Shown here: in pieces, positions 1 through 64,000 of the stretch | Layout: every line of letters starts with the position of its first letter | Position numbering within the stretch: the stretch's first letter is position 1 | DNA from: a virus | Length of the DNA stretch: 64,000 nucleotides | Virus record (IMG/VR): IMGVR_UViG_3300007734_000760 | Coordinates: 62,001-126,000 of that record | Strand: one strand, 5' to 3' | Made by a program: the position numbers and the translations under genes | The notes under the pieces: model-generated | Databases searched by the model: none | Told to the model about the DNA's origin: nothing | The model's input: the letters and a program-made list of their open reading frames with translations, nothing else

Positions 1-1705
1 TTACTAAATCATTTTGTTTTTTTAATATATCTGAAAAATCTTTATCTTCACTACTATATAATTTTTGTGTTGTTATTTTATCATATGATGTAAAAGAAGC
101 TGCTCCTGTATTTCCGTCAAGTTTAACTCTACCTTTAGTAAATTTATAAAGATGTTTATCATAAGGATTGCCTGAATCTCCTACTCCAATTCTTTTTTCT
201 ATTCTATTTATTTCATAATCATTACAATATGGAATAATATTATTAAATTCCTTTATACCTAATAATTGAGTATAGTCTTCAGGATTAGATATATTATTAT
301 CTAATTCTACTCGAAATCGTATATTAGCTCTAAAGTCTATCATTAGATTAGGATTATATCTATATAACTCCTCTAATTTTATTTTATCAATATCTGTTTG
401 TCGGTATGTAAAAGTATTACGTGGTTCATCTACATCACTTAATGTTCCTACTTCTATTTCATCCATTTTGCGTGGTTGATAATTTGAGTTTGGATCATTT
501 ACATTTTTTCTATCTACTCCATCTGTTACAAATTGAATTGCTAAATAATCATTAGGATATGATAAGTGATTATATTCGTACATATTACTAGCACCTGGTT
601 TTAAACCATATGTATTTAAATTTTCAACAGAATCTTTTAAAGATATAGGAGATGTTACAGAAAATGGTAATTTATATGTTTGTGTTAATAATTGTTTATT
701 TCTAAATCCTACACCAGAATCAGTCATTAATCCTACATTTTTTTTAGAATAATCATAATGAACAGTCATATGTTTTTCTTCATATTTAGCATTATTTGAT
801 AATATATTACGTGGGAATAACTCAATTGCATCTAAATCATTTAATATATTTGATACTCCTATAGGAGGATGAGGATATTGCTTTAATGAAGAATTTGTTG
901 AATTATCTTTATAACGAGAATCTATTGTAGAATTATTGTAATTACTAGTATAAAAATTTGTAGAATTTGTATTATATTTAAAAAAAGTACCATTAACACC
1001 TGTTCGTAAAACATCTCCAGTTGCTCTATCTGTAGCAAATCTAATGCGAGTAAAGCCTATACCTAAAACAGATCCTGGGCCTCCTCCATATTTATAAACA
1101 TTTTCTCTTCCTCCAAATACTCCTAGTTCTTTTTTATACTTTTCATCATATATTCGTATTAATCTATTGTCAGTATTAGGTTTATTTAAAGATATATTAA
1201 TTATGTTAGCGTAAGATGTACCAGGATTAATCTTTTTAAGTATATTAGGATGTAAAGCATCTTGATAAGTAGGTAATGAAAGAAATGAGTTAGGAATTGG
1301 ATTTAAACCTTGTTTGTTTAAATGAGTTCCAAGAAATCCAAGACCTGCTTGACCTAAAGTAGACAATGGAGTGTAAATACCCCCATTAAGTAACAATCCA
1401 CTAGCTTGTGTTTGTACTGCTATTCTAGATAATACTAGTTGTTTAGCAATAAATAAAAGACCGTTTGGTGATTTTGTGTCTGTAAAGTATTTCCCTAACC
1501 TGATTACATCATTAACTGCTGCTAATGGTGCTCCAGGTATTCCGCCTCTTATTAAAAAATCAGTACTTAAAAATCCTAAATTAGGTAATTTAATGTTAAT
1601 AGGAGTCTCAATGTATGGTTGATTACTTGATCCTCCTTCTGCTCTATCATGACCAAATTTTAGATTTTTAAGATTAGTACTGTTAAGTAGATCTATTAAA
1701 GCCAT
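1..1705 (-). CDS. Virion structural protein, 3' end outside window
   Basis: Reading from an ATG at 1705, I translate an open frame of 568 codons that reaches the left edge without a stop, so the C-terminus is missing. It begins MALIDLLNSTNLKNL and has no motif I recognise. It is rich in Asn, Ser and Tyr, with short Gly-rich turns (for example YKYGGGPGSVLGIGF), as in phage structural proteins. It starts three bases after the stop of the 90-residue gene upstream and lies downstream of the tape measure, where T4-like phages keep tail or baseplate genes. A tail, baseplate or hub role is inferred from position only. Confidence 0.75.
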   Translation of the reverse strand, partial: MALIDLLNSTNLKNLKFGHDRAEGGSSNQPYIETPINIKLPNLGFLSTDFLIRGGIPGAPLAAVNDVIRLGKYFTDTKSPNGLLFIAKQLVLSRIAVQTQASGLLLNGGIYTPLSTLGQAGLGFLGTHLNKQGLNPIPNSFLSLPTYQDALHPNILKKINPGTSYANIINISLNKPNTDNRLIRIYDEKYKKELGVFGGRENVYKYGGGPGSVLGIGFTRIRFATDRATGDVLRTGVNGTFFKYNTNSTNFYTSNYNNSTIDSRYKDNSTNSSLKQYPHPPIGVSNILNDLDAIELFPRNILSNNAKYEEKHMTVHYDYSKKNVGLMTDSGVGFRNKQLLTQTYKLPFSVTSPISLKDSVENLNTYGLKPGASNMYEYNHLSYPNDYLAIQFVTDGVDRKNVNDPNSNYQPRKMDEIEVGTLSDVDEPRNTFTYRQTDIDKIKLEELYRYNPNLMIDFRANIRFRVELDNNISNPEDYTQLLGIKEFNNIIPYCNDYEINRIEKRIGVGDSGNPYDKHLYKFTKGRVKLDGNTGAASFTSYDKITTQKLYSSEDKDFSDILKKQNDLV

Positions 1706-1708
1706 TCA

Positions 1709-1981
1709 TTAAGTTGGCAAGTTATTAAGATATTCAGTTGGTGTAGCACCATTTAAATCTAATAATGAGGGTTGAGGTAACACATTAACTGCTCCATCGT
1801 TATATTGTTGATATTGAGAGTTAACTGTACCTACTCCATTTCCGTTTAATGAATATCCTGGTAAGTTACCAGCAGCATGCATTTTTGATGCTTGTGTTGC
1901 TAAAGGATTAATAGCTATTGGTCCTCCGTTTGCTACAGATAATATTGAACCAGCAAGTTGTAATTTTGTTAGTAAGCCCAT
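1709..1981 (-). CDS. Small hypothetical tail-region protein
   Basis: A 90-residue protein with a hydrophobic, Gly/Ala-rich N-terminus (LLTKLQLAGSILSVANGG) followed by a polar Asn/Gln/Tyr-rich segment. I recognise no family. An ATATTTATAAT promoter-like motif lies 24 bases before the ATG, and the next gene begins three bases after its stop. Sitting between the tape measure and a large virion protein, it is probably a minor tail or baseplate part or an assembly factor, but nothing in the sequence proves this. Confidence 0.65.
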   Translation of the reverse strand: MGLLTKLQLAGSILSVANGGPIAINPLATQASKMHAAGNLPGYSLNGNGVGTVNSQYQQYNDGAVNVLPQPSLLDLNGATPTEYLNNLPT

Positions 1982-2004
1982 GTTGTTTGTTGTTTAAATT
2001 GTTG

Positions 2005-2015
2005 ATTATAAATAT
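2005..2015 (-). promoter_or_regulatory. ATATTTATAAT promoter-like motif
   Basis: Coding-strand motif ATATTTATAAT followed by CAACA, 24 bases before the ATG of the 90-residue tail gene. Member of the recurrent late-promoter-like set; no -35 element seen. Confidence 0.5.
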
Positions 2016-2017
2016 TA

Positions 2018-5000
2018 TTAAACTTTAGAAGTACCTACTCTTAGTGCATCTCCAGTTTCAGTTGCATTTTTACCTATAGTAGATGCTAATACTTTTCCAT
2101 CCATAACAACGTTACTAGTAACTTGTATTGGTTTTTGAGGAGTATTAGACATTGCTGATGCTATAGCATTTGCTAATGCGTTATAGTCTATAACTAGCTT
2201 TGAAGATGAAGGATTAATTTTTTCTTTTCCTACTTTAATTTTTCCTTCTTCAAATTTTTCAGTTGGTGAATTAGGTTCTGATTTAACATCATTACCAAAT
2301 AAATTAGTACCGGCTATTACTGTATCTTTATCATTTAAAGCTATTGTTCCTTCAGGACCCATTAATGTACGTTTACCATAGCCTGGGGAGACAACGTCAT
2401 TACCATTCATGTATTTAGCAGCCATAGATGCTATTCCTGCAGCAGCAGCTATACCTAAAGCTACTCCAACACCAAATGGAATTTTAGAAAAAGAAGATAT
2501 AGCATTAAATATAGCCATACCTACTGATTTTACTATACCTTGGTTAGCTGTAAATAATGCTTTTTGGTCTAAAAGACTTTCTCGAGCTTTTAAACCTAAT
2601 CTTACACCTTGAATTACATTAAGGGCTAATTGATAACCTTTTATAGCTAAATATATGCTAGCTATAGTTCCTACTATAGTTTGCATTTCTGTTAATTGTT
2701 TGTTAGCCCCGGTAAATAAACCAATTAGTCCAGATACACTATCATATATATATTTAATACCTTCTGCAAAAGGAGTTATAGCTCCTTTAACTATCATACC
2801 TAATATACTAGCTATTGGTCCTACAACTTTAAGTATTCCTGCAAATGCATCAACTACTGGCATTAATGGTGCTACTAATGAAACAAATATTTCTTTTAAT
2901 TTTTCAATAGATTGATTAAAACGATCTTGAATAGACTGTTGAGACATCATATCTTTTAATTTTCCATTTGCAAGTTCTTTTTGAGCTTTTTCTAAACCTA
3001 CTTCTTTAACTCTAGCATCAAATGCTTCTTTTGCTTTTTCAGCTTGCTCACCACTCATAGATTTTAAAGCTTCAGCTCTAACTAAAGTACCAGCTAATTC
3101 TTCACGACTCATACCTACCGCTTTAGCTGCTGCTTCTTGTTGAAGTCTATTCATTTTACTAAATTCAGCTGCTGTGCCATAGTTTTTAGCTAATTCTTTA
3201 GATAAACCAACCATATCATTATTTAAAGCAGCTAAACGAGCTCCTTCTAAATTTAAATTTTTTCCAGTTAATAATTCTGCTTCTAATTCTGCTGAGATTG
3301 AGGATTCTATTTGAAGTAATGAATCAGCAATTTTATCAACTTGTTCTAAAGTCATACCTAATGCTTTAGCTTGTGCTACTGCTGCTCCTAAATTAGCTGT
3401 GCTGCCACCTAAAGATAATTTTGTAGCGTCTGATGATTTAGCTACATCTTTCATTATTTCTTTTTCATTTAATAAAACACCATTATTCATAGCTGTTATA
3501 CTAGCTGCTCCTAATAGTTTTTTAGTATTATCTTCTAAATTACCTCCTGTAGCTAATGTAAGCTGTTGCATTTTTGATATTTCTTCATTAGTAAGTCCAG
3601 CTTGTTCTCTTAATTTAGTAAATATAACGGCATCTTTAGCATTTAAAATAGCATTAGTGCCTAAAGATTGACCTATAGCAGCCATTGTTTCTCTAATACC
3701 TTTAGTAGTAACAAAAAGATCATTTGATGAATTAGCTATATCATTAAATTTATCATTCATTTTAGCTGCATCTTGGTAGCTTAAGTTCATGTCTTTAGCA
3801 AACTGACTTATACCTTTATCTAAATCTTTAAAAGCATCTAAAATTAATTTAATATAAAATAAAGGATCAGAAAACATTTTTGTTAATCCTTTAGCGGCTT
3901 GACTAAAGTAAGTATTCATTACTTTTATTTTGTCACCAAATAATGAATATTGAGCGTTGCTTTTTTGAAGTAAGGCTAATCTATCTTTTTCAGATTGAAG
4001 AAGCATTAGATTTGGACCTATTTGTTTATTAATAACATTAAGTTTATCTTTTTCAGATTGAACAAGCATTAAATTTGTACTTAATTTATTTCGAATGTCT
4101 TTTAAAATATCTTTTTCAATTATATTTGTTTTTTCTAAAGCATCAAGTTCAGCTTGTTTTAATTTTAAAACTATTCCTCCAAATCCTGATCTTACTTGAT
4201 TTATAGATAATAATCCTTTTTGAGTATTTATTTCGTCTTGTAAAAGTTTTTCTTTTTCAATTTGAGCGCCTATTCCTCGAAATTCTAAATCATTTCTAAT
4301 TGCTATTTGGGCATTTGTAAAACCTTCTAATTGATTTATATTAACTAATGTTATATTTTTTAAATTTAATAAATCATTTATTTGTTTTTCTAAAATAACA
4401 TTTTTTTCTTTTAATTTTTCTTCTTCTTTTAAAGACTGGATACGAGTCATAGCTAATTCTTTAGCTTTGTCAGAAGCAGCTTCAAAAGCTTTATCTAAAC
4501 CTAATGCTTCTCCTAATTTTCCTAAACCTAATGTATTTAATGTTCCTTTTAATGCTCCAGCTGCTGCTCCAGTTAAACCCATAGTTTTAGCAAACGTTTC
4601 AGCTAGTACAGCGGATTTTCCTAAAGTATTACGCAGTTCTATTAGATCTGTATTTTGGCCGTCTATTAAATCTTTTATGTGTTGTTGGGCGTTTAAATTT
4701 TTATCTAAAAGCTTTTGAATAGCTATTTCTGATTCGCCTCTTACTCTCGCTATATGTTTTTGAAGTTGAAGATCTCTTTCTTCTTCAATTAATATTTTTT
4801 GAGCATTATTTAATCTATCTACTTCAAGAATAATCTTTTTTCCAATTTGTTTTACATCTTCAGAAGATAAATTGTTGTATCCTTTTTGATGATTAGACAA
4901 TTGTTCAGCTAAACTGCCTAAACTTTTAAAACCAGATTGAGTAGCTTTAATTCCTTCATTTGATCTTCCAATTTCACCTACTAATTTTTTAAAATTACTT

Positions 5001-5197
5001 ACTAAATAATCTGTTCCATCTTCAGCTTCATGTACTCGTCTTGTAAAATCATTAAAAATAGCATCAATAGCTGTAATATTTTGTTCTAAAGGACGTAAAT
5101 TTAAAGTATTAAAGTTTTCACCAAGTTTAGTAGATAATTTTTCTATCTCTAAAAGCTTTTTTTCTAATCTTGCTAATTCATCTGCTGATAAAGCCAT
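2018..5197 (-). CDS. Tail tape measure protein
   Basis: A 1059-residue protein, among the longest in the window, that should set tail length and leave through the tube at infection. The N-terminal half is charged and coiled-coil-like (long runs of E, K, L, N, Q). Two copies of an LMLLQSEKD / LMLVQSEKDKLNVINKQIG segment occur near residues 375-410. The C-terminal part has hydrophobic stretches (GAFAGILKVVGPIASILGMI and ASILGMIVKGAIT near residues 785-810; GVALGIAAAAGIASMAA near 925). It lies just downstream of the overlapping chaperone-like pair, the standard position for a tape measure. T4 uses gp29 for this role; sequence similarity to gp29 is not evident. Confidence 0.8.
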   Translation of the reverse strand: MALSADELARLEKKLLEIEKLSTKLGENFNTLNLRPLEQNITAIDAIFNDFTRRVHEAEDGTDYLVSNFKKLVGEIGRSNEGIKATQSGFKSLGSLAEQLSNHQKGYNNLSSEDVKQIGKKIILEVDRLNNAQKILIEEERDLQLQKHIARVRGESEIAIQKLLDKNLNAQQHIKDLIDGQNTDLIELRNTLGKSAVLAETFAKTMGLTGAAAGALKGTLNTLGLGKLGEALGLDKAFEAASDKAKELAMTRIQSLKEEEKLKEKNVILEKQINDLLNLKNITLVNINQLEGFTNAQIAIRNDLEFRGIGAQIEKEKLLQDEINTQKGLLSINQVRSGFGGIVLKLKQAELDALEKTNIIEKDILKDIRNKLSTNLMLVQSEKDKLNVINKQIGPNLMLLQSEKDRLALLQKSNAQYSLFGDKIKVMNTYFSQAAKGLTKMFSDPLFYIKLILDAFKDLDKGISQFAKDMNLSYQDAAKMNDKFNDIANSSNDLFVTTKGIRETMAAIGQSLGTNAILNAKDAVIFTKLREQAGLTNEEISKMQQLTLATGGNLEDNTKKLLGAASITAMNNGVLLNEKEIMKDVAKSSDATKLSLGGSTANLGAAVAQAKALGMTLEQVDKIADSLLQIESSISAELEAELLTGKNLNLEGARLAALNNDMVGLSKELAKNYGTAAEFSKMNRLQQEAAAKAVGMSREELAGTLVRAEALKSMSGEQAEKAKEAFDARVKEVGLEKAQKELANGKLKDMMSQQSIQDRFNQSIEKLKEIFVSLVAPLMPVVDAFAGILKVVGPIASILGMIVKGAITPFAEGIKYIYDSVSGLIGLFTGANKQLTEMQTIVGTIASIYLAIKGYQLALNVIQGVRLGLKARESLLDQKALFTANQGIVKSVGMAIFNAISSFSKIPFGVGVALGIAAAAGIASMAAKYMNGNDVVSPGYGKRTLMGPEGTIALNDKDTVIAGTNLFGNDVKSEPNSPTEKFEEGKIKVGKEKINPSSSKLVIDYNALANAIASAMSNTPQKPIQVTSNVVMDGKVLASTIGKNATETGDALRVGTSKV

Positions 5198-5210
5198 TGT
5201 TAAATATTTT

Positions 5211-5221
5211 ATTATAAATAT
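5211..5221 (-). promoter_or_regulatory. ATATTTATAAT promoter-like motif
   Basis: Coding-strand ATATTTATAAT followed by AAAATA, 14 bases before the tape measure start. Confidence 0.5.
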
Positions 5222-5234
5222 TAAAAATTAAAAA

Positions 5235-5597
5235 CTATTTGTAAGTAGCAGGTCTTTTAGGCATAACGCCTGGTTTAGATGTTTGAGGTGCGGGTTGATT
5301 TTGGAACATACTGCGATCTTTAACCATACCGTCTGAGCCAATAGCTACGTTAGATTTATTATTAGAAGCGTCTTCATGTGATTTATTTTCTTCATCGTAA
5401 TATTCTTTAATTTGATTAAAAGTATATTTTCTTAACCAAATAGGCATATTATAGACTGTGTTCCAATCATATCCACCTTTACCGTGAAATACAATTTGAT
5501 GAATTTGATTAAATAAAGCTAATCGAGTTTGACCAGCGCTAGTTGCTGTCAGGCCAAAAAAAGTTAAGTCCAATGGGAATGTTAACGGCTTTGTCAC
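5235..5597 (-). CDS. Probable tail assembly chaperone, second frame
   Basis: A 120-residue reading frame whose first possible start is a GTG at 5597, inside the end of the gene upstream. The two genes overlap by 59 bases in different frames. The early part (LDLTFFGLTATSAGQTRLALFNQIHQIVFHGKGGYDW) looks folded; the tail is Pro/Gln-rich. Its place between tube protein and tape measure matches the second cistron of a tail-chaperone pair that many phages make by ribosomal frameshifting. A run of seven T on the coding strand at 5556-5562 lies in the overlap, and a +1 or -2 shift there would fuse the proteins. Independent translation from the GTG is the alternative. Confidence 0.65.
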   Translation of the reverse strand: MTKPLTFPLDLTFFGLTATSAGQTRLALFNQIHQIVFHGKGGYDWNTVYNMPIWLRKYTFNQIKEYYDEENKSHEDASNNKSNVAIGSDGMVKDRSMFQNQPAPQTSKPGVMPKRPATYK

Positions 5598-6303
5598 TCC
5601 CGTCGGGAAAAAAAGTCAAGTCAATGTCTGGTTGAACTTTTTTGATATATTCTCGTAATGCTCGAGAATCCATAGCGAGCAAATGATTATCAACAAAGTC
5701 TCGAATTGCTTTAGGCGTTCGATCTTCATTTATAGATGTTATAATATATTTTAATCTAGTTGACAATTGAGGAGATGAATCTTTTTTAATTTTCTTTAAA
5801 CCTTCTAATTCTGTGTCAATTTTTTTCTCATCAGCATGAGATAAAATTTTAAAAGTTACAATATTATTAGTGTTAGGTAAATTAAAAGTAAATTCATTTA
5901 CACCCGGAGTTATTAAACTTAAATCTAATTCTTTAGATTCTAAAGTACTTAAATCAATTGTTTCTTCTTGATTGTTATATGTAAATGAATAATTTTTACC
6001 ATATCCTAAGATTCTACAAGCAATCATAACAGCATTTTTATCTCCAACAATTATGTCATCATAATTAATAGGTGATACTATTAATGCTTGCATTAATTTA
6101 TCTAATACTGTTCCTTTTTGAATATATGATTGGTTTGTTAATATATCTTCATGAGCTGCAGTCATGTATCTTATTTCAATTTTTCCAGATGATAATAAAT
6201 TTTCTTTTGGATATAATAATCCTTTTGAAGGAAGATCAATTATTTCTGTTGGAAAGTTAAATTTAGGTGTTTCTTGAGTGGTAGTGTTAGTCGGTTGATC
6301 CAT
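5539..6303 (-). CDS. Baseplate hub gp26-like / tail chaperone protein
   Basis: A 254-residue protein with the segment LPSKGLLYP near residue 24, then IEIRYMTAAHEDIL and GDKNAVMIACRILGYG. This pattern fits a family annotated in marine T4-like phages as the gp26-type baseplate hub subunit, which by position can also be read as the first cistron of a tail-chaperone pair. The gene lies between the tail tube and the tape measure. Its last 59 bases overlap the next frame and contain a heptanucleotide T run. A variant promoter motif, ATATATATAAT on the coding strand, lies at 6332-6342. Family assignment is from memory of motifs, so moderate. Confidence 0.65.
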   Translation of the reverse strand: MDQPTNTTTQETPKFNFPTEIIDLPSKGLLYPKENLLSSGKIEIRYMTAAHEDILTNQSYIQKGTVLDKLMQALIVSPINYDDIIVGDKNAVMIACRILGYGKNYSFTYNNQEETIDLSTLESKELDLSLITPGVNEFTFNLPNTNNIVTFKILSHADEKKIDTELEGLKKIKKDSSPQLSTRLKYIITSINEDRTPKAIRDFVDNHLLAMDSRALREYIKKVQPDIDLTFFPDGSDKAVNIPIGLNFFWPDSN

Positions 6304-6331
6304 AATTCTTATTTAGTATAACTTTGTGTTT

Positions 6332-6342
6332 ATTATATATAT
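6332..6342 (-). promoter_or_regulatory. ATATATATAAT promoter-like motif
   Basis: Variant with A at the fifth position (ATATATATAAT), before the hub/chaperone gene at 5539. It shows that TATAAT is the constant part and position five varies. Confidence 0.5.
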
Positions 6343-6382
6343 TGTAAGATATAAAAATTTTACAATAAGACAAGCTTAAATT

Positions 6383-7249
6383 TTAAATTTTTGCTATAGC
6401 TGTATTAGCCTTTGCTGTTAAATTTGCTACTATAGAATTAAGGTCTATAGGATTACTTTTTGTATTTGTTTCTTTTGGATTATTTGTTAAAAAAGGACTA
6501 ATATATTCTAAATAATTTCTTGATGGTCCATAATTAATTTCTAACTTTTGAGCAGGTTTTCCATAAATTGTTGACCAACCTGTAAAAGTTGGAGAAGTTT
6601 TTTGTGTACTTCCATTATATACTGTTGGATCATTAGTCACAGATGAATATTTTTGATTTATCTCTTGTGAATTATCTAAATGTGATATATTTAATACATC
6701 AGGAAATTCAACATCTCCTGATAGTGGACTAAAATTTATACTTTTATCATTTATTATACTTAAATATGTTTTATTAGGAGTATAAGGTTGAGAAAATTTT
6801 GTAGTAGGACCACTAGGATAATCATAAATAGTTGGAACACCAGTAGTAGTACTAGGATATACAGTAGATATATCTTTATTTGGACCTCCTAAAACACCAG
6901 GATTTTCTACATCTAAATTAGTTTTATTTAATGAAGAAACTAATTTTAAAGGATATGCAGATGGAACTTCTTTTGTAAGATCAGGTATGCTAACAAAATT
7001 AGAACTACCTATAATTTTACTTAAATATGTATTTTTTGGAGTATACTTATGAATAAATTTATGTGGTTGGCCTGGATTTGATAATCCTGTTGGAGTACCA
7101 GTAGATGATTCTGGATATTCTGTGTTGTAGTCATTATTTGGGCCGCCTAATACTAATGGATTTTCTAAATCTAAATTGGTTTTACCAAATGAATTTTTTA
7201 ATCCTATAGGAGTATTAATTGGTACTGGATTTGGAGATGGAACCGCCAT
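6383..7249 (-). CDS. Repeat-containing virion protein
   Basis: A 288-residue Pro/Asn/Thr/Gly-rich protein built from about three repeats. Repeat one (near residues 20-80) has KTNLDLENPLVLGGPNNDY, then a YP..STGTPT segment and YTPKNTYLSKI. Repeat two (near 108-168) has KTNLDVENPGVLGGPNKD, TTTGVPT and YTPNKTYLSII. A degenerate third copy ends in YGPSRNYLEYI. The repeats look like short linear or beta-rich segments, and I do not recognise the family. It sits between the tail tube gene and the hub/chaperone pair behind its own promoter-like motif. A structural role in tail or baseplate is likely from context. Confidence 0.65.
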   Translation of the reverse strand: MAVPSPNPVPINTPIGLKNSFGKTNLDLENPLVLGGPNNDYNTEYPESSTGTPTGLSNPGQPHKFIHKYTPKNTYLSKIIGSSNFVSIPDLTKEVPSAYPLKLVSSLNKTNLDVENPGVLGGPNKDISTVYPSTTTGVPTIYDYPSGPTTKFSQPYTPNKTYLSIINDKSINFSPLSGDVEFPDVLNISHLDNSQEINQKYSSVTNDPTVYNGSTQKTSPTFTGWSTIYGKPAQKLEINYGPSRNYLEYISPFLTNNPKETNTKSNPIDLNSIVANLTAKANTAIAKI

Positions 7250-7260
7250 TGTTTTTATTT

Positions 7261-7271
7261 ATTATAAATAT
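7261..7271 (-). promoter_or_regulatory. ATATTTATAAT promoter-like motif
   Basis: Coding-strand ATATTTATAAT followed by AAATA, 12 bases before the repeat-containing gene and after the gp19 terminator at 7280-7305. Confidence 0.5.
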
Positions 7272-7279
7272 TAAAGGAT

Positions 7280-7305
7280 AAAAAAAGCCTGCAATAAGCA
7301 GGCTT
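7280..7305 (-). terminator. Rho-independent terminator after gp19
   Basis: Stem AAGCCTGC / GCAGGCTT (8 pairs) with a five-base loop, followed on the coding strand by a T run (7280-7286). It follows the tail tube gene stop at 7324. Confidence 0.85.
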
Positions 7306-7323
7306 AAATTTAATTTTATTGAA

Positions 7324-7812
7324 TTAGTAGTTTAATATACAATAATCCATACCTAAAGTAACTTCAATGTTAATTGCTGATGCTTCAGTGTCCCAATTGT
7401 ATTCACCAAAGTTTGCTGTTTTAATAAAAGCACCTTTAATAATCCATTCTGACACAATATCACCTACTGGACCTAATACGTTAACAGTTAAATCTTTTTT
7501 GTAAAAATCGGAATAACCATCACGACCAGTAACTGATTCATGATGTAAACGTACCCATTCCATTACTGCTTGAGCACCAGATGGAGTAATAGGATCAAAC
7601 AAAGTCATAGACATATCAGCCCATTTTGCTTTACCTTTAATTTTACGATAAACATTGATATGATTTAATGTAATTTCTCCCATATCTACTGATACTGGAG
7701 CTATCTTTTTGATCATGTATGAAGGAATTCCATCTACATACATAATAAACCGGTTTGCTACTTTAGGTTCAAATGCTGTAAAAAATATTTCGTTTGGTGA
7801 TAATATTGCCAT
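7324..7812 (-). CDS. gp19: Tail tube protein, T4 gp19-like
   Basis: A 162-residue protein that should polymerise into the inner tail tube; T4 gp19 is almost the same length (163). Visible traits are the N-terminal FEPKVANRFIMYVDGIPSYMIKKI stretch, a beta-rich middle and DMSMTLFDPITPSGAQAVMEW, which fit the gp19/T4-like tube family. It follows the tail sheath, as in T4, and is separated from it by a terminator and from the next gene by another. An ATATGTATAAT motif lies at 7846-7856. This is one of the better-supported calls in the tail region. Confidence 0.9.
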   Translation of the reverse strand: MAILSPNEIFFTAFEPKVANRFIMYVDGIPSYMIKKIAPVSVDMGEITLNHINVYRKIKGKAKWADMSMTLFDPITPSGAQAVMEWVRLHHESVTGRDGYSDFYKKDLTVNVLGPVGDIVSEWIIKGAFIKTANFGEYNWDTEASAINIEVTLGMDYCILNY

Positions 7813-7845
7813 TTTATTTTTTTGTTTAGTTGTTTATTTTTGTTT

Positions 7846-7856
7846 ATTATACATAT
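7846..7856 (-). promoter_or_regulatory. ATATGTATAAT promoter-like motif
   Basis: Variant with G at the fifth position, 34 bases before the tail tube gene and just after the tail sheath terminator. Confidence 0.5.
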
Positions 7857-7861
7857 TTAAT

Positions 7862-7898
7862 TTTTAAAAATCTTCCCCTATTTTTCAAGAGGAAGATT
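7862..7898 (-). terminator. Rho-independent terminator after gp18
   Basis: Stem AATCTTCC / GGAAGATT (8 pairs) with a 14-base loop, followed on the coding strand by a T-rich tract. It follows the tail sheath stop at 7909. Confidence 0.75.
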
Positions 7899-7908
7899 AT
7901 TTAAAATA

Positions 7909-9612
7909 TTATGCTGGGAAAGTTGCTCCAGTTGGAGTAATAATAAAATCTAAATAAATAAATTCAGCTGTTTTTGTTGGTTGAACATAAATTGCTCCTA
8001 CCATTTGGTTTCTATCAATTACATCAGCTGTATTATTTGTTTCATCCATTACTACTTTAAAAGCATATAAACCTTGACGTTGTTGAACTGAAGATAAATA
8101 TGGATTAACTTGACCTAAAAAAGTATTTCTTGTTGATGTTGAATTTTGTTCAAACAACAATGTGTTAGCAACTTGAGAAATATAAGATTTTAATTCTATT
8201 AATAAACGTCTTACATTTACACGATCTAAAGCTGATGCTTTTGTTTGTAATGTTTTTTGACCATATACTACAATTCCTTGACCAGGAAATGAAGCAATTG
8301 GATTTACTTTACCTGTGTAAAGAGCATCTCTAGTTGACTGATTTAATTTTTGTTCAACACGAATTACTGTTCCTAATCCACCACGATTAATACCGGCAGG
8401 TGCAAACCAAGGTTCTGATACTCTATCATTGTAAGCGTAAACGCCTGCAATCATTACTGAGGTTGGAACCCATACGTTTTTACCACTTGATGGATCTAAA
8501 ATTTGACACCATGGCCAATATGAAGCAGCATATGAAGTATCACGAGAAGAAGCTTGAGTAATTGTAGCTGTTGCTGTTGCACCATATCCTACTGGATCTA
8601 ATACAAATATGTTATCTCCACGTTGTTGAGTGTTTAAAACAATATTACTTATAGCACTTGTGTGACTAGCAAACGCATCAATTAAACCTGGAGCTATTAA
8701 TAAATTAAATCTATAATCATCTTTATTTGATAATAAATTAATCATATTAGTGTAGTTTGAAGCTACTAAACCTTGAGTATCTGTATTGTTAATGTTGTTG
8801 TAAAATTGAGCGTTACCTTTTATATTACCTGTAGCACCAAAAAATGCACCACTAGCAGCTAAAGGAATTGAAGCTGTATATTGATTTTTTGCTACACCAC
8901 TATTATCTAAATAGTCTGGAGTTAATAAATCAACTGAGCTTACATAAACAAAAGATGAATTATTTGTGTAACTTCCTGTTAAGTCAACTTGAATAGTTGA
9001 AGGATTATAAGAATAAACATAATCACCAATTACTCTAGAAACAAAATTATTTGATTTAGGATCTAATGATAAATTAGTAAATGATTCTAATACTGTTTTA
9101 CTATTAGTTATATCATTACCTTGTCTAATTATTAAACCAAAAGTTCCAGAAGCTGTGTTTGGACTTATAATTTCCCAACGAATGTTATCGGCTGAACCGC
9201 TTGTTAAAGCACCAGCTGAATCCATTGCTCCTGTATTATTCATTACAATTCCTTTAGAAATTGTTTTTAATGTAAATGCTGAAGTTGCTAAACTAGAACT
9301 AATAACTGTACTTGTAGCTGAGGTATAAGAACCAGAAACTACACGAGCTACTAATAACGTGTCTCCACCATTATTAAAATAGTTATAAGCTGCTATTGAA
9401 GTAAAATATGAAAATACATCACTTCCGCTTGTAAATACATCGCCAAATTTATTTACATATTGACTATAAGAACCTACCAATGTTGGTAATTCTACAGGGC
9501 CTTTTACAGTAGGACCTATTATCGCAGCTCCAGCTTGTACTGGTTGACCGGATACTTGGGATTTATCTTGTTCTCTAACTGATATTCCCGGGGATAATAA
9601 AATTTCTGCCAT
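7909..9612 (-). CDS. gp18: Contractile tail sheath protein, T4 gp18-like
   Basis: A 567-residue protein (T4 gp18 is 659). It starts with the typical sheath N-terminus ILLSPGISVREQDKSQV and continues with GAAIIGPTVKGPVELPTLVGSY. The C-terminal domain has the family hallmarks WVPTSVMIAGVYAYNDR, PWFAPAGINRGGL, LDRVNVRRLLIELKSYI and FIITPTGA. The middle is a variable Ser/Thr-rich domain, probably exposed on the tail surface. It forms the contractile outer tube around gp19 and so defines a myovirus. The gene has its own ATATTTATAAT motif 28 bases upstream and a terminator directly after the stop. Confidence 0.95.
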   Translation of the reverse strand: MAEILLSPGISVREQDKSQVSGQPVQAGAAIIGPTVKGPVELPTLVGSYSQYVNKFGDVFTSGSDVFSYFTSIAAYNYFNNGGDTLLVARVVSGSYTSATSTVISSSLATSAFTLKTISKGIVMNNTGAMDSAGALTSGSADNIRWEIISPNTASGTFGLIIRQGNDITNSKTVLESFTNLSLDPKSNNFVSRVIGDYVYSYNPSTIQVDLTGSYTNNSSFVYVSSVDLLTPDYLDNSGVAKNQYTASIPLAASGAFFGATGNIKGNAQFYNNINNTDTQGLVASNYTNMINLLSNKDDYRFNLLIAPGLIDAFASHTSAISNIVLNTQQRGDNIFVLDPVGYGATATATITQASSRDTSYAASYWPWCQILDPSSGKNVWVPTSVMIAGVYAYNDRVSEPWFAPAGINRGGLGTVIRVEQKLNQSTRDALYTGKVNPIASFPGQGIVVYGQKTLQTKASALDRVNVRRLLIELKSYISQVANTLLFEQNSTSTRNTFLGQVNPYLSSVQQRQGLYAFKVVMDETNNTADVIDRNQMVGAIYVQPTKTAEFIYLDFIITPTGATFPA

Positions 9613-9639
9613 TTTTAGATATTTTGTTTACTTTTGTTG

Positions 9640-9650
9640 ATTATAAATAT
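9640..9650 (-). promoter_or_regulatory. ATATTTATAAT promoter-like motif
   Basis: Coding-strand ATATTTATAAT followed by CAACA, 28 bases before the tail sheath start. Confidence 0.5.
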
Positions 9651-9668
9651 CTAAAAAATTATCAAAAA

Positions 9669-9932
9669 CTAATCAGTCGTTGTAATTTCTCCTGTCTCGA
9701 TATTAATACTTACTTGTCCGTATTTATTTTGAACATCTTGACCGTATTTAATCTCTTGAATTCTTAGTGATTCTAACTCTTTAATAATTTCTTGTTTTTG
9801 ATTAATTAACAGTTGATTTTGATATTCAACTTGTCCAAACTTAATAATTAAATCTTGAGTAGAAGAATTTAATGTTTTTAAAACTGAAAATTCTTCTTCA
9901 GTTAATTGTTTTACGTTTATAACTTTTTCCAT
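9669..9932 (-). CDS. Small coiled-coil protein
   Basis: An 87-residue protein, mostly a predicted helix rich in Glu, Gln, Leu and Ile (EEEFSVLKTLNSSTQDLIIKF; QNQLLINQKQEIIKELESL), then a short beta-like tail ending in ETGEITTTD. Short coiled-coil proteins with similar composition occur in tail regions of marine T4-like phages, but I know of no assigned function. It lies between the tail terminator gp15-like gene and the sheath gene. It could be a small tail part or chaperone; position is the only evidence. Confidence 0.6.
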   Translation of the reverse strand: MEKVINVKQLTEEEFSVLKTLNSSTQDLIIKFGQVEYQNQLLINQKQEIIKELESLRIQEIKYGQDVQNKYGQVSINIETGEITTTD

Positions 9933-9984
9933 GTTTGTGTTGTTTTAATTTATTAAAATAATAAAATTTTTTAAATATCCAAGT

Positions 9985-10860
9985 TTAATTTTTAGGAGGA
10001 ATACGATTAATATCACTAACTATTTCAAATCCAAATACTGTTTTAGTAACAACAGGAATTTTTTTAATAGCTAATACATCTTTTTGAATAATGTCTGGAA
10101 TTATATATCCATTTAATTTTATGTCAAATGTACTTTTAACTGATCTATCTTTTCCATCTGCTACTTCTATTACCGTATTAAATGAATCAATTCTAGCATT
10201 AAATTTAAATCTTGCTGGATCTCCCCAATATGAATCTGATGCATAATTAATCATTTCAATAATTTTATTCATCTGTTCTATATAGTAAGTGTAAATTACA
10301 CAACTATATTTTATAGTTACATAATCAGGTATTACTACTGCGTATTGTTCTCTTTCTGGTTTAATGTTATTTAGTACATCAAAAGGAGTATAAAAATCTC
10401 TTTTAGAATAATTTTTAACTAAAGTATTATATAAATGAGGTTGATTAGCATCTAATTTATTTCCTATACTTCTATTTTTAGTTAAATCATCTCTTTTAAA
10501 TACTAATAATGGAGACATAATAGCTCCACTTTTGTCTCTATAATATCCATCTTTTTGAATAGATTTCCATTTTTCAGGATTTCCATAAATTACAGGAACA
10601 GGTATTCTTATTCCATTTTGAATTATTGAAGGTTTAATTACTTCATTAAAATAATAAAATATGGTTTCATCAATATCTTGAATACCTAGTGAAAACGGTT
10701 TAGTACTATCTCCTTTAAAACTTAATTTACTTCCTCTATTTGGTTCAGAAGTATTAGGATTTCCTACAGGTTGAAAACCTGGTCCTCCCTGTTGATAAGG
10801 CTCTTGTTGAGAAATACTTATTTCTCTTTGTGTTTTAGGTGTTGGTTTTTTATTAGCCAT
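9985..10860 (-). CDS. gp15: Tail terminator / sheath stabiliser, T4 gp15-like
   Basis: A 291-residue protein (T4 gp15 is 272). After a disordered Pro/Gln-rich N-terminus of about 50 residues comes IFYYFNEVIKPSIIQNGI, then IPVPVIYGNPEKW, which matches the RVPITYASKEHF region of gp15. Later there is YTYYIEQMNKIIEMINYASDSYWGDPARFKF and the DIKLNGYIIPD strand, also parallel to gp15. gp15 caps the finished tail and joins it to the neck. The gene follows gp14 and gp13 homologues directly, in T4 order, which supports the call. Confidence 0.8.
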   Translation of the reverse strand: MANKKPTPKTQREISISQQEPYQQGGPGFQPVGNPNTSEPNRGSKLSFKGDSTKPFSLGIQDIDETIFYYFNEVIKPSIIQNGIRIPVPVIYGNPEKWKSIQKDGYYRDKSGAIMSPLLVFKRDDLTKNRSIGNKLDANQPHLYNTLVKNYSKRDFYTPFDVLNNIKPEREQYAVVIPDYVTIKYSCVIYTYYIEQMNKIIEMINYASDSYWGDPARFKFNARIDSFNTVIEVADGKDRSVKSTFDIKLNGYIIPDIIQKDVLAIKKIPVVTKTVFGFEIVSDINRIPPKN

Positions 10861-10862
10861 AT

Positions 10863-11372
10863 TTATTCTCTTTCACGTGTTAAATTTACTTTATCTGCAG
10901 GAACATAGTGAGCAACACAATTTACTGATACATTATAGCCAAAATTTTCTAATCCTGGATTTAATGGGTTTTGTTGGTAATTATAATCTGGATCTTTACC
11001 TGTAAATAATTGATTATTAAATGATTGCTCTATTTCAAAATAATCTTCATAATACATAATAATGTCTCCTAATTCAGGAAAAGCATTTGCTTCTACTAAA
11101 TCATCTCTTAAAAAGTCAAAAATGACAACTCTAACATAATTAGGACCTATATCTGTTGATTCAAAACTTGGATCGGTTCTAATAATTCTAGTATATAATA
11201 TAGTAGGTTCAGTGTAATATCTTTTATTTGTTGATTCTCCATAAATGTTAGACACTGTTTTTTCTAAATTTACTTTATAAAGAACACACTGTTGAGACAT
11301 AACATTTCCTAATAGTTCCCTATTAACTTTTCGTATCATTGATACATCTCTACTTGATCCAAATAATGCCAT
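10863..11372 (-). CDS. gp14: Neck protein, T4 gp14-like
   Basis: A 169-residue protein. The segment ELGDIIMYYEDYFEIEQ resembles the [20 protein letters not shown] region of T4 gp14, and the early MSQQCVLYKV resembles its IQMRGVECYYVPRE region. T4 gp14 is longer (256). In T4, gp14 with gp13 forms the collar between portal and tail. The gene starts four bases after the gp13-like stop and ends two bases before the gp15-like start, so 13-14-15 order is kept. The call depends on order plus a short stretch of similarity. Confidence 0.7.
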   Translation of the reverse strand: MALFGSSRDVSMIRKVNRELLGNVMSQQCVLYKVNLEKTVSNIYGESTNKRYYTEPTILYTRIIRTDPSFESTDIGPNYVRVVIFDFLRDDLVEANAFPELGDIIMYYEDYFEIEQSFNNQLFTGKDPDYNYQQNPLNPGLENFGYNVSVNCVAHYVPADKVNLTRERE

Positions 11373-11376
11373 GTTT

Positions 11377-12510
11377 TTATCCGATAAAAATTGTCATAGG
11401 AACTTGACTAATTTCAAATTGACGAGCTACTGATTCAGCTTGTCTTCTTTCAAGTAGTTTTTGACGTGAAGTATCATCAAAATATAGTCTTAAATTTGTA
11501 ATTAAAGCTGTTTTTTCTTCTTTTCCTGCTGTTACTAATTCATTTTGATTTAATGTAACTTCAGCTCCAGGAATAGGAACAGTACTGTATTTTCCACGAA
11601 CATATCCTAACATTTCTTTTGATAGTGCTAAAGTATATTCAAATATCCATTGTCTACCAATTGAATTAATTTGTGAATAAGTAGGATTACTGTATCCAGC
11701 ATTTGAAACATTTGTAACAGATGTTGGAGCAGATCCTACAACACTATCTATTCTTTCTTTTAAACTTAAATATTGAAACCAAATTTTACCTCCATCATCT
11801 GATGGTATTGGAAATATTCTTAATTTATTATTTATTAATTCAAAGGTATAATCAGCTAATGAAATTTGATTTTGCATTTCAACTGCTTGAGCAGATTGAA
11901 ATAGTAAACTTGTTGGATACATTAAAAATCCAGTTGAACCAAATAAACCATAACTTCCAACAGCCGGTACTCCTCCTAAACCTGAGAACACACTTAAGTT
12001 ATACACTTGATTTACGGCTGGAGGCGGTTGCCAAAAAATTCTTTTAATTTCAATTCCTCCTGTAATACTTTGACTAATTGCCCATTCTGTTAAGTTATAA
12101 TCTTGAATATTAGCAATAGTTGTAAGAGATCCACTATAATAATTTACATTTCCTCCTGTTCCTGCTTCTACAGCATACTGTTGAGATAATCTAATTATAT
12201 TATTTAATGATGGAGTAATTGCAGCATGATTTAAATTTGAAGAAGTTGGAATTCCTTCTATACTTAATAAATTATCTCTTACTTGGTAAGCATATAATTC
12301 ATTTCCATATGTTGTAACTGCTTCTTCAAATGCTGTGTAAAAGTTTAAATCTTGCAATTCAACTTCCATAATAGGATATCCTAATCTTCTAGCACAAAAA
12401 GTAACTACTTTATCAGCATCGGTTTGAAATTGATAATCATTATCATAAAATCCAAATGGAGTATTTCCCGGAAAAAATGAACTAGAACCCGGATAGATAG
12501 AAATATTCAT
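11377..12510 (-). CDS. gp13: Neck protein, T4 gp13-like
   Basis: A 377-residue protein (T4 gp13 is 309). Key stretches are FCARRLGYPIMEVELQDLNFYTAFEEAVTTY near residues 38-68, a central beta-rich part, YTFELINNKLRIFPIP, and near the C-terminus FEYTLALSKEMLGYVRGKYSTVPIPG, which match the gp13-type neck proteins of marine T4-like phages as I remember them. The first gene of the neck-tail cluster, it has an ATATTTATAAT motif 12 bases before the start. It should bind the portal vertex after packaging. Confidence 0.75.
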   Translation of the reverse strand: MNISIYPGSSSFFPGNTPFGFYDNDYQFQTDADKVVTFCARRLGYPIMEVELQDLNFYTAFEEAVTTYGNELYAYQVRDNLLSIEGIPTSSNLNHAAITPSLNNIIRLSQQYAVEAGTGGNVNYYSGSLTTIANIQDYNLTEWAISQSITGGIEIKRIFWQPPPAVNQVYNLSVFSGLGGVPAVGSYGLFGSTGFLMYPTSLLFQSAQAVEMQNQISLADYTFELINNKLRIFPIPSDDGGKIWFQYLSLKERIDSVVGSAPTSVTNVSNAGYSNPTYSQINSIGRQWIFEYTLALSKEMLGYVRGKYSTVPIPGAEVTLNQNELVTAGKEEKTALITNLRLYFDDTSRQKLLERRQAESVARQFEISQVPMTIFIG

Positions 12511-12521
12511 GAAATATATTT

Positions 12522-12532
12522 ATTATAAATAT
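12522..12532 (-). promoter_or_regulatory. ATATTTATAAT promoter-like motif
   Basis: Coding-strand ATATTTATAAT followed by AAATA, 12 bases before the gp13-like start, at the head of the neck-tail block. Confidence 0.5.
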
Positions 12533-12558
12533 ATCAAAAATAAAAGTAAGATATTTTA

Positions 12559-12792
12559 TTATTTATTTATTTCTATTAAATAGTTTGCAACAGCTGTTGC
12601 TCTTGCTGCATCTACTTCATAGCCTGTTTGGCTATTTTGACTTACTACTGATATGGTTTTGCTAAATTGAAAAGCTAACTCATCGTTTGTTACTAAAGGT
12701 AGTGTAATATCAATACTATATTCATCAGCATCTATAACTGATTCTGTACCGTATCCTAGTAGTTCACCTTCTCTTAAAATATATTTGTCCAT
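12559..12792 (-). CDS. Small hypothetical protein of tail-fibre region
   Basis: A 77-residue acidic protein (starts MDKYILREGELLGYGTE) with alternating beta-like segments and a C-terminal helix (DAARATAVANYLIEINK). No family recognised. It lies between a conserved tail-fibre-associated protein and the gp13-like gene, 11 bases after the former, and is probably co-transcribed with the fibre genes. No function can be given. Confidence 0.55.
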   Translation of the reverse strand: MDKYILREGELLGYGTESVIDADEYSIDITLPLVTNDELAFQFSKTISVVSQNSQTGYEVDAARATAVANYLIEINK

Positions 12793-12803
12793 GTTTTATT
12801 GTT

Positions 12804-13169
12804 TTAATTGTTAAAAGTAAATTCTGTCCATTCACTATTTATCCATACATATGATTTATTATCATTTGGATATGGTATAGGTGCTTCCCATTTAAAGTTT
12901 TCATTTAAAGTCCAATCACTAAAAGGTCTTGGAGAAATAAAAACATTATTGATTTCATCCCAAGTGTCTCCTATTCCAGCATACTTGTTTCTGGTGTTTG
13001 AGTTGTATGAAGTTTGTCTTACTGTGTCATAATTATAAGGAATGCTTAATGAATTTATAAAATTAATACCTAATTGTTCTACTTCAACTCCATTAGAAAT
13101 TAGTATTTCATTATCAATTACGATTACAGCTATCACAAGGTTTTGTTTTATTAATGCAAAGTTTGCCAT
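12804..13169 (-). CDS. Conserved tail-fibre-region protein
   Basis: A 121-residue protein that fits a family common in marine T4-like phages. Its marks are the N-terminal FALIKQNLVIAVIVIDNE strand pair, then NKYAGIGDTWDEINNVFI, SPRPFSDWTLNENFKWEAP and a Trp-containing end (YVWINSEWTEF). In other phages the family lies beside tail-fibre genes and its molecular job is not known to me. Its ATG shares one base with the stop of the glycine-rich gene upstream (TAATG), suggesting translational coupling and a common role in the fibre or its tip. Confidence 0.75.
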   Translation of the reverse strand: MANFALIKQNLVIAVIVIDNEILISNGVEVEQLGINFINSLSIPYNYDTVRQTSYNSNTRNKYAGIGDTWDEINNVFISPRPFSDWTLNENFKWEAPIPYPNDNKSYVWINSEWTEFTFNN

Positions 13170-14092
13170 TATTGATATTTGTATTTTATTATTACTATTC
13201 CCGAACCTCCATTACCTCCTGCTGGAGAATCCCTTTCAGCACCTCCACCTCCACCACCTGTATTAGCAGTTCCGCTTGTTCCTGCTCCACCTTGTCCTCC
13301 TGCTCCACCACCTCCAACTCCTCCCGTACCTGCTGTACCAGAAGTAGTGTAAACAGAGCCACCTCCTCCTCCACCATAGTAATTACTATCTATCGCTGAC
13401 AAGACACCATCTCCGCCATTTCCACCTTTTGTTCCAGTCCCTGTTCCACCGACTGCACTTGCTCCACCACCACCACCTGCTCCATAGTATGGACCTGCAG
13501 CAGAACCGTTACCACCTGCGTTACCTTGACCTGCTGTTCCTGCTGCTCCTAACTCATAGCTAGGGTCACCTACTGTTATACCAGCTCCACCTCCACCTGA
13601 ACCTCCAGTACCAGCATTAGCACCATGACTTGCTCCTCCACCTCCACCAACTGCTGTATTTGAATCGAAGGTTGTGTTTGTACCATTAGTACCAGCGGTT
13701 TGATAACCACTACTTCCAGCTCCTCCTCCACCAACTACTACAGCATATGTTGTTGCACCACTTGATAAAGAGTAACTTGTGTTTTCTATAACTCCTCCAC
13801 CACCTCCACCAGCTCCTACATACTCTCCACCTCCACCACCACCACCTGCTACCATTAATACTTGGAAAGTGTTATTTGGAGCAGTACCTACACTACTAAC
13901 TATAAAGTTAGTACTACCTGCTGTTGTAAATGTGTGTATTTTATAATCACCAGAAGTTGTTACTGTTCCTCCAGTTGCTGAAGTAAAGGAAGCTGCTGCA
14001 GGTATTGTTACTCCAGCTATTTTTACTATAGATGCTATAGAGACTCCATTAATTTTAGTAATAGATGTAGTAACTACTCCTTTAATTTTCAT
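13169..14092 (-). CDS. Glycine-rich tail fibre adhesin
   Basis: A 307-residue protein. About residues 1-35 are a beta-like N-terminus with three KI.GV repeats (TKINGVSIASIVKIAGVTI). From about residue 80 to the end it is dominated by glycine runs of four to eight (VAGGGGGGGEY, GGGGGGVIE, TGGVGGGGAGGQGGAG). This layout resembles adhesins of T4-like fibres such as S16 gp38, where polyglycine helices pack under host-binding loops. The likely role is receptor binding at the fibre tip. It lies next to the large fibre gene and is coupled to a fibre-region protein. The Gly-rich part is low complexity, so homology searches will be noisy. Confidence 0.8.
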   Translation of the reverse strand: MKIKGVVTTSITKINGVSIASIVKIAGVTIPAAASFTSATGGTVTTSGDYKIHTFTTAGSTNFIVSSVGTAPNNTFQVLMVAGGGGGGGEYVGAGGGGGGVIENTSYSLSSGATTYAVVVGGGGAGSSGYQTAGTNGTNTTFDSNTAVGGGGGASHGANAGTGGSGGGGAGITVGDPSYELGAAGTAGQGNAGGNGSAAGPYYGAGGGGGASAVGGTGTGTKGGNGGDGVLSAIDSNYYGGGGGGSVYTTSGTAGTGGVGGGGAGGQGGAGTSGTANTGGGGGGAERDSPAGGNGGSGIVIIKYKYQ

Positions 14093-14102
14093 AAACTATG
14101 TG

Positions 14103-16073
14103 TTATAATTCTATCCAAGAATTTTCAGGATTAAAGCGTATTATTATTTTTGAATTTGTATTAGAGTCCCAAAAAGTATTTCCTATTATTCTAACTGCAT
14201 TTCCAACTGTTGTTGGTGCAATTTTAGTCATACTACCAGCAGTTGTAGCCATATATAAAGGTTCTCCAGATTTTACAATAGTTGCATATGTAGCTGTTTC
14301 AACAAACCCATTAATTAGTATGGAAGTTGGATTAGTTGAAGTTGAAGATTTAACACAAATGCCTAACATATTAAATGCTGCTGCAGAGTTTGCAGCTGTT
14401 GCATCAGCTAATTCCCAAGTTTCGTTTTGTGTTCTATAACATAGTTGACCAAATGTAATTGTTCCTCCTGCTATTTCTGAATATAATACATCTCCTTGAT
14501 AATAATTACTATTCCAATCATTTAGACTACCTAATACTGATGTTACTCCATCTTTAATTGTTCCAGCTAATGGTATTGGTGTAATACCTGCTACTAAAGA
14601 GCTTCCACTTAATAGTAGTGAACCTGTTATTTGAGTATTACCAGTTATGTTTACACCAGCATTTCCATTTAATCTAACACTTCCACTTACTAATAATGAA
14701 CCTGTTACTACTAAATTTCCAGTTATACCTGCAGGATTTGTGTTTGTTAATATTGTACTTCTTGTTGAACCGGTTGTAAAAAATAAGCTATTACCATCAA
14801 ACTCTATTGTTCCAGCTTCGGGAGTTGTTAGATTAGTTCCTGCTGTTAGTTTAATAGGCGCAGTGTTTGCGGTTGATGTTCCTCCTACTATGTGAAGTCT
14901 AGCAGTTGCACTTACTCCTATACCAAACTTATTTCCACGAAGAAAATAATATTCTGTATCATTGGTTGTCGTTGTTATGTTTAATGCATTACTACTATTA
15001 ATATTATATTTATAAGTAATTTCACCAGCTCTAGTTAATTCAAATAAAGTATTTGTTGAACCTCCTTCTACATGGAGTGTATTAGCAGTAGCTCCATAAG
15101 TTAAATTAGCACTGTCAATTAATCTTCCATTAGTAGTGGCGTATGGAATTCTACTTGAAGTTAAGGCACTAGTTGCTGCTACCGCTATCTGTCTAGTTGA
15201 ACCTGTTGTAAAAAATAAATTACTACCATCAAACTCTACTGCTCCAGCTTCTGGTGTAGTTAAGTTTGTTCCTGATGTTAGTTTAAGTGGTGCTGTGTTT
15301 GCAGCAGCTGTTCCTGCAGATAGATGCAATAAAGAAGTTGGGGTTACAGTTCCTATTGCCATTTTATTTCCAATAATATGAAGCATTGTTGCTACTCCTG
15401 TAGTCCCTATCGCACTGTTAGTAGCAATACTAAATATACCTACTGTAGATGAGTTGTATGCTTGTATTAGTGCGTGTGTTCCAGTTGTTGCAGCTGTATA
15501 AGATGGATATGATGCATCTTGCCAAACTATAGCTCCAAATGATGTAGGACTGTTTTGTACAAAGTTTATAGAGGGGTATGAATTATTGCCGTTTCGTCTT
15601 ATGTTTATTGCCGGTGAGTATCCGTAATTATAACCTTCAGCTGCTGATTTAGCCACTACATTTAATGGAGCTATATCCCAACTAGCGTCAGTAGTTGTAC
15701 CTATTAATTGTGCTGGGAAAGTTCCTCCTTTAACGTGTAATGTAGCAGCTAAAGATGATGTAACACCTAATCCTACTCTTCCACTACTTGATACATATAA
15801 AGCATTAGTTCCAACTAATAAATTAGTACTAGTTGATCCAGATACAATTAATGAACCAGTCATTGTTGTATTTCCAATTACATTTAATGAACCTGTTATA
15901 ATTGCACTTCCTGTAAATGGGAAAGCAGGTGTTGAAGGTGCAAATGAAGCAGATAATGCTTGAGTTGCATAGGATGCAGTACCGAATAGTGATCCGGTGA
16001 TTCCATTTGTTACTGTAAGTGTATTTAGTGAAGCATCTGAACCAGATACTATCACGCGTTTCCATGATGGCAT
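14103..16073 (-). CDS. Large tail fibre / virion surface protein
   Basis: A 656-residue beta-rich protein with abundant Gly, Ser, Thr and Asn. The N-terminus (MPSWKRVIVSGSDASLNTL) is shared in form with the 336-residue protein at 16629-17639 (MATWKKVIVSGSSAELAAV), probably a common attachment module. The middle has at least two long repeats whose core is NTAPLKLTSGTNLTTPEAG..EFDG..LFFTTGSTR (near residues 255-300 and 400-440). Short TGSLxVSG motifs recur through residues 55-90 and 455-495. No enzyme motif is visible. A trimeric fibre or decoration protein is the natural reading. It has its own leader with a small hairpin. Confidence 0.8.
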   Translation of the reverse strand: MPSWKRVIVSGSDASLNTLTVTNGITGSLFGTASYATQALSASFAPSTPAFPFTGSAIITGSLNVIGNTTMTGSLIVSGSTSTNLLVGTNALYVSSSGRVGLGVTSSLAATLHVKGGTFPAQLIGTTTDASWDIAPLNVVAKSAAEGYNYGYSPAINIRRNGNNSYPSINFVQNSPTSFGAIVWQDASYPSYTAATTGTHALIQAYNSSTVGIFSIATNSAIGTTGVATMLHIIGNKMAIGTVTPTSLLHLSAGTAAANTAPLKLTSGTNLTTPEAGAVEFDGSNLFFTTGSTRQIAVAATSALTSSRIPYATTNGRLIDSANLTYGATANTLHVEGGSTNTLFELTRAGEITYKYNINSSNALNITTTTNDTEYYFLRGNKFGIGVSATARLHIVGGTSTANTAPIKLTAGTNLTTPEAGTIEFDGNSLFFTTGSTRSTILTNTNPAGITGNLVVTGSLLVSGSVRLNGNAGVNITGNTQITGSLLLSGSSLVAGITPIPLAGTIKDGVTSVLGSLNDWNSNYYQGDVLYSEIAGGTITFGQLCYRTQNETWELADATAANSAAAFNMLGICVKSSTSTNPTSILINGFVETATYATIVKSGEPLYMATTAGSMTKIAPTTVGNAVRIIGNTFWDSNTNSKIIIRFNPENSWIEL

Positions 16074-16105
16074 ATTATACTATAAATTTAATTGTGGTTA
16101 GATAC

Positions 16106-16125
16106 ATACACTTTATGCCGTGTAT
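16106..16125 (-). other. Hairpin in the leader of the large fibre gene region
   Basis: Coding strand ATACAC, loop GGCATAAA, GTGTAT, in the 111-base gap between the 656-residue fibre gene (stop side of the upstream fibre cluster) and the small helical gene. No T run follows, so it is not an obvious terminator; a leader or RNA-processing structure is possible. Confidence 0.35.
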
Positions 16126-16184
16126 ATGCCTACTTCCTTTTCAGGCCAACAACATATTCTACAATAAATATATTAAAAATACTG

Positions 16185-16412
16185 TTATTTTTTAGATTTT
16201 TTTTCTTCTCTAGAAATCATATCTTGTAAACTTTGCTGTTTTACTTCTTCTTCTTGACGTAGTATTTTTGTAATTTGAATTAATTCATCTTCTAACTTAA
16301 TTTGAAGACTAGCTAAAAATTTAGCATCAGTTCCTTTAATAGTTACTAAGTCTAAAGCTTGTCTAAGGAACGTTATTTCATTTTGTGTTAAATCAATTGA
16401 AAAAATATTCAT
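16185..16412 (-). CDS. Small helical protein, paralogue of next gene
   Basis: A 75-residue helical protein with a Lys/Glu-rich coiled-coil C-terminus. The segment LTQNEITFLRQALDLVTIKGTDAKFLASLQIKLE aligns with LTLEEIQLILASLRNSTFKG..IELLYNTVIKLQ of the neighbouring 63-residue protein, so the two look like paralogues. The pattern fits small proteins next to fibre genes in other marine phages, whose function I do not know. It starts five bases after the neighbour's stop, and a gap of about 110 bases separates it from the large fibre gene. Confidence 0.65.
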   Translation of the reverse strand: MNIFSIDLTQNEITFLRQALDLVTIKGTDAKFLASLQIKLEDELIQITKILRQEEEVKQQSLQDMISREEKKSKK

Positions 16413-16417
16413 AACTG

Positions 16418-16609
16418 TTATTTCTGTTGTTTAATGTATTGATTTTGTAATTTAATTACTGTGTTGTAAAGCAACTCTATGTGTTCTCCTTTAAAAGTTG
16501 AATTACGTAATGATGCTAATATAAGTTGAATTTCTTCAAGAGTCAAGCTATCTTGATCATTTACTGTTACCTTTTCAGGTACTGTAAAATTCCTTGCATT
16601 AAAAGCCAT
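16418..16609 (-). CDS. Small helical protein, paralogue of neighbour
   Basis: I chose the ATG at 16609, which gives 63 residues (MAFNARNFTVPEKVTVNDQD...). A longer frame from 16660 would overlap the end of the upstream gene by 32 bases, and its extra N-terminus has no protein-like pattern. After a polar strand comes a helical pair, LTLEEIQLILASLRNSTFKGEHIELL, similar to the 75-residue neighbour. The function is unknown; its location between two fibre-type genes suggests a chaperone or small structural role. Confidence 0.6.
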   Translation of the reverse strand: MAFNARNFTVPEKVTVNDQDSLTLEEIQLILASLRNSTFKGEHIELLYNTVIKLQNQYIKQQK

Positions 16610-16628
16610 AACTAATTTTTTAAAAATA

Positions 16629-17639
16629 TTACGAATAAATATATATGTCTCCGTTATCACTATTTATAAAAGTATTACCATAACCTGTTGTACTTCCACC
16701 CCACGTTGGAACAGATGGTGGAGCACCAGCTGCCGTTTTAGCTGTCACTACATACTCATCAGCATTTAATGAAGTTGAAGTACCTATAACATCATATGCT
16801 ACTGCAAAACGACCGTATGTACCTGTTGAATTAGCTTCTAAGTAAAAAGCTGAACCTGAACCGGCTGCATTATATTGAGTTACCCAACCCGAATCTGCTA
16901 GTGCAGTAGAGCCACTGTTAATTAAAATAAATTTATCTCTAATGCTTAAATTGTCTACATTAGTAAATGAAGCAGTACCTGCTACAGTTAAGTCACCAGT
17001 AACGGTTGCGTTACCTGTTACTGTTAATAAAGTACCATTAAATGATAAATTACTTTCACCGTTTATAATACCATTACCTGTAGCAGTTAAAATATAATTA
17101 TCTACATTATTTGTAATTGCAGGGAATATATTTGATGCTGTTAAAGCAAATGAAGCAGTTACAGGAACATTAGAAGCATAAGATGCGGTTAAAGCAAATG
17201 AAGCTGAAGTAGCATTATTAGCAAATGAAGCAGTACCAGTTAAAGCACCTACTAAAGATCCAGTAAATGAAGCAGTAACTCCAGTAACTACTATTTGAGA
17301 AGCTAAAGTTAAACTATCAGTACCTTCAACTATTAAATTAGTACCAGCTAAATCTGTTAGTAAATCACCATAAGTAACGTACTTACTAGCACCATCACTA
17401 ATAAAGAATTTATCTGTATTAGCTAAATCGGATTTTGAAGTTATAGGAAAACTTGCAGCTACACCACTTATACCACTACCGTCTCCAAAAAATGATCCAC
17501 TAAATGAACCACTTAAACGTGTAGTTGAAGGTGAGGTTGTTATTGATTGGTTAGTACCTACTAATACTCCTAAACTAGAAGTTACAGCTGCTAATTCTGC
17601 ACTACTGCCTGATACTATTACTTTTTTCCAAGTTGCCAT
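16629..17639 (-). CDS. Tail fibre-like virion protein
   Basis: A 336-residue protein starting MATWKKVIVSGSSAELAAV, the same type of N-terminus as the 656-residue fibre. It is rich in short beta repeats such as GSFSGSFFGDGSGISG, TASFANNATSASFALTASYAS and VTGNATVTGDLTVAGTASFTNV. The last 100 residues (SIRDKFILINSGSTALADSGWV onwards) look more globular. These traits fit trimeric fibre or decoration proteins of marine phages. A promoter-like motif lies at 17664-17674. The final 32 bases overlap only a spurious extension of the next gene. Confidence 0.75.
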   Translation of the reverse strand: MATWKKVIVSGSSAELAAVTSSLGVLVGTNQSITTSPSTTRLSGSFSGSFFGDGSGISGVAASFPITSKSDLANTDKFFISDGASKYVTYGDLLTDLAGTNLIVEGTDSLTLASQIVVTGVTASFTGSLVGALTGTASFANNATSASFALTASYASNVPVTASFALTASNIFPAITNNVDNYILTATGNGIINGESNLSFNGTLLTVTGNATVTGDLTVAGTASFTNVDNLSIRDKFILINSGSTALADSGWVTQYNAAGSGSAFYLEANSTGTYGRFAVAYDVIGTSTSLNADEYVVTAKTAAGAPPSVPTWGGSTTGYGNTFINSDNGDIYIYS

Positions 17640-17663
17640 ATGTTATATTATATTAAGATGTTG

Positions 17664-17674
17664 ATTATAAATAT
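17664..17674 (-). promoter_or_regulatory. ATATTTATAAT promoter-like motif
   Basis: Coding-strand motif followed by CAACA, 25 bases before the 336-residue fibre-type protein. Confidence 0.5.
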
Positions 17675-17681
17675 GTTGCTT

Positions 17682-18173
17682 TTAGTCAAGCCCAACAAAA
17701 AATGAAGATGATGTGAAATAAATAGCACCGTTGGGTGTAGGATTTGATAGTTGCGCAGACTGTGTTGCTAAAATTATCATTCCGCTTTGACTAACCGTAA
17801 ATATAGGTAAATTAATTGAATTTTTTATTAAAAAAATACTATCTGCACTACTTGAAATAGTTAATGCTCCTTGACTACTAATTAAAAAAGGCACTTGACT
17901 ACCGGATTTAATTAAAAATATATTAGATCCTATATCTACACTAGCTCTAATACTTCCTGTCATTATATAAGAAATATCTACTACACTGCCTGATCCTGGA
18001 GGGCCAGGAGGACCTATTGGGCCTGTTAAAATTTCTACAACATTAGTAATAGGTTGAGTTACTTGAACTAACTTATTATCACTAAAGTTAGTAACTTCAA
18101 TACGGTTATTTGTATTAGAAATGTTTACCGCATTATTATTAGGTGTAATATTAATAGGATTTGGTCCTGCCAT
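17682..18173 (-). CDS. Virion protein with short collagen-like segment
   Basis: A 163-residue protein. The N-terminal 55 residues are Asn- and Val-rich, then comes a short collagen-like stretch GPIGPPGPPGSG, then beta-rich Ser/Ile segments. Collagen-like G-x-y runs often trimerise phage fibre parts, so this is likely a small fibre or tail appendage. It begins one base after the stop of the conserved 130-residue tail-type protein upstream. No catalytic residues are visible. The family is not recognised beyond this. Confidence 0.65.
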   Translation of the reverse strand: MAGPNPINITPNNNAVNISNTNNRIEVTNFSDNKLVQVTQPITNVVEILTGPIGPPGPPGSGSVVDISYIMTGSIRASVDIGSNIFLIKSGSQVPFLISSQGALTISSSADSIFLIKNSINLPIFTVSQSGMIILATQSAQLSNPTPNGAIYFTSSSFFVGLD

Positions 18174-18174
18174 T

Positions 18175-18567
18175 TTATCTAGTAATTTCTTTAGATAACT
18201 GTATTTGACCTTCTAATAAACGTACTGTATAAGGACAATTACTTCCTGAATAAATTTCTAGATCATAATATGCTGTACTATTAAAATTAAGCATTGAACT
18301 AGTACAAGATGCTATATATATTCCAATAGAACCAGATTTAGGATCTTTACTTCCACCTGATCCACTAAAATTTAAGCCTGTTCCATCAGGTTGTAATGAA
18401 CTGCTTAAAGTTAAAGAAGCAGTTACAGCATCTATACTTGTACGAATTTGCATTTTTCCGCTGTATCCAGATAAATTTATTGGATTTCCATCCCCATCTT
18501 TATATTGTAATTCAAAACTTAAGGTTGCCCCTTGTTCTATTGTAAAAGAATATCTTCCAGCTGCCAT
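18175..18567 (-). CDS. Conserved tail/baseplate-type structural protein
   Basis: A 130-residue beta-rich protein that begins MAAGRYSFTIEQGATLSFELQ and continues with INLSGYSGKMQIRTS and, at the end, YTVRLLEGQIQLSKEITR. This pattern (FTIEQGAT..., LTGY.A.MQ.R, LL.G...S.E.TR) is common in structural proteins of many tailed phages next to fibre genes, often with an immunoglobulin-like fold. It probably links fibre or baseplate parts. A promoter-like motif lies at 18585-18595, just after the terminator that follows phoH. Confidence 0.7.
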   Translation of the reverse strand: MAAGRYSFTIEQGATLSFELQYKDGDGNPINLSGYSGKMQIRTSIDAVTASLTLSSSLQPDGTGLNFSGSGGSKDPKSGSIGIYIASCTSSMLNFNSTAYYDLEIYSGSNCPYTVRLLEGQIQLSKEITR

Positions 18568-18584
18568 AATGTTATAATTAGTCT

Positions 18585-18595
18585 ATTATAAATAT
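18585..18595 (-). promoter_or_regulatory. ATATTTATAAT promoter-like motif
   Basis: Coding-strand ATATTTATAAT, 18 bases before the 130-residue tail-type gene and directly after the phoH terminator. Confidence 0.5.
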
Positions 18596-18599
18596 GAAA

Positions 18600-18631
18600 T
18601 AAAACAAAAAAAGCCGTTTAAATAAACGGCT
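18600..18631 (-). terminator. Rho-independent terminator after phoH
   Basis: Stem AGCCGTTTA / TAAACGGCT (9 pairs, two-base centre), followed on the coding strand by a T-rich tract interrupted by G. It ends the phoH unit. Confidence 0.88.
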
Positions 18632-18645
18632 CTTTAAAATTGATG

Positions 18646-19329
18646 TTAGTTAGTATCTCTAAATTCTTCATATACTTTAAGTACTTCTTCTACTATTTCA
18701 TGACGATGATTTTTCTTTAAAGTAATAATTTTAACTCCTTTAATTCGTTCTTCAAGTCGTGGGAAAAAACCAATGCCTGAATCTTTTTTGCTTTTTAAAT
18801 CTACTTGAGATAAATCACCACAAAATACTATTTTACCTCCTTTACCTAAACGACCTAACATCATTTCAGTTTGTGAATGAGTAATATTTTGACATTCATC
18901 TACAATAACAAAACAGTTTGGAAAAGTACGTCCACGCATAAATGCAAATGGTACAATTTCAATTTGATTTTCAGTTACCATTTTATCTATTTTTTCTTTA
19001 TCATATAATAGATATAAATTAGAATAAATAGGTGCTAACCATGGATCCATTTTTTCTTTTAAATCACCAGGTAAAAATCCTATATCTTCTTTAGACACTG
19101 TAGGACGAGTAATTACTATTTTATCTAATTCTCTTTTAAATACTAAATCTAACGCTATTTGACATGCTAATAATGTTTTACCACTACCAGCCATTCCTTT
19201 AATTAAAGTTACAGGATTATCTAAAATAGTTTGTTTTGCCTCTTTTTGTTCTGCATTAAGTTCTAATTTAAACTTTATAGGATTTTTAGGCTTTTTTTTG
19301 TTTTGAAAAACTTCTTCTTGATTATCCAT
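18646..19329 (-). CDS. phoH: PhoH-like ATPase
   Basis: A 227-residue P-loop ATPase of the PhoH family. Walker A is GMAGSGKT at about residues 45-52, Walker B is CFVIVDECQN at 139-148, and the TRPTVSKEDIGFLPGD segment typical of PhoH lies at 74-89. The C-terminal GDLSQVDL and IITLKKNHRHEIV fit the superfamily-1-like core. PhoH genes are common in marine T4-like phages and named after the phosphate-starvation gene of E. coli. The phage role is not settled; RNA handling is one idea. The gene sits alone between terminators, after the major capsid gene. Confidence 0.93.
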   Translation of the reverse strand: MDNQEEVFQNKKKPKNPIKFKLELNAEQKEAKQTILDNPVTLIKGMAGSGKTLLACQIALDLVFKRELDKIVITRPTVSKEDIGFLPGDLKEKMDPWLAPIYSNLYLLYDKEKIDKMVTENQIEIVPFAFMRGRTFPNCFVIVDECQNITHSQTEMMLGRLGKGGKIVFCGDLSQVDLKSKKDSGIGFFPRLEERIKGVKIITLKKNHRHEIVEEVLKVYEEFRDTN

Positions 19330-19353
19330 AGACTGTTGTTTGTAATAAATATG

Positions 19354-19384
19354 AAAAAAATAGCCGAACTTACAGGTTCGGCTA
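19354..19384 (-). terminator. Rho-independent terminator after gp23
   Basis: Stem TAGCCGAAC / GTTCGGCTA (9 pairs) with a six-base loop, followed on the coding strand by seven T. It ends the major capsid transcript. Confidence 0.9.
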
Positions 19385-19407
19385 CTTTATTTTATGTTAA
19401 TTTATAA

Positions 19408-21066
19408 TTATAAGCTAGTTAAACCACTAACAATAATTTTACCATAGAATTCAGGACGCAACATCTTCTTAGCGTAACGAGTCATTAAACCTTTACGTGG
19501 AGTAAAAGTAGCTGGATCGTAAACTAATGGAGTCATAATCAACGGAATATATGGAGCAAATACAGCACCTGATTCAAGGAATTGTTTACCACGGAAACCC
19601 ATTAAAATAACGTTTTCAGTCATATAAGGATTCTTATAAACTGTGTAACGATTATTAATAGATCCTGCTTTAACAACACCCATTGCAAATTCCATATTAG
19701 CGGCATCACCATTTGTGTTAGCTGCAAATCCTGGAATAGATTCTAAAACTGTAGCAACAGTTGGAGAACATACTAAGAAATTAGCACCACCACGCAATGT
19801 TAATTGGTGAATTTTGTTGCTTACTTTTTGCATTTTAGTTCCTAAAGTTGCAAACCAAGTACCTTGTGTATTGTAAAAACCAGTTTGACTAGTTGAAGTT
19901 GGAAAATCAAATCCATTAGTATTACTAGCATTATAAACACCATTGTTTAACACTGTCCAATATTCAGTTGCAGCAGCTGCATCATCAATTAACATATCTA
20001 AGATTTCCAAATCAATTTCCATTGAAATGTATTCGCTCATAATGTTAGTTAATTCAGCTTCAGCATCGATATTTTGGTAAGCATTTAAATCTTGTGCAAA
20101 TTCAGGAGTCCATACAGCTTTTAACTTTTTAGTCTTAGCAGTAATAGCTTGAGATTGCATTTTGATATTAATTTCAGGAATAGCAATTGTAGTTGCACTT
20201 TGTGCGTTTGGAACTGCAAATGTAGATCCATCTTCAAAATCACCACGATTATTATCAACAGTAGCTTTGTTGTAGAATACAGTAACTATACCAGCAGCTG
20301 TACCAGTAGTTTCAGCTGTTGAAGCAGTGAAGAAAAAGGTAAGATTACTTCCAACAATTTGTGTGAAAGCTGGTAACGATTTAGCTACAGTAAAAGCTGA
20401 ACCTGATGTTAATACAAAAGCTCTAACACCTTCAAGATCATAAGAAGGAATAGTTGATAAAGCAATTGTTACTTTTTTAATACTAGTTGCAACAATAGAA
20501 GCAGATAATGATGTATCATAATTAACATCAGCAAAAGAAGCAGTAGCTAAAGTTGCAGCAACGGCAGCTGATGATGTTTGGTTAGTACTAAATGCAAAAC
20601 GACCTGCACCATATAAACCACCAGTTGTACCAGTAGTTTGGAATGGATAAGTACCATTAGGATTACGAGTACCATATAAAGAATCACCACTAGCAAAAGG
20701 ATTTACATTAGTTCCATATTGGAAGTCTAAGAAAAACACTAGGCCTGAAGGTAAATTCATTGGTTGAACAGAAACGAATTCTTTAGCTGCGATTTGACCA
20801 AATACTTTACGTACTAATGGCAAAGCTATACCAGCCCAGTTTTCAGATTGTCCTACAGTAAAAGTACCACCTTGTCCAGTTGCACTAGATTCTACTACTA
20901 ATTGTTTTGCTTGGTTTTCTAATAAAATAGACATGTTGTTTTTATGCACGTCAGCCAAGCCTTCAAGTAAACCAGTTTTGGTCCACTTGGTTGCTAATTT
21001 TCCAGCATCACTTTGAAGTGATTTCCATGGGTTAGCGGATTCAAGTAAATTTTGAATTGAACTCAT
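19408..21066 (-). CDS. gp23: Major capsid protein, T4 gp23-like
   Basis: A 552-residue protein (T4 gp23 is 521). Family marks include the segment LPLVRKVFGQIAAKEFVSVQPMN near residues 81-103, parallel to MVRRAIPNLIAFDICGVQPMN of gp23, then VFFLDFQYG. Later comes KLKAVWTPEFAQDLNAYQNIDAEAEL and EIDLEILDMLI, and near the end the YKNPYM and PLIMTPLVYDPATFTPRKGLMTRYAKK motifs. A likely gp21 cleavage site is VVE59-S60, matching the T4 site LTE65-A66. A leader of three 10-base repeats precedes the ATG and a strong terminator follows the stop. Confidence 0.96.
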   Translation of the reverse strand: MSSIQNLLESANPWKSLQSDAGKLATKWTKTGLLEGLADVHKNNMSILLENQAKQLVVESSATGQGGTFTVGQSENWAGIALPLVRKVFGQIAAKEFVSVQPMNLPSGLVFFLDFQYGTNVNPFASGDSLYGTRNPNGTYPFQTTGTTGGLYGAGRFAFSTNQTSSAAVAATLATASFADVNYDTSLSASIVATSIKKVTIALSTIPSYDLEGVRAFVLTSGSAFTVAKSLPAFTQIVGSNLTFFFTASTAETTGTAAGIVTVFYNKATVDNNRGDFEDGSTFAVPNAQSATTIAIPEINIKMQSQAITAKTKKLKAVWTPEFAQDLNAYQNIDAEAELTNIMSEYISMEIDLEILDMLIDDAAAATEYWTVLNNGVYNASNTNGFDFPTSTSQTGFYNTQGTWFATLGTKMQKVSNKIHQLTLRGGANFLVCSPTVATVLESIPGFAANTNGDAANMEFAMGVVKAGSINNRYTVYKNPYMTENVILMGFRGKQFLESGAVFAPYIPLIMTPLVYDPATFTPRKGLMTRYAKKMLRPEFYGKIIVSGLTSL

Positions 21067-21070
21067 TTTT

Positions 21071-21105
21071 TTGTTTTTAATTGTTTTTAATTGTTTTTAA
21101 TTGTT
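21071..21105 (-). repeat. Three 10-base repeats before the capsid gene
   Basis: The leader of the major capsid gene has three perfect copies of the 10-base unit (plus strand TTGTTTTTAA) and a partial fourth. On the coding strand this gives A-rich CAATTAAAAA-type repeats directly before the ATG. Confidence 0.8.
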
Positions 21106-21107
21106 AA

Positions 21108-22490
21108 TTATTTTTTACCAAAAGCTAATTCTCTCATTCTTGCGAAAGCATCATTTTCAATAATTGGTTTAACAGAAGCTCTACCTAAAGCTTTAGATGC
21201 TGAACTTAATGATTCTCTAATTGGAGATTTAGTAGCAATAGGTGCTTTTAGTCCTCCTTGTAAAGTTTCATAAATTAATTCAACTTCTCTTTTAGATGTT
21301 GCTTTATCAAACGCTGATAAAACTTTAATTTTTTGTGATTCTGTTAAAGATTTGTTACGGAAAATTTTGTTAGTGTAAAGAAGTTTAGCGTTTAAAACGT
21401 TAATCTCATTAAGTTCTTTTTTAAGAGTCCTAATAGTAGCATACGCTTCGTCTATTTCTTCATAATCTGCATCTTCAGTATCCATTCCTGGAGGCAATTG
21501 TAAATTATCTCCGCCTAAATCTGGTTCTTTAAGATCACTAAACTGATTTCCTTTTCCTTTACCTTTACCTTTACCTCCGCCTCCAGCAGATGTAGCTTTT
21601 ATAGCATCTACATACTTAGAAAATAAACCTGGACCTTTTGGAAATTCTTCGCCAGTTCTTTCATTCTTTTTTTCAAACGCTTGTCTAATAGCTGGTTGAT
21701 TCCAACTTGCTCCATCTTTACCAGGATTAATTCCAAGTTCTTCATTTCCTTCTTCAGACCACTGTTTCATATTTGCATCTCCAGTTTTACCTAAAGATTG
21801 TAAAATTTGTTTCATTGGGATAGAAGAAGCCATTTCAGCTGCATCTAACATGAATTTTTTTACCTTTTCATTGTTTTCAAACTCAGGTTTAAGTTTGTAA
21901 CGAGAAGCCATTTCATTAAGAGTTTCTTCTTCTAATTCTAACTCATTTAAAAGTTCGTTAAGATCAATTTCTTCTCCATGATTTGCCATTTTAGTTGTTC
22001 TTTTTTTAGAATACATATTACGTTCGTCTAATTCTTCAGTACCTTCTTTAGCACCTTCTTCATTTTCCATTCCTTCATGACCAGCTTCAAGTTCCCCTGC
22101 GCCTACCATGTCTTTAATAACACTTTCAATGAATGATTTAAGGTCGTCTTCAGACATGTCTTCAATAGACACATTTTCGTCTTCTTCTTCCTTTTCTTCT
22201 TTTTCTTCTTTTTTAGCTTCGTAAAGTTCTTCTTCAACTTCACCTTCTTCTAATTCGGCTAAAAGTTCATCTAAAGAAACTTCATCCATCATTTTATCTT
22301 TCATCCCTTGATTTTCATATTCCATGTTCTCATCAGTTTCTTCCATCTCGCTAATTTTTTGAGATAGTTTTTCTCTAAGAAATGGACCAAATGATTCTTC
22401 AAGAGCTGCTTTTGCATTAGCAATTGCTGTTTCTTTTACAGCTTTAGCATCTGCGATTGCTTCTTTAAGCAAGTTTCGGTTGTTTGCCAT
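21108..22490 (-). CDS. gp22: Prohead core scaffolding protein, T4 gp22-like
   Basis: A 460-residue, highly acidic and helical protein that directly precedes the capsid gene, the T4 position of gp22. The N-terminus MANNRNLLKEAIADAKAVKETAIANAKAALEESF resembles scaffolds of other T4-like phages. The middle has Glu-rich blocks (LAELEEGEVEEELYEAKKEEKEE) and a lysine-glycine run (GGGGKGKGKGKG near residue 305). The C-terminal 100 residues form a helix-rich domain likely to bind gp23. At 460 residues it exceeds T4 gp22 (269), so extra functions are possible. Several LxE sites could serve the gp21 protease. Confidence 0.85.
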   Translation of the reverse strand: MANNRNLLKEAIADAKAVKETAIANAKAALEESFGPFLREKLSQKISEMEETDENMEYENQGMKDKMMDEVSLDELLAELEEGEVEEELYEAKKEEKEEKEEEDENVSIEDMSEDDLKSFIESVIKDMVGAGELEAGHEGMENEEGAKEGTEELDERNMYSKKRTTKMANHGEEIDLNELLNELELEEETLNEMASRYKLKPEFENNEKVKKFMLDAAEMASSIPMKQILQSLGKTGDANMKQWSEEGNEELGINPGKDGASWNQPAIRQAFEKKNERTGEEFPKGPGLFSKYVDAIKATSAGGGGKGKGKGKGNQFSDLKEPDLGGDNLQLPPGMDTEDADYEEIDEAYATIRTLKKELNEINVLNAKLLYTNKIFRNKSLTESQKIKVLSAFDKATSKREVELIYETLQGGLKAPIATKSPIRESLSSASKALGRASVKPIIENDAFARMRELAFGKK

Positions 22491-22635
22491 TTTTTTCCTT
22501 AATTTAATTTGTTTGGAAATACACTTAATGTGAATAAATTCGAAGTGTAATAAGATTTATTATAGTCAATGCCTCATAGAATTGGGCACATTCTGTTATA
22601 CGTATGTATAAATTTATTAAAAATACAAAAAAAGA
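22491..22635 (-). other. Intergenic leader between gp21 and gp22
   Basis: A 145-base gap, the longest in the window. On the coding strand it has the palindrome TTATACATACGTATAA just after the gp21 stop, a hairpin AGAAT..ATTCT near 22575, then TTGACTATAATAAATC near 22550-22565. The TATAATAAA part resembles the promoter motif used elsewhere, so the scaffold-capsid unit may start here. I see no gene. Confidence 0.45.
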
Positions 22636-23238
22636 TTAAAATATTGGACATGCTCCATTAGAGCATAAAATTTCTGTTATAATTGAATTTACTTTATTAT
22701 ATGGATTAACATTAGATTTTTCTAATCCTTCACGTAATGGAGACATATATGAACCAGGATTAGAAGGTGTTGAAACAAAATCCCAACATAGTAATTCAAA
22801 ATCGTCTTGTACTTCTAGTACTTCACCAACTTGTTTTAAACTACCCATTCCACGTGATGATACACCTACTTTAATACTCGCACCTATAAGTGCTTTTAAT
22901 ATATTTCCTGAAGGTGTAGGTAATATTTCAATTGCGCCCATTACATTATCTCCATCCCACCAAAGTTTAGTGATATTATGTGACACATTTTTTAAGTTAA
23001 TTACTTGAGAGTCAGGATGATCTAATTCACCACATGCTCTTCTTTCTTTTACAAGGACATTATATTTATCTAATTCACGATCCCACAATTCTTTTGAGTA
23101 ATATCTTCCATTACCGTTTTTAATTTCAACAGTTGCTAAAATACCTTCAACTAATGGATTTCCACTTGTGCTCTTACCTTCAGTAAGAGTTATTGGCGAC
23201 ACATTAAATGGAAGAGTTTCTATTAGTAGTGATTTCAT
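22636..23238 (-). CDS. gp21: Prohead maturation protease, T4 gp21-like
   Basis: A 200-residue serine protease of the T4 gp21 type. The core has ATVEIKNGNGRYYSKELWDREL near residues 36-56, the catalytic histidine in GELDHPDS (His74) and the catalytic serine in KVGVSSRGMG (Ser127 or Ser128). FELLCWDFVSTPSNPGSYM follows. In T4 this enzyme cleaves gp22, gp23, gp24 and internal proteins after (L/I)-x-E. Its own start contains LIE and LTE sites. The gene lies between the 813-residue core-region protein and gp22, in T4 order. It is the key enzyme for the capsid-targeting idea in the findings. Confidence 0.93.
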   Translation of the reverse strand: MKSLLIETLPFNVSPITLTEGKSTSGNPLVEGILATVEIKNGNGRYYSKELWDRELDKYNVLVKERRACGELDHPDSQVINLKNVSHNITKLWWDGDNVMGAIEILPTPSGNILKALIGASIKVGVSSRGMGSLKQVGEVLEVQDDFELLCWDFVSTPSNPGSYMSPLREGLEKSNVNPYNKVNSIITEILCSNGACPIF

Positions 23239-23250
23239 GTTTATTTTGAA

Positions 23251-25692
23251 TTAGTAAGCCATATGTAATCCGTTAATTTCATCCCAAGCATCATTACTTA
23301 CTGCTATTATGTCTTTAGTTCCATCATCATATTCAACACTATATGATTTATCTCCATTTTGAATATATGTTTTAACAACTTTTCCGTTTATTTCAATGTA
23401 CTCAGATCCGCTAATATTGCTTCTTTTTAATTCTTCTTTAATAAGTTTAGCTATTACAGAGCGAAGTTTTGATTCTTTTAATAAATCATTACCTGTTCCA
23501 AAATCTGTAAAGTCAGTTTTGCGATAATCATAAGGTTCATAATCTTTTTCACCTACACTTTCTATTCCTGTAAGTGCACTTAATAAGTCATCACGATTTT
23601 CTAATCTACCTTCAGGATTTAATACAATTAATTCTTCCATTCCTTCATCTTTAGCCCACTGAATAAGTTCTAGATCTGAATGTTCATAGTCAATAAAATT
23701 ATTCATTTCTTCATTTAATGAATTTTCTTCTGTTTTATCATTAAAATACTTGTCAGCTTCTTCAAAATTATCAAATTCTTTATCTTTTTCTTTAGTTATA
23801 CCTTGACTATTATCTCTCACTTTATATATAGCTTTAAGTGGTATTGGTGTACCTGTTGGAGTTTCTCCTTTTTTTCCAATATATTCAATTGCTTTTTCTG
23901 GAGTTTTAAATTCAAAGTCTTGACCTGTTTTAAGATTTCTTACAATATAAATCATTGTGAACCTATTTTTTGCCATAGGTTCCCACGGACTTTGAAATAA
24001 CTGTGAACTTGTATCATCTCCTAATAAAGGAATAAGATATCCATCTTGAGTTTGTACTTCAGCCATTATTATACATCTAAAATTACCTGTACTTTTACTT
24101 TTTTGTTTTCTAGTGTCAAGTATTTTTATTTCACCACCTTTTGCTTTTTCAGTTAAATCAAGCATAGCTTTACTTTTAGCATTATCTATACTAATGTTAT
24201 CATTTCCTTCTCCAGAAATTTGCTTAGTTTTAGATTCAGTAGGAATTAATTTAGAATCAACATAATGCATTGGAGTTTCTTTTATTTTTGTTGGAGCAGT
24301 AGACACATTCTTTTTAATTAAACCTCTAACAAAAGAAGGAATAATTTCAGATATGTAACTTGTTAATTCTGTTTTTTTACGTTCTATGTCTTGTGAGTAT
24401 CTACCTCTAGTAATCCCAGCTAAAGCTATATAAAACATTTGAGATATAAACATTGCTAGATTATTATCTTTTGATATAATTTGTATACTACCAGGAAATC
24501 TATTGTTTATTTTAGTAATAACTTCTTTAGGTAAAAATGCATAAAATGGAATTTTACTTTTTTTATCTTGTTTTTTTGGATCAAAATCTCCTTTACTTAT
24601 TAAAGGAACTCCACCTTTTCCTGTTCTAACAACATCCGCTTCATCAAGTTCTTCAGCTAACATTAAATCATGTTCTAAGTCAGCTATTTGATCATAAACT
24701 GCTTCGTTTTCATTAAGTGATTCTGATTTGTATGGAGGAAGTTCTCTTTCAGTCCAACCTAAGTAACTACCAAATTCTAAAGCTTGTTCATAATATTCTT
24801 TTGCTTTCTCTAAATCACCTTCTTCAAATGCTTTTTTACCTTTATCGTAATAATTTTCAGCACCATATCTCATATTATTCTCCTCATCAGCATCACCATC
24901 TGAAGGATCAGTATCAAAATATGGATTTTCACCTGTTACTATTTCTTGTAATTTCATTGTCTTTTCAGCACCAGGCATGTCCATTTTCTTAACACCTTTA
25001 GAATTTTGAGGAGTTACAGACATTTCTTTTACTTTTTTAGGCATTGAAATTTTAGCTTCACTACTGCTTAAAGTATCTTTAACATTCTTTTTAATTAAAC
25101 CAATTAAACTATTTTTAACAACATCACTATCAGAATTTACTTCATCACGTCCGCCTAATATAGATGCGTTTTTAGATGTTGGTTGAGTATTTTTACCTAA
25201 ACCTGGCGCTTCATCAGTGTATCCTAAACCTTTAACTCCAAATTCACCATTTTTAGTATAGTACAAAGGATCTTTAGATAAGTTTTTTACTACTATCTTC
25301 TTTAATTCATCTCCCGTTTTATTTGCGTTTGCTGGGTCTTTCATCTCAGTATAGTATCCTTTCCAGATCTCGTTTCCATTAATGTTGTCTGCGTTTTTAA
25401 CGTCAGTAGCATCATATGCATCTTGCTTACCTTTAACTTCTTTAGATGTTTCTTTTTCTTCAGCTTTAGTTTCTTCAGCTAAAATATTTTTCCAATTCCA
25501 GATATCAAATCCTTTAGTGACAACGTTTGTTTGTTCACTAATAATTTGTTTTGTTTTTAATACATTAATTGATGTATTATAATCTAAATGTTTAGTTAAA
25601 TATTGAGGAAATAAATTTCTAGCATGTTTTAAAAATTGCTCTTTATTTCCTGTGCCTCGGTTTATGGCGTTAAATTGTTCTTGTAATGTCAT
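23251..25692 (-). CDS. Large protein of head module, unknown
   Basis: An 813-residue, Lys/Glu-rich protein between the prohead protease and the portal region, where T4 has only the small core genes 67 and 68. Residues near 275-305 (YYDKGKKAFEEGDLEKAKEYYEQALEFG) look like a tetratricopeptide-type helical repeat. Long charged linkers and Ser-rich stretches alternate with folded blocks. Near residue 755 is LLKESKLRSVIAKLIKEELKR, similar to the leader motif of accessory proteins in this phage. I recognise no enzyme. A core, internal or neck-related virion component is inferred from location. Confidence 0.7.
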   Translation of the reverse strand: MTLQEQFNAINRGTGNKEQFLKHARNLFPQYLTKHLDYNTSINVLKTKQIISEQTNVVTKGFDIWNWKNILAEETKAEEKETSKEVKGKQDAYDATDVKNADNINGNEIWKGYYTEMKDPANANKTGDELKKIVVKNLSKDPLYYTKNGEFGVKGLGYTDEAPGLGKNTQPTSKNASILGGRDEVNSDSDVVKNSLIGLIKKNVKDTLSSSEAKISMPKKVKEMSVTPQNSKGVKKMDMPGAEKTMKLQEIVTGENPYFDTDPSDGDADEENNMRYGAENYYDKGKKAFEEGDLEKAKEYYEQALEFGSYLGWTERELPPYKSESLNENEAVYDQIADLEHDLMLAEELDEADVVRTGKGGVPLISKGDFDPKKQDKKSKIPFYAFLPKEVITKINNRFPGSIQIISKDNNLAMFISQMFYIALAGITRGRYSQDIERKKTELTSYISEIIPSFVRGLIKKNVSTAPTKIKETPMHYVDSKLIPTESKTKQISGEGNDNISIDNAKSKAMLDLTEKAKGGEIKILDTRKQKSKSTGNFRCIIMAEVQTQDGYLIPLLGDDTSSQLFQSPWEPMAKNRFTMIYIVRNLKTGQDFEFKTPEKAIEYIGKKGETPTGTPIPLKAIYKVRDNSQGITKEKDKEFDNFEEADKYFNDKTEENSLNEEMNNFIDYEHSDLELIQWAKDEGMEELIVLNPEGRLENRDDLLSALTGIESVGEKDYEPYDYRKTDFTDFGTGNDLLKESKLRSVIAKLIKEELKRSNISGSEYIEINGKVVKTYIQNGDKSYSVEYDDGTKDIIAVSNDAWDEINGLHMAY

Positions 25693-25693
25693 G

Positions 25694-26215
25694 TTATTGT
25701 TGTTTGTTTGTAAATAAAGTTATTAGTTTGTCTAAATAAGTGTTAGCAAATTGAGTACCATACATTATTTTAAAGTCTGGATCTTTTTTGTAAGCGCCCA
25801 TTGTTTCTTTTTTTGCGTTTTTTAATAAAGGAAGTAAAGTATTTAATTTGTCTTCTATAGTATTAAAATCCTCTACTTTACTTGTTATAAATTCTTTTCT
25901 ACCATCATCTGGTAAATTTAATTGATTAAGATATGTAGATGTTTCTTCTTTATTTTCTTTCCATAAATCTTTATGTTCAATACCTTTAGCTTTTTTATGA
26001 AGCTCTTTAGTATTTACTGGTTTAAATCCTCCTAATTTATAGTAGTAATTATGAGCTGTTCCTTTAGCTTTTTTATTTGGATTATAGGCAAATGGTGGAG
26101 CATAATTAGCATCTTCACCTAGGGTAAAAGTAGCTGCACTAGCACCACCTCCAGTAGCACTCATTTCTTTTAATCTTTTATAGACTAAATCTTTAAGTGA
26201 ACTTTTATTTTTCAT
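25694..26215 (-). CDS. Hypothetical head-module protein
   Basis: A 173-residue basic protein. The start has LVYKRLKEMSATGGGASAATFTLGE, then KKAKGTAHNYYYKLGGFK, then Lys/Glu-rich helices. A C-terminal helical pair ends in LDKLITLFTNKQQ. It overlaps the upstream gene by 11 bases, so the two are probably translated together. The SATGGGASAATFTLGEDANYAPPFAYN stretch has a style I associate with marine T4-like head genes. A prohead-core or packaging accessory role is likely but unproven. Confidence 0.65.
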   Translation of the reverse strand: MKNKSSLKDLVYKRLKEMSATGGGASAATFTLGEDANYAPPFAYNPNKKAKGTAHNYYYKLGGFKPVNTKELHKKAKGIEHKDLWKENKEETSTYLNQLNLPDDGRKEFITSKVEDFNTIEDKLNTLLPLLKNAKKETMGAYKKDPDFKIMYGTQFANTYLDKLITLFTNKQQ

Positions 26216-27053
26216 TTGCTTGTTTTAACTCTTCAATTAAGTCACAATATTGTAACAAATTAACAATATTATCATTATTTATTTTATCATTTTTACCTAA
26301 TGTAACTAAAAAATTAAGTGTTTCATTTAATTTAATTTTAGTTACTTCGTTTTTTGTTTTTTTATTTAATGAAATAAGTTCTAATTTCATTTCATTAATT
26401 TTAATATTGTAAAATTCTTTTAATTTAGTTGAATTATCAACTATATTAATAAATTCTTTAAGAATATTTTTTTTATTGCTACTAAAATCTACATATTTAC
26501 TATTAAATTTTTCAAGTAATATTTTATAAGTTAAAATACGAGTATCTTTATCTTCGTTTGCTAATTCCTCTATTGTAGTATTAGTATTAGTTTCTTTTTT
26601 AGTATTAGATAAAGTTAAATGTTCTAATATAACTAATTTATTTTCAATTATATTTTCAGTATTAATATTTTGAGATTCAATTAAAGTATAAATAGCAGCT
26701 TGTGTTTTATAATTAGGAAGTTTTGTTTTAAAAAATTCTTCTAAATTATAATAGTTTTTAATTTCTTTAATTAAATTATACTTTTGTTTTTTTAAAGCAG
26801 TTTTATTTAACTGTTTGGAATTTTCTAATACTGTATTAATAACCATATTAGCTTTACCTTCAGTTAAATTAGTACGTTTAATTAAACTTTCATATAATTT
26901 ATACTCACGTCCTAATTCAGTTTTACTAAAATATTTTTTTAAAATATTCAAAGCTTCAGAATTTTTACCTGATAATGTATCAGTTGTTATTTGTCTAACT
27001 AGAAGTTCAAAAAGAATACCAGTGTTTTTAAATTTTGAATGTTTTATTAACAT
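26205..27053 (-). CDS. Conserved head-module protein between portal and protease
   Basis: A 282-residue helical protein beginning MLIKHSKFKNTGILFELLVRQITTDTLSGK. This start is conserved, as I recall, in proteins next to the portal gene in marine T4-like phages. The rest is Lys/Asn/Glu-rich helix. Position right after the portal suggests a prohead core role such as T4 gp67 or gp68, though those are much smaller and not visibly similar. A weak TATAAATAT-type motif lies upstream near 27069. Confidence 0.65.
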   Translation of the reverse strand: MLIKHSKFKNTGILFELLVRQITTDTLSGKNSEALNILKKYFSKTELGREYKLYESLIKRTNLTEGKANMVINTVLENSKQLNKTALKKQKYNLIKEIKNYYNLEEFFKTKLPNYKTQAAIYTLIESQNINTENIIENKLVILEHLTLSNTKKETNTNTTIEELANEDKDTRILTYKILLEKFNSKYVDFSSNKKNILKEFINIVDNSTKLKEFYNIKINEMKLELISLNKKTKNEVTKIKLNETLNFLVTLGKNDKINNDNIVNLLQYCDLIEELKQANEK

Positions 27054-27091
27054 TTAAGTAGTAGTTTTATTTATAAATATATAACTAATTA

Positions 27092-28957
27092 TTAATCTCG
27101 CAACTGACTTTCATCAAGTAGCGATTCTTTTGATTTATCTATTTGGAATACTAGTTTTTTTTCAATTTCTGTTATAAACTGTTTATTTTTTAAATGAACA
27201 TTTTCATTTAACGATTTACTATTATAATCAGGTTGATCATCAATTTTCATATCTTTTTTACCTAATCTATCTCTACCAAAAGCGTTTTGCTGAGTATTAA
27301 TATTGGATACTTTTTCTTTAGGGCGACCTAAAACACTATCAACTTGATAACCTGCAGGTACATTACCTGGATCTGATATTGCGCGACTTTTACCATATAG
27401 TGATGCTAAGTCATGTGGTGTACCGTATGATTTACCTGTTTCTAATGGATCATTACCTTCTTCTGTTATTTGACCTAAACGGAATTTACGTTTAGCATCT
27501 TGTAAAATTAGATCTCTATATTCATCAAATTGATCTTCACTAAAATGAAATACATTATGATAAATCCAATCTGTAGGTAATAATTGAGCATCCATAATAT
27601 TTTTAGCTAAATCTACTTTTTCTTTCATTAATGCTATACGTTCTTGATCATAAATGATTGACGGAGTAGTTAATGATAATTCAAAATTAGTTAATGTTTC
27701 ACCTTTATATCCTTGAGCATATAAATGAACTAAAGCTATTCTGTACAATTCAGATAATAGTATACGTTGTAATCTATCAATTGTGCGTGCAAAACGAATA
27801 TCCTCCGCAGCTAAGGTTGCTTTACCTGTTAAATCTTTTTCATAACCCATAAATGCTTTAGGAACTTTTAAAGCAGCAAATAATTTATCTCTTAAATATT
27901 CTACATCTTTAATACCATCGTATTCTAAACCTTTAGCAGTATCAATTTTAGTTGTACTATCATTACCACGAACTGGAATGTAAAAATCTTCTAACATGTT
28001 TTGCATGTTATATTTTAAATTATACTCACCAGATTGAGGATCAATATATGGTGTTTTTTTCATTGTAGTAATAGTCTTCTTCATGAAATTTTCCACTTCA
28101 TTTGGAGGAATAGAACCAACATTAATATAAAAAATTCGTTTTTCAGGCGCTCGAGAAATTCTATGTATCAACATAGCATCTTCCATTAGTGTGTATTGTT
28201 TAAACAGTTTACGGGCTGGTTCAATATATGAACGACCATAAGGTAAATAATTAACATCTGTTAATAAACGAAAATGAGCAATTTCATAGTTATCAAAAAA
28301 TATTCCACTTTCTTCTTTATCAGAAGTATTAGGTGTATTATATAATCCTCCACTACTACCTGCATATCCTGTTGGATTAAATTTAAATCTAACAGACATT
28401 GGATTTTCTTTATCATATCCTTCTTGACGTTCAATATGATACGCTGTATAAGGTATAACATTATACACACCAAATTTTTCTGATATTTCTAATTTTAAGA
28501 AAAAATCTCCATATTTACACATTTGGCGAGTCCAAGACCATAAATTAAATTCAATATTTAATATATCATAAAATAAATTATAAAGTATTTTTTGAACATC
28601 ATCATCTGAACTTCTAATTTGTAACACTTCACCTAATTCATTTTTTAATGAACACTCATCTGAAATAATATCTAAAGCTGAAGCTACAATAGCATCAGTG
28701 TCCATTACATCATAATCTGAATACAGTTGGGTTCTTAAATATTGATAATTAACATTTAATTGAGATCCATAAAGTGATGTAGTATTACTAGAATAGATTC
28801 CTTGATATCTATTAAGTAATGAATTTGTTTCATATTTACCACTTCTTTGAATAGAATCAGTGTCTATTACTTTAAGAGTATTTCCACCTTCATTACGTAT
28901 AATTACGTCAGTTGAAAATAATCGTTTTAATCTAGAAAATAAATTTGTATCTGCCAT
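27092..28957 (-). CDS. gp20: Portal vertex protein, T4 gp20-like
   Basis: A 621-residue protein (T4 gp20 is 524). Marks of the family are DYDVMDTDAIVASALDIISDE near residues 80-100, YGDFFLKLEI, the stem and clip parts including LTDVNYLPYGRSYIEPARKLFKQYTLMEDAMLIHRISRAPEKRIFYI, and DLTGKATLAAEDIRFARTIDRLQRI. The C-terminal 110 residues are an extension rich in charged residues. The portal forms the dodecameric gate for DNA at the head vertex and binds the terminase. It follows the terminase gene by 11 bases, as in T4 order 17-20. Confidence 0.95.
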   Translation of the reverse strand: MADTNLFSRLKRLFSTDVIIRNEGGNTLKVIDTDSIQRSGKYETNSLLNRYQGIYSSNTTSLYGSQLNVNYQYLRTQLYSDYDVMDTDAIVASALDIISDECSLKNELGEVLQIRSSDDDVQKILYNLFYDILNIEFNLWSWTRQMCKYGDFFLKLEISEKFGVYNVIPYTAYHIERQEGYDKENPMSVRFKFNPTGYAGSSGGLYNTPNTSDKEESGIFFDNYEIAHFRLLTDVNYLPYGRSYIEPARKLFKQYTLMEDAMLIHRISRAPEKRIFYINVGSIPPNEVENFMKKTITTMKKTPYIDPQSGEYNLKYNMQNMLEDFYIPVRGNDSTTKIDTAKGLEYDGIKDVEYLRDKLFAALKVPKAFMGYEKDLTGKATLAAEDIRFARTIDRLQRILLSELYRIALVHLYAQGYKGETLTNFELSLTTPSIIYDQERIALMKEKVDLAKNIMDAQLLPTDWIYHNVFHFSEDQFDEYRDLILQDAKRKFRLGQITEEGNDPLETGKSYGTPHDLASLYGKSRAISDPGNVPAGYQVDSVLGRPKEKVSNINTQQNAFGRDRLGKKDMKIDDQPDYNSKSLNENVHLKNKQFITEIEKKLVFQIDKSKESLLDESQLRD

Positions 28958-28968
28958 GTTTTATTATT

Positions 28969-30537
28969 TTAAAATAACCATTTTAAATCTTCTGTTTCTC
29001 CATTAATGTCCATAGTATATGGATTATCATTGCCTGAAGCAAAATATGCTCCTTGATATTGAGAAGGTCTTTGTATATTATTTAATGTTGCTTTTGTCAT
29101 TTCAATTCCGTATTGTTTTTGTTTTAATGCTGTATCTCTAACATACATTGCTGTATTATAACACATAACTAAATCGTCATTATATCCTGATTGTGCTTCA
29201 GCTCTACCGTTTTTCCAAATAAAAATTTTCATTTCTTCTATTAAACGTTTTGATCTAATAATCACACTATGGTCTCCTAAGTATTCTCTTCCCTTATTAA
29301 TTACTAAAGGACGAGATTTTAATGACATAGTAAAACCAGGAATCATTTTTGATGTATCTTCATATTTACTAAAATACGAATCAGAAGCGGCTATATCACT
29401 TTTAGGTGAATAATATAAATTTCTATAGTTTCGTTCTTGAATAGCATCTAATGTTGCCCATCCAATACTAGCATTTTCTACTACTAATAATGCTTCATTG
29501 TATTCAGTAGCTATACCAACTAACATATAACCAAATTCTTTTGGAGATAATTGACTTTTAAATTCAGCTACTTGAGCATTTGTTTCTAAATCAAACACAT
29601 GAAATGCTGAAAAGTCTTTTCCATCTCCTCTAGCTACGTCAGCTACTACTAAATAATTTCTTGTATAATCTGGTGATTCCCAAATCCATAAGTTTTTATC
29701 TACACCACGTCTTTCCATTGGTTCTACTATATGAGTAGAAGTCATATATTCAAGATGTTCTGGATAGTAAACTATATCGCCAGATGTTGTAAAATTACAG
29801 TCACATTCTTGGGCTGCTAGTCTAGGATCTCCTAGTTGAGTATCTTGTTTATCTCTCCATGCTTGATCACGTTCAGGATGAACATACCAAGGTAATTTAA
29901 TAGGTAAAAAAGGATTTTCTTGAGCTTCTGCCTTAACCCAAGTTTTATGAAACCAATTACCTGTGCCAAACGGAGTAGATAAAACTATAGCTCCACCACC
30001 GGTAGCTAAAGTTTGTTGAGCTGAAGCCCAAATTGGTTCAATTCCTTCAATAAAAGCAGCCTCATCAATAATTAATAATGAAACAGCTTCTGATCTACCT
30101 GCATCACTCGCAGCTGATGTTGCTTTTATTTGTGAACCGTTATTTAATTTTAATGCTAATTTATTATTTTCATCTGCTGGTATTTTAAGCCATGATGGTA
30201 AATTATCAAACATAAACTTGGTTTTAGTAACCATGTTTTTTGCTGTTTCTTGTTTAGTAGCTATACAAAGAATATTTTTATCTTTATAAAATAGCATTAA
30301 CCACAATGAATAACCTGCTGCTAATGTTGATATGCCTAATTGTCTAGATTTTAATATTAATGAATATGGATTTTCTTTCCATAAATTTAATACTTTAGTT
30401 TGAAATGGATATAAATTAAATATAACTCGTCCTCTTTGAGGATGTTGAATATTACAATATTTACGCATAAAGTGAGCTGGATCTTGAGCACACTTAATGT
30501 ATTCTTCTCTTATTATTTCTTTTAAATCTTGACTCAT
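28969..30537 (-). CDS. gp17: Terminase large subunit, T4 gp17-like
   Basis: A 522-residue packaging motor ATPase with nuclease. I chose the ATG at 30537 (MSQDLKEIIREEY), since it forms an ATGA overlap with the stop of the gene upstream; a frame ten codons longer exists. Walker A is SRQLGIST (about 64-71), Walker B is LLIIDEAAF (158-159 DE), and the coupling motif LSTPFGTGN follows. The RuvC-like nuclease has VVADVARGDGKD (Asp300), VVENASIG (Glu354) and GYNDDLVM near residue 460. All key residues are in place. It pumps and cuts concatemeric DNA at the portal. Confidence 0.96.
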   Translation of the reverse strand: MSQDLKEIIREEYIKCAQDPAHFMRKYCNIQHPQRGRVIFNLYPFQTKVLNLWKENPYSLILKSRQLGISTLAAGYSLWLMLFYKDKNILCIATKQETAKNMVTKTKFMFDNLPSWLKIPADENNKLALKLNNGSQIKATSAASDAGRSEAVSLLIIDEAAFIEGIEPIWASAQQTLATGGGAIVLSTPFGTGNWFHKTWVKAEAQENPFLPIKLPWYVHPERDQAWRDKQDTQLGDPRLAAQECDCNFTTSGDIVYYPEHLEYMTSTHIVEPMERRGVDKNLWIWESPDYTRNYLVVADVARGDGKDFSAFHVFDLETNAQVAEFKSQLSPKEFGYMLVGIATEYNEALLVVENASIGWATLDAIQERNYRNLYYSPKSDIAASDSYFSKYEDTSKMIPGFTMSLKSRPLVINKGREYLGDHSVIIRSKRLIEEMKIFIWKNGRAEAQSGYNDDLVMCYNTAMYVRDTALKQKQYGIEMTKATLNNIQRPSQYQGAYFASGNDNPYTMDINGETEDLKWLF

Positions 30538-30938
30538 ATTGCAACAATAAAACTTAATATTATACAAGCTCCACTAACTATGTAAGATATTATTTTACTT
30601 CTTTTTTGTTTTTTTACTTCTTTTTTAAATAAAATAATTTCTTCATCTTTATTAATTACAAGATTTTTATAATCTATTTCATTTTGTTTAAATAAAATAA
30701 TTTGTTTATGCTGTGTTTTTATAATAGTATCTTGATTTAAAGCAATAAGCATTAAAACAGAAACAGAATCACGAGTAATTACTATTTGATTTTTTAAATA
30801 AGTATAATCGTTTTTTAATAAAAGTGCTTTTTTAAGTGTGATACATGGAACACAACAAATACTATCATTCAAAAGCGTTTGTGAATTCATTAACAACGTT
30901 CCTATTAGAAAGAGTATTAATGCGATTGTGTTCTTCAT
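30534..30938 (-). CDS. Membrane protein, possible spanin or lysis component
   Basis: A 134-residue protein with an N-terminal hydrophobic segment (NTIALILFLIGTLLMNSQ), likely a signal or anchor, then a short Cys-containing stretch (DSICCVPC), a coiled-coil middle, and a C-terminal membrane segment (KIISYIVSGACIILSFIVAI) after a KKEVKKQKRSK basic patch. This layout is common in proteins of Bacteroidota phages that I believe belong to lysis regions. It overlaps the upstream membrane gene by 74 bases in another frame, as spanin pairs often do. No certain lipobox is visible, so the role is inferred. Confidence 0.6.
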   Translation of the reverse strand: MKNTIALILFLIGTLLMNSQTLLNDSICCVPCITLKKALLLKNDYTYLKNQIVITRDSVSVLMLIALNQDTIIKTQHKQIILFKQNEIDYKNLVINKDEEIILFKKEVKKQKRSKIISYIVSGACIILSFIVAI

Positions 30939-31206
30939 TGTATTTAATTTTAAAATTATCTGCTTTTATTTTTAATGCTGTTAATTCTATTTTGTTTTTT
31001 TCTACTTTATCTTTATAAATATTAGTTACTGAATCTAATTTTGTTATTTCATTTTGTTTTAATTTAATATTTAAAAGTAAAGAATCATTTTGTTTATGTA
31101 GTTTATTTAAACTATTTTCTAAATCTGATTTAGGATATTGAAATATAATAATAATAAATAGTATTAATATTAAAATGTATGGCGCTAATATTTTAATTTT
31201 AGCCAC
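30865..31206 (-). CDS. Membrane-anchored coiled-coil protein, i-spanin-like
   Basis: A 113-residue protein starting at a GTG that overlaps the upstream stop (TAGTG). It has one N-terminal membrane segment (APYILILILFIIIIFQY, residues 8-24) followed by an uninterrupted coiled coil (LNKLHKQNDSLLLNIKLKQNEITKLD...). That is the arrangement of inner-membrane spanins such as Rz, and its nested overlap with the next membrane gene supports the idea. Other membrane-anchored coiled-coil proteins would look the same. No endolysin is seen nearby. Confidence 0.6.
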   Translation of the reverse strand: MAKIKILAPYILILILFIIIIFQYPKSDLENSLNKLHKQNDSLLLNIKLKQNEITKLDSVTNIYKDKVEKNKIELTALKIKADNFKIKYNEEHNRINTLSNRNVVNEFTNAFE

Positions 31207-32096
31207 TATTTAATATCAATTATACTAGAAATAATACTTTTTATATCTTCATTTTTATTAATAATCTTTTTATTATTATTAAAAAATTGTTTTAAAGCAG
31301 TCATTTCTTTTTCATATGTTGCATCATCTCCATCTTCATCAGCTTTTTCAATTTTATTCTTTTTCTTTGTTAAAATATCTTTAATTTTATTAAGAGCTTC
31401 TACATCTTTACTAGTATTACTAGGCATCATATCTTTATCTGCTCCAGCGTTAGCAGCAGATATTGCTGCCGCATCCATTTCTTTTTCAATTTCTTCTGGA
31501 CTTTTTTCTGGTTCTAATTCAGGTTCTAATTCAGGTTCAGATTTTTTAGATTCTTCATCATCATCACCATCAAGAAAACTATAATCTGCTTCTTCTGGTT
31601 CTTCAGGAGCATAAGTTTTAGCGTTAGGTTTATTTAAAACATCATTATTAAAAAAATCTGTAAGAATATTACTAACCATAGCTACATCAGTATTTTTTAC
31701 ACCAGTTTCTTTAAGTTTATTCTCTATATTAATTTTAGATATTCCATCTTCTCCTGCTTTTTCAATTAATGATAACATTACATGTTCAACAGTATCAGAA
31801 CTATACAAATCTAACGCTTCTTTAAATTTAGCTTCATTGTTTTTTTTATAAAGATCAGATGGGCGAGCCATTTCTTTAATAGAATTAGCCATTGCTAATT
31901 TTTCTCTAGCAACAACTAAATCTGCTTCAACTTCTTTCTTATCATTAGGATCTTTAACAGTTGGTAATTTAGAACTTAAAGCCGTTATATTTCTATTAGC
32001 ATTATTTGTTTTTATAGTTTTAGCATTTATTTCAGCTGGAGTTAATTCATTTATGATTTGCTCACGAATATATTTATGTAAATCTGTACGTTTCAT
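31206..32096 (-). CDS. Leader-bearing protein with winged-helix-like module
   Basis: A 296-residue acidic protein. The first 17 residues, MKRTDLHKYIREQIINE, form the amphipathic leader ending in I-N-E found on many proteins of this phage. Residues 105-150 (VMLSLIEKAGEDGISKINIENKL...) resemble residues 46-95 of the 136-residue protein at 37006-37416, suggesting a shared winged-helix-like fold. A Glu/Pro-rich repeat (SEPELEPELEPEKSPEE) near residues 188-205 precedes a helical C-terminus. It lies just before the membrane pair and the terminase, so a small-terminase function is possible but unsupported by motifs. Confidence 0.65.
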   Translation of the reverse strand: MKRTDLHKYIREQIINELTPAEINAKTIKTNNANRNITALSSKLPTVKDPNDKKEVEADLVVAREKLAMANSIKEMARPSDLYKKNNEAKFKEALDLYSSDTVEHVMLSLIEKAGEDGISKINIENKLKETGVKNTDVAMVSNILTDFFNNDVLNKPNAKTYAPEEPEEADYSFLDGDDDEESKKSEPELEPELEPEKSPEEIEKEMDAAAISAANAGADKDMMPSNTSKDVEALNKIKDILTKKKNKIEKADEDGDDATYEKEMTALKQFFNNNKKIINKNEDIKSIISSIIDIK

Positions 32097-32119
32097 TAAT
32101 TAGATTTTTGTTATAAATA

Positions 32120-32650
32120 TTATAAATTTAAATAAAATTTTAACTGTCTTAATCTATCCTCCGTAGAACCGGATATAATTCCAAAATTCTTAATTTTACA
32201 TAAATGTTCTGATGTAAGAGATTTAATAGTATAATCAATTTGATTGCGATAATATTCATCAGTAGTGCGTACTTTATTATCTTCTATTGGTACCCCAGCT
32301 GGACTAACATAAAATATCCAATCGTATTCTTGTATAAAATTATTAGCAAAGTATTCAAATTTTAATTTATCACTTTCATTAATAGATTGAGCGTTATTAG
32401 TAAATGCTATTACATCTATAACTGTACGATCTGTAATAATATTATCATTAATTAATTCACTAGCACGTTCAGCTAAGAATATAGTTTGACCTTTTAGTGT
32501 ACTATCTGTATTTAAAGGAATACCTAAATCACGTAAATACTTACTACGTTCAGTAGCAAAAGTATAATCTTTAAATTCAGGTAATTCTTTTAATTTATTT
32601 ACAAGTGTAGTTTTTCCTACGCTTACTGTTCCACAAAATCCTATTTTCAT
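32120..32650 (-). CDS. P-loop NTPase, NadR/AAA_28-like
   Basis: A 176-residue nucleoside-triphosphate-binding protein. Walker A is GTVSVGKTT at residues 7-15. Further marks are FATERSKYLRDLGIP near 32-46, ITDRTVIDVIAFT near 76-88 and DWIFYVSPAGVPIEDNKVR near 114-132, with a Lid-like Arg-rich part. This order matches the AAA_28/NadR-like kinase family found in T4-like phages, which may phosphorylate a nucleoside or cofactor precursor. The substrate cannot be read from sequence. It stands before the leader-bearing gene at 31206 and after a small inverted repeat at about 32672-32689. Confidence 0.8.
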   Translation of the reverse strand: MKIGFCGTVSVGKTTLVNKLKELPEFKDYTFATERSKYLRDLGIPLNTDSTLKGQTIFLAERASELINDNIITDRTVIDVIAFTNNAQSINESDKLKFEYFANNFIQEYDWIFYVSPAGVPIEDNKVRTTDEYYRNQIDYTIKSLTSEHLCKIKNFGIISGSTEDRLRQLKFYLNL

Positions 32651-32699
32651 AACTTAATATAATTTAATATACGAATAAATTTCGTATAAGCCAAGTAAC

Positions 32700-32939
32700 T
32701 TATAATTCTTGTATGTAAATCATAAAATCTTTTATAATTTCTTGTTTTTTAGGTGACGCGTTTAATATAGCTTCTTTAAGAATCATAGACATATCTCTTT
32801 TAGATTCAACTATAAGTTGTTTAAGAGAATTTAAAGTAGACTCAGCTAAAACTAAATCTACTTCTCCTCCATAATAATCTTCTAAATCATTAAGATATAA
32901 AGTAATATATTTATTTAATTTATTTGATGAATCGTTCAT
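32700..32939 (-). CDS. Small hypothetical helical protein
   Basis: A 79-residue helical protein (LNKYITLYLNDLEDYYGGEVDLVLAE). No family recognised. It overlaps the end of the DUF6884-like gene by 20 bases, implying coupled translation, and lies downstream of the MoxR-VWA block. Function unknown. Confidence 0.55.
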   Translation of the reverse strand: MNDSSNKLNKYITLYLNDLEDYYGGEVDLVLAESTLNSLKQLIVESKRDMSMILKEAILNASPKKQEIIKDFMIYIQEL

Positions 32940-33396
32940 ATATAATTTTTTTAATATGTTTAAATATTTCGTTTAATTTATTTATTTGACTATTTAACCA
33001 CTGGAGGCGTTCACCCATTCTTTTACCATCCATAGGTGATTCAGTATTAGTAATATAACTTATAAGTGGTTTCATATACTCACTACCTGTTAAAAATATG
33101 AATTGATCTTTTTCTAAATTAAGATCTTGATTTTTCATTTGTTTAATTACTTCATCAGCCCACATTTTTTTTTCTTCAGATGACATTTCTTTAAGAGTTT
33201 TATCATATGGTTCTAATACTTTAGTTAATGGTATTAAATGATGTTTAGCAGATAATATAAACATTTTATCTGGTTGTAATGATTTACCGTACTCTAATGT
33301 TTTTCTAAACATAGGTGATGCTGAGTATAAATCTTGAGCCTGTGACGGTTTATCTAATTTAGATTTAGTACAACTTAAAAGTACAATTTTTGCCAT
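32920..33396 (-). CDS. DUF6884-like protein
   Basis: A 158-residue protein starting MAKIVLLSCTKSKLDKPSQAQDLYSASPMFRK, then FILSAKHHLIPLTKVLEPYDKTL and FLTGSEYMKPL. The SCTKSK start and SAKHHLI motif are marks of the DUF6884 family found in phages and bacteria, with a fold reminiscent of nucleoside-binding or YaaA-type proteins; the biochemical role is not known to me. An ATATTTATAAT motif overlaps the stop of the preceding gene at 33408-33418, so it may have its own promoter. Confidence 0.8.
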   Translation of the reverse strand: MAKIVLLSCTKSKLDKPSQAQDLYSASPMFRKTLEYGKSLQPDKMFILSAKHHLIPLTKVLEPYDKTLKEMSSEEKKMWADEVIKQMKNQDLNLEKDQFIFLTGSEYMKPLISYITNTESPMDGKRMGERLQWLNSQINKLNEIFKHIKKIIYERFIK

Positions 33397-33407
33397 ATAT
33401 AATGTTT

Positions 33408-33418
33408 ATTATAAATAT
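33408..33418 (-). promoter_or_regulatory. ATATTTATAAT promoter-like motif
   Basis: Coding-strand ATATTTATAAT 12 bases before the DUF6884-like start; overlaps the final base of the preceding gene's stop. Confidence 0.45.
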
Positions 33419-34479
33419 TATATAGAATGAATAGTTTTAATTAAATCCGATTTAAATAAATTATTTAAGTGAACTGTTAAACAATCACATAAAATCTGTT
33501 TATATTCAGGATAAGCAATAACTGTATCTTTTATAAAATCCGTGTAATTTTCATAATTATCATAATATTTTTTGTACTTTTTTAGTTGGGAGTGAGTCAT
33601 ATGATAATTTTTATTATTTGATTTATTACGCACTTCACTAAATTGATTAGCTAAAAATAAAATATATGGTTTAGATATTTCAAATTCACAATTAGCTATT
33701 AATTCTATAGCTATTGAATAATTACTATCATCTGTACTAGATAACATATTATATAAAGTTTTAAATGTATCTAAGTCAATTGTTAATTCTTTATTTATTT
33801 CTTTGTTTAATGTATTATCTAATATTAGATCTAATTTTTTTACTTCTACTAAATTTAGTAAATCTAAAAATAAATCAATTGAATCAAATGCTTTTTTATT
33901 ACCATGAGATTTATCAATAGTATAACCTTCTATACTTGGACAATTAAGTAAATCTTTTAATTTAGAATTATGATGTATGTCCTTATGTTTAATTATAAAA
34001 CCCTTTGTAGGTGGTACATAATCATCTTTTGAAGTACCATATCTATTATCTTCTAATATGCTATATCCACTACCTTTAGGATGTATAAAAGATTTATAAT
34101 TATTTACTAATAAATCATAAGGTATAATATACCATATCTCAGCTTTTTTATAATTAGAATCTGTATGAAAATAATAATTTTTTATAAATTCTTCATTAAT
34201 TATTAATGTATCAACTATATTAGATTTTCTAGTAAGTGTTATATTTAATTTATTTTCACTAATATAGTTTTTTAATTTATATGATGGTAGTGTAGATAGT
34301 GATGTTAAATAAACATTTGAATTATCTTTTAATTTATTATTTTTAGATTTTTCAATAATATTACATATTTTTTCTTCATAATCTTTAGATATTATATCTA
34401 CAATATTACTACTATATCCCCTAGTAAATTTATTTGCGCTGTTATCAACCCACAGCATTTGATATTTATTTTCTTCCAT
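33418..34479 (-). CDS. Hypothetical protein next to MoxR ATPase
   Basis: A 353-residue Asn/Lys/Tyr-rich protein. It starts WVDNSANKFTRGYSSN after a short tail, then INEEFIKNYYFHTDSNYKKAEIWYIIPYDLL, a helical middle and a C-terminal helix-rich part. No known motif. It begins two bases after the stop of the AAA+ ATPase gene, and with that gene and the VWA gene forms one gene set. In such sets the third member may be the substrate or adaptor of the MoxR-VWA pair; this is inference from order. Confidence 0.6.
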   Translation of the reverse strand: MEENKYQMLWVDNSANKFTRGYSSNIVDIISKDYEEKICNIIEKSKNNKLKDNSNVYLTSLSTLPSYKLKNYISENKLNITLTRKSNIVDTLIINEEFIKNYYFHTDSNYKKAEIWYIIPYDLLVNNYKSFIHPKGSGYSILEDNRYGTSKDDYVPPTKGFIIKHKDIHHNSKLKDLLNCPSIEGYTIDKSHGNKKAFDSIDLFLDLLNLVEVKKLDLILDNTLNKEINKELTIDLDTFKTLYNMLSSTDDSNYSIAIELIANCEFEISKPYILFLANQFSEVRNKSNNKNYHMTHSQLKKYKKYYDNYENYTDFIKDTVIAYPEYKQILCDCLTVHLNNLFKSDLIKTIHSI

Positions 34480-34481
34480 AA

Positions 34482-35666
34482 TTATTTTGTTAAAAAGTTA
34501 ATAAGAGTTTTATTTAACATTAATAATTTAAAAGCAGATTGATTACCGTTGTAAATTGATTTAACCATATTGTATTTTAAATCTACAGCAAACATTTCTT
34601 CATTCATTAATAATGCTAATCTATCAATTAATTCTTTTTCTATTTTATTATTTTTACTATAAAATAAGCTATAATTAATTAAACGAGTTGATAAAATTGA
34701 TGCTAAATCTGCTCTATAATTTTTATCTTTACCAATAATTCCTTTTAAAGAATTTAAAACATATTCTTCACTTTTATGAGTTAACATATCTTCTGGTGAT
34801 ATCATTTTGTCTAATTTATTATTAATAAACATAGTAAACATAGTAGTAAACTCAGAACCAACACTACCTTCTCCTATCATTTGTATTAATGATAAACTAG
34901 ATTCAAACGATTTTAATGATGATATTGAATTAAAAAATGTTGTAATACTTCTTGAGTTAATATCTGTAGAAACTAATTCTGGATGTTTTAGTAAGAAATT
35001 AATACATCTACCATCTACTTGATTATTTTCAGCCCATGTTGACCAACATTTAATATCATATTTTAAATTAACAGATATAAATCGTGTTTTTTGAGCGTTA
35101 TCTATACTATTAACTAAATATTCTCCATTATCTGGATTAGCAGTTAACATTATATGCCAATCTTTAGGCAGTGACCAACTAATATACTGTTGTCTATCAA
35201 TTAATTCCATTACAGCTTGTATAAACCTAATATCAGCTCTATTCCAATCATCTAATAATAATATTCCTCCTTTTTCTTTACCAGCAATCCATTCAGGTGG
35301 ACAATAACTCATACGATTTTGACTTGTTGTTACCCAACCTTTCTTATGAAAATCTTCTACTGCATGTTCATCAATCCATGATGTAGTTGTATCATTTTTC
35401 ATTTCAAATTGACGAATTGGAAAACCTACTAAATCACCTAATTCTTCAATTTGGGCTAAATTTAGTTTAACAAAACTTAAACCTAATTCTTTAGCTACTT
35501 GAATAACCATTGATGTTTTACCTATACCTGAATCACCAATAATTTCTGTTGATACAGGCAACTTACCTCCTTCTTGTAAATAACGATTATTACTTACGAT
35601 GTGTGATAAGAATTCTTTTGCTTCATTAATGTTTAATGAGACTTGATTTGTTGTTTTTTTAGACAT
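34482..35666 (-). CDS. MoxR-type AAA+ ATPase
   Basis: A 394-residue AAA+ ATPase. Walker A is GDSGIGKTS at residues 44-52; Walker B is GILLLDDWNRAD at 134-145; sensor I is likely the Asn in IMLTANPDNGEY. The order PVSTEIIGDSGIGKT, ELGDLVGFP, WIAGKEKGGILLLDD and RQQYISWSLPKDWHIMLTANPDN is typical of MoxR-like ATPases in phages. MoxR proteins are chaperone-like and usually act with VWA-domain partners; the next gene upstream is one. The substrate is unknown. Confidence 0.88.
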   Translation of the reverse strand: MSKKTTNQVSLNINEAKEFLSHIVSNNRYLQEGGKLPVSTEIIGDSGIGKTSMVIQVAKELGLSFVKLNLAQIEELGDLVGFPIRQFEMKNDTTTSWIDEHAVEDFHKKGWVTTSQNRMSYCPPEWIAGKEKGGILLLDDWNRADIRFIQAVMELIDRQQYISWSLPKDWHIMLTANPDNGEYLVNSIDNAQKTRFISVNLKYDIKCWSTWAENNQVDGRCINFLLKHPELVSTDINSRSITTFFNSISSLKSFESSLSLIQMIGEGSVGSEFTTMFTMFINNKLDKMISPEDMLTHKSEEYVLNSLKGIIGKDKNYRADLASILSTRLINYSLFYSKNNKIEKELIDRLALLMNEEMFAVDLKYNMVKSIYNGNQSAFKLLMLNKTLINFLTK

Positions 35667-35723
35667 AACTTTTATTTGTTTTTAAATTTATAAATTAAAT
35701 ATACGTTATAAGATAAAGGAGGC

Positions 35724-36926
35724 CTAATCTACTATTTTAATAGTATTACCCCAACCATTTTCTTTAACTTTATCTATACTTTCACCCTTAGAACATAAAA
35801 CTAATAACATTGGTTTAAGTGTATTTATTTCTTTTTGTCCAATAAATCCATCTGTTAATATAATTAAACTATTGTATTGTTTATTTTTGTTAAAATATTC
35901 AATAAATGGATTCATATCTGTGCCTCCTCTACCTGTAACTTTTTCAGGCATTTCACCACTGTATTCATAAACATTATTAATAGCAGCATCTCCTTCAGCT
36001 ATAGTTATTGAAATACCTGTTTTCCACATATGATATATTTCTCCAAAAAATTCTATTAAATCTTTATTACTAACTGAACCAGATGTGTCTATTCCTACTA
36101 ATACTCTCTTTTTTGTTTTAATTTTAAGAGCAGGATTTTCTGAAAAACGTTTGTTTAATTTACGTCTTGTTTTTTTAGTGTAAATTTTATTTGATGAACC
36201 AAAAAATCTTCTAAAATATGATTTCCAATCATATGATGGTTCTTTTATTTCAAATAAAGTATCAATATAACTTTGTAACTCCGATGGCACAAATCCTCTA
36301 TCTTTATTTTGAGATTCAATAATTGATTTAATTTGATGATCAACTTGTGCTTTAATTAATTTTTTATCAGCTTCAGATAAACTGTCAAACTCTTTCCATG
36401 TTGGATGTAAACCATTTTTATCTCCACTACCTCCTCCATCACATTCTAAACTAGCTAATAAAGCATTTAAAGTTGGACTTGTATTATTTTGTTTTGCTTG
36501 TTGCAGCAATTCATAATATTTTTTAGTACCAGCTTTTAAAGGTAATTTAAGTTCTGGAAAAGTACTTGGTAGTAAAATATCAGGTGTTGGATAATAATCA
36601 GGAGTTAAATATTGATTTATTTCTACATCCGCTGCTATATTATGTAATTCATGATCTGAGTAGTTATCTCTTTCGTTTAAATGATGAAAACATATATGGA
36701 GTAATTCATGTTTAAGTAAACCAATTTTTTTCTTATCAGTATCTAAACCGCTCCAAAATTCTTCATTAACTATCAATTGATAATTAATTCCGTTTTTACA
36801 TACTCCAGCTGTGGGTACATCATTTCCAATTTTTTTATTTAATGTTGATAAAAATACACCATAAAATGGTTCACTTAACATTAATTGTTTTCCTATTTTT
36901 GATAGGTCATTATATGTATCTTGCAT
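35724..36926 (-). CDS. VWA-like protein with metallopeptidase-type N-domain (DUF2201-like)
   Basis: A 400-residue protein of two parts. The N-terminal half has a zinc-site motif HELLH (73-77) followed by HH at 81-82, within LLKHELLHICFHHLNERDN, and then HELHNIAADVEINQ. The C-terminal part is von Willebrand A-like with the metal-site sequence VGIDTSGSVSN (DTSGS at 280-284), a conserved Thr in GRGGTDMNPF and ILTDG near 372. This matches DUF2201-type proteins, whose genes often pair with MoxR ATPases, as here. Whether the HExxH site is active is not known. A terminator-like hairpin precedes the gene. Confidence 0.88.
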   Translation of the reverse strand: MQDTYNDLSKIGKQLMLSEPFYGVFLSTLNKKIGNDVPTAGVCKNGINYQLIVNEEFWSGLDTDKKKIGLLKHELLHICFHHLNERDNYSDHELHNIAADVEINQYLTPDYYPTPDILLPSTFPELKLPLKAGTKKYYELLQQAKQNNTSPTLNALLASLECDGGGSGDKNGLHPTWKEFDSLSEADKKLIKAQVDHQIKSIIESQNKDRGFVPSELQSYIDTLFEIKEPSYDWKSYFRRFFGSSNKIYTKKTRRKLNKRFSENPALKIKTKKRVLVGIDTSGSVSNKDLIEFFGEIYHMWKTGISITIAEGDAAINNVYEYSGEMPEKVTGRGGTDMNPFIEYFNKNKQYNSLIILTDGFIGQKEINTLKPMLLVLCSKGESIDKVKENGWGNTIKIVD

Positions 36927-36946
36927 AACTTTTTTTTAATTTAATA

Positions 36947-36975
36947 TAAAAATAAAAAAGACTTCCTTGGAAGCC
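36947..36975 (-). terminator. Terminator-like hairpin before the VWA gene
   Basis: Coding strand GGCTTCCAAGGAAGTC followed by TTTTTTATTTTT. Stem of six to seven pairs with one wobble and a small loop. It follows the 136-residue gene and separates it from the VWA-MoxR block. Confidence 0.65.
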
Positions 36976-37005
36976 TAATTAATTCTATAAATCTTTTATG
37001 TTAAT

Positions 37006-37416
37006 CTATTTAAAAATATCATCTTCTAAATCCTTTAGACTATCAAAAAAATTATTTTTTGATACTCTTTGTTTAGAAAAAGGTGTAAAAGCATTATTTT
37101 CTCCTCTTCCTCCTTTAGCAATAATTCCAGATTTTATTAAACTGTTAATTTTAGGTCTAAGAACGGTGACATAAGATTGCGCGTTTTTATTTTGAAGTTT
37201 ACTAATATTTTGAATTAAAGCATCAGCAATTTGAATAGAATCTAATCCTTTATCTCCTGCTTTTTCTAAAGCATTAATCATTTCTACTATTTCAGGTGTA
37301 TTAGCATGTAATGTTTTAAGACGTTTAGCTTTTTCTTTATCAGTAATAATTATATTATCACCAAAACGACCTTGTTTAGCTTCAGCAAGAATTTTTTGAA
37401 TAAATTTATTTTCCAT
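37006..37416 (-). CDS. Leader-bearing protein with winged-helix-like module
   Basis: A 136-residue protein. It begins MENKFIQKILAE, a short leader ending in L-A-E12. Residues 46-100 (MINALEKAGDKGLDSIQIADAL...VTVLRPKINSLIKSGIIAKG) resemble a winged helix and align in part with the 296-residue protein at 31206-32096. The Gly/Arg/Asn-rich end may be flexible. DNA binding is possible. It is followed by a terminator-like hairpin. Function unknown. Confidence 0.65.
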   Translation of the reverse strand: MENKFIQKILAEAKQGRFGDNIIITDKEKAKRLKTLHANTPEIVEMINALEKAGDKGLDSIQIADALIQNISKLQNKNAQSYVTVLRPKINSLIKSGIIAKGGRGENNAFTPFSKQRVSKNNFFDSLKDLEDDIFK

Positions 37417-37438
37417 ACATTATGTTTATATATAAATA

Positions 37439-38215
37439 TTATAAAAGTAAAGACTCTGCTACATAAATTCCATGTGCTCCACTAACAGTAATACCACGAG
37501 CACTTAAAGCATCTCCTACAAAATGTACATTTGGATAGTCATTTAATGATAAATTATTATAATTTACTAGTGGTTCAGGACTTAAATACTTGACCTCGGG
37601 CATATATACGCCCCAATCATCTCCCATTTCAGGAAATACAATTTGCATTTCTGTAATAAAATCTTCAATATATTGAGCATATTCTTCACCTAATGCTTCA
37701 AATAAAGAATCCATTGTATCTACTTGAATTGCTGATACTGTATTGCCTTCAGATGTTAAAGCTGGTTTACGAGTACGATTAGGTGAATAATAAGTGCCAG
37801 TACCATCAATTTGTAATTTTTTAACTACTTCTCTACTCCATTTAAATGGATCTTCAATACCTTTGATTTCCATTAAAATACCAAAATTAGTCATATCATT
37901 TCTAAATTGTTCACCTTTTTTAGCATGACCATTGTAAGTAACATCACCATATGTTTCTTCAACAGCTACATATGCTGCGTTATTATTTGTACAAAATGAA
38001 CGTAATGATACTTTATCAAATTTCTTATATAATTTAAAATCGTAACTTACATCAATTAATTTCTGGAAATATTTTTGTGGTGCTTCAAAACGGACCCCCA
38101 ATTGCACACTCTTGCTTTCAGTAGGTAAATCATATTTTTGAGCTAATTTAGCTGAGAAATCAATTCCAGCTTTTCCTGTACCTACAATACATTTATCAAA
38201 TTTTATTTTTCTCAT
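37439..38215 (-). CDS. FAD-dependent oxidoreductase, C-terminal half
   Basis: The C-terminal 258 residues of a flavin dehydrogenase of the type often grouped as uncharacterised FAD-dependent dehydrogenases. I take the ATG at 38215 (MRKIKFDKCIVGTGKAGIDFSAK). A TTG start at 38248 would add MVINGNIKTSN, which is out-of-frame translation of the end of the endonuclease gene. The end, NVHFVGDALSARGITVSGAHGIYVAESL, is the second FAD-binding GD motif. The N-terminal half with the Rossmann GxGxxG motif is at 39321-39839. The two parts would join as ...ETGEIILKD / RKIKFDKCIVGTGKAG..., so one gene has been split by an insertion of about 1.1 kb. Confidence 0.85.
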   Translation of the reverse strand: MRKIKFDKCIVGTGKAGIDFSAKLAQKYDLPTESKSVQLGVRFEAPQKYFQKLIDVSYDFKLYKKFDKVSLRSFCTNNNAAYVAVEETYGDVTYNGHAKKGEQFRNDMTNFGILMEIKGIEDPFKWSREVVKKLQIDGTGTYYSPNRTRKPALTSEGNTVSAIQVDTMDSLFEALGEEYAQYIEDFITEMQIVFPEMGDDWGVYMPEVKYLSPEPLVNYNNLSLNDYPNVHFVGDALSARGITVSGAHGIYVAESLLL

Positions 38216-38216
38216 A

Positions 38217-38843
38217 TTACTTGTTTTTATATTTCCATTTATAACCAAATGCTGTTTTTATTTTACCTTTACAAGCTAAATTTATACAACCATTTGTAAT
38301 TTTCTTATTTAAAGATAAGTAAGCTTCTGAAATAGAAGACCATTCTTTAATAAAATTATCTTGTAAATCATATTGAAGAATAGATTTATTCATAACCCCC
38401 ATCATAGATTTACTTTTCTTTTCACAACTCTCCTTACTCATCTTTTTACCTTTATTAGGTGATATATGGCCTTTTAACCCTTCAGATATTTTTCTTTTAG
38501 ATTCTTCAGAGTGTTTCATTCCTGTAGTACCAGCTTTAACACCACATTCTGCTATATTAGCTAATATATAACCTTTATTTCTTAAATCCAATTCTATTTC
38601 TCTTTCTTTTAATAATGCCTCTTCTTCACTTAATCCTTCAAATAATATTTTAGATTCAAATACACCATTATTTTTATTTACAATATTATGCCAGTATTGG
38701 TTTCTACCATATTTTGATTTATCTCGTTTAGGTATTCCTTTTCCAACATAAAATGGTTCATTTATATCAGGTCGTATATGAATATAAACTATAAAATTAT
38801 TGTTTTGTTTTTTTCTCGTGATATTTTTGTTTAAGTTTTTCAT
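38217..38843 (-). CDS. GIY-YIG homing endonuclease
   Basis: I start this at the ATG at 38843 (MKNLNKNITRKKQNN); a longer frame from 38909 would overlap a 47-residue protein-like frame. The GIY-YIG-type N-domain has FIVYIHIRPDINEPFYVGKG. Next come NUMOD3-like repeats (GMKHSEESKRKISEGLKG, then PNKGKKMSKES) and a C-terminal NUMOD1-like unit (ILQYDLQDNFIKEWSSISEA) ending in FGYKWKYKNK. Such mobile enzymes cut DNA near their own site to spread. It lies in the middle of the split oxidoreductase gene, the likely site of its insertion. Whether it is still active cannot be judged. Confidence 0.88.
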   Translation of the reverse strand: MKNLNKNITRKKQNNNFIVYIHIRPDINEPFYVGKGIPKRDKSKYGRNQYWHNIVNKNNGVFESKILFEGLSEEEALLKEREIELDLRNKGYILANIAECGVKAGTTGMKHSEESKRKISEGLKGHISPNKGKKMSKESCEKKSKSMMGVMNKSILQYDLQDNFIKEWSSISEAYLSLNKKITNGCINLACKGKIKTAFGYKWKYKNK

Positions 38844-38940
38844 CGATTTTTTCTTTATTAGACCAGTAATATTTCTTACTATATTCTCGTTGTTTAAGAA
38901 TACGTTCATCTTCTGTTTGGTATTTTTTGATACGTCCCAT
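38797..38940 (-). CDS. Small basic ORF preceding the endonuclease
   Basis: A 47-residue frame, MGRIKKYQTEDERILKQREYSKKYYWSNKEKIDEK..., from an ATG that is four bases after an ATATTTATAAT motif. It overlaps the start of the GIY-YIG gene by 47 bases in another frame. The sequence is Lys/Glu/Tyr-rich and reminds me of the basic N-termini (MGRxKKYxTxEExLxxKRxxxxKYY) of phage HNH/GIY-YIG proteins, so it may be a remnant or an accessory peptide of the mobile element. It is too short for certainty. Confidence 0.5.
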   Translation of the reverse strand: MGRIKKYQTEDERILKQREYSKKYYWSNKEKIDEKLKQKYHEKKTKQ

Positions 38941-38942
38941 CG

Positions 38943-38953
38943 ATTATAAATAT
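38943..38953 (-). promoter_or_regulatory. ATATTTATAAT promoter-like motif
   Basis: Coding-strand motif three bases before the 47-residue ORF that leads into the GIY-YIG gene in the split oxidoreductase, so the mobile insert may carry its own promoter. Confidence 0.45.
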
Positions 38954-38972
38954 TACAGATCTAAGAAAAAAT

Positions 38973-39299
38973 CTAAGAAAGTGCCTCTATTTTTGATTTT
39001 AAACTTTCTAAATTATCAAAAGGTTTTACTTTAGATAAATCCCACCCTAATTCACCTGCAGATTTTGTATCTCCTGTTGAATTCTTCATAATGATATAAT
39101 CATCTAAATCTTCTCCTAATTCATTTTCTAATGAGTATAATACTGATTTTAATCTATCAATAGGTAAAGAAGTATAAATAGGTTCAGTACTTAAATAAAT
39201 ACTATAGTTATTTATATGGCTTGGGTGGGTAAATTTATTTTCACTTAATACTTTATTAATTTCCTCTTTAATAATTTGTTGTAATTCAGATTTTTTCAT
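38973..39299 (-). CDS. Leader-bearing small protein inside the split gene
   Basis: A 108-residue protein. Its first 20 residues, MKKSELQQIIKEEINKVLSE, are a clear example of the amphipathic leader ending in L-S-E that recurs in this phage. The rest (IYTSLPIDRLKSVLYSLENELGED...) is a small acidic domain I do not recognise. It is inserted, with the GIY-YIG gene, between the two halves of the oxidoreductase. A TATTTATAT motif lies in the 21-base gap after the first half. Confidence 0.65.
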   Translation of the reverse strand: MKKSELQQIIKEEINKVLSENKFTHPSHINNYSIYLSTEPIYTSLPIDRLKSVLYSLENELGEDLDDYIIMKNSTGDTKSAGELGWDLSKVKPFDNLESLKSKIEALS

Positions 39300-39320
39300 G
39301 TTTATGTTTTGATATAAATA

Positions 39321-39839
39321 TTAGTCTTTTAATATTATCTCACCAGTTTCAAAATCAATATCAGTAACTTCCGTATTCCAAATGAAGTTAACTCCTTTAT
39401 CAATTAAATATGAATACCAAGCCTTAGCAATCTCATGTAAATAGTTTGAGCCAATGTGCCATACTGGGAATAAACGTAAACCAAAATATGGTTTAATAAA
39501 TTCAGGTTCTTTTTGTGGATCAGAACAGAATATTTCTTCTGGTTTAGGATGAAAACGAGTAAAGTTATCTACTACTTGTTTCATTAATTCCATTGCTTTA
39601 TCTTCACCACAATATTTTGCTAATTGACCTCCAATTTCAGTATGGTAAGTTAATTTACCATCACTCCAACCACCAGCACCTAACATACCTTCCATTACCT
39701 CTTCAGGTTTGCGGTTATATGGATCTTGTCCTTTATCTATGATTGTGATTAGATCTCCAGGATATCCATTATCTACTAATTTAGTAGCAGCGTTAATACC
39801 TGCTACTCCTGCTCCAATAATTACAATTTTTTTATTCAT
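39321..39839 (-). CDS. FAD-dependent oxidoreductase, N-terminal half
   Basis: The first 172 residues of a flavin dehydrogenase. The Rossmann dinucleotide-binding motif is IVIIGAGVAGINAATKLVDNGY (GxGxxG at residues 8-13) with the acidic end of the second strand at IIDKGQDP. MLGAGGWSDGKLTYH, HPKPEEIFCSDP and the WNTEVTDIDFETGEI strand are typical of this dehydrogenase family. The frame stops right after GEIILKD. The rest continues at 38215. The two halves could assemble into a working enzyme, as with other phage genes split by homing endonucleases, or the enzyme may be dead. Confidence 0.85.
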   Translation of the reverse strand: MNKKIVIIGAGVAGINAATKLVDNGYPGDLITIIDKGQDPYNRKPEEVMEGMLGAGGWSDGKLTYHTEIGGQLAKYCGEDKAMELMKQVVDNFTRFHPKPEEIFCSDPQKEPEFIKPYFGLRLFPVWHIGSNYLHEIAKAWYSYLIDKGVNFIWNTEVTDIDFETGEIILKD

Positions 39840-39874
39840 ATTTTAAATATATAATCTTTTATCTAAGAAGCCAA

Positions 39875-39905
39875 AATAAAAGTGGCATCCTTTTTAGGAC
39901 GCCAC
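39875..39905 (-). terminator. Terminator-like hairpin after the frameshifted gene
   Basis: Coding strand stem GTGGCGTCC / GGATGCCAC (one mismatch) with loop TAAAAA, followed by TTTTATTTTG. A second hairpin (GACCG / CGGTC) lies upstream at 39933-39951. Both lie between the frameshifted gene and the first oxidoreductase half. Confidence 0.65.
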
Positions 39906-39962
39906 AGCTGTCATATTTTATCTCTTTTGAGCGACCGGCTATGAATCGGTCTGCATTTTTAA

Positions 39963-40233
39963 TTAATATTTAATTCCTAAAAACTTAGCTAGTTTATCAA
40001 ATTGATCATAATCCATCCAATCAACCCATAATACTATTTCTCCTTTTTTTATTCATTACAAAATTTTTAGGTGTAATAAAATCTTGTAATTCAGGGTTAT
40101 CTAATATAGCATCTTTAGTACTATTATTCATTATGATTTTATCTTCTTGATAATCAAATTCTTGATTTTCATTAATCAAACCCGCCAATTTCTGCATGCG
40201 TTTAAATTCTTCAGATAATAATTGTTTTTTCAT
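39963..40233 (-). pseudogene. Leader-bearing small gene with a frameshift in an A run
   Basis: The frame from the ATG at 40233 (MKKQLLSEEFKRMQKLAGLINENQ) ends with a TGA at 40021 after 70 residues, finishing VMNKKRRNSIMG. If one A is dropped from the seven-A run on the coding strand at 40043-40049, the protein continues as NKKGEIVLWVDWMDYDQFDKLAKFLGIKY and stops at 39963. That tail is protein-like, with an acidic and aromatic pattern, so I think it is the true C-terminus. It may be an indel, a sequencing error or a ribosomal +1/-2 shift. The FKRMQKLAGLINE start is a second form of the leader motif. A terminator follows. Confidence 0.65.
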
Positions 40234-40249
40234 TATGTATTAGTTATAT

Positions 40250-40260
40250 ATTATACATAT
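40250..40260 (-). promoter_or_regulatory. ATATGTATAAT promoter-like motif
   Basis: Variant with G at the fifth position, 17 bases before the frameshifted leader-bearing gene. Confidence 0.45.
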
Positions 40261-40730
40261 TACATAACCCACTCAGGTTTATTATTTAATTTTTTCCAAT
40301 CTAATTTTTTAATTTTTATTTTATCATTAATATAAAAATTCTTATATGCTTCTATAGTATTTTCTTTTTTAAATTCTTCGGGCATACATTGTGGAGGTTC
40401 TATAAATCCATTATCAGGTAAAATAGGCTCATTTTGTTCTAACCATTGTAATACAGTTTTAGTAGCATGTGATTTACCGTAACGTTTTTCAAATTCATTA
40501 CAAATTTCTAAACCATGTTTAACTAACCATCTATAATGATGTATGGATTGTCTTACCCAAATGGTTGATGGATGGTTTTTATGAGCTCGTTTATATGGAG
40601 CTTCTCCACCTGTTTCCCAATGGGCTGTACAACACATTTGTGCAGATTCTATTTGCATTTTACGAATATGATCGTCTGCTAGTTGTTGTGCAGCAATAGT
40701 AGGATTTTCATTAATATAAAATATATTCAT
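40260..40730 (-). CDS. Conserved phage hypothetical protein
   Basis: A 156-residue protein of a family widespread in marine T4-like phages, recognised from NIFYINENPTIAAQQLADDHIRKMQIESAQMCCTAHWE, YKRAHKNHPSTIWVRQSIHHYRWLVKHGLEI and FEKRYGKSHATKTVLQWL. His, Trp and Cys positions are conserved-looking (CTAHW, HKNHPS), which suggests an enzyme or a nucleic-acid-binding domain, and some databases relate it to pyrimidine-dimer glycosylase-type folds; I cannot confirm that. A promoter-like motif is not obvious before it. Confidence 0.75.
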   Translation of the reverse strand: MNIFYINENPTIAAQQLADDHIRKMQIESAQMCCTAHWETGGEAPYKRAHKNHPSTIWVRQSIHHYRWLVKHGLEICNEFEKRYGKSHATKTVLQWLEQNEPILPDNGFIEPPQCMPEEFKKENTIEAYKNFYINDKIKIKKLDWKKLNNKPEWVM

Positions 40731-40763
40731 ACTTTAAATATAAAAACTGTTTTTTTGTAAGCC

Positions 40764-40794
40764 AAATAAAGAAAGCCCAATCTTTTAATTGGGC
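40764..40794 (-). terminator. Terminator after paralogue A
   Basis: Stem GCCCAAT / ATTGGGC (7 pairs, six-base loop), followed on the coding strand by TTTCTTTATTT. It closes the leader-gene unit that ends at 40847. Confidence 0.75.
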
Positions 40795-40846
40795 CACTAC
40801 TCCATTAATTTGTTTAAACGAACATGTAATGAATATGTTCTATAAG

Positions 40847-41341
40847 TTAAAATTGACCTCTATATTCTTCCATTTTTGTAATCCATGAACTATTAAACAT
40901 ATCACCATTATTGTATAAATAATTATAAAATTTAAAATCATCAGGATCATCATCAGGAAAAGGAAATTTTACTAATCCATTTTCTAATCCAAATTTAAGT
41001 AAAAAAGTATTTGCTACTCTATTGTAGTAATCATTAGTAGGCTCTTTATCTACTAAATCACCTAATTCTTCTGTATGGCCATCATATTCAGCTAAATCAA
41101 AAGCTAGATTATTTGTAAGATCACTATCTAGATTATTTAAAAATTTACTCTCAATAAATATATCGTTACTTAATCTATTTGTCTGATATCCATAAAAGGA
41201 CGATTTGTTTTTTTGAATTCCTATATCATAATCATTTACATAGTCAGCTATTATAGGCTTAACATCATTATACATGTTAGATAGTGATTTAAAAGGCTTA
41301 AACACCTTAATTTCTTTTAATATGTTGATTAGTTTAATCAT
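40847..41341 (-). CDS. Leader-bearing protein, paralogue A
   Basis: A 164-residue acidic protein starting MIKLINILKE followed by IKVFKPF. The first ten residues end in L-K-E, like the ten-residue T4 internal-protein leader. The body (LSNMYNDVKPIIADY..., LAFDLAEYDGHTEELGDLVD, ANTFLLKFGLENGLVKFPF) is closely similar to the next gene upstream (41344-41811), showing recent tandem duplication. No family recognised. It is followed by a rho-independent terminator, so it ends a transcription unit. Confidence 0.7.
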   Translation of the reverse strand: MIKLINILKEIKVFKPFKSLSNMYNDVKPIIADYVNDYDIGIQKNKSSFYGYQTNRLSNDIFIESKFLNNLDSDLTNNLAFDLAEYDGHTEELGDLVDKEPTNDYYNRVANTFLLKFGLENGLVKFPFPDDDPDDFKFYNYLYNNGDMFNSSWITKMEEYRGQF

Positions 41342-41343
41342 TT

Positions 41344-41811
41344 TTAAAATTGACCTCTATATTTTTCTAATTCTTTAAGATGTAGATTGTTAAGTATGTC
41401 ACCACCATTGTATGTACTACTTAATTCTTCTTCTTCAAATCCAGCATGAAATGGAAATTTTAATACTCCAATTTCTAATGCATATTTAAGTAAAAAAGCA
41501 TTTGCTAACACATTATAATAAATCATTACATTTTCATTATTAGTAAAATCAGTATAATCTCCGGTAAATCCATCGTACTCAGCTAAATCATAAGCTAAGT
41601 TATTGCTTAAGTCTCCATCTTCAAATTCACCTGTAAAATCATAATAATAAACCGGGTGATCACCATTATTATCTATCTCTATATTACCTACTACTTCACA
41701 TATATTCATATATACAGCCATTATAGGTTTTATATCTTCATACATGTTAGATATTGGTCTTAAATGTTTAAACACCTTAATTTCTTTTAATATGTTGATT
41801 AGTTTAATCAT
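41344..41811 (-). CDS. Leader-bearing protein, paralogue B
   Basis: A 155-residue acidic protein, the tandem paralogue of the neighbour at 40847. Shared parts are MIKLINILKEIKVFK, SNMYEDIKPIMAVY, LAYDLAEYDGFTGDYTD, ANAFLLKYALEIGVLKFPF and the ending LEKYRGQF. The middle differs, so the pair has been diverging. Start and stop are two bases from the neighbouring genes. The function is unknown; the leader ending in L-K-E10 makes it a candidate internal head protein. Confidence 0.7.
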   Translation of the reverse strand: MIKLINILKEIKVFKHLRPISNMYEDIKPIMAVYMNICEVVGNIEIDNNGDHPVYYYDFTGEFEDGDLSNNLAYDLAEYDGFTGDYTDFTNNENVMIYYNVLANAFLLKYALEIGVLKFPFHAGFEEEELSSTYNGGDILNNLHLKELEKYRGQF

Positions 41812-41813
41812 AA

Positions 41814-42386
41814 TTAATTTTTTGTTGAATAATTAGTATTCCCACTAGCTTTATTTTTTAAAAACATTAATTGTCTGTCTGTAGCTGTATTTTTATTTTT
41901 TTCAATGTCAGCAATTACTTTTTTAGAATAATCATCATGTAAAAGCTGTTTATAATATTGAAGATTAATAATAGGTTTACGTTTTTCTTCTCCTAAAGTT
42001 TTTGACTCATAAGTTCCTGATGCTACCCGATATGGATTAGGAAATGTAAAATTATCATTTTTACTTAAATGACCTTTTAATGGAAAATATTTTTTACTAT
42101 TAATAGTAACTCCAGATCCTAAATTTATAGATTTTTTTATAGCTGACAAAATTGCTCTCGCCATATTTTCTTTTCCAGTTTCTATGTCTACAAACTCTTG
42201 TTTAAATTTAGAATTTGTTACATTCTTATTTAAATCATCAACAATAGAAGCTGGTAAGTATAGTACTACTGTGTCCTCTTTATTGGTTTTAATAGCTCCT
42301 TTAGCTTTAATAAAATCAAATTGTTTTGGAGTAAGTTGATAATCAGTAATTACTATTTCTTTTAGTAAATTGGTAAGTTTAATCAT
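41814..42386 (-). CDS. Leader-bearing hypothetical protein
   Basis: A 190-residue basic protein starting MIKLTNLLKE, the ten-residue leader ending in L-K-E. The body has a beta/alpha pattern (DTVVLYLPASIVDDLN, then NMARAILSAIKKSINLGSG) and a Lys/Asn-rich end. No family recognised. It lies two bases from the next gene on each side, in the chain of leader-bearing genes. Confidence 0.65.
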   Translation of the reverse strand: MIKLTNLLKEIVITDYQLTPKQFDFIKAKGAIKTNKEDTVVLYLPASIVDDLNKNVTNSKFKQEFVDIETGKENMARAILSAIKKSINLGSGVTINSKKYFPLKGHLSKNDNFTFPNPYRVASGTYESKTLGEEKRKPIINLQYYKQLLHDDYSKKVIADIEKNKNTATDRQLMFLKNKASGNTNYSTKN

Positions 42387-42389
42387 TAC

Positions 42390-43406
42390 TTAAAAATCAA
42401 AAGTTTTAGTTTTATGTTTTCTAATTAATGCATCTAAAGAAGTTATCATTTCTGCTTTTGAAGCTTCATTGTTAGTAATTTCTTCTATATATGTTAATAA
42501 AGCATCAAATAATTTTACTAATTCAGGCACAGTGTCTATATTTTTTATATTTGATGCTTTAGTTTTAATCATAGCCATTATTGCATCTACATTTAAATCT
42601 TTTTCAGAAACAGTTACACCTCCTACAGTTGAAGAATTAGACTTTTTTGGAGTAGGATTTTGTGTAGCTTCATTGTACTGCTCTTCAGTAATAATACCAG
42701 CTAATTTTTGCATATGAAGTACTTCATATATATTCATATCTTCTTCCATATGACTTCTAGGTCCATATCCACCTGCTGGGTCTGTATTGTCTGGTCCAAA
42801 ATCAAATTCTGCTTTTTTATCTTCTTCATCTTCATACTTTAATTTTGAGGGTAAATTTTGAGCAAAGTCACTAAATGTTTTTCCGTATTTAGTTAAAAAT
42901 CTATCTGATGTTATCTTATATAATTTATTATCAGCATTAGAGTCCTTTAAATCTTCATCATTATATCCTAAATCTTCCATAACTTCATCTTCAATTTCTC
43001 TCCAAGCATCATTTACATCTTCTTGATCAATAAAATAGGTTTTACCAATTGGGCTATTTTCATTTAATGATGTTTCATCAATAATTTCTTCTTTTTCAGT
43101 ATCTTTTACTTTTTCACTTTTACCATCTTTTGATTTAAGTTTTTCTAATTGTTTTTGATATTTAGTTAAACTTTTTTTCAATACTTTAATTTCAGAAGCA
43201 AGTTCTTTCATTTTACTTTTATCAATCATGTCATGATATGCTTCATCGATACCTTCCATATTCATTTTTCTCTCACGTGTGGTAATAGCATCACCTATCG
43301 CGTTAATTTTAGCTTCACAAGCTGCATTTTCACCAGCGTGATCAATTTCACTAATATAGTTTTGGATTGATTCTCTGATTAATTGTATTAAGTTTTGATT
43401 GTTCAT
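42390..43406 (-). CDS. Leader-bearing coiled-coil protein
   Basis: A 338-residue, Lys/Glu/Asp-rich protein. The leader is MNNQNLIQLIRESIQNYISE (I-S-E20). Residues 50-110 form a coiled coil (MKELASEIKVLKKSLTKYQKQLEKLKSK). Near residues 225-245 is IYEVLHMQKLAGIITEEQYNEA, the second leader-type motif, here internal, with I-T-E. The C-terminus is helical. An ATATTTATAAT motif lies at 43418-43428, so it heads a transcription unit with genes down to 40847. No enzyme is visible. Confidence 0.7.
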   Translation of the reverse strand: MNNQNLIQLIRESIQNYISEIDHAGENAACEAKINAIGDAITTRERKMNMEGIDEAYHDMIDKSKMKELASEIKVLKKSLTKYQKQLEKLKSKDGKSEKVKDTEKEEIIDETSLNENSPIGKTYFIDQEDVNDAWREIEDEVMEDLGYNDEDLKDSNADNKLYKITSDRFLTKYGKTFSDFAQNLPSKLKYEDEEDKKAEFDFGPDNTDPAGGYGPRSHMEEDMNIYEVLHMQKLAGIITEEQYNEATQNPTPKKSNSSTVGGVTVSEKDLNVDAIMAMIKTKASNIKNIDTVPELVKLFDALLTYIEEITNNEASKAEMITSLDALIRKHKTKTFDF

Positions 43407-43417
43407 GATTTTGATTT

Positions 43418-43428
43418 ATTATAAATAT
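43418..43428 (-). promoter_or_regulatory. ATATTTATAAT promoter-like motif
   Basis: Coding-strand ATATTTATAAT 12 bases before the leader-bearing coiled-coil gene; would drive the genes down to the terminator near 40775. Confidence 0.5.
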
Positions 43429-43438
43429 GTGATTTTTA

Positions 43439-44776
43439 TTATTTCTTATATATTTTTAATTTTAATGTACCTGTACCTTTAATAACACGATGCCATTTAT
43501 GTTTAGGTATTGATATTTGTTCATTTAATGATTTAGGCAATTGATTATCTAATTGTATTTTCCAATCTGTTTTATCTACAGCTTCAATAATGCGTTTTTC
43601 ATTATCACGATGCCACATTAATTCAATTGGATCTATATTTTTATTAAATTCACGAATAATATATTTATCTGTTACTTTAATATCTTTATATGGTTTTTTA
43701 TTTTCTTCTAAACCTAAATCAGATAAACTTATATCTTCATCATCTTCTTTATCAGGTGTTGGTTCCATATAGTTTAAAACCCAACTTTTTTGTGATGATG
43801 TTAATTTATTATTTATTAAGTCTTCAATAAATTCAATAAATTCCCTAGCATTACTTTCTCTATATAAATTAGCTAAAAATAACTCAAATGCTACTTTATT
43901 ACGAATATTTGCATCATTATACAGTTTTAATAATACTTCTTGAATATGAGTACCAAAACCAAAATCTTCAGGTTCATGTTCTAATTTATCAGCAGTATTA
44001 GCTATTGCTTGATTAATTTTTTTACTTTTAGTAAATCCTTGTAATGATGTAATTTCATATAAACCTTTAATAATTTCATGAATTAAAAATGGAAATATTA
44101 TACCTGTTGCTCTAATCTTTAATTTACCTTCTTCTTCATCAAATTTAGCTTCTGACTCTCCACCTTTGCTTTCTCCCCCACCAGCATTACCACCTGCTAG
44201 CATAGCTAAAAACATAGCTAATGCTTCTTCATCATAAAATATACCAAATACTTTTTTTAAAGTTTCACCATATTTGTCTACACTATTTTCAATTCCACCT
44301 AATGTTTCACTATAACTATCTAATAAATTTTCAGGAACTTCATCTAAAAAATCCATAAATGGTTTATCTAAAGCACCACGAATTGAAGCGCCTTGAGTAA
44401 TAGCATTTATAAGTCTTCTTTTAGCTACATCATCATTCATTATATCTATAGGTTCTTCTTCTTCTTCTTCAGATTCTTCAGGTTCTTCAGGTTCAGAAGA
44501 TAACTGGTCTTCTCCTAATGTAGCTTCTATTTCAATATCAAATTCATCAATAACAGGATACATTCTTTTAACCATATCTACAGCTAATTTTTCTAATTCA
44601 GCTTTATATGGTGCTTCATCTTTAGCTAACTGCTTAACTAACACAGCAGAACGTTGAAGGATTTGTGTTAAACGTTCATTACCAAGCATACGTTCTCTTG
44701 ATGAAACGTTTTTACCTTTTAAATTTTGAATAGTTTCAGGATTTTTAAATATATCCTTATATTGTATTTCGTTCAT
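43439..44776 (-). CDS. Acidic hypothetical protein
   Basis: A 445-residue protein. The N-terminus (IFKNPETIQNLKGKNVSSRERMLGNERLTQILQRS) and EFDIEIEATLGED look conserved in large marine phages, as I recall. A run of acidic residues (PEEPEESEEEEEEPIDIMND) follows near residues 97-115. A Gly-rich loop (LAGGNAGGGESKGGE) precedes the more folded, helical part that includes IRATGIIFPFLIHEIIKGLYEI. It lacks the leader motif. It starts on a TAATG overlap with the upstream gene. Function unknown; virion assembly or core is possible from the pattern. Confidence 0.65.
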   Translation of the reverse strand: MNEIQYKDIFKNPETIQNLKGKNVSSRERMLGNERLTQILQRSAVLVKQLAKDEAPYKAELEKLAVDMVKRMYPVIDEFDIEIEATLGEDQLSSEPEEPEESEEEEEEPIDIMNDDVAKRRLINAITQGASIRGALDKPFMDFLDEVPENLLDSYSETLGGIENSVDKYGETLKKVFGIFYDEEALAMFLAMLAGGNAGGGESKGGESEAKFDEEEGKLKIRATGIIFPFLIHEIIKGLYEITSLQGFTKSKKINQAIANTADKLEHEPEDFGFGTHIQEVLLKLYNDANIRNKVAFELFLANLYRESNAREFIEFIEDLINNKLTSSQKSWVLNYMEPTPDKEDDEDISLSDLGLEENKKPYKDIKVTDKYIIREFNKNIDPIELMWHRDNEKRIIEAVDKTDWKIQLDNQLPKSLNEQISIPKHKWHRVIKGTGTLKLKIYKK

Positions 44777-45135
44777 TATTTCTTTTTTAATAATTTATAT
44801 CTTTTTACAATGTCTGCTATTCCTTTAGATACAGCTTCATTTGCTTTTGCTTTGGGTCTTGTTTTTGGGTTAGTATTTGGATTAGGATGAAGAGGATTTT
44901 TTTTCTTTTCTTCTTCTTTTGTTTTAGGTTTAGTAGGAGCTGGTGCTACTTCAGTAGATTTTGCCTTAGGTCTTGTGTTTGGATTAGTGTTTGGGTTAGG
45001 GTGAAGAGGATTTTTTTTCTTTTCTTCTTCTTTTGTTTTAGGCTTAGTAGGAGCTGGAGCTACTTCAGGAGACTTTTCAGCTAATATAGCGCGTAACTCT
45101 TCTTTAATAATCTGTTTTAATTTGTTAATTTTCAT
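44776..45135 (-). CDS. Leader-bearing Pro/Lys repeat protein
   Basis: I start at the ATG at 45135 (MKINKLKQIIKEELRAILAE), giving 119 residues; a frame from 45264 exists but its extra part is out of frame with a better short ORF. The 20-residue leader ends in L-A-E. Next come two near-identical 38-residue units (EVAPAPTKPKTKEEEKKKNP followed by LHPNPNTNPNTRPKAKS), encoded by a 114-base tandem duplication, then a basic C-terminus. The middle is low complexity and probably extended. High positive charge would suit DNA binding within the head. Confidence 0.65.
   Translation of the reverse strand: MKINKLKQIIKEELRAILAEKSPEVAPAPTKPKTKEEEKKKNPLHPNPNTNPNTRPKAKSTEVAPAPTKPKTKEEEKKKNPLHPNPNTNPKTRPKAKANEAVSKGIADIVKRYKLLKKK
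44845..45072 (-). repeat. 114-base tandem duplication
   Basis: Two adjacent copies (44845-44958 and 44959-45072) of a 114-base unit inside the Pro/Lys repeat gene. They differ at few bases, mostly synonymous, so the duplication is fairly recent and in frame (38 codons). Confidence 0.8.
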
Positions 45136-45184
45136 AATTTGCTGTTTTATTTTTATTTTAGTATGTTTATTATTTAATTGGTCC

Positions 45185-45271
45185 TCACTTACGATCGGCA
45201 ATTCGTTTACAGCGATCTGCTTTTTTCTTTTCTTCAAGAAGAATTTGTTTAAATATATAAGCAAGATTCAT
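45185..45271 (-). CDS. Very small ORF, possible truncated leader-type gene
   Basis: A 28-residue frame, MNLAYIFKQILLEEKKKAD followed by RCKRIADRK, from an ATG that overlaps the upstream stop (TAATG) and ending with TGA. The L-L-E motif and amphipathic start resemble the leader class; the CKRIADRK ending reminds me of a basic domain in marine phage proteins that here would be cut short. The tight overlap suggests it is translated. It is short, so confidence is limited. Confidence 0.45.
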   Translation of the reverse strand: MNLAYIFKQILLEEKKKADRCKRIADRK

Positions 45272-45639
45272 TATATTCCTATGTTATTTAATGTAGGTTC
45301 AGCTTTAAATGTAACTACTCCTTTAATACGATTAATATTATCAATGATCATTTTAATAGTTTCAATAGTAAAATGACCATTTTTTAAATATGGATATGGA
45401 TCTACTTTAATAGTAACTCTATTATAACTATATCCTTGTTTAGGTAAATTAGGAATATATTCTTCTGTGTCCATAGTTGTAACACCAGTTATTGAACGAA
45501 TATCAGAAAACACTTGTGTTTGTGTTTTTTTAGCAAAGTCAGTAACTAATAAGCCTTCTATTTTATAAAGTTTTTCAGCTGAGTCTTCACGCAGTATTTT
45601 ACGTAATTCTTCTCTAATTATTTTTTTTAATTTTTCCAT
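45271..45639 (-). CDS. Leader-bearing hypothetical protein
   Basis: A 122-residue protein. The leader is MEKLKKIIREELRKILRE (L-R-E18), then a folded beta/alpha domain (LYKIEGLLVTDFAKKTQTQVFSDIRSITGV, VTIKVDPYPY and FTIETIKMIIDNINRIKGVV). No family recognised. Its ends overlap both neighbours by one-base TAATG junctions, so it is part of the coupled chain. Confidence 0.65.
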   Translation of the reverse strand: MEKLKKIIREELRKILREDSAEKLYKIEGLLVTDFAKKTQTQVFSDIRSITGVTTMDTEEYIPNLPKQGYSYNRVTIKVDPYPYLKNGHFTIETIKMIIDNINRIKGVVTFKAEPTLNNIGI

Positions 45640-48302
45640 TATTTTTTTAATTTAAACCATTCTTTTAATGATTCTTTAACAAATTCTGAAAGTGTATCAT
45701 TTGGTTTATTTGATGATTGTATATCTTTAATATCATATACTCTATTATACTTATCTCCACTATTAGCAAAATCAATTGAAGCAAGCTTATTGTCTTTTTT
45801 TAATTGGGGTAAATTATATTTATCTTTTATAACTTTACCTTGTTCATCCATTAACACCCAAACATCATAGTTGTCATTTGATTGAGGTAAAAATACATAT
45901 TTTTGACTTCCATCTTTAATAACAAAAGGTAAAGCATATAATAAATTTTCATATTTTAAATTTTGATTATATCTTTCAACTAATTCAATAATTGAACGTC
46001 TTTCTAATGTTGATAAATCGCTCCAATATTTTTGATCTATAGCTCTAGGATAAACACCTTGTGTTGGCATAATAGATTTTAATTCTAATTCTTCATCACT
46101 CATATTAGTTGATGAAGTAAGCTGCCATGGACCATATAATTTTGAATATATATCAAATAATTGTTTTAATTTAGGATTATCAATGTATTTTTCAGGTCCT
46201 TTTTCTGGCAAATAGTCTAAATTTTGTATTTGATCATTTACATACTTTTTAGTTGTTTCTTTTCCAAAATATTTTTCAATGTATTCAAAGGTTAAAAACT
46301 CTTGATATTTTGATAAAATTATTTGTTTTGCGTTTTCATCTAAATATTTAATATAAGGTAAAGGAAGTAATTTATCAGTATTATTCTCAGCATTATTTTC
46401 AGCATTACCACCCTGTCTAAAATTAACTATAGCATATCGTTTTGCTAAAGATTCATATTGTTTTAAAATAAAGTAAGGAAAAGTTTGACCATTATTTATA
46501 GCTTCATTAGCTAAAGTTGTTGGTTTACCATATTCATCTACTGTTTTATATTTAGGTAAAATTTCTAATATATCATTAGTTAAACCTTGTTTTTGAGATT
46601 TACCTTTAACATAATCTACTTTTTCATCATTAGTTAATTCTTTAAATTCAGTTAAACTTAAATTTTTACCTGATGCTAATTTTCTAAGGCGTTCAGATTT
46701 TGATAATTCTATTGGTTTAAAATAATCTTTTAAATTTTTAATTTTTCCCCATATATCTGCTGGTATTTTATTAGATATGTCTTCCCAACTTTTAGCTGTA
46801 ACATCTGAAGGGTTATCAGCATTGGTTATTTGATATGTTTTACCATCTGATTCTATTCTTATTACAAAAGCATGCCATACATCTTTAAAGGGTTTATGGT
46901 CTGGGGTAGAGGGTCTATTTCTATCAAATATAAAATAAAATGTAGGCGCAACTTCTCTAAATCTATAACTATCATACATGTTACCTCCTCCAGCTTGAGT
47001 TACACACCATGCATATTTTTGCCGACTAGTAGAAGCTACTTTAGGATTATATGAAATACATTTATGCATATCATCTCCTTTATATATTTCTATTCCGTCT
47101 TTATCATATATTTTATCAGCATCTGTAGACACATTATTTATCTCTCCAGAAATTTCTTTTTTAGAAGGAAATAAAGCGTCTAACATTTGTTCTAAAGGAT
47201 GAAATTCCCAATTGCGTGGATCTAAATATAAATTATTTCTTAATAAATTTTTAGGAATAAGTTTTTCTACATCTTCTTTAGTATATAATTCATCATCAGT
47301 ACCATCTATAAGAGCACCTTTTAAATTATTTCTATTAGATATAAAACGAGCAACATATGATTGAGCTAGATCTTTACCTATTTGTTCTTTTTCAACAAAT
47401 TTTTTAACTGCTTCTTTTTTTATGTTTTCTGTATTTTCAGGTAATGATTTAATTAACTTAATCATATCATCAAATGAGTATTTATATATATTAAGATAAT
47501 TTTGTCCTTGTCTTAAAGTATCAGATAAAACTACTATGTTTAATTTTTGAGTTAATGAAGCTTTAGCTTTTTCAAAATCAGCAATTTGTTTTTTAAGATA
47601 TTCATCATGTTTTTTCTGAGTTGCCTCTGTTGGAAATTCTGTTGCCCATTCTGGATGTTCATTTTTCCAACGTGTTATAGTATCATTAATTACTTTTTCA
47701 GCGTATTCTTTAATTAATATTTTAGATTCATCGATATCTTCATCATCGTTATCTTCATCATCGTTAATATTTTCAGATTTTTTAACTGCTTCAATAGCAT
47801 ACTTAACACAATAATTAATTATTTGATCAAATTTTACACTCTTATCTCCCCAATATAAAGGCATTGGAATTCTTTTATAGTGTGCTACCGCTGCCCAAAA
47901 TGCTTGTTTAGCAGCATTACCTGCCGCCGCCTCAGCAGATGAAAAGCCCCATCCTAGATGATCAGGATCATAATCATCATCATCATAATCACTACGTCCA
48001 TAATCTTTATATCTTAAAAGATTAGTGATAGTGGCAGAATCTGTTGGATTAGCTAAATATGCTTTAGCAGTTTCTATTGCGTTATGAGGAGTTTCACTAT
48101 GTGTTCCTGGGTGGTATTTTTCAAAAATATGTAAAACCCTCTCAGCGCATTGAATTGCTAAAGACAGTTTTTCTTTATCATCTTTAGATGCTTCTATTCT
48201 AGATTTAAGAGATTGAAGTATAGGAAGTTGTGAAGGTTTAAATACTTTAATTTCATTAAGTATCTCTTTTTTAATTATATTTATTAATTCTGATTTTTTC
48301 AT
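45639..48302 (-). CDS. Large leader-bearing protein with Imm5-like module
   Basis: An 887-residue protein. Leader: MKKSELINIIKKEILNE (L-N-E17), then IKVFKPSQLP. Residues 25-190 are an Imm5-like helical, Ala-rich module (KLSLAIQCAERVLHIFEKYHP, HNAIETAKAYLANP, AEAAAGNAAKQAFWAAVAHY), similar to modules at 48306-50222 and 54031-55476. A charged linker follows. The middle (near residues 430-480) has KYAWCVTQAGGGNMYDSYRF and TFYFIFD, and ITNADNPSDVT, a pattern seen in large marine phage proteins of unknown role. The C-terminal third is helical, ending in LSEFVKESLKEWFK. No active site is certain. Confidence 0.7.
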   Translation of the reverse strand: MKKSELINIIKKEILNEIKVFKPSQLPILQSLKSRIEASKDDKEKLSLAIQCAERVLHIFEKYHPGTHSETPHNAIETAKAYLANPTDSATITNLLRYKDYGRSDYDDDDYDPDHLGWGFSSAEAAAGNAAKQAFWAAVAHYKRIPMPLYWGDKSVKFDQIINYCVKYAIEAVKKSENINDDEDNDDEDIDESKILIKEYAEKVINDTITRWKNEHPEWATEFPTEATQKKHDEYLKKQIADFEKAKASLTQKLNIVVLSDTLRQGQNYLNIYKYSFDDMIKLIKSLPENTENIKKEAVKKFVEKEQIGKDLAQSYVARFISNRNNLKGALIDGTDDELYTKEDVEKLIPKNLLRNNLYLDPRNWEFHPLEQMLDALFPSKKEISGEINNVSTDADKIYDKDGIEIYKGDDMHKCISYNPKVASTSRQKYAWCVTQAGGGNMYDSYRFREVAPTFYFIFDRNRPSTPDHKPFKDVWHAFVIRIESDGKTYQITNADNPSDVTAKSWEDISNKIPADIWGKIKNLKDYFKPIELSKSERLRKLASGKNLSLTEFKELTNDEKVDYVKGKSQKQGLTNDILEILPKYKTVDEYGKPTTLANEAINNGQTFPYFILKQYESLAKRYAIVNFRQGGNAENNAENNTDKLLPLPYIKYLDENAKQIILSKYQEFLTFEYIEKYFGKETTKKYVNDQIQNLDYLPEKGPEKYIDNPKLKQLFDIYSKLYGPWQLTSSTNMSDEELELKSIMPTQGVYPRAIDQKYWSDLSTLERRSIIELVERYNQNLKYENLLYALPFVIKDGSQKYVFLPQSNDNYDVWVLMDEQGKVIKDKYNLPQLKKDNKLASIDFANSGDKYNRVYDIKDIQSSNKPNDTLSEFVKESLKEWFKLKK

Positions 48303-48305
48303 GTT

Positions 48306-50222
48306 TTACCAATATCCACTAAAATTTGATTTAATACCTAACAATTTAGCATATCTTGGTAAATTACAACTCCAATATGATGCTTTTGTTCTGTCTTTTT
48401 TATTTTTACAATCATGGCGGGATGCAAATGCTTTACGAGCTTTTGGATTGTTTAATTTAGCATGTAAACCGCCTCCAGCCATACCAAAACTAACTTTTTT
48501 AATTTTTTTAGTTTTAGGATTACGTACATATACATAAAATTTCTTAGATCCGCCACGTTTAGGTTTATTTAAAGGTGGAGCTTTTTTATCTTTAGATTCA
48601 TTAAGATTGTAAAATTCTTGAAAATAATTACTAAACATGTCATACACCAGTTCTTTAATACTAGTATCAGCACTTACTTCTATGTAATCATATATATCTA
48701 TGTCACGACCATCTTTTTTAAAGTCACAATCATCTACATATGTCCATCCATTTTGTTTTAAATGAGTAGCTATAAATGGAAGAATAAATCTATATATTAT
48801 AATATAACAACTATCTTCTACTCCTCCAGTTTGTATGTCAAATAATTCTTCTTTAGAATTAGGATAAGCGTGGTATAAGTAGTCAGGATAATCTTGATTA
48901 TTTTCTATGTCTAGTTCCATATATACATCAGTATACCGCTCCCATATATTATTTATAATTTCTGAAGTGTGATTTTGTATCATCATGGGTATATCAGAAT
49001 CTTTAAATATATCTTTATCATTTTTAAAAATATCATAAATTTCTTTAGCAAAAGGTAAAGTTAAAAAAGATTTAAAAGATGTAGATGAGTTAGGTTTGAA
49101 TACTTTAATTTCTTTAAGATTTTTGAATTTTTCAATTGCTTTAATAGCATAATCAACTGCCAAATCATAAGAGTTATATTCATTTGAATATAGCTCCAAG
49201 GAGCTAATAGATACTTCAATAGCTTTAAGAGCTAAAAAAGCCGCTTCATATCTTTCAAAATCTTCATCAAAACCTTCTGGGTCCATGTCATATTCAAGAG
49301 ACTGAACTATAGTTTCAATATCAAAACTAGCATGGTCTGCTGTTTGTTTCTTTTCTTCTGTTGGATTTGCTAGATATGTTTTAGTAGCCTCTATTGCTTT
49401 ACGAGGACTTTTATTATCAGGATATTTTTCTTCCCAAATATATAAAACCCTCTCAGCGCATTGGATAGCTAGAGATTGTTTTTCTTTAGCATCTTTAGTT
49501 GCTTTTATTCTAGATTTAAGAGATTGAAGTATAGGAAGTTGTGAAGGTTTAAATACTTTAATTTCACTAAGTCCTGCTTTTGCAGCGGTTAATAATATAT
49601 TAACTTCTTGATTTGTTAAGTATTTTTTTAATACTATTAATACTTCATAATAGTTTACTTTATTTTTTGGATCTTGTGTAAACAGTTCTTGTAGTTCATT
49701 ATATAAATTAAGATAAGTTTTATTCTCATTAGTATCAAAATATTTATTCATTACTATCCCAAGTAAATTACTTAATGGTTGAAATCTAATATCTTTAGCA
49801 TACTCTACATCGTCTTTAGTACCTCTTTCATCTGTTATTTCTTCATCTTTTTCTTCCATTATCATATCTAATGGCACTTTTTTACCATCATACATTCCAT
49901 ATTCACCTAAATTTGTTTCTAAAATAATATGTTTATCATCATTATTTACATGAATAGCATTACGAGAATATAAATAACGTGCTTCAGCCCATAAATCTAA
50001 AAACGATTCTGAACCATAACGAAATGTATTTTCTGTAATTGATAACTTATTTTTAACATGATGCTGCATGTTTTCAGTCATAGTTATTTTAGCTCTTAGA
50101 CTTTCATTTAATACTGGACCTTTGTTACCTACATTTTCACATGAATGACAACCACAATTACATGATTCTTTTTTAGGTGGGGTAGAGAGTAATTCTCTTA
50201 TAAGTTTATTAATGCGCTCCAT
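48306..50222 (-). CDS. Multi-module leader-bearing protein, possible polyprotein
   Basis: A 638-residue protein with four parts separated by [L]-x-E sites. Part 1 (1-220) has the leader MERINKLIRE, a Cys cluster (CNCGCHSCEN, residues 21-30) and DLWAEARYLYSRNAI. After LSE220, IKVFKPSQLP opens part 2 (221-371), an Imm5-like module with LAIQCAERVLYIWEEKYP and SPRKAIEATKTYL. After LKE371, IKVFKPN opens part 3, an acidic unknown domain. After LNE542, part 4 is a basic domain (KKFYVYVRNPKTKKIKKVSFG, ARKAFASRHDC, SYWSCN) that I associate with marine phage proteins. It may be cut by gp21; this is inference. Confidence 0.7.
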   Translation of the reverse strand: MERINKLIRELLSTPPKKESCNCGCHSCENVGNKGPVLNESLRAKITMTENMQHHVKNKLSITENTFRYGSESFLDLWAEARYLYSRNAIHVNNDDKHIILETNLGEYGMYDGKKVPLDMIMEEKDEEITDERGTKDDVEYAKDIRFQPLSNLLGIVMNKYFDTNENKTYLNLYNELQELFTQDPKNKVNYYEVLIVLKKYLTNQEVNILLTAAKAGLSEIKVFKPSQLPILQSLKSRIKATKDAKEKQSLAIQCAERVLYIWEEKYPDNKSPRKAIEATKTYLANPTEEKKQTADHASFDIETIVQSLEYDMDPEGFDEDFERYEAAFLALKAIEVSISSLELYSNEYNSYDLAVDYAIKAIEKFKNLKEIKVFKPNSSTSFKSFLTLPFAKEIYDIFKNDKDIFKDSDIPMMIQNHTSEIINNIWERYTDVYMELDIENNQDYPDYLYHAYPNSKEELFDIQTGGVEDSCYIIIYRFILPFIATHLKQNGWTYVDDCDFKKDGRDIDIYDYIEVSADTSIKELVYDMFSNYFQEFYNLNESKDKKAPPLNKPKRGGSKKFYVYVRNPKTKKIKKVSFGMAGGGLHAKLNNPKARKAFASRHDCKNKKDRTKASYWSCNLPRYAKLLGIKSNFSGYW

Positions 50223-50240
50223 AATAATAAATATTATTAA

Positions 50241-51083
50241 TTATAGTTTAAGTTGAGGATATGAACTAGAAGGCGTAATAGCTGTAAAATTTATGTTGCC
50301 TTTTATTGCTTTTGCTTTTAATTCATCTCCATTATATATGTTATAGTTATTAGTATTTGAAGATATTAATAAGTAATAATCGCTTTGTTTTATATTAATG
50401 TAACTTGACACATATTTTAATATTAATATGTTTTTAAGATTATTTAGATTGTCAGGTGTAACATTTATGTTTGAATTAGGATATATGTTATTTAGTTTAA
50501 AATTTATATCTTTTAAAAATAATTCTTTGTCTAGTGTTGAGTTATATATTTTTTTAATATATTCTGGCAGATGTGATACACGAGGTACTTCATATGTTTT
50601 ATCTAAATAAGAAAATAGTTTTTGAATATTGCCTCCTCGACCTATACCCTTACCTGGAAATCTAGCATATGATCCTTTAATTTCTATAATATTTCCATTA
50701 ATGTTTATATCACCTTTATATTTTTTTGACTTTGCAGCATTTTTAAAGAATAATATTAATGCCATTTCAGATTTACCAATACCGTTGCCGCTTTCACTAG
50801 GCACTATACCTATTATATTATTAATAAATTCTTCATCAAATCCAGTTTGTTTAATAAGTTCTACTAAATTAGTATTAACTTTTAAATCATCAAGTGTTAA
50901 CTTAGGATCATCTAAATATTTAGATAATTTAACATCTTGATCAGAATGCATAGCTATAATTACTATTAATTTACTTAAACTTTCACTTAAGTTTTTTAGT
51001 TTAAGTTTTTCTTTTAATTCTAAATTTAAAGATTTTTTTTCTTTTTTAGAAAATGTTTTTAAAAACCTATTTATTATGTCCAT
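50241..51083 (-). CDS. Possible PD-(D/E)XK-type nuclease
   Basis: A 280-residue Lys/Asn-rich protein. The middle has GIGKSEMALILFFKNAA (Glu106), then KGDININGNIIEIKGSYARFPG, in which Asp125 and E-x-K (134-136) are spaced as in PD-(D/E)XK nuclease-like folds in other phages. The N-terminus is basic and the C-terminus helical and beta-rich. The catalytic set E...D...ExK is visible, but I have no second line of evidence. It begins on a TAATG junction with the next gene upstream. It may process DNA or be carried in the head. Confidence 0.55.
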   Translation of the reverse strand: MDIINRFLKTFSKKEKKSLNLELKEKLKLKNLSESLSKLIVIIAMHSDQDVKLSKYLDDPKLTLDDLKVNTNLVELIKQTGFDEEFINNIIGIVPSESGNGIGKSEMALILFFKNAAKSKKYKGDININGNIIEIKGSYARFPGKGIGRGGNIQKLFSYLDKTYEVPRVSHLPEYIKKIYNSTLDKELFLKDINFKLNNIYPNSNINVTPDNLNNLKNILILKYVSSYINIKQSDYYLLISSNTNNYNIYNGDELKAKAIKGNINFTAITPSSSYPQLKL

Positions 51084-51607
51084 TAAGCTGGTGTTTCTTT
51101 AGTTGGAGGTGTTTCTGGAGCGGATGATTCAGGTGCTGGTGCTTCTGCTTCAGGTGCAGGCGCAACTTCTGAAGTAGAATCTGTTGGTACTTCTTCTTTA
51201 ACTACTTCTTTAGCACCATAAGATAAAATTCTAGCTATAGCTTCAATACAGTTTTGTTCTTCACTTAAATTTAATAAATAATATCTTTTACCTTCTACTT
51301 TACTAATCCATGTTCTATCAGTATAAATTAAGTAAAATACTTGATCATTACCTAATATAATACGAAATGTTGTAGGACGTGGTGCTACCCACTCAATATC
51401 TTTTAAAAATAAATCAAATTGGGTTGTTAGTAATTTAACTAAAGCATCATATAATGTAGGGAATTTATTTAACACTGGGAATCGAGTATTGTCTAAAGAT
51501 ACAGCAGATGGATTATCTAAATCTATTTCATCTGATTTAGTATTAATTTTAGAATATACTTGTTTAACTAGTGTTTTAATTCTATTTTTAAATTCACTTT
51601 TAGTCAT
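51083..51607 (-). CDS. Hypothetical protein with Pro/Ala/Glu-rich tail
   Basis: A 174-residue protein starting MTKSEFKNRIKTLVKQVYSK, amphipathic but without a final L/I-x-E. The folded part (FPTLYDALVKLLTTQFDLFLKDIEW, FRIILGNDQVFYLIYTDRTWI, YYLLNLSEEQNCIEAIARIL) is followed by a 40-residue disordered tail (EVAPAPEAEAPAPESSAPE). The EVAPAP start of the tail resembles that of the Pro/Lys repeat protein at 44776. It joins both neighbours by one-base overlaps. Function unknown. Confidence 0.65.
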   Translation of the reverse strand: MTKSEFKNRIKTLVKQVYSKINTKSDEIDLDNPSAVSLDNTRFPVLNKFPTLYDALVKLLTTQFDLFLKDIEWVAPRPTTFRIILGNDQVFYLIYTDRTWISKVEGKRYYLLNLSEEQNCIEAIARILSYGAKEVVKEEVPTDSTSEVAPAPEAEAPAPESSAPETPPTKETPA

Positions 51608-52113
51608 TATGATTTTAATTTATTTATTACTTTTTTAACTAATTCATTAATTTGATTTTCACTTTCTGGAGGTATTATAGAATTATAATCTGTCATATCT
51701 AATGTTTTACCGTTTTGAGCTAATTTAATCATATTTTCAGTAGCTGAGTGTAAATCCATATCTGTTTTAGCATCTTCTCTTGCAAACTCCATAACACGAA
51801 TTAGTAATGGAATATCCATTGTAACAATATCTATAGGATTTTCTCCTACTGTTTTACGAGTTTTAACATAATTAGCTGAATCTATTTTAGGAGCAAATAA
51901 TGTTTTTTTAATTACTTCTTTGATTCGCTGTTGTTCATTTTTCATAGATTTACTTTTAGCTAATTTAATTGCTCTACCCCAAGCTACTTTTTCAGCATCG
52001 GGACCGTATTTATCTACAAAATCATCAACTTTTTGAAGATATCCACCAAAAATATCTTTAGCTATTGCTAATTCTCTAGTGGATAAGTCTTCAAAAAGGA
52101 TTGATTTTTTCAT
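51607..52113 (-). CDS. Hypothetical helical protein
   Basis: A 168-residue protein, MKKSILFEDLSTRELAIAKDIFGGYLQKVDDFVDKYG..., nearly all helical. The first ten residues contain L-F-E8, a weak leader candidate. AEKVAWGRAIKLAKSKS and KKTLFAPKIDSANYVK are basic. No family recognised. It begins one base after the stop of the small histone-like gene and overlaps the following gene by one base. Confidence 0.65.
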   Translation of the reverse strand: MKKSILFEDLSTRELAIAKDIFGGYLQKVDDFVDKYGPDAEKVAWGRAIKLAKSKSMKNEQQRIKEVIKKTLFAPKIDSANYVKTRKTVGENPIDIVTMDIPLLIRVMEFAREDAKTDMDLHSATENMIKLAQNGKTLDMTDYNSIIPPESENQINELVKKVINKLKS

Positions 52114-52114
52114 A

Positions 52115-52288
52115 TTACTTTACTTTCGCTTCAGCTACTGAGGCTTTGTTGTAAGCAGCGATTATTTTTTTCATTTCGCTTAATGCTTTACGAGCTCTAC
52201 CTTTAGCAGCTTTAGGTGTGTCTTCATGATTTACTTTAGCAGTTTCAAATAACTCACTAATTTTTGTAAATAGTTCTTGTGTGTTCAT
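52115..52288 (-). CDS. Histone H1/Hc1-like small basic protein
   Basis: A 57-residue protein I found by reading the minus strand: MNTQELFTKISELFETAKVN, then HEDTPKAAKGRARKALSEMK, then KIIAAYNKASVAEAKVK. The core TPKAAKGRARKALSEMKKIIAAYNKAS matches in pattern the KAAGTRARKASLEIEKLLKEFRKVS core of small histone-H1-like (Hc1) proteins of Bacteroidota. Such proteins bind DNA through Lys/Arg-rich helices. It lies in the leader-gene cluster, between the 168-residue and the 159-residue proteins. It could compact phage DNA or modulate host chromatin, and it supports a Bacteroidota host. Confidence 0.75.
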   Translation of the reverse strand: MNTQELFTKISELFETAKVNHEDTPKAAKGRARKALSEMKKIIAAYNKASVAEAKVK

Positions 52289-52319
52289 AGATTTGATTTA
52301 TTTATTGGTTTATATTGTT

Positions 52320-52799
52320 TTAAACATTAGATTGTTGTCCACCACCTAACATAATTTTATTTAAAAATTGAATCGTGTTACGAATTTGAGTTATTAATTT
52401 TTCATCATTAGATTTTAATGCTGAGTCATATGCTGACATTAAGTGACTATGAATATCTTTTTGTTCTGGGGTAATACTTTGGGGTGAAGCCATTGTGTCA
52501 CTTGTAGTAGGATTTTGAGGTATATCTAATGATGTATCTGCTGGTGGAGAAGTTTCGTCTGGTTTAGTTGGTACTTCAGGTATTTCCGCTTCTGGATCTT
52601 GAGGCATCACGTCTTTAGCTTTTTTCTTTTTAGCTTCATCTAAATCAAGTTCATCGATTTGAGGTGAATTATATTCATTTAAAATTATTTCTCTAATTTT
52701 TTCTTTCATTTGAGATTTAGTCATTTTATCTCCTATTGACTCTTTGATAAGTACTTTACCAAACGCCAACTTTTGCATATTTTCAAATTGATTATTCAT
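52320..52799 (-). CDS. Leader-bearing Pro/Asp-rich protein
   Basis: A 159-residue protein. It begins MNNQFENMQKLAFGKVLIKE (I-K-E20, the MQKLA form of the leader) and goes on to MTKSQMKEKIREIILNE (L-N-E42, the common form), so two leader types occur in a row. A long Pro/Asp/Thr-rich, probably disordered stretch (residues 60-110) leads to a C-terminal helical pair (DIHSHLMSAYDSALKSND). An ATATTTATAAT motif lies at 52809-52819. Function unknown. Confidence 0.65.
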   Translation of the reverse strand: MNNQFENMQKLAFGKVLIKESIGDKMTKSQMKEKIREIILNEYNSPQIDELDLDEAKKKKAKDVMPQDPEAEIPEVPTKPDETSPPADTSLDIPQNPTTSDTMASPQSITPEQKDIHSHLMSAYDSALKSNDEKLITQIRNTIQFLNKIMLGGGQQSNV

Positions 52800-52808
52800 T
52801 GTAGTTTT

Positions 52809-52819
52809 ATTATAAATAT
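52809..52819 (-). promoter_or_regulatory. ATATTTATAAT promoter-like motif
   Basis: Coding-strand motif 10 bases before the leader-bearing Pro/Asp-rich gene at 52320. Confidence 0.5.
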
Positions 52820-52826
52820 TGTGTTT

Positions 52827-53465
52827 TTATTTTCTATCATGTAAATAATCAGTTAATATTGTACCTATCGCGCCAGTTTTTTGTCTTAATAAAATCCATT
52901 CATCTAATGATAATATATGTTCCTTTTTATAATAAGACAAGGTTAAAGATGCAATAAAGTCATTATTTAAATCTTGTATAGATAACATATAAAAAGATTT
53001 AGTTTTATATTCTTTATTATGAACAGGAAATAATCCACAATCTACAGTATTATTTTTACAATTAGATATAGCAATTTCACCAGTATTATATAATGTTGAA
53101 AATACTTTAGGAAATAATGATACAGGAATATTTTGAAACATATCTTTTACTGATGGAGCATCACTTGTTGTTTGTTCATAAAATATACTAAACTTTTTAA
53201 TAGATTTACCTGTTGGATAAAAATTACCACCATTATGAAATTGAGAAATACATATTCTATCACATTCTAATTCTTTCATAAGTAATTCAAGTTGCATATC
53301 TACTTTTTCATCAATTTTAATTGATTCTCCTAACGCACAGGTATGTTTTTTATTTATAACTTTAACTTTAATAAATTCTACTATTATAGGAGATATTAAA
53401 GCTGTTATTAAAGCTGTCACTACAGTTATTAATGAAGCATTTATTGAAATTATAGAGTAAATCAT
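52827..53465 (-). CDS. Membrane-anchored GAF-like protein
   Basis: A 212-residue protein. Residues 8-33 are a membrane segment (INASLITVVTALITALISPIIVEF). The rest fits a GAF-like domain: MQLELLMKELECDRICISQFHNGG with NFYPTGKSIKKFSIFYEQ, then IPVSLFPKVFSTL, a Cys/Asn loop and FYMLSIQDLNNDFIASLTLSYYK. Similar one-TM plus GAF proteins occur in large marine phages, with no known ligand. It is likely in the host inner membrane with the domain in the cytoplasm. It overlaps the upstream gene by four bases (ATGA). Confidence 0.7.
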   Translation of the reverse strand: MIYSIISINASLITVVTALITALISPIIVEFIKVKVINKKHTCALGESIKIDEKVDMQLELLMKELECDRICISQFHNGGNFYPTGKSIKKFSIFYEQTTSDAPSVKDMFQNIPVSLFPKVFSTLYNTGEIAISNCKNNTVDCGLFPVHNKEYKTKSFYMLSIQDLNNDFIASLTLSYYKKEHILSLDEWILLRQKTGAIGTILTDYLHDRK

Positions 53466-54031
53466 TTTTTTAAATTTTGTAAGTATTTGATTGTTTCTTC
53501 TTTATTTTCTAATAACTTATTTTTAGTTAAACCAACCCAACGTTCTATATCACCAGCTTCAGTAATAAATGAATCATTAGAACTATTTATAACTTCATCC
53601 ATCCATATACTATAGTCTTTAATAGTATTATCTATATCTGAATTTATAATATTTTTTTCATATTCTTCCCACAACCCCAGTTTACGTAAATCTGTTTCAA
53701 AATCAATTTGACAATTAAAACATCTATTATATTGAATGTAAAATTGCTTGTCAAATTTATTTTTCATTAAATTAGAACAACAAGGACAAAATAATGGTAA
53801 TACTATTGAACGTTTTGCTTTATCTAATTTAGTTAAATTTTGTTTAATACCATTTTTAATAGTCCATGTACGATCATCTTCTTCCCATACATCTCCTTCT
53901 TCATGAAATTGTTTTTGTTTATCATAACCTATACTAGTGATAGTTTTATCACCATGTTTACCTTGAACTAAATTGCGAAGGCGTTGTATATCGTGTTGTT
54001 TAAAATCTTTTTTTAAAACTGATTCTTTCAT
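53462..54031 (-). CDS. Zinc-ribbon phage protein
   Basis: A 189-residue protein with two cysteine pairs, CPCC near residues 82-85 and CFNC at 104-107, making a likely zinc ribbon. Before it lie DIQRLRNLVQGKHGDKT, then YDKQKQFHEEGDVWEEDDRTWTIKNGIKQ, a stretch conserved in T4-like phages as I recall. The C-terminal half is helical (SIWMDEVINSSNDSFITEAGDIERWVG). Nucleic-acid binding is likely. It is coupled with the metallopeptidase-domain gene upstream and the GAF gene downstream. Confidence 0.75.
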   Translation of the reverse strand: MKESVLKKDFKQHDIQRLRNLVQGKHGDKTITSIGYDKQKQFHEEGDVWEEDDRTWTIKNGIKQNLTKLDKAKRSIVLPLFCPCCSNLMKNKFDKQFYIQYNRCFNCQIDFETDLRKLGLWEEYEKNIINSDIDNTIKDYSIWMDEVINSSNDSFITEAGDIERWVGLTKNKLLENKEETIKYLQNLKK

Positions 54032-55476
54032 TATAACTTAGGTTGTTTTTTTAATGTATAATCTTCATTAGTTAAAATTTCTTCTTTTTTAAGATTACTT
54101 AATATTTTATTTAAATTAGCGGTATCAGATAATGGAAATCTAATTGTAGTAGAATTAATTATATCTGGATGTAGTTCTGGTCTTGATCCAGTTTCTTTAT
54201 TTTGAGTAGCATAAAAATCTTTTACTAAATTATAATTTTTAGTAGTCTTTTTTAAAAATATAAATATTATTTTATTTTTATCATCACGTGTTTCATCAAA
54301 ATCAAGTGGACTAAGAGTTACTCCTTTTTCTCTTCCAAAACTAGCTAACTTTTTATATAGTTCACGACCATTTTCTTGATATGTTTTAATATTAGTAGCG
54401 TTTGAAACTGTAGGTTCGCCAAATATTGTTTTTTCAAAGTTTTTATAATTTTCACTTTTATTAGTAAACGCACCAACAAAATATTTTGGATCCATTAATT
54501 TACTTTTTAACTCTTCAGCGTTAATATTATCAGTTAAAATTTCAAGTTCCCACTCGTTTTCTGTACTAGTATTACTAAATGTAGGTTCTTCATTTTCATT
54601 TATATTATTTTTAATTTTATCTTCCCAATTTCTAAGACATATATTACCTTTTAAATATGCTTCTTTTTCTAGTTCTTCTAATTCATCTCCTTCATTAGTA
54701 TTAGTAGTATGAATATTTTGTAATCTACCTTCATTATCTTGTATACGATGAATCATTTCATGAGCATATGAGCGTAATATATCTTTTGGGAGACGATTCA
54801 TTGTATATAATGTAATTGAACAATCATTTGGATCATAATGTGCTGTTTTACCTAAAATATTAGATGCGTTTTTAGAATCGTTGTTTATTAATTTTAATTT
54901 AGGTAAAGGTTTAATGTCCATACCTTTATTAATCATATACTTAGTTAATGATTTTATTGCTTCTTTTAAATTAATAGGAATATTTGATTTCATTTCATTA
55001 ATTGGTTCATTAATGTTGTAGTATAGTTTAACTGCTTTAATAGCATATTCAGCAGCATAAGCACCAGCAGCAGCAGCATAAGCAGCATCAGCAGCAGCAT
55101 AAGCAGCATCAGCAGCATAACCATAAGCAATATTGCCAGCGGCATTTATAATAAACGTTTTAGCGGCATAAAAAGCGGCATTTATATTTTCTTTTGTTAG
55201 GTCAGCTAAACACGCTTTAGCAGCCTCTATTGCTTTACGAGGACGATTATCGTTTGGATATTTTTCTTCAAAAATATGTAAAACTATTTCAGCACATTGA
55301 ATTGCTAAAGATAGTTTTTCTTTAGCATCTCGAGATGCTAATATTCTAGATTGAAGAGATAAGAGTTGAGGAAGTGGTGAAGGTTTAAATACTTTGATTT
55401 CGTTAATATATTTTAATGAAGATATCATTTTATCTTTAAGTAATTCTTCTGTTAAGATATTTATTAAATTTTTCAT
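54031..55476 (-). CDS. Leader-bearing protein with Imm5-like module and metallopeptidase motif
   Basis: A 481-residue protein. The leader region is MKNLINILTE (L-T-E10) and continues to KYINE26, after which comes IKVFKPSPLPQLLSLQSR. Residues 45-155 are the Imm5-like module: KLSLAIQCAEIVLHIFEEKYP, RPRKAIEAAKACLADL and the alanine-rich GYAADAAYAAADAAYAAAAG. Next, near 232-255, comes LRSYAHEMIHRIQDNEGRL with HEMIH at 239-243, a zinc metallopeptidase-type motif. The final third is a separate domain of unknown kind. A hairpin terminator-like element precedes it. It might act on host proteins if injected; unproven. Confidence 0.7.
   Translation of the reverse strand: MKNLINILTEELLKDKMISSLKYINEIKVFKPSPLPQLLSLQSRILASRDAKEKLSLAIQCAEIVLHIFEEKYPNDNRPRKAIEAAKACLADLTKENINAAFYAAKTFIINAAGNIAYGYAADAAYAAADAAYAAAAGAYAAEYAIKAVKLYYNINEPINEMKSNIPINLKEAIKSLTKYMINKGMDIKPLPKLKLINNDSKNASNILGKTAHYDPNDCSITLYTMNRLPKDILRSYAHEMIHRIQDNEGRLQNIHTTNTNEGDELEELEKEAYLKGNICLRNWEDKIKNNINENEEPTFSNTSTENEWELEILTDNINAEELKSKLMDPKYFVGAFTNKSENYKNFEKTIFGEPTVSNATNIKTYQENGRELYKKLASFGREKGVTLSPLDFDETRDDKNKIIFIFLKKTTKNYNLVKDFYATQNKETGSRPELHPDIINSTTIRFPLSDTANLNKILSNLKKEEILTNEDYTLKKQPKL
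55060..55135 (-). repeat. Alanine-coding triplet repeat tract
   Basis: An interrupted run of plus-strand AGC triplets, with ATA and ATC units mixed in, encoding the AADAAYAAADAAYAAAA stretch of the Imm5-like module. Slippage would change length in steps of three and keep the frame. Confidence 0.7.
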
Positions 55477-55485
55477 GTTTAATTG

Positions 55486-55510
55486 ATAAAAGACTTAGAT
55501 AGTCTAAGTC
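55486..55510 (-). terminator. Terminator-like hairpin after RecB-like gene
   Basis: Stem GACTTAGA / TCTAAGTC (8 pairs, three-base loop) followed on the coding strand by TTTT and ATCAATT. It lies between the PD-(D/E)XK gene and the leader-bearing metallopeptidase-domain gene. Confidence 0.6.
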
Positions 55511-55539
55511 CCTTATAAATATTAAAAGTATACGAAAAT

Positions 55540-56328
55540 TTATGATTTTAGTTTAACTGTTGTAGGAAATTTATTAAACGATGGTTCATTATGAGTATTT
55601 TCTAATTTATATATATCATATATTTTAGTAAATAAACTCCAGTTTTCTTCAAGTGGACGTGGGGAAGTTGATATTTCCCATCCTTTACCTTGAATGTTAG
55701 TACCTTTTTTATCTGGTCCACGTTTAGATGATTTTAACCATATTACACCAGTATTTTTTATTTTAGATTCATGATTTTCATTCCAACAGGTAGTGTAAGC
55801 TGCTAACTGTAAATCATATGATGTGTGTAAACTGTTTGATGTTTTAATGTCTAATATCCATAATTCATCTTTTAATTTAACAACTAAGTCACAAGTGCCA
55901 GCTATTTTGTGTTCATGTGAAAACAAATGAATTTCACTTTCAATAAGTTCTGGTTTTTCTGTTTCCCAAAATTCAACAAATTTAAGCAACATTTGCCAAA
56001 CATGTAATGAATAAAGAGCATTACCTTTATCATCTAACCAATCAAGTTTTTCACCTGTTAAGTATCTTTCAATTAAACTATGAGTTTGAGTACCATCATC
56101 TGCTGATTTTTTAGCTATGAATTCAGCATTGTGTCCTACATCTTTTAACCAATTTTCAAAAAATTTACCTTTAGGAAAGTACTGTAAAATACTTGTTACT
56201 GAGGGATAATACAAATCTCCATGTTTATAAAATCTATTATCTAAAAAATTAATTTGATTACTTTTACTATCTACTTCAAGTAATCGTTTGATACCTTTAC
56301 TATGTATCGAGTTTCCTTTTTCTATCAT
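55540..56328 (-). CDS. RecB/Cas4-like PD-(D/E)XK exonuclease
   Basis: A 262-residue nuclease-type protein. The PD-(D/E)XK core is visible: GTQTHSLIERYL (His83), KIAGTCDLVVKL (Asp147), LWILDIKTSN (Asp160, Lys162) and YDLQLAAYTTCW (QLAAY, 174-178). This His-...-GxxD-...-DxK-...-QxxxY order is that of RecB/Cas4-family nucleases. In phages it is often a recombination or replication nuclease. The start overlaps the primase stop (ATGA), so both act in the replication block. A promoter-like TTATAAATATT lies after the stop. Confidence 0.88.
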   Translation of the reverse strand: MIEKGNSIHSKGIKRLLEVDSKSNQINFLDNRFYKHGDLYYPSVTSILQYFPKGKFFENWLKDVGHNAEFIAKKSADDGTQTHSLIERYLTGEKLDWLDDKGNALYSLHVWQMLLKFVEFWETEKPELIESEIHLFSHEHKIAGTCDLVVKLKDELWILDIKTSNSLHTSYDLQLAAYTTCWNENHESKIKNTGVIWLKSSKRGPDKKGTNIQGKGWEISTSPRPLEENWSLFTKIYDIYKLENTHNEPSFNKFPTTVKLKS

Positions 56329-57278
56329 ATTGTTTTTAATTTATTCTCAATTAAGTTTGAGAAGGTTAGTGGTAATGTTTTTTGAATAAGATTAGTAAAT
56401 TTTTCAAATCCCATATCAGAAGGATCTTTTTCATTTATGTCTACTAAATAAACTTCTTTACCCTCATTCATTAGTGTTTCACAAAAGTTTAAAGCTTGTT
56501 TAATAGCATCCTTGTCTAAAGCTATGTATATTTTTTCAACTGATGAGTTAATGATTTTTTTCATTAATTCAGGTTGAATGTTTTTACCTAATAAAGGAAT
56601 AGCATTACGTTTAATAGCTATAGCATCAAATATACCTTCACATAAAACAAGAGGTACATTCCAATTTATAAATAATTCTAATCCAATTATGTCTCTTGAC
56701 ACATCTGGATTTTTATATTTTATTTTAGAATTTTTATTAAAACTGCGTGATGTAAAGTAATTTAAATTACCGTTTGAATCATATGATGGTAATATAATCA
56801 TATTAGAATAAACGCCAAATTCACAGTATCCTATATTATATTTAAGTATATCGATTTTATTAATACCTCGTTTATTTAAATAATGTATGGCTTGTTTAGC
56901 GGTAAGATTACTTGGTGGATTTAATAAAGATATAAATTCTATAGGTAAAGATACTCTTTTAAGTGTTGTTTCTTGGCGATTATCTTTAGGTGATGATTTA
57001 ATTAAAAATCTTAATTCATTTACTTTATCTGAATCAGCCTCTATTTTTTTAAATAATGTAGTTAGTTTTTTACCTCTAAATTGATCACAAACCCAACAAT
57101 GGTATGATTGAAAGTTAGAAGAAATCTCATCTAAATTAATTTCTAATTTTAGTTTAGTAGGATGACATCCTTTAGGACAAAAAAATGCTCTGTTACCTTT
57201 AGAAGTAGATTTAGATTTTCCTAATACCGATTCTAATAAATAAATTAGAGCACTATTTGTGTTTCCATTTATAACCAT
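56325..57278 (-). CDS. DnaG-type DNA primase, T4 gp61-like
   Basis: A 317-residue primase. A zinc-binding N-domain shows C34, C38-H39, C61 and C64 (FFCPKGCHP, then YHCWVCDQF). The TOPRIM core has LVLCEGIFDAIAIK (Glu215) and IYIALDKDA (Asp256, Asp258). The length is near T4 gp61 (342). It primes lagging-strand synthesis with a helicase, which lies outside this window. The ATG and the following codons (MVINGN) lie inside the last 26 bases of the homing endonuclease gene, so the start was probably recruited when the element arrived. The true N-terminus may once have been different. Confidence 0.88.
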   Translation of the reverse strand: MVINGNTNSALIYLLESVLGKSKSTSKGNRAFFCPKGCHPTKLKLEINLDEISSNFQSYHCWVCDQFRGKKLTTLFKKIEADSDKVNELRFLIKSSPKDNRQETTLKRVSLPIEFISLLNPPSNLTAKQAIHYLNKRGINKIDILKYNIGYCEFGVYSNMIILPSYDSNGNLNYFTSRSFNKNSKIKYKNPDVSRDIIGLELFINWNVPLVLCEGIFDAIAIKRNAIPLLGKNIQPELMKKIINSSVEKIYIALDKDAIKQALNFCETLMNEGKEVYLVDINEKDPSDMGFEKFTNLIQKTLPLTFSNLIENKLKTI

Positions 57279-57888
57279 AAGCTGTTTTTTGTTTTTTTAA
57301 GCAACAATCTGCTATGTTTCTACTAGTTCTTTTTTTATCCGTTCTGGTATTCTCTTCAGCTTCAGAAGCAGTAATCCATTCTTTTATAAAATTTTCTTGT
57401 AAATCATATTGTAAAACAGGTTTACCTTTAGTATTTTTAGTATTCTCAGAAATTTTTCTTTTCCAATTTTCAGAAATTTTTCTTCCTATTAATGATTTAC
57501 TTATGTTTGTTTTCCAATTTTTAGTTAATATTCTTTCACTTTTATGGATTTCAGAAATTAATTTTTTAGTATTTTCTTTCATCGGTTTAGATAAACCTGT
57601 ATGTGTTTTACTTATTAATTTTTTAGTTTTAATACTGTGATGTGTAACACCCCCACCCCCACTATTTTTATTTTCTAATTTAAAATTCCAACTTTTAAAT
57701 AAACTTATATAATGTTTTTCCCAAAATTTCCAATCTTTAGTTAAAACTATATCTAATAAAACTATATTTACTCCGTTTTGAAATTTATGATGATTAGATA
57801 ATCTTTGTCTTAAAGAACATGATGTTTTTCCTATATAAAACGGAATATTATCTTTTTCTAAAAAATATATTTTAGTTAAAACATCCAT
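57253..57888 (-). CDS. GIY-YIG homing endonuclease
   Basis: A 211-residue mobile endonuclease. The GIY-YIG domain: IYFLEKDNIPFYIGKTSCSLRQRLSNH (residues 7-33), then WKFWEKHYISLF. Next come NUMOD3-like repeats (TKKLISKTHTGLSKP, GRKISENWKRKISE) and a NUMOD1-like unit (VLQYDLQENFIKEWITASEA) that ends in YGYKWKHK. The C-terminal unit and the last codons are almost the same as in the enzyme at 38217, although the middle differs. It sits directly upstream of the primase gene and overlaps its start. Confidence 0.9.
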   Translation of the reverse strand: MDVLTKIYFLEKDNIPFYIGKTSCSLRQRLSNHHKFQNGVNIVLLDIVLTKDWKFWEKHYISLFKSWNFKLENKNSGGGGVTHHSIKTKKLISKTHTGLSKPMKENTKKLISEIHKSERILTKNWKTNISKSLIGRKISENWKRKISENTKNTKGKPVLQYDLQENFIKEWITASEAEENTRTDKKRTSRNIADCCLKKQKTAYGYKWKHK

Positions 57889-57924
57889 ATAATTAATATA
57901 AATAAAAATTTTAAATAAGCCTAA

Positions 57925-58359
57925 TTAAAAATCTCTTCTATGAAATTTTGCTAGAATATTATCGTTATAACTGTCAATGAACAATACATCTTCTTTAACT
58001 TGATGCATTACCTCATAATATGTTAATTGTTTTTTTGTTTTGCAGATTGTTAAGATTTCTCTTTTAAATTTATCTTCACCTAATGATTTAACATCGTTTA
58101 AAAGAGGTTTACAACTACCCCAATATGTTAACCAATTTGATTCAGATATAATTAATTTTGTAGATGGTGTTCTACCACGTTGTGTTGGTAAAGCAGCAAT
58201 TTCTTTTTTACCTAGTTTTTTATTAATTTTTGATAAAAGTTGTTTTTTACCTATATATGATTTACCATTTACTAAATTAGTAATTCGATAAACATATCCA
58301 AATGTGCCTTCAGGGAAATCTTCTGTTTTTTCTATAACTTTATTTTCGTATAACCACAT
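57925..58359 (-). CDS. GIY-YIG nuclease, conserved T4-like type
   Basis: A 144-residue protein with FGYVYRITNLVNGKSYIGKKQLLS (the GYVY...SYIG core), WLTYWGSCKPLLNDVKSLGEDKFKREIL and YYEVMHQVKEDVL. This compact form is conserved in many T4-like phages and often annotated as SegE-like or as a GIY-YIG endonuclease. Unlike the two homing enzymes it lacks NUMOD repeats and does not interrupt a gene. It may be a resident DNA-processing nuclease. It starts five bases after the stop of the small leader-bearing gene upstream. Confidence 0.85.
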   Translation of the reverse strand: MWLYENKVIEKTEDFPEGTFGYVYRITNLVNGKSYIGKKQLLSKINKKLGKKEIAALPTQRGRTPSTKLIISESNWLTYWGSCKPLLNDVKSLGEDKFKREILTICKTKKQLTYYEVMHQVKEDVLFIDSYNDNILAKFHRRDF

Positions 58360-58364
58360 TTTAT

Positions 58365-58706
58365 TTATTTATTTTTAATTAACAACTCACCTAACACTTC
58401 TAATCTACCCATTTCAGTTTGAAATTCATTTTGAGTCATATTTAATGATATGCTTTTTAAAGTTTTATCAAATTCTTTTTTAGCATCATCTAGATTTAAT
58501 TTACCAGCTGCTGCTTTTTTATAATATGGTAATTTAACTTTATAGTGTTTATAAGTTAATAAAGATAAACCGCCTGCTTTTTGAGTGGTATCAGCTATTT
58601 TTTCAGCACCTTTACCTCGAGTTTCTGCAAACTCTTCAAGTGCTTTTTCTGTAGGGATATTCTTTTCTTTAAGAGCCTCACTTAATATGTTAATCAGTTT
58701 TATCAT
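58365..58706 (-). CDS. Leader-bearing small protein
   Basis: A 113-residue basic helical protein. The first ten residues, MIKLINILSE, are the short leader ending in L-S-E, almost identical to those at 40847 and 41344. The remainder (ALKEKNIPTEKALEEFAETRGKGAEKIADTTQKAGG) has a Lys/Ala/Glu-rich helical pattern. No family recognised. It shares one base with the stop of the virion protein upstream (TAATG). Confidence 0.65.
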   Translation of the reverse strand: MIKLINILSEALKEKNIPTEKALEEFAETRGKGAEKIADTTQKAGGLSLLTYKHYKVKLPYYKKAAAGKLNLDDAKKEFDKTLKSISLNMTQNEFQTEMGRLEVLGELLIKNK

Positions 58707-59605
58707 TATCTATCTAAATTAATTATAATATTCATATCTGTAGTGTGTGATGAAAGTAGTGGCTTAGCTAATTTAGCTACAGCTAATAACTCTTGATTAT
58801 CATTATATAAACCTACTGTTGTAACATATGGTGCAAAAAATGATCCAGTAGTATAATCATATACTGTACTGCCTGATAGTAATGATAAATTATAACTTAA
58901 ATTAAATTCATTTTCACGTATGTTACATTTATATTGAGTTTCATATATAGTATATGTACTAGCAAAAGACATAGTAACTGTAGATTGATTTATGAATCCA
59001 TTTATAAGAGAACTACTATAAGTAGAATTAGTTAAAACTATAACCCCATGAGAATAAATAATATCTCCTACATTAATGTTAATTGAACTAGATGTGTATA
59101 TTATATTACCTTCTCCATCATCTGAAATACTGCCGCTTAATGAGGTCATATTAAAACTTAAAGGACGAATTTGTTCTCCAAACAGTGTTGTAGGAATAGA
59201 TATTACTCCTATTTGATTATTTGAACCTGTAGGAATATATCTTGATGAAGTTAAGGTTGATTGTAAATAATTTTCATAACTTGGTTGTTGATTATTTGCT
59301 TGAATTAAAATTCCATTAACATCTATTGTTAATGTTGCTTCACTACCTAAACTAGAAGATAAATAATTAGAATAATATAATTCTTTAATTGAGTTATATA
59401 TTAGTCTTTGATATGAACCACTATTTATAAATCCAGTTGTCGGATCAGTTACTAAACTAAATAGTCCAGTAATGTTTGTACCTGTAAATCTATCAATACC
59501 AGCATATGAAGTTGTAAATTCACTACCACTAAAAGTAAAATTTTTATTTACTCCAAAGGGTGTGACAATTAAGTCAGATGATAAAAATTGTTTGAATACA
59601 CTCAT
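58706..59605 (-). CDS. Virion protein with TVGLYNDN C-module
   Basis: A 299-residue Ser/Thr/Asn/Ile-rich, beta-dominated protein. The C-terminal part YDYTTGSFFAPYVTTVGLYNDNQELLAVAKLAKPL is shared with the next gene upstream (59617-60639), where it ends in TTVGLYNDNNELLAVAKLSKPL. The N-terminus MSVFKQFLSSDLIVTPFGVNKNF is distinct. Such modules occur in phage tail-type structural proteins. I cannot tell which part of the virion it makes. Confidence 0.7.
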   Translation of the reverse strand: MSVFKQFLSSDLIVTPFGVNKNFTFSGSEFTTSYAGIDRFTGTNITGLFSLVTDPTTGFINSGSYQRLIYNSIKELYYSNYLSSSLGSEATLTIDVNGILIQANNQQPSYENYLQSTLTSSRYIPTGSNNQIGVISIPTTLFGEQIRPLSFNMTSLSGSISDDGEGNIIYTSSSININVGDIIYSHGVIVLTNSTYSSSLINGFINQSTVTMSFASTYTIYETQYKCNIRENEFNLSYNLSLLSGSTVYDYTTGSFFAPYVTTVGLYNDNQELLAVAKLAKPLLSSHTTDMNIIINLDR

Positions 59606-59616
59606 TCATTATTAAC

Positions 59617-60639
59617 TTAGAAATCTAATTTAACTCTTAAAAGCATTTCTTTAGTAAAATCTTTTTTAAGTGGTTTTGACAATTTAGCTACAGCTAATAA
59701 TTCATTATTATCGTTATATAATCCTACAGTAGTAATAAATGTTTGAGGATTATTTATAAAACTGTCGTATAATACAGATCCATTACTTCCAGATATAAAA
59801 CTTGGATTTTCTGAATAATTAAATTCTGAGTTACGAGCACGAATAAAAACAAAATCTGATGTTAAAGTTTCTTGAGAATTTAAAGAAAAAGAAGCTCCAC
59901 TTTGAATAGCAGTAAGTAACTTTCTATTATTTAATCCTGGAGAGTTAAAACTTTGACTTACAGATAAAACTATGCCTCCACCTGCTACTGTTGTTGCTAA
60001 AGCAGATGAATTTAATATTAATGTACTAATATCTGGTAAAAAATATCCGTATGAACCTGAATTAAAACTAAAACCGTTAGCATTTAATGCTGAGTATTTT
60101 ATACCTCCAGCTGAACCACTTATTAAGTTATATACTCTACCTGAATCTGTGAATACATTAGTAGAAGTATATTGAGAATCATCAATTAATAATATTGAAT
60201 TAGATCCAGATGTTAATCTTAATCTTAGTGAACCTGGAAATAAACTTTCTTTATATCTATTTCTTTCTAAACTAATAACATGAAAATTTGACTGAGTAAC
60301 ATTACCAAATACAAAATTAGCATTTTCGTCTCCTAAAGTTAAACTTCTATATTGACCATATATTGTTCTAGATGGGGAAGAGCCAGACACTGCACTATCA
60401 TAAAAATAACTTCCGCTTCCTGCTTTATCTCCATAAGCTATGTCAAACTGTATTTCAGCGTTTGAAAGAAGTGATTCAGTATTATATACATTTAAATAAT
60501 ACGCTCCTGCTTCTGTTTGTTCTTGTATTGCAGATGTATAAAATGTAGTTAAGGTTGGAATGTATCCAGTCCATAATGTAGAAGTAATACTATCTGATGA
60601 TAGTAATAAATCTTCGGGGTCTAATCTTTTAAATGACAT
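59617..60639 (-). CDS. Virion protein with TVGLYNDN C-module
   Basis: A 340-residue beta-rich protein starting MSFKRLDPEDLLLSSDSITSTLWTGYIPTLTTFYTS, followed by YYLNVYNTESLLSNAEIQFDIAYGDKAGSGS. The early part resembles proteins I have seen next to structural genes in marine phages. The C-terminus has the TVGLYNDNNELLAVAKLSKPL motif shared with the downstream neighbour, so the pair are partial paralogues. A role in the tail or head surface is likely. Confidence 0.7.
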   Translation of the reverse strand: MSFKRLDPEDLLLSSDSITSTLWTGYIPTLTTFYTSAIQEQTEAGAYYLNVYNTESLLSNAEIQFDIAYGDKAGSGSYFYDSAVSGSSPSRTIYGQYRSLTLGDENANFVFGNVTQSNFHVISLERNRYKESLFPGSLRLRLTSGSNSILLIDDSQYTSTNVFTDSGRVYNLISGSAGGIKYSALNANGFSFNSGSYGYFLPDISTLILNSSALATTVAGGGIVLSVSQSFNSPGLNNRKLLTAIQSGASFSLNSQETLTSDFVFIRARNSEFNYSENPSFISGSNGSVLYDSFINNPQTFITTVGLYNDNNELLAVAKLSKPLKKDFTKEMLLRVKLDF

Positions 60640-60662
60640 TTTTTATATTTTAGTTTTTAATT

Positions 60663-61331
60663 TTAAACTTTTGTAACAGTGATAGGTATTACTAATCTAG
60701 CACCACTGTCTCTTCCTACTACTATTAAAGAAGCAAATATTTTAGCACCTACTCCAGCTCCGTTTCCAAATAAAGTATTAATTGAAGTTGCTGTTAAGTT
60801 AATTGTAGTACCTACTACTGTTTTAGAAACATTAGTTCCAAGTGTAGTAGTTTGATTATTTAATGATTGAGCGGAAGTTGTATTAACTCCTGTTGCAGAA
60901 AAATTACTTAATAATCTAATATCTGAAACTGTTGCAGTGTATCCTGAGGCTTCATTTGTTGTGTTGTTACCTAAATAATTTAAAGTTTGAGGAGTTATAG
61001 CTAATGAAGCTCCTTGCTTTAAAGTAATCGCTGCATAACCTAAATCTAAAATAGGTAGCTTTGATGTTCCACGAGGTAATGTAGCTAATTTATACTTCAT
61101 TACTTGATTTTCATCTGGGAAAGCTTCTAGTAAAGGCATATTATCAATTGCTTGACCATAATAAGCTGAGCCAGATGGATGATTTGGATTATACATTGTG
61201 TAATCAATTTCATCATCTGCTAAAGCAAATTGAGTAATTTTAAATGAACCGTCGCCTTTAGCTAATAATTCACGACCTTTTTTTGTTAATATTGCGTCAA
61301 TAGTTATGACAGAGTTATTTAAGTATCCCAT
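60663..61331 (-). CDS. Conserved virion structural protein
   Basis: A 222-residue protein. The start MGYLNNSVITIDAILTKKGRELLAKGDG followed by FKITQFALADDEIDYTMYNP is a well-conserved opening of phage structural proteins in marine and Bacteroidota phages. The C-terminal half is beta-rich with many Thr/Asn/Ser. It lies between the large virion gene and the TVGLYNDN pair. The exact place in the particle is unknown to me. An ATATTTATAAT motif lies 16 bases before the ATG. Confidence 0.8.
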   Translation of the reverse strand: MGYLNNSVITIDAILTKKGRELLAKGDGSFKITQFALADDEIDYTMYNPNHPSGSAYYGQAIDNMPLLEAFPDENQVMKYKLATLPRGTSKLPILDLGYAAITLKQGASLAITPQTLNYLGNNTTNEASGYTATVSDIRLLSNFSATGVNTTSAQSLNNQTTTLGTNVSKTVVGTTINLTATSINTLFGNGAGVGAKIFASLIVVGRDSGARLVIPITVTKV

Positions 61332-61346
61332 TTTATGTTAATTTTT

Positions 61347-61357
61347 ATTATAAATAT
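61347..61357 (-). promoter_or_regulatory. ATATTTATAAT promoter-like motif
   Basis: Coding-strand ATATTTATAAT 16 bases before the conserved virion protein at 60663. Confidence 0.5.
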
Positions 61358-61358
61358 A

Positions 61359-64000
61359 TTAAGTTTTAGGTCTATTTCCAAAGTTTTGAGTTATATAATC
61401 TAAGTTATTTTGAATAAATGGTAAAACTGTTGGGGTTGTGAAATTACCTTGTGAGTTTATATTTTGAGGAATTTTATCTATAAGTACACCTCCTCCATTT
61501 TTATTATCTTTCCATAATAAAGCTGATATAAGAGGATATTGATCAGAACCAATATACACTGTTGAATCAAATTTACCATTAGCTGTAGGGACAACACAGT
61601 ATAAACTTAAATTATTAGATTGTATACTAGAACTTATAATTTTAAAAACTGAACGATTTCCAGTTACAGAATTAACAGTAGTAGAAGCAGAAATAATTTG
61701 ACTATTTATTATTGTTGTTAGAGTAGTAGATGGAGATATTGATATTGGGTATGTAAAAGAACCAGTGTATAAAGTTAAATACCATGATTCCCCACTTAAT
61801 ATAGATTCACTTATATCTGTTGCAAACTGAATAGTTGGGCTTATAGTACCTAATATATATGAATTATTTTGAGTAGTTATATTAGCTACACTACCTATTG
61901 TAGATACTTTAATCACATTTGAACCTGACTCTATAATAAGAGGTGACACAGATTTATCTCCGTTGTTAAATGGAATAGTTGGAGACCACACATTATAACT
62001 AGTTGGAGATGCAAAACCTTTAGCTTTTAAAGTAAAAGGTAAATTATTAAAAGAAGCATTATAGTATGACGCTTTTAATAAATCATTATTTTTAATTTTT
62101 TCTTTAATAAAAGTAAAAACAGGATTTGACGATGCTATAGTCACAGCACTAGATGTAGTATCAGTATTAATTATTTGATTAACATTAATTTTACTAAGAA
62201 AAGGTAATTCATATGGAGTATTTATTGAACTAAATTCATAAATTAAAGTATCATAATTATCTGCTACACTTTGATTTTTTGAAGGATATAAATAAAGTCC
62301 TCCACTAGTTTTTGTTTGTAATTTATTTACTTGTACTATTGATGAAGTATTAAAATTGTCAGATGAGTTTCTACTTCCATTGTACCTTGGATAAATATGT
62401 CTTTTCGCTTGATAATAAAAATCTTTAACATCAGCTTTTTTAGCTGATCCTGAAAGAAGCTGTTTAAAATATTCACTATTAATTGTGTTGTAACTATTAT
62501 ATTCTACTTTTTGATAGTTTTTACTTGCTTCCATTTTATCTATGCTGCCGTATAAAACATCATAGTTTGTACCTTCAAAAGGTTGAGGAAGAAATGGTGA
62601 TAAAAGTATTGAATTAGAATTAGGAGCTTGTGAGGCGCTTAAAGGATTAATAGTTAAAACAGCTAGTGATGCTGAAATAGGTACTACATTAGCGTTAGGG
62701 CAGCCTATTAAAACAAAATAACTGTCTCCATATTTTGGATTAGTATCAATAACTTTAACATTAAAACTACCAGTTTGATAATCAAATGCGAGAGGTGCAA
62801 ACTCTTGAATTGTACTTACTAATTCAGCATTAGGCTGATTTTGTAAACCGTTGCCGCCTCCTCCTGTTATAACATCAAATGAAAGAGCACTTTTACCAGC
62901 AGTGACATAATTATATTTCCATATAGAAACTGTCCCAGTCCATTTATTAGGACTGCTTATATTATTAGTGGTAAGCAAACCGCTTGCTGTAATAGCTATA
63001 GGTATGTTTATATAGTCTTTTATTGTATATATACTAGCTGTGACATTAATAGCTGGGTTATTAGGATTATCAAAAGATCCAGTATAATATCCTCTTGGGT
63101 CAACTTGAGCCGCAGAACTACTAAGTGTAAATATAATAGGTGCTGAGTCTCCAACAGTAGTACCTGTACCACCAGTAAAAGGAGTAAAATTTGTACCTTT
63201 AATATTTCCAGATGCTGATAAGTTATAGTCTAAAATATTATTATCTAGACTATAGTTTGTTAGATTTTTTTTAATTGTAAGTACAAAATAATTTATAAAT
63301 TCGTTTTTATAAATTACATCATATGTTATTACTTGAGCGTTTGTATAAAAAACCTTTAATGTTTGTAAATATCTTAAACTAAGTGTATTATTTACTCCGT
63401 TTTTATCTTGTTTACTAATTAATATTTTGCTGTACTCGTTTGTAGTTGATGTAATGTCTAAAGTAAAAATCATTTTACCTAAGTCAGTGGCTGTGACAAA
63501 ATATGTTCTGTAATCAAATAACGGAATGTCATAATAAAATTTTAAATCATAATCAAAAGATTTAGGCAACTCATGATCAAAAGGATTAGCAGCTGTTAAA
63601 CTTTGAGTAGATACTGTTAAAATAGATCCTTTAAATTCACCGGTAAAGAGTTCTACTAGATCTGTATGGAAAAATGTACTTAATCCTAAAGGACCATTAT
63701 TTAGTTCTGTCCATCTTTGAGCTACATTTACTGCCCCTGGATATGAATTTGTTGTAATATAACTACCAGAACGTCCATCTAAATAAGGAAACATTCCTCC
63801 TGGACCTCCAGAAAACTCATATAATATTGATCCTGAGTAGTTACTAGGAAACGATTTAAAAGAGCTTGTATAGTTTTGAGTTTGAAGCTCATGTTCTATT
63901 TGAGCAGGTGAATATCTATTTCTTTCTAATAAATGTTGTTTTATTACAACCCCAGATGCTAAATTAGTTCTAGCTGGAGTAAAATCTTTAATTAATTTAA
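61359..64000 (-). CDS. Large virion protein, 5' end outside window
   Basis: The frame is open to the right edge: beyond the ATG at 63794 I read 68 more codons (for example NLASGVVIKQHLLERNRY and IEHELQTQNYTSSFK), so the true start is outside and the visible part is 879 residues. It is rich in Ser, Thr, Asn, Tyr and Gly with beta patterns (YFVTATDLGKMIFTLDI, IPIAITASGLLTTN, TQTLGNRP-type end). The composition and the neighbours suggest a large tail, baseplate or fibre protein. No enzymatic motif seen. Confidence 0.75.
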   Translation of the reverse strand, partial: KLIKDFTPARTNLASGVVIKQHLLERNRYSPAQIEHELQTQNYTSSFKSFPSNYSGSILYEFSGGPGGMFPYLDGRSGSYITTNSYPGAVNVAQRWTELNNGPLGLSTFFHTDLVELFTGEFKGSILTVSTQSLTAANPFDHELPKSFDYDLKFYYDIPLFDYRTYFVTATDLGKMIFTLDITSTTNEYSKILISKQDKNGVNNTLSLRYLQTLKVFYTNAQVITYDVIYKNEFINYFVLTIKKNLTNYSLDNNILDYNLSASGNIKGTNFTPFTGGTGTTVGDSAPIIFTLSSSAAQVDPRGYYTGSFDNPNNPAINVTASIYTIKDYINIPIAITASGLLTTNNISSPNKWTGTVSIWKYNYVTAGKSALSFDVITGGGGNGLQNQPNAELVSTIQEFAPLAFDYQTGSFNVKVIDTNPKYGDSYFVLIGCPNANVVPISASLAVLTINPLSASQAPNSNSILLSPFLPQPFEGTNYDVLYGSIDKMEASKNYQKVEYNSYNTINSEYFKQLLSGSAKKADVKDFYYQAKRHIYPRYNGSRNSSDNFNTSSIVQVNKLQTKTSGGLYLYPSKNQSVADNYDTLIYEFSSINTPYELPFLSKINVNQIINTDTTSSAVTIASSNPVFTFIKEKIKNNDLLKASYYNASFNNLPFTLKAKGFASPTSYNVWSPTIPFNNGDKSVSPLIIESGSNVIKVSTIGSVANITTQNNSYILGTISPTIQFATDISESILSGESWYLTLYTGSFTYPISISPSTTLTTIINSQIISASTTVNSVTGNRSVFKIISSSIQSNNLSLYCVVPTANGKFDSTVYIGSDQYPLISALLWKDNKNGGGVLIDKIPQNINSQGNFTTPTVLPFIQNNLDYITQNFGNRPKT

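Follow-up and report, generated by a model that had tools for sequence, protein, structure and literature searches.

Putative capsid-targeting leaders, one class of which matches the scaffold protein C-terminus, on unrelated genes of a T4-type phage

The contig of 159,934 b belongs to a T4-type phage which is kin to the Flavobacterium phage immuto; a megablast search with 24 kb of it against phage records gave no match. The window, i.e. the whole stretch of 64,000 nucleotides (positions 62,001 to 126,000 of the IMG/VR record IMGVR_UViG_3300007734_000760), contains the four head-module genes and the fifteen genes for leader-bearing products that are listed below. In the following lists a slash marks the predicted cut.

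19408..21066, minus strand: major capsid protein (phrog_138, 7e-69), predicted cut VVE59/S60
21108..22490, minus strand: scaffold protein, assigned by its position between the protease and the capsid gene
22636..23238, minus strand: gp21-type prohead protease (phrog_207, 6e-57; alignment with T4 gp21)
25694..26215, minus strand: head-module gene between the protease region and the portal, leader-like MKNKSSLKDLVYKRLKE/M, on the basis of sequence

The initial annotation had claimed a gp21 homologue, and the protease indeed has the conserved catalytic His (GELDHP) and Ser (SSRG) in the alignment with T4 gp21. The claimed processing site of the capsid protein was likewise borne out, its Glu being conserved and VVE59/S60 aligning with E65/A66 of T4 gp23 and E10/S11 of gp24. 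The scaffold protein ends in KPIIE/NDAFARMRELAFGKK, a segment that likewise has an (I/L)xE site in front of it, and this tail is conserved in immuto, Mel-JY01 and RM378; no paper on Mel-JY01 was found among open-licence papers.

All fifteen leader genes listed initially are present and lie on the minus strand, but the coordinate 39963 was wrong: the real open reading frame is 40021-40233 (70 aa), and the residues down to 39963 belong to a different frame. The start of gene 44776 must be the ATG at 45135 and not the upstream TTG. Bit scores below are from the relatives-only hidden Markov models (HMMs).

31206..32096, minus strand: putative cargo gene, long leader MKRTDLHKYIREQIINE/L, 24.2 bits
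37006..37416, minus strand: putative cargo gene, MENKFIQKILAE/A, motif only and the least supported of all
38973..39299, minus strand: putative cargo gene, long leader MKKSELQQIIKEEINKVLSE/N, 29.9 bits
40021..40233, minus strand: putative cargo gene, scaffold-type leader MKKQLLSEEFKRMQKLAGLINE/N, class B HMM
40847..41341, minus strand: putative cargo gene, 10-residue leader MIKLINILKE/IKVFKP, 15.5 bits and T4 register
41344..41811, minus strand: putative cargo gene, MIKLINILKE/IKVFKH, 15.6 bits and T4 register
41814..42386, minus strand: putative cargo gene, MIKLTNLLKE/I, 14.8 bits and T4 register
42390..43406, minus strand: putative cargo gene, long leader MNNQNLIQLIRESIQNYISE/I, 17.8 bits
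44776..45135, minus strand: putative cargo gene, MKINKLKQIIKEELRAILAE/K, 18.1 bits
45271..45639, minus strand: putative cargo gene, MEKLKKIIREELRKILRE/D, 10.8 bits and T4 register
45639..48302, minus strand: large putative cargo gene (887 aa), MKKSELINIIKKEILNE/IKVFKP, 15.3 bits
48306..50222, minus strand: putative cargo gene, MERINKLIRE/L, T4 register
52320..52799, minus strand: putative cargo gene with two leaders in tandem, FENMQKLAFG of the scaffold type and then long MTKSQMKEKIREIILNE/Y, HMMs (class B 27.4 bits, A1 20.2 bits, relatives-only 14.0 bits)
54031..55476, minus strand: putative cargo gene, MKNLINILTE/E, 8.4 bits and T4 register
58365..58706, minus strand: putative cargo gene, MIKLINILSE/A, 16.2 bits

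Gene 41344 is a paralogue of 40847, and in 44776 a Pro/Lys-rich linker follows the leader. An Imm5-like stretch follows the leader junction of 45639 (weak match), and 48306 has an Imm5 domain (32.5 bits, cut-off 25) as well as internal LSE/IKVFKP and LKE/IKVFKP sites; it is possibly a polyprotein. The product of 54031 has a second site (YINE/IKVFKP) and an Imm5_like domain (36.2, cut-off 25) followed by a metallopeptidase-like motif, AHEMIHR.

The leaders had been regarded as one class, which could not be upheld, as three are distinguishable. Class A-long (MKKSELQQIIKEEINKVLSE type, 17-20 aa, general form MKKSELKQIIREEIKKVLSE) is an extended amphipathic version found in 31206, 38973, 42390, 44776, 45271, 45639 and the second leader of 52320. 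Class A-short (MIKLINILKE type) has exactly 10 aa and comprises 40847, 41344, 41814, 48306, 54031 and 58365. Class B (MKKQLLSEEFKRMQKLAGLINE type) occurs in 40021, at the N-terminus of 52320 and as an internal copy in 42390. Only a loose fit is given by 37006 (MENKFIQKILAE). The range of 27 kb first assigned to the leader genes holds all fifteen but is too narrow, since four more lie outside the window (G000:C1 10363, 11321, 54053 and 140239), which gives about 19 on the contig. A motif shared with tail genes is located upstream of 8 of these 19 genes versus 20 of 207 others (p = 0.0006). In addition, 51083 and its cluster have leader-like N-termini without a clear (I/L)xE.

That the leaders exceed chance is statistically supported for 14 of the 15; the exception is 37006, below both the HMM and the T4-register thresholds. 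For the relatives-only HMMs the own genome was left out of the training, and the threshold was the highest score reached in 20 shuffles of the whole proteome. Above it the class A-long model found 38973, 31206, 44776, 42390, 45639 and 52320 in the window and L002:10363, L002:11321 and L006:14440 outside, and the class A-short model found 58365, 41344, 40847, 41814 and L004:14053. All these matches begin at residue 1, save the second leader of 52320. Leader matches are restricted to N-termini, residues 61-105 giving almost none, and near the protease in related loci 57 N-terminal A-long matches stand against 1.0 in shuffles. (I/L/V)xE follows the core of the long leader in 133 of 166 cases versus 53 in shuffles. 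In 1,032 crAss-like proteins the leader HMMs gave background only. A BLAST search with one 20-residue long leader against isolate phages found no match, which is expected because the query is so short.

In T4 the internal proteins IPI, IPII, IPIII and Alt carry capsid targeting sequences (Mullaney and Black 1996, reviewed in PMC9026906), in which residues 4 and 7 were assigned by mutagenesis to targeting and residues 8 and 10 to processing. A register test derived from these mutational data (a hydrophobic residue at each of positions 4, 7 and 8 and Glu at position 10) selected 8 of 226 proteins of the own genome, all of them leader genes, versus 0.8 after shuffling, and 133 of 3270 proteins from T4-like related loci versus 9.2 expected (maximum 19). 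The crAss-like controls remained at chance level (3/1003 versus 2.8), and from T4 itself (61-110 kb, a 49-kb stretch) only IPII, IPIII and gp24 were picked. This position rule is obeyed by the short class only and not by the long or scaffold-type classes.

A conserved gene of the baseplate operon (L006:6874, with homologues in immuto and G001-G004) codes for a leader-like helix. The N-terminus of the terminase has a weak class A-long score (cluster 1); it merely scores, and the terminase was rejected as a leader protein. Both show that the helix by itself is not an entirely specific mark, and the baseplate gene could be taken to mean that the leaders are amphipathic helices for a role outside the head (membrane, tail or baseplate attachment, oligomerisation), with the Glu pattern as a by-product of helix composition. 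This is regarded as very improbable, because composition-preserving shuffles yield about a tenth of the matches or less, crAss-like phages lack the leaders, one class coincides with the scaffold C-terminus and the T4 capsid tags have the same register. Even less credit can be given to the idea that the common N-termini merely reflect recombination, a mobile segment from the 5' end of genes having been copied from one gene to another without a function of its own. The leader DNA common to 40847 and 41344 and the identical E/IKVFKP junction after long and short leaders within one genome would fit it, but elsewhere the protein pattern persists although the leader DNA differs, and this pattern is conserved over many different phage contigs.

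The claim that divergent proteins follow the leaders holds across the relatives, many of them uncultured, where about 100 unrelated leader-bearing clusters were found; 7 were left out as non-cargo, and about 90 unrelated families remain, mostly patchy or singletons. Their domains include host-takeover types, i.e. zeta-type kinases, Tox-ART-HYD1 and nucleotidyltransferase, although only one ADP-ribosyltransferase and three zeta-kinase matches exceed the cut-offs of Pfam itself. A kinase fold is merely assumed for two genes without any Pfam match, L004:14053 and the gene at 103366 of immuto. Among the Pfam or PHROG matches no homology of the mature proteins to IPI, IPII, IPIII or Alt was seen. 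A gp21-type protease is present in all six long terminase-bearing contigs tested and in none of seven crAss-like genomes. Contig G022, a candidate leader phage without protease, was not counted as evidence: it lacks the capsid gene as well, and the fragment may merely not include the head module.

The leader proteins could instead be parts of the prohead core or scaffold, which are targeted by the leader, serve assembly and are degraded or lost at maturation without being delivered. Leaders also on head-module genes (homologues of 25694 carry MSLRDKIKEIVKKHLKE/T and score as class A, cluster 9), a leader family adjoining the terminase in most relatives (cluster 0 with 102 members, including 31206) and several proteins with internal (I/L)xE sites or extra tags speak for this possibility. 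It is nevertheless considered unlikely, as about 90 mostly patchy families that include enzyme folds are unlike conserved assembly parts.

Alignment of the leaders across related phages agrees with capsid targeting, both in the enriched T4 register and in one cargo family with clade-specific leaders ending in Glu, that of 58365. This four-helix domain has 42 viral homologues, and the predicted Glu of each clade falls directly before the conserved domain, T4-like leaders such as FKQYVVNE/A and KIYTTSIFE/A included; the clade with the latter has IPIII-like leaders of its own (MNLQRFNEFILE/A and MSKIIKSYPEFLAE/N). An AlphaFold2 model of 58365 (pLDDT 85) predicts leader helix and flexible linker apart from the folded domain. 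No structural match was found in the PDB, and a bacterial origin of the domain was rejected, as no relative was found in bacterial genomes.

The class B leader (F.RMQKLAGIITE) reproduces the scaffold protein's C-terminus. An HMM built from the cargo leaders alone finds scaffold C-termini (33 C-terminal matches, none in crAss-like phages and none in shuffles), and (ILVM)xE precedes the tag in 67 of 76 cases. Among 50,697 isolate records the scaffold-type leader occurs only in immuto; the protease and the terminase query each had at least 600 matches in the viral collection. Gene 42390 has an additional internal scaffold-type tag (MQKLAGIITE) near residues 228-243 (class B, 27.6 bits). It is reasonably likely that the scaffold C-terminus is a natural cargo-loading tag, copies of which stand at either end of unrelated proteins or inside them with the protease site on the cargo side, and that 48306, 42390 and 52320 encode polyproteins which contain tags and sites in their interior. 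Since class B copies the scaffold C-terminus (F.RMQKLAGI), it probably occupies the position of the scaffold tail, either within the core or at the shell protein; its binding site is only inferred. With the maturation-protease site on the cargo side the tag could be shed, and the internal tags and sites of the three genes would mean that the head protease both loads and cuts a large, exchangeable host-takeover set.

The evidence from leaders, protease and scaffold match led to the proposal of capsid targeting, partly by scaffold mimicry, with subsequent release by the protease. The leaders would be removable address tags for the interior of the phage head. Made together with the head proteins, the leader proteins would be drawn by the tag into the prohead core, the gp21-type protease would cut after the tag-ending (I/L/V)-x-E, and the freed cargo would lie beside the DNA in the mature head and most likely be passed on to the next host, as is the case for Alt and IPI of T4. 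T4-style capsid targeting is supported insofar as the comparative evidence, drawn from sequences, fits at every testable point. That the three classes are capsid-targeting tags released by the protease, with cargo probably delivered to the next host, is held with high confidence. However, no virion proteomics was found for these phages, so packaging, cleavage and injection are only inferred.

Several features are shared with the T4 internal proteins: a short propeptide at the N-terminus (in the short class 10 residues long, with hydrophobic residues at positions 4, 7 and 8 and a Glu at position 10), the gp21-type protease with its catalytic residues, and cargo proteins without sequence relationship. 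The model of an ADP-ribosyltransferase, which is the activity of Alt, is matched by one leader-bearing cargo family. In contrast to T4, there are about 19 genes per genome instead of four and three tag classes, the mature proteins were not found to be related to IPI-III or Alt, and experimental proof is missing. The propeptide of the T4 vertex protein gp24 (MAKINELLRE) resembles MIKLINILKE in length, register and cleavage motif, but gp24 is a shell protein and not cargo. In P22 shells, cargo has been loaded by engineered fusion to the scaffolding protein; there, too, cargo enters by bearing a scaffold element, whereas the present tag occurs naturally, stands at the N-terminus and has a maturation site after it. 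In the giant phages SPN3US and phiKZ, ejection proteins are freed by the prohead protease cutting after Glu (PMC10052503, PMC5694885). These are also internal proteins with propeptides cut after Glu; however, the propeptides mostly have 111-254 residues with the motif AxE, and a counterpart to the scaffold of T4 has not been confirmed there. T4 already shows this kind of system; the present scale and the scaffold-derived tag look new. No paper combining capsid targeting sequences with metagenomics was found in the open-licence literature, and a prior description is not excluded.

If the proposal is true, sequence alone would reveal which proteins are delivered by the virions of a very common group of aquatic phages. 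The leader scan marks many uncharacterised proteins, some of them with zeta-kinase or ADP-ribosyltransferase domains, as candidates acting at the first moments of infection. Furthermore, there would be a simple answer to the question how a T4-type head chooses its cargo: some cargo would borrow the scaffold's own tail.

The IMG/VR virus record, whose bases 62001-126000 form the window, has a length of 159,934 bases. Its T4-type head module is encoded as follows:

28969-30567, minus strand, terminase
27092-28957, minus strand, portal
22636-23238, minus strand, prohead protease
21108-22490, minus strand, scaffold, assigned by position
19408-21066, minus strand, capsid protein

By capsid protein, the closest isolates are Flavobacterium phage immuto (56%), Microcystis phage Mel-JY01 (49%) and Rhodothermus phage RM378 (36%). 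In an alignment of the protease with T4 gp21, its His (GELDHP) and Ser (SSRG) are preserved. Capsid VVE59/S60 (a slash marks the proposed cut) is aligned with E65/A66 of T4 gp23 and E10/S11 of gp24, and the cut-site Glu is conserved in every capsid protein aligned.

The initial annotation had proposed that about fifteen proteins with a short leader ending in (I/L)xE are packed into the head and cut by a gp21-type protease like the T4 internal proteins. All fifteen genes are present, one of them with a mended coordinate (39963 to 40021-40233). The ORF 40021-40233 (70 aa) ends at TGA and the neighbouring frame runs on as WVDWMDYDQFDKLAKFLGIKY to 39963, past an A-rich run; this disruption (window 39963-40040) is a frameshift, natural or due to an assembly error. 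A survey of N-termini across the whole contig revealed four more leader genes outside the window:

L002:10363, leader MKKSELKELVKEQLFKALLE
L002:11321, leader MKKLELRQLIREEVKKVLKE
L004:14053, leader MIKLVNLLKE
L006:14440, leader MKINELRILIKEIIAEE

The leaders form three classes: a long one, one of 10 residues and a third with the core MQKLAG. HMMs built from the window's leaders were searched against the proteins of related loci. Among 951 proteins near protease homologues, 57 N-termini matched the long class (1.0 in shuffles), 21 the short class (1.7) and 13 the third (0.7), and a crAss-like control set (914 proteins) gave 1, 2 and 0 matches, respectively. Residues 61-105 of the same proteins gave almost none. 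Several overlapping locus sets were used for the statistics, and counts across sets are not independent. In the reverse test, HMMs made from relatives only gave the window's leaders top scores within the proteome of the own contig; 6/15 (long class) and 4/15 (short class) scored above the best of 20 shuffled proteomes. The remaining leaders, except 37006, are backed by the register test described below or the third-class HMM.

Specificity of the long class is incomplete, since N-terminal helices resembling leaders also occur in a baseplate-operon gene and in the terminase. Over all sets, about 84 long-class matches fall on the terminase N-terminus; these were not counted as cargo. Some leader-like starts lack a clear cut site. 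The baseplate-operon gene, small and conserved, starts with the leader-like helix LKKLIKEAVKEAIQEELKEILLEA (L006:6874-7230 on the same contig, immuto 81525, and G001:145033, G002:64132, G003:15696 and G004:49998 in relatives); either an ejected protein is encoded there or the helix is not head-specific.

Within 8 residues after the long-leader core, (I/L/V)xE occurs in 133 of 166 non-redundant cases, compared with 53 (maximum 69) after shuffling of those residues; elsewhere in these proteins the figure is 20%. In T4 IPIII, targeting depends on positions 4 and 7, cutting on positions 8 and 10, and a stretch of ten residues suffices (PMC9026906). A register rule was defined that asks for a hydrophobic residue at each of positions 4, 7 and 8 and for Glu at position 10. 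Applied to T4 61-110 kb, it finds three proteins, all of them established substrates of gp21: IPII, IPIII and the vertex protein gp24. On the own contig it finds 8 proteins, every one a leader gene (0.8 in shuffles), on related loci 133/3,270 (9.2) and on crAss-like controls 3/1,003 (2.8). The protease is present in all six long terminase contigs tested and in three of four cargo contigs >100 kb; the fourth is uninformative on the pairing of leader and protease because the capsid gene is absent too. No prohead protease was found in seven crAss-like genomes.

A third-class HMM built exclusively from 29 N-terminal cargo leaders and run on 3,419 proteins matched 45 N-termini, 33 C-termini and 9 internal positions, with no match in 1,032 crAss-like proteins or in shuffles. 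Most C-terminal matches resemble the protein encoded between the protease and capsid genes (example end KPIIEVNNQFARWQKLAGIK); a few are other proteins bearing the same tag. The scaffold ends in KPIIENDAFARMRELAFGKK in the window, EVSEQVSRWQKLAGIIK in immuto and NESNNVVERMKKLAGIVK in Mel-JY01, and the gene upstream of the RM378 capsid gene in DLERIKRLAGL. Of 76 C-terminal tags, 67 have an (I/L/V/M)xE site directly in front of the tag; in the N-terminal cargo leaders the site comes directly behind it. In both arrangements a cut there would separate the protein from the tag. It is inferred that third-class cargo occupies the position that the scaffold tail has in the core or on the shell protein. 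The identity of the scaffold rests on position and tail, without a family match.

The 58365 protein (113 residues) has 42 relatives in viral contigs, none in bacteria and, among isolates, only immuto. In the main clade the leader is variable (MIKLLQLLTE, MIKLLDILKE, MRLLELLRE) with Glu at its end, and in most members the conserved domain starts within a few residues of this Glu. An AlphaFold2 model (pLDDT 85) places the leader helix, together with a linker of low confidence, outside a confident four-helix domain, for which no PDB match was found. In other contigs the domain stands behind quite different leaders that likewise terminate in a Glu site (FKQYVVNE/A, KIYTTSIFE/A, GFSLITE/K, MMIIQE/A). 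Their neighbour genes carry leaders like that of T4 IPIII (MKTYQEFIAE/A), e.g. MNLQRFNEFILE/A and MSKIIKSYPEFLAE/N, at 10/146 N-termini compared with 1.06 in shuffles. The leader therefore follows the phage clade and the cargo gets exchanged. One family member, NC_055915 gp082 (112261-112575), is annotated as tRNA(Ile2) C34 agmatinyltransferase, which looks wrong.

On the own contig the junction E/IKVFKP is found attached to a long leader in 45639, to short leaders (40847) and, in 54031, to a different upstream sequence, with two copies inside 48306; it was not seen in relatives. The junction, or IKVFKH, occurs in five genes (window 40847-55476), always behind (I/L)xE, and is followed by an Imm5-like domain in 45639, 48306 and 54031, above the Pfam cut-off in 48306 and 54031.

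The leader proteins fall into about 100 unrelated clusters (67 singletons), seven of which were left out as non-cargo. Pfam gives three matches to zeta-type kinases (E 3e-14 to 4e-11), one to Tox-ART-HYD1 (2e-5) and, just above cut-off, a nucleotidyltransferase domain in Mel-JY01. Further ADP-ribosyltransferase-, kinase-, methyltransferase- and metallopeptidase-like cargo was recognised by eye or weak matches only. A natural parallel is Alt of T4, which is delivered from the head and has ADP-ribosyltransferase activity (PMC9026906). In one relative (G003 4062-5670, L107) a tandem of six small genes with unrelated bodies shows a separate MKKSELRKIIKEEI-type leader on every gene, resembling a cargo array. 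ORFs 39321-39839 and 37439-38215 read like two halves of a FAD/NAD-dependent oxidoreductase; since a GIY-YIG-like endonuclease ORF (38217-38909) and leader gene 38973 lie between them, insertion of a homing element together with a cargo gene is suggested (window 37439-39839). A second GIY-YIG-like ORF (57253-57888) overlaps a primase-like gene (56325-57278) at its start.

The motif ATATTTATAA, a candidate late promoter, is concentrated directly upstream of genes, many tail genes among them. Of 19 leader genes, 8 have it no more than 45 bases from the start, versus 20 of 207 other genes (p = 0.0006), as would fit late expression. Across the contig it precedes many structural and leader genes (e.g. 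window 2018, 6383, 11377, 31206 and 52320).

No virion proteomics was found for these phages; the pattern of shared leaders is confirmed, and the comparative evidence supports and extends the proposed capsid targeting. Targeting with release by the protease is already known from T4. What looks new here, as judged on open-licence papers only, is how many genes carry leaders, that the tags come in three classes, that one of these derives from the scaffold, and that some cargo may be polyproteins. Leaders are also borne by nucleotidyltransferase-like proteins (L013:11243-13162, MGKLINILLSE; L112:11153-13111, MNQLTKHLIGELLE), which raises the possibility that NAD-related or nucleotide enzymes are packaged.

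Follow-up and report, generated by a model that had tools for sequence, protein, structure and literature searches.

How a gene for a FAD-dependent dehydrogenase comes to lie in two pieces in a phage genome, and whether the pieces are rejoined in the mRNA or act as separate chains, is the question raised by a locus in the window analyzed here, a 64-kb stretch out of a 159,934-base virus record. The phage is assigned to the T4-like myoviruses because its major capsid protein (MCP, gp23-type) shares 56% identity with the MCP of Flavobacterium phage immuto; its host is probably a member of the Bacteroidetes. The dehydrogenase is encoded by two ORFs on the minus strand, 1,105 bp apart (38216-39320). 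The N-half (39321..39839, minus strand; 172 aa) carries the GxGxxG dinucleotide-binding motif, matches Pyr_redox_2 (E 4e-8), and ends GEIILKD-TAA, and the C-half (37439..38215, minus strand; 258 aa) begins MRKIKFDKCIVGTGKAG, carries the FVGDA motif, and runs to its stop. An ORF check confirmed both ends as given in the initial annotation, in which the N-half stopped after GEIILKD and the C-half was separate. The two halves correspond to positions 2-162 and 187-418, respectively, of one PHROG dehydrogenase family (phrog_12409), which bears out the earlier proposal that, joined, they read as a single FAD-dependent dehydrogenase. The N-half is 82-89% identical to the N-terminal part of its best viral homologues, and the C-half is 90% identical to the C-terminal part of an intact homologue, L002. 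Translation of the C-half is best placed at the ATG at 38215, which is conserved in relatives; the TTG at 38248 was rejected as a mechanical ORF start. Because the FAD-binding motifs are divided between both chains, FAD binding should need both halves, and the N- and C-chains very probably assemble into one enzyme.

Viral contigs scanned with each half yielded 158 distinct loci, among which 99 distinct homologue proteins form a single open frame across the break site; the uninterrupted homologues for which the initial annotation had suggested searching were thus found in viruses, and intact homologues also occur in a few cellular metagenome bins. One intact gene (L242 2050-4636) has a GIY-YIG homing endonuclease gene (HEG) on each side, like a small HEG island. 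In the intact homologues, the break falls in a hairpin whose length ranges from ~8 to 40 residues and whose end reads YDELIFAVGKSG; in the model predicted for L013, this hairpin is flanked by strands 167-170 and 179-182. Structure prediction of the intact enzyme by AF2 reached a pLDDT of 72.7, a middling confidence, and the best fold match of the model is VP0956 (PDB 3nlc; E 8.7e-16, TM 0.58), a FAD-dependent protein of Vibrio whose likeness covers both halves, although it is 19% identical, longer, unsplit, and deposited as uncharacterised. Two DNA-pattern scans, one for the C-half start and one for the N-half end, increased the split loci to 22 distinct ones, a count that depends on the aim of the scans and is not a frequency. 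All are broken at the same variable hairpin, with inserts of ~370-1,630 bp, so that the division of the gene into two parts, as initially annotated, cannot be put down to chance or assembly error.

The earlier description of a 1.1-kb insert with a GIY-YIG/NUMOD enzyme, a 47-residue ORF, and a leader protein held in every part: the insert contains a leader-bearing 108-aa gene, a 47-aa ORF, and a GIY-YIG/NUMOD HEG. The cassette opens with a left-end module (38941..38981, minus strand; CTTTCTTAGATTTTTTCTTAGATCTGTAATATTTATAATCG) that is nearly identical in eight split loci, followed by the 47-aa ORF (38797..38940, minus strand; phrog_17714, E 1.2e-4), which overlaps the 5' end of the HEG ORF (38217..38909, minus strand). 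The latter encodes a GIY-YIG enzyme with NUMOD3 and NUMOD1, of which NUMOD3 is significant (E 8.5e-8) and NUMOD1 falls just below the cut-off (22.1 vs 22.8 bits), and it matches the PHROG "homing endonuclease" (E 3e-20). The Pfam GIY-YIG model did not score the HEG, and phmmer against the PDB gave no useful match. The predicted fold is beta-beta-alpha-beta-alpha, and Foldseek matched it to the I-TevI catalytic domain (probability 0.97, weak E of 0.13); the sequence FIVYIHIRPDINEPFYVGKG and this predicted I-TevI-like fold support the assignment as a GIY-YIG endonuclease. Where the two frames overlap, most substitutions are silent in the 47-aa frame but change the residue in the HEG frame, from which the 47-aa ORF is judged real. 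Because the overlap is constrained in the 47-aa frame, the HEG should start later than 38909, its first ~35 codons probably being left untranslated and the nuclease proper beginning at about residue 36 (~38804). A start at the first ATG (38909) was accordingly ruled out for residues 1-35; AF2 confidence there is mostly <50, and the relatives L169 and L205 begin near FIVY. A programmed frameshift at an A-rich run was also considered, and no homologue with a fused 47-aa ORF and HEG was found. The HEGs at the break site are modular, the same left end being combined with different nuclease domains (e.g. L198) and different tails. In the window, two more GIY-YIG-type genes (57253-57888 and 57925-58359) lie beside a primase-like gene.

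The promoter-like motifs that had been noted in the insert are present as a TAATATTTATA box (39313..39323, minus strand) that begins at the N-half stop codon, ahead of the cargo gene, and is conserved directly after the N-half in most split loci, but the box is not particular to the insert and precedes many phage genes. TATTTATA occurs upstream of 32 genes, compared with 5 for its reverse complement, TATAAATA, the T4 late-promoter word. A TAATATTTATAAT box stands ahead of structural genes and upstream of many minus-strand genes of the window. The presence of the TAATATTTATA box before many structural genes as well as the cargo fits expression of the cargo alongside late genes.

Could the insert, with its HEG, instead be a self-splicing intron of group I (or II), the halves being joined in the mRNA? 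HEGs of the GIY-YIG/NUMOD kind are characteristic of group I introns, the HEG has a weak match to TIGR01453, and the boundaries in several relatives would fit splice sites after ..GAT and after ..G, with the joined reading in frame. However, Rfam was empty for the region at E up to 5 and for the whole window at gathering thresholds, with neither a group I core (P3-P8) nor a group II intron even at permissive thresholds, and the inserts have no common RNA-sized core. In the window, the N-half has C as its final base, and L055, L169, L200, and L205 have differing N-half ends. The smallest insert measures 369 bp, of which 276 are ORF, leaving no space for an intron core. In addition, the stop codon after the N-half and the ATG of the C-half are retained in every split locus. 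We consider an intron very improbable; the preference of the initial annotation for a split gene is upheld by the lack of an Rfam intron, the 369-bp insert, and the stop and ATG kept throughout.

The split relatives suggest how the two genes are held apart. The C-half junction is readable in 20 of the 22 loci, and in 18 of these the C-half is preceded by a HEG 3' tail, belonging to an intact HEG in 8 and forming a scar in 10. Two tail types occur, A (..GGTTATAAATGGAAATATAAAAACAATTAAT) and B (..AAATATAAAAATTGGATAAAAAT), and against any intact gene their best match is only 19/31 or 16/26. In the window, the type A tail (38216..38243, minus strand; ..TATAAATGGAAATATAAAAACAAGTAAT) abuts the C-half, the HEG stop TAA being followed by one base and then by the C-half ATG. 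The C-half start region thus lies in the tail, as TAA-T-ATG in type A and as an overlapping ATGA in type B, and we infer that the tail outlives the rest of the HEG because it holds this region. Halves that are separate without an endonuclease, which the initial annotation had regarded as evidence against its reading, are found at face value in 12 of the 20 readable loci, where the full HEG is lacking, but 11 of the 12 keep a full or partial HEG tail; because 10 have the 3' tail and an eleventh has part of it, these loci are read as HEG losses. In L060, for example, a HEG end persists in decayed form, interrupted by an in-frame stop. An alternative is that the split came first, e.g. through the intergenic insertion of a leader gene together with its promoter box, and that the HEG invaded the gap later, as is suspected for gene 43 of phage 25 (PMC2988022). 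The TAATATTTATA box right behind the N-half in most loci would suit this order of events, as would L068 and L069, which have a leader gene without a clear HEG tail (TAAT at most in L068). On the other hand, a HEG or its tail adjoins the C-half in those 18 of 20 loci, the insert of L055 (875 bp) is a HEG cassette alone, and L061 keeps part of tail B together with cargo homologous to that of L068. A split preceding the HEG is therefore unlikely, and a split made by the HEG is preferred.

Both halves are under purifying selection like intact genes, the median pN/pS being 0.23 for N-halves and 0.29 for C-halves (split pairs) against 0.26 for intact pairs, which does not by itself show joint action; internal stops are absent from both halves in all 19 complete loci. 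These values bear on the idea that the gene is dispensable and decaying, its two fragments yielding no enzyme. No dehydrogenase match was found in Flavobacterium phage immuto, representing the closest isolated relatives by capsid protein, so the gene is not essential in the wider group, yet frames free of stops and pN/pS as low as in intact genes argue against decay, which we regard as decidedly unlikely.

Evidence that the split moved between phages comes from quick trees of modest support and from the flank of the insert. Split and intact alleles intermingle in the N-half tree, where well-supported branches force at least five changes, and in the C-half tree 15 of 19 split alleles form one group, the other four, that of the window included, lying inside intact ones. 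The C-half of the window is placed there because it is mosaic and L002-like from codon 41 on: codons 5-40 are 50-73% identical to intact L002 and 72-100% identical to split L060, whereas from codon 41 the identity to L002 is 89-100%. These ~40 codons, like other split alleles and unlike L002, delimit a putative co-conversion tract (38096..38215, minus strand). A like switch, to the sequence of other intact relatives, is seen in L060 and L036. The mosaic is as expected from homing with flank co-conversion, and its pattern suggests that the window copy was acquired through recombination into an intact gene. A general rise of identity between split alleles toward the junction was also considered; it is unclear on the N side and clear only in single cases.

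Our analyses therefore favor, with a probability of roughly 85%, a split made by the HEG and spread by homing, with later HEG loss and exchange of cargo. A free-standing GIY-YIG cassette (left-end module, 47-aa ORF, and HEG) would have entered the variable hairpin loop of the dehydrogenase gene and broken it into two separately translated genes, with translation of the C-half beginning by termination-reinitiation at the HEG 3' end. The insert would spread when intact alleles of co-infecting phages are cut and then repaired from the split allele, insert and flanking codons being carried over together. In many phages, deletion would later have left only the 3' tail of the HEG, and exchangeable small genes, mostly with a leader like T4 capsid-targeting sequences, would afterwards have come to occupy the site. 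HEG cleavage, assembly of the halves, translational coupling, and cargo packaging are the steps that we infer. Beyond the initial annotation, the comparison of loci suggests that the insert was mobile and shows that its cargo differs from phage to phage.

In the window, the cargo gene (38973..39299, minus strand) encodes a 108-aa protein of unknown function with the leader MKKSELQQIIKEEINKVLSE, in which (L/I)xE sites end at residues 12 (IKE) and 20 (LSE). In T4, the first 10 residues of IPIII are enough to get it packaged, and the gp21 protease cleaves behind L/I-x-E (PMC9026906). Packaging of the cargo in the capsid is plausible because the leader resembles the T4 capsid-targeting sequence in length and motif. 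A leader such as MKKSELQQIIKEEINKVLSE or MIKLINILKE is found in 17 of 28 non-HEG insert ORFs against 27 of 218 genome ORFs (Fisher p 5.5e-8), with a search pattern written after the leaders had been seen and ~7 of the genome matches expected by chance. Proteins of about 20 genes, within the window (31206-58706) and in other parts of the genome, have in common an amphipathic leader at the N terminus (MKKSELxxIIKEE.., MIKLINILKE..) whose (L/I)xE ends at residue ~10-12 and often at 17-20, and they resemble a large set of capsid-targeted internal proteins. In ~20 related phages, the same cut site is seen to hold a HEG, HEG remains, or changing small genes, a pattern by which mobile cargo has come to dock at the broken gene.

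A scan for the left-end sequence found the module also in the nrdA gene of sister phages. There, a split intein interrupts the gene, and a HEG, often with a leader gene too, lies between the intein halves; nrdA of the window phage is uninterrupted at the corresponding point. Such nrdA loci (L231 2500-5749; L235 1-3052; L237 102-3679; L303, L306, L308, and L310) have intein halves CVTGDTKI.. and ..NFYANNxVVHNC, between which a small ORF, often a leader gene, the left-end module, and another GIY-YIG HEG are found. The shared module raises the thought that a split intein might trans-splice the dehydrogenase halves, as it probably does in sister-phage nrdA. However, no intein halves were found at the dehydrogenase on comparison with intact homologues, the N-half ending right at the break and the C-half aligning from about its fifth residue, and we give this explanation practically no weight against two separate chains. 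The module also occurs before a terminase, a phoH-like/HD region, and a glycosyltransferase-like gene (named from sequence by eye). Wherever readable, it is accompanied by the 47-aa ORF, and it precedes HEGs of different catalytic type, HNH-like included (window 38797-38981; L198, L292, L304, and L305); it may serve HEGs in common as a leader for expression or regulation. A broader and more tentative possibility, which we hold somewhat doubtful, is that HEG-broken genes are shared docking sites served by one exchangeable left-end module with different HEGs and that, at the dehydrogenase and at the intein-split nrdA, the module stands beside genes for leader-tagged proteins that enter the head and are injected. 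Should that be so, homing would be a route for phages to swap injected proteins and, if leader-tagged cargo enters with the DNA, would be linked to their exchange.

Genes split by homing endonucleases are known from a few single cases. Dassa et al. (2009, cited in PMC3229294) reportedly described "fractured genes" whose halves carry split inteins and are separated by a free-standing HEG, a layout that sister-phage nrdA has, whereas the dehydrogenase is without intein halves. The best parallel to the dehydrogenase is nrdA/mobE of Aeromonas phage Aeh1, which likewise has a free-standing HEG in a coding region, no intron, and two chains, its halves having been shown to make active enzyme (reviewed in PMC2988022). 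The structural features of that system recur here, with a gene continuous in relatives, a HEG with its own frame between the halves, and no splicing element, and, as judged by sequence comparison, the dehydrogenase is probably a gene in pieces made by a HEG through the same mechanism as Aeh1 nrdA and not by an intron. In contrast to Aeh1, where mobE is an HNH enzyme, the enzyme here is GIY-YIG/NUMOD in another host gene, and the ~22 loci differ in cargo and include HEG losses and tails. T4 gene 39/60 with mobA and gene 43A/43B of Aeromonas phage 25 with a seg gene are similar in that an enzyme gene of a T4-like phage is split beside a free-standing HEG, but neither is a dehydrogenase, and repeated cargo exchange is not reported in the text consulted (PMC2988022). 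HEG islands are the nearest idea in the literature consulted, since their HEGs also move neighboring genes between phages and swap domains, although the layout differs, whole essential operons lying between two HEGs there and small genes lying by one HEG inside a broken gene here (PMC10448857). The T6 homing enzyme SegB has been tied to amplification of anti-defence genes (PMC13096335). In the dehydrogenase series, intact genes, HEG alone, HEG with cargo, and tail with cargo are seen together, which allows tests of the way in which a selfish insertion is made a permanent one, the C-half start lying against the HEG tail, and of broken genes as entry points for accessory genes. Compared with the known systems, the host gene, the large series of loci at all stages, the loss of the HEG with its tail kept, and the turnover of leader-tagged cargo are new.
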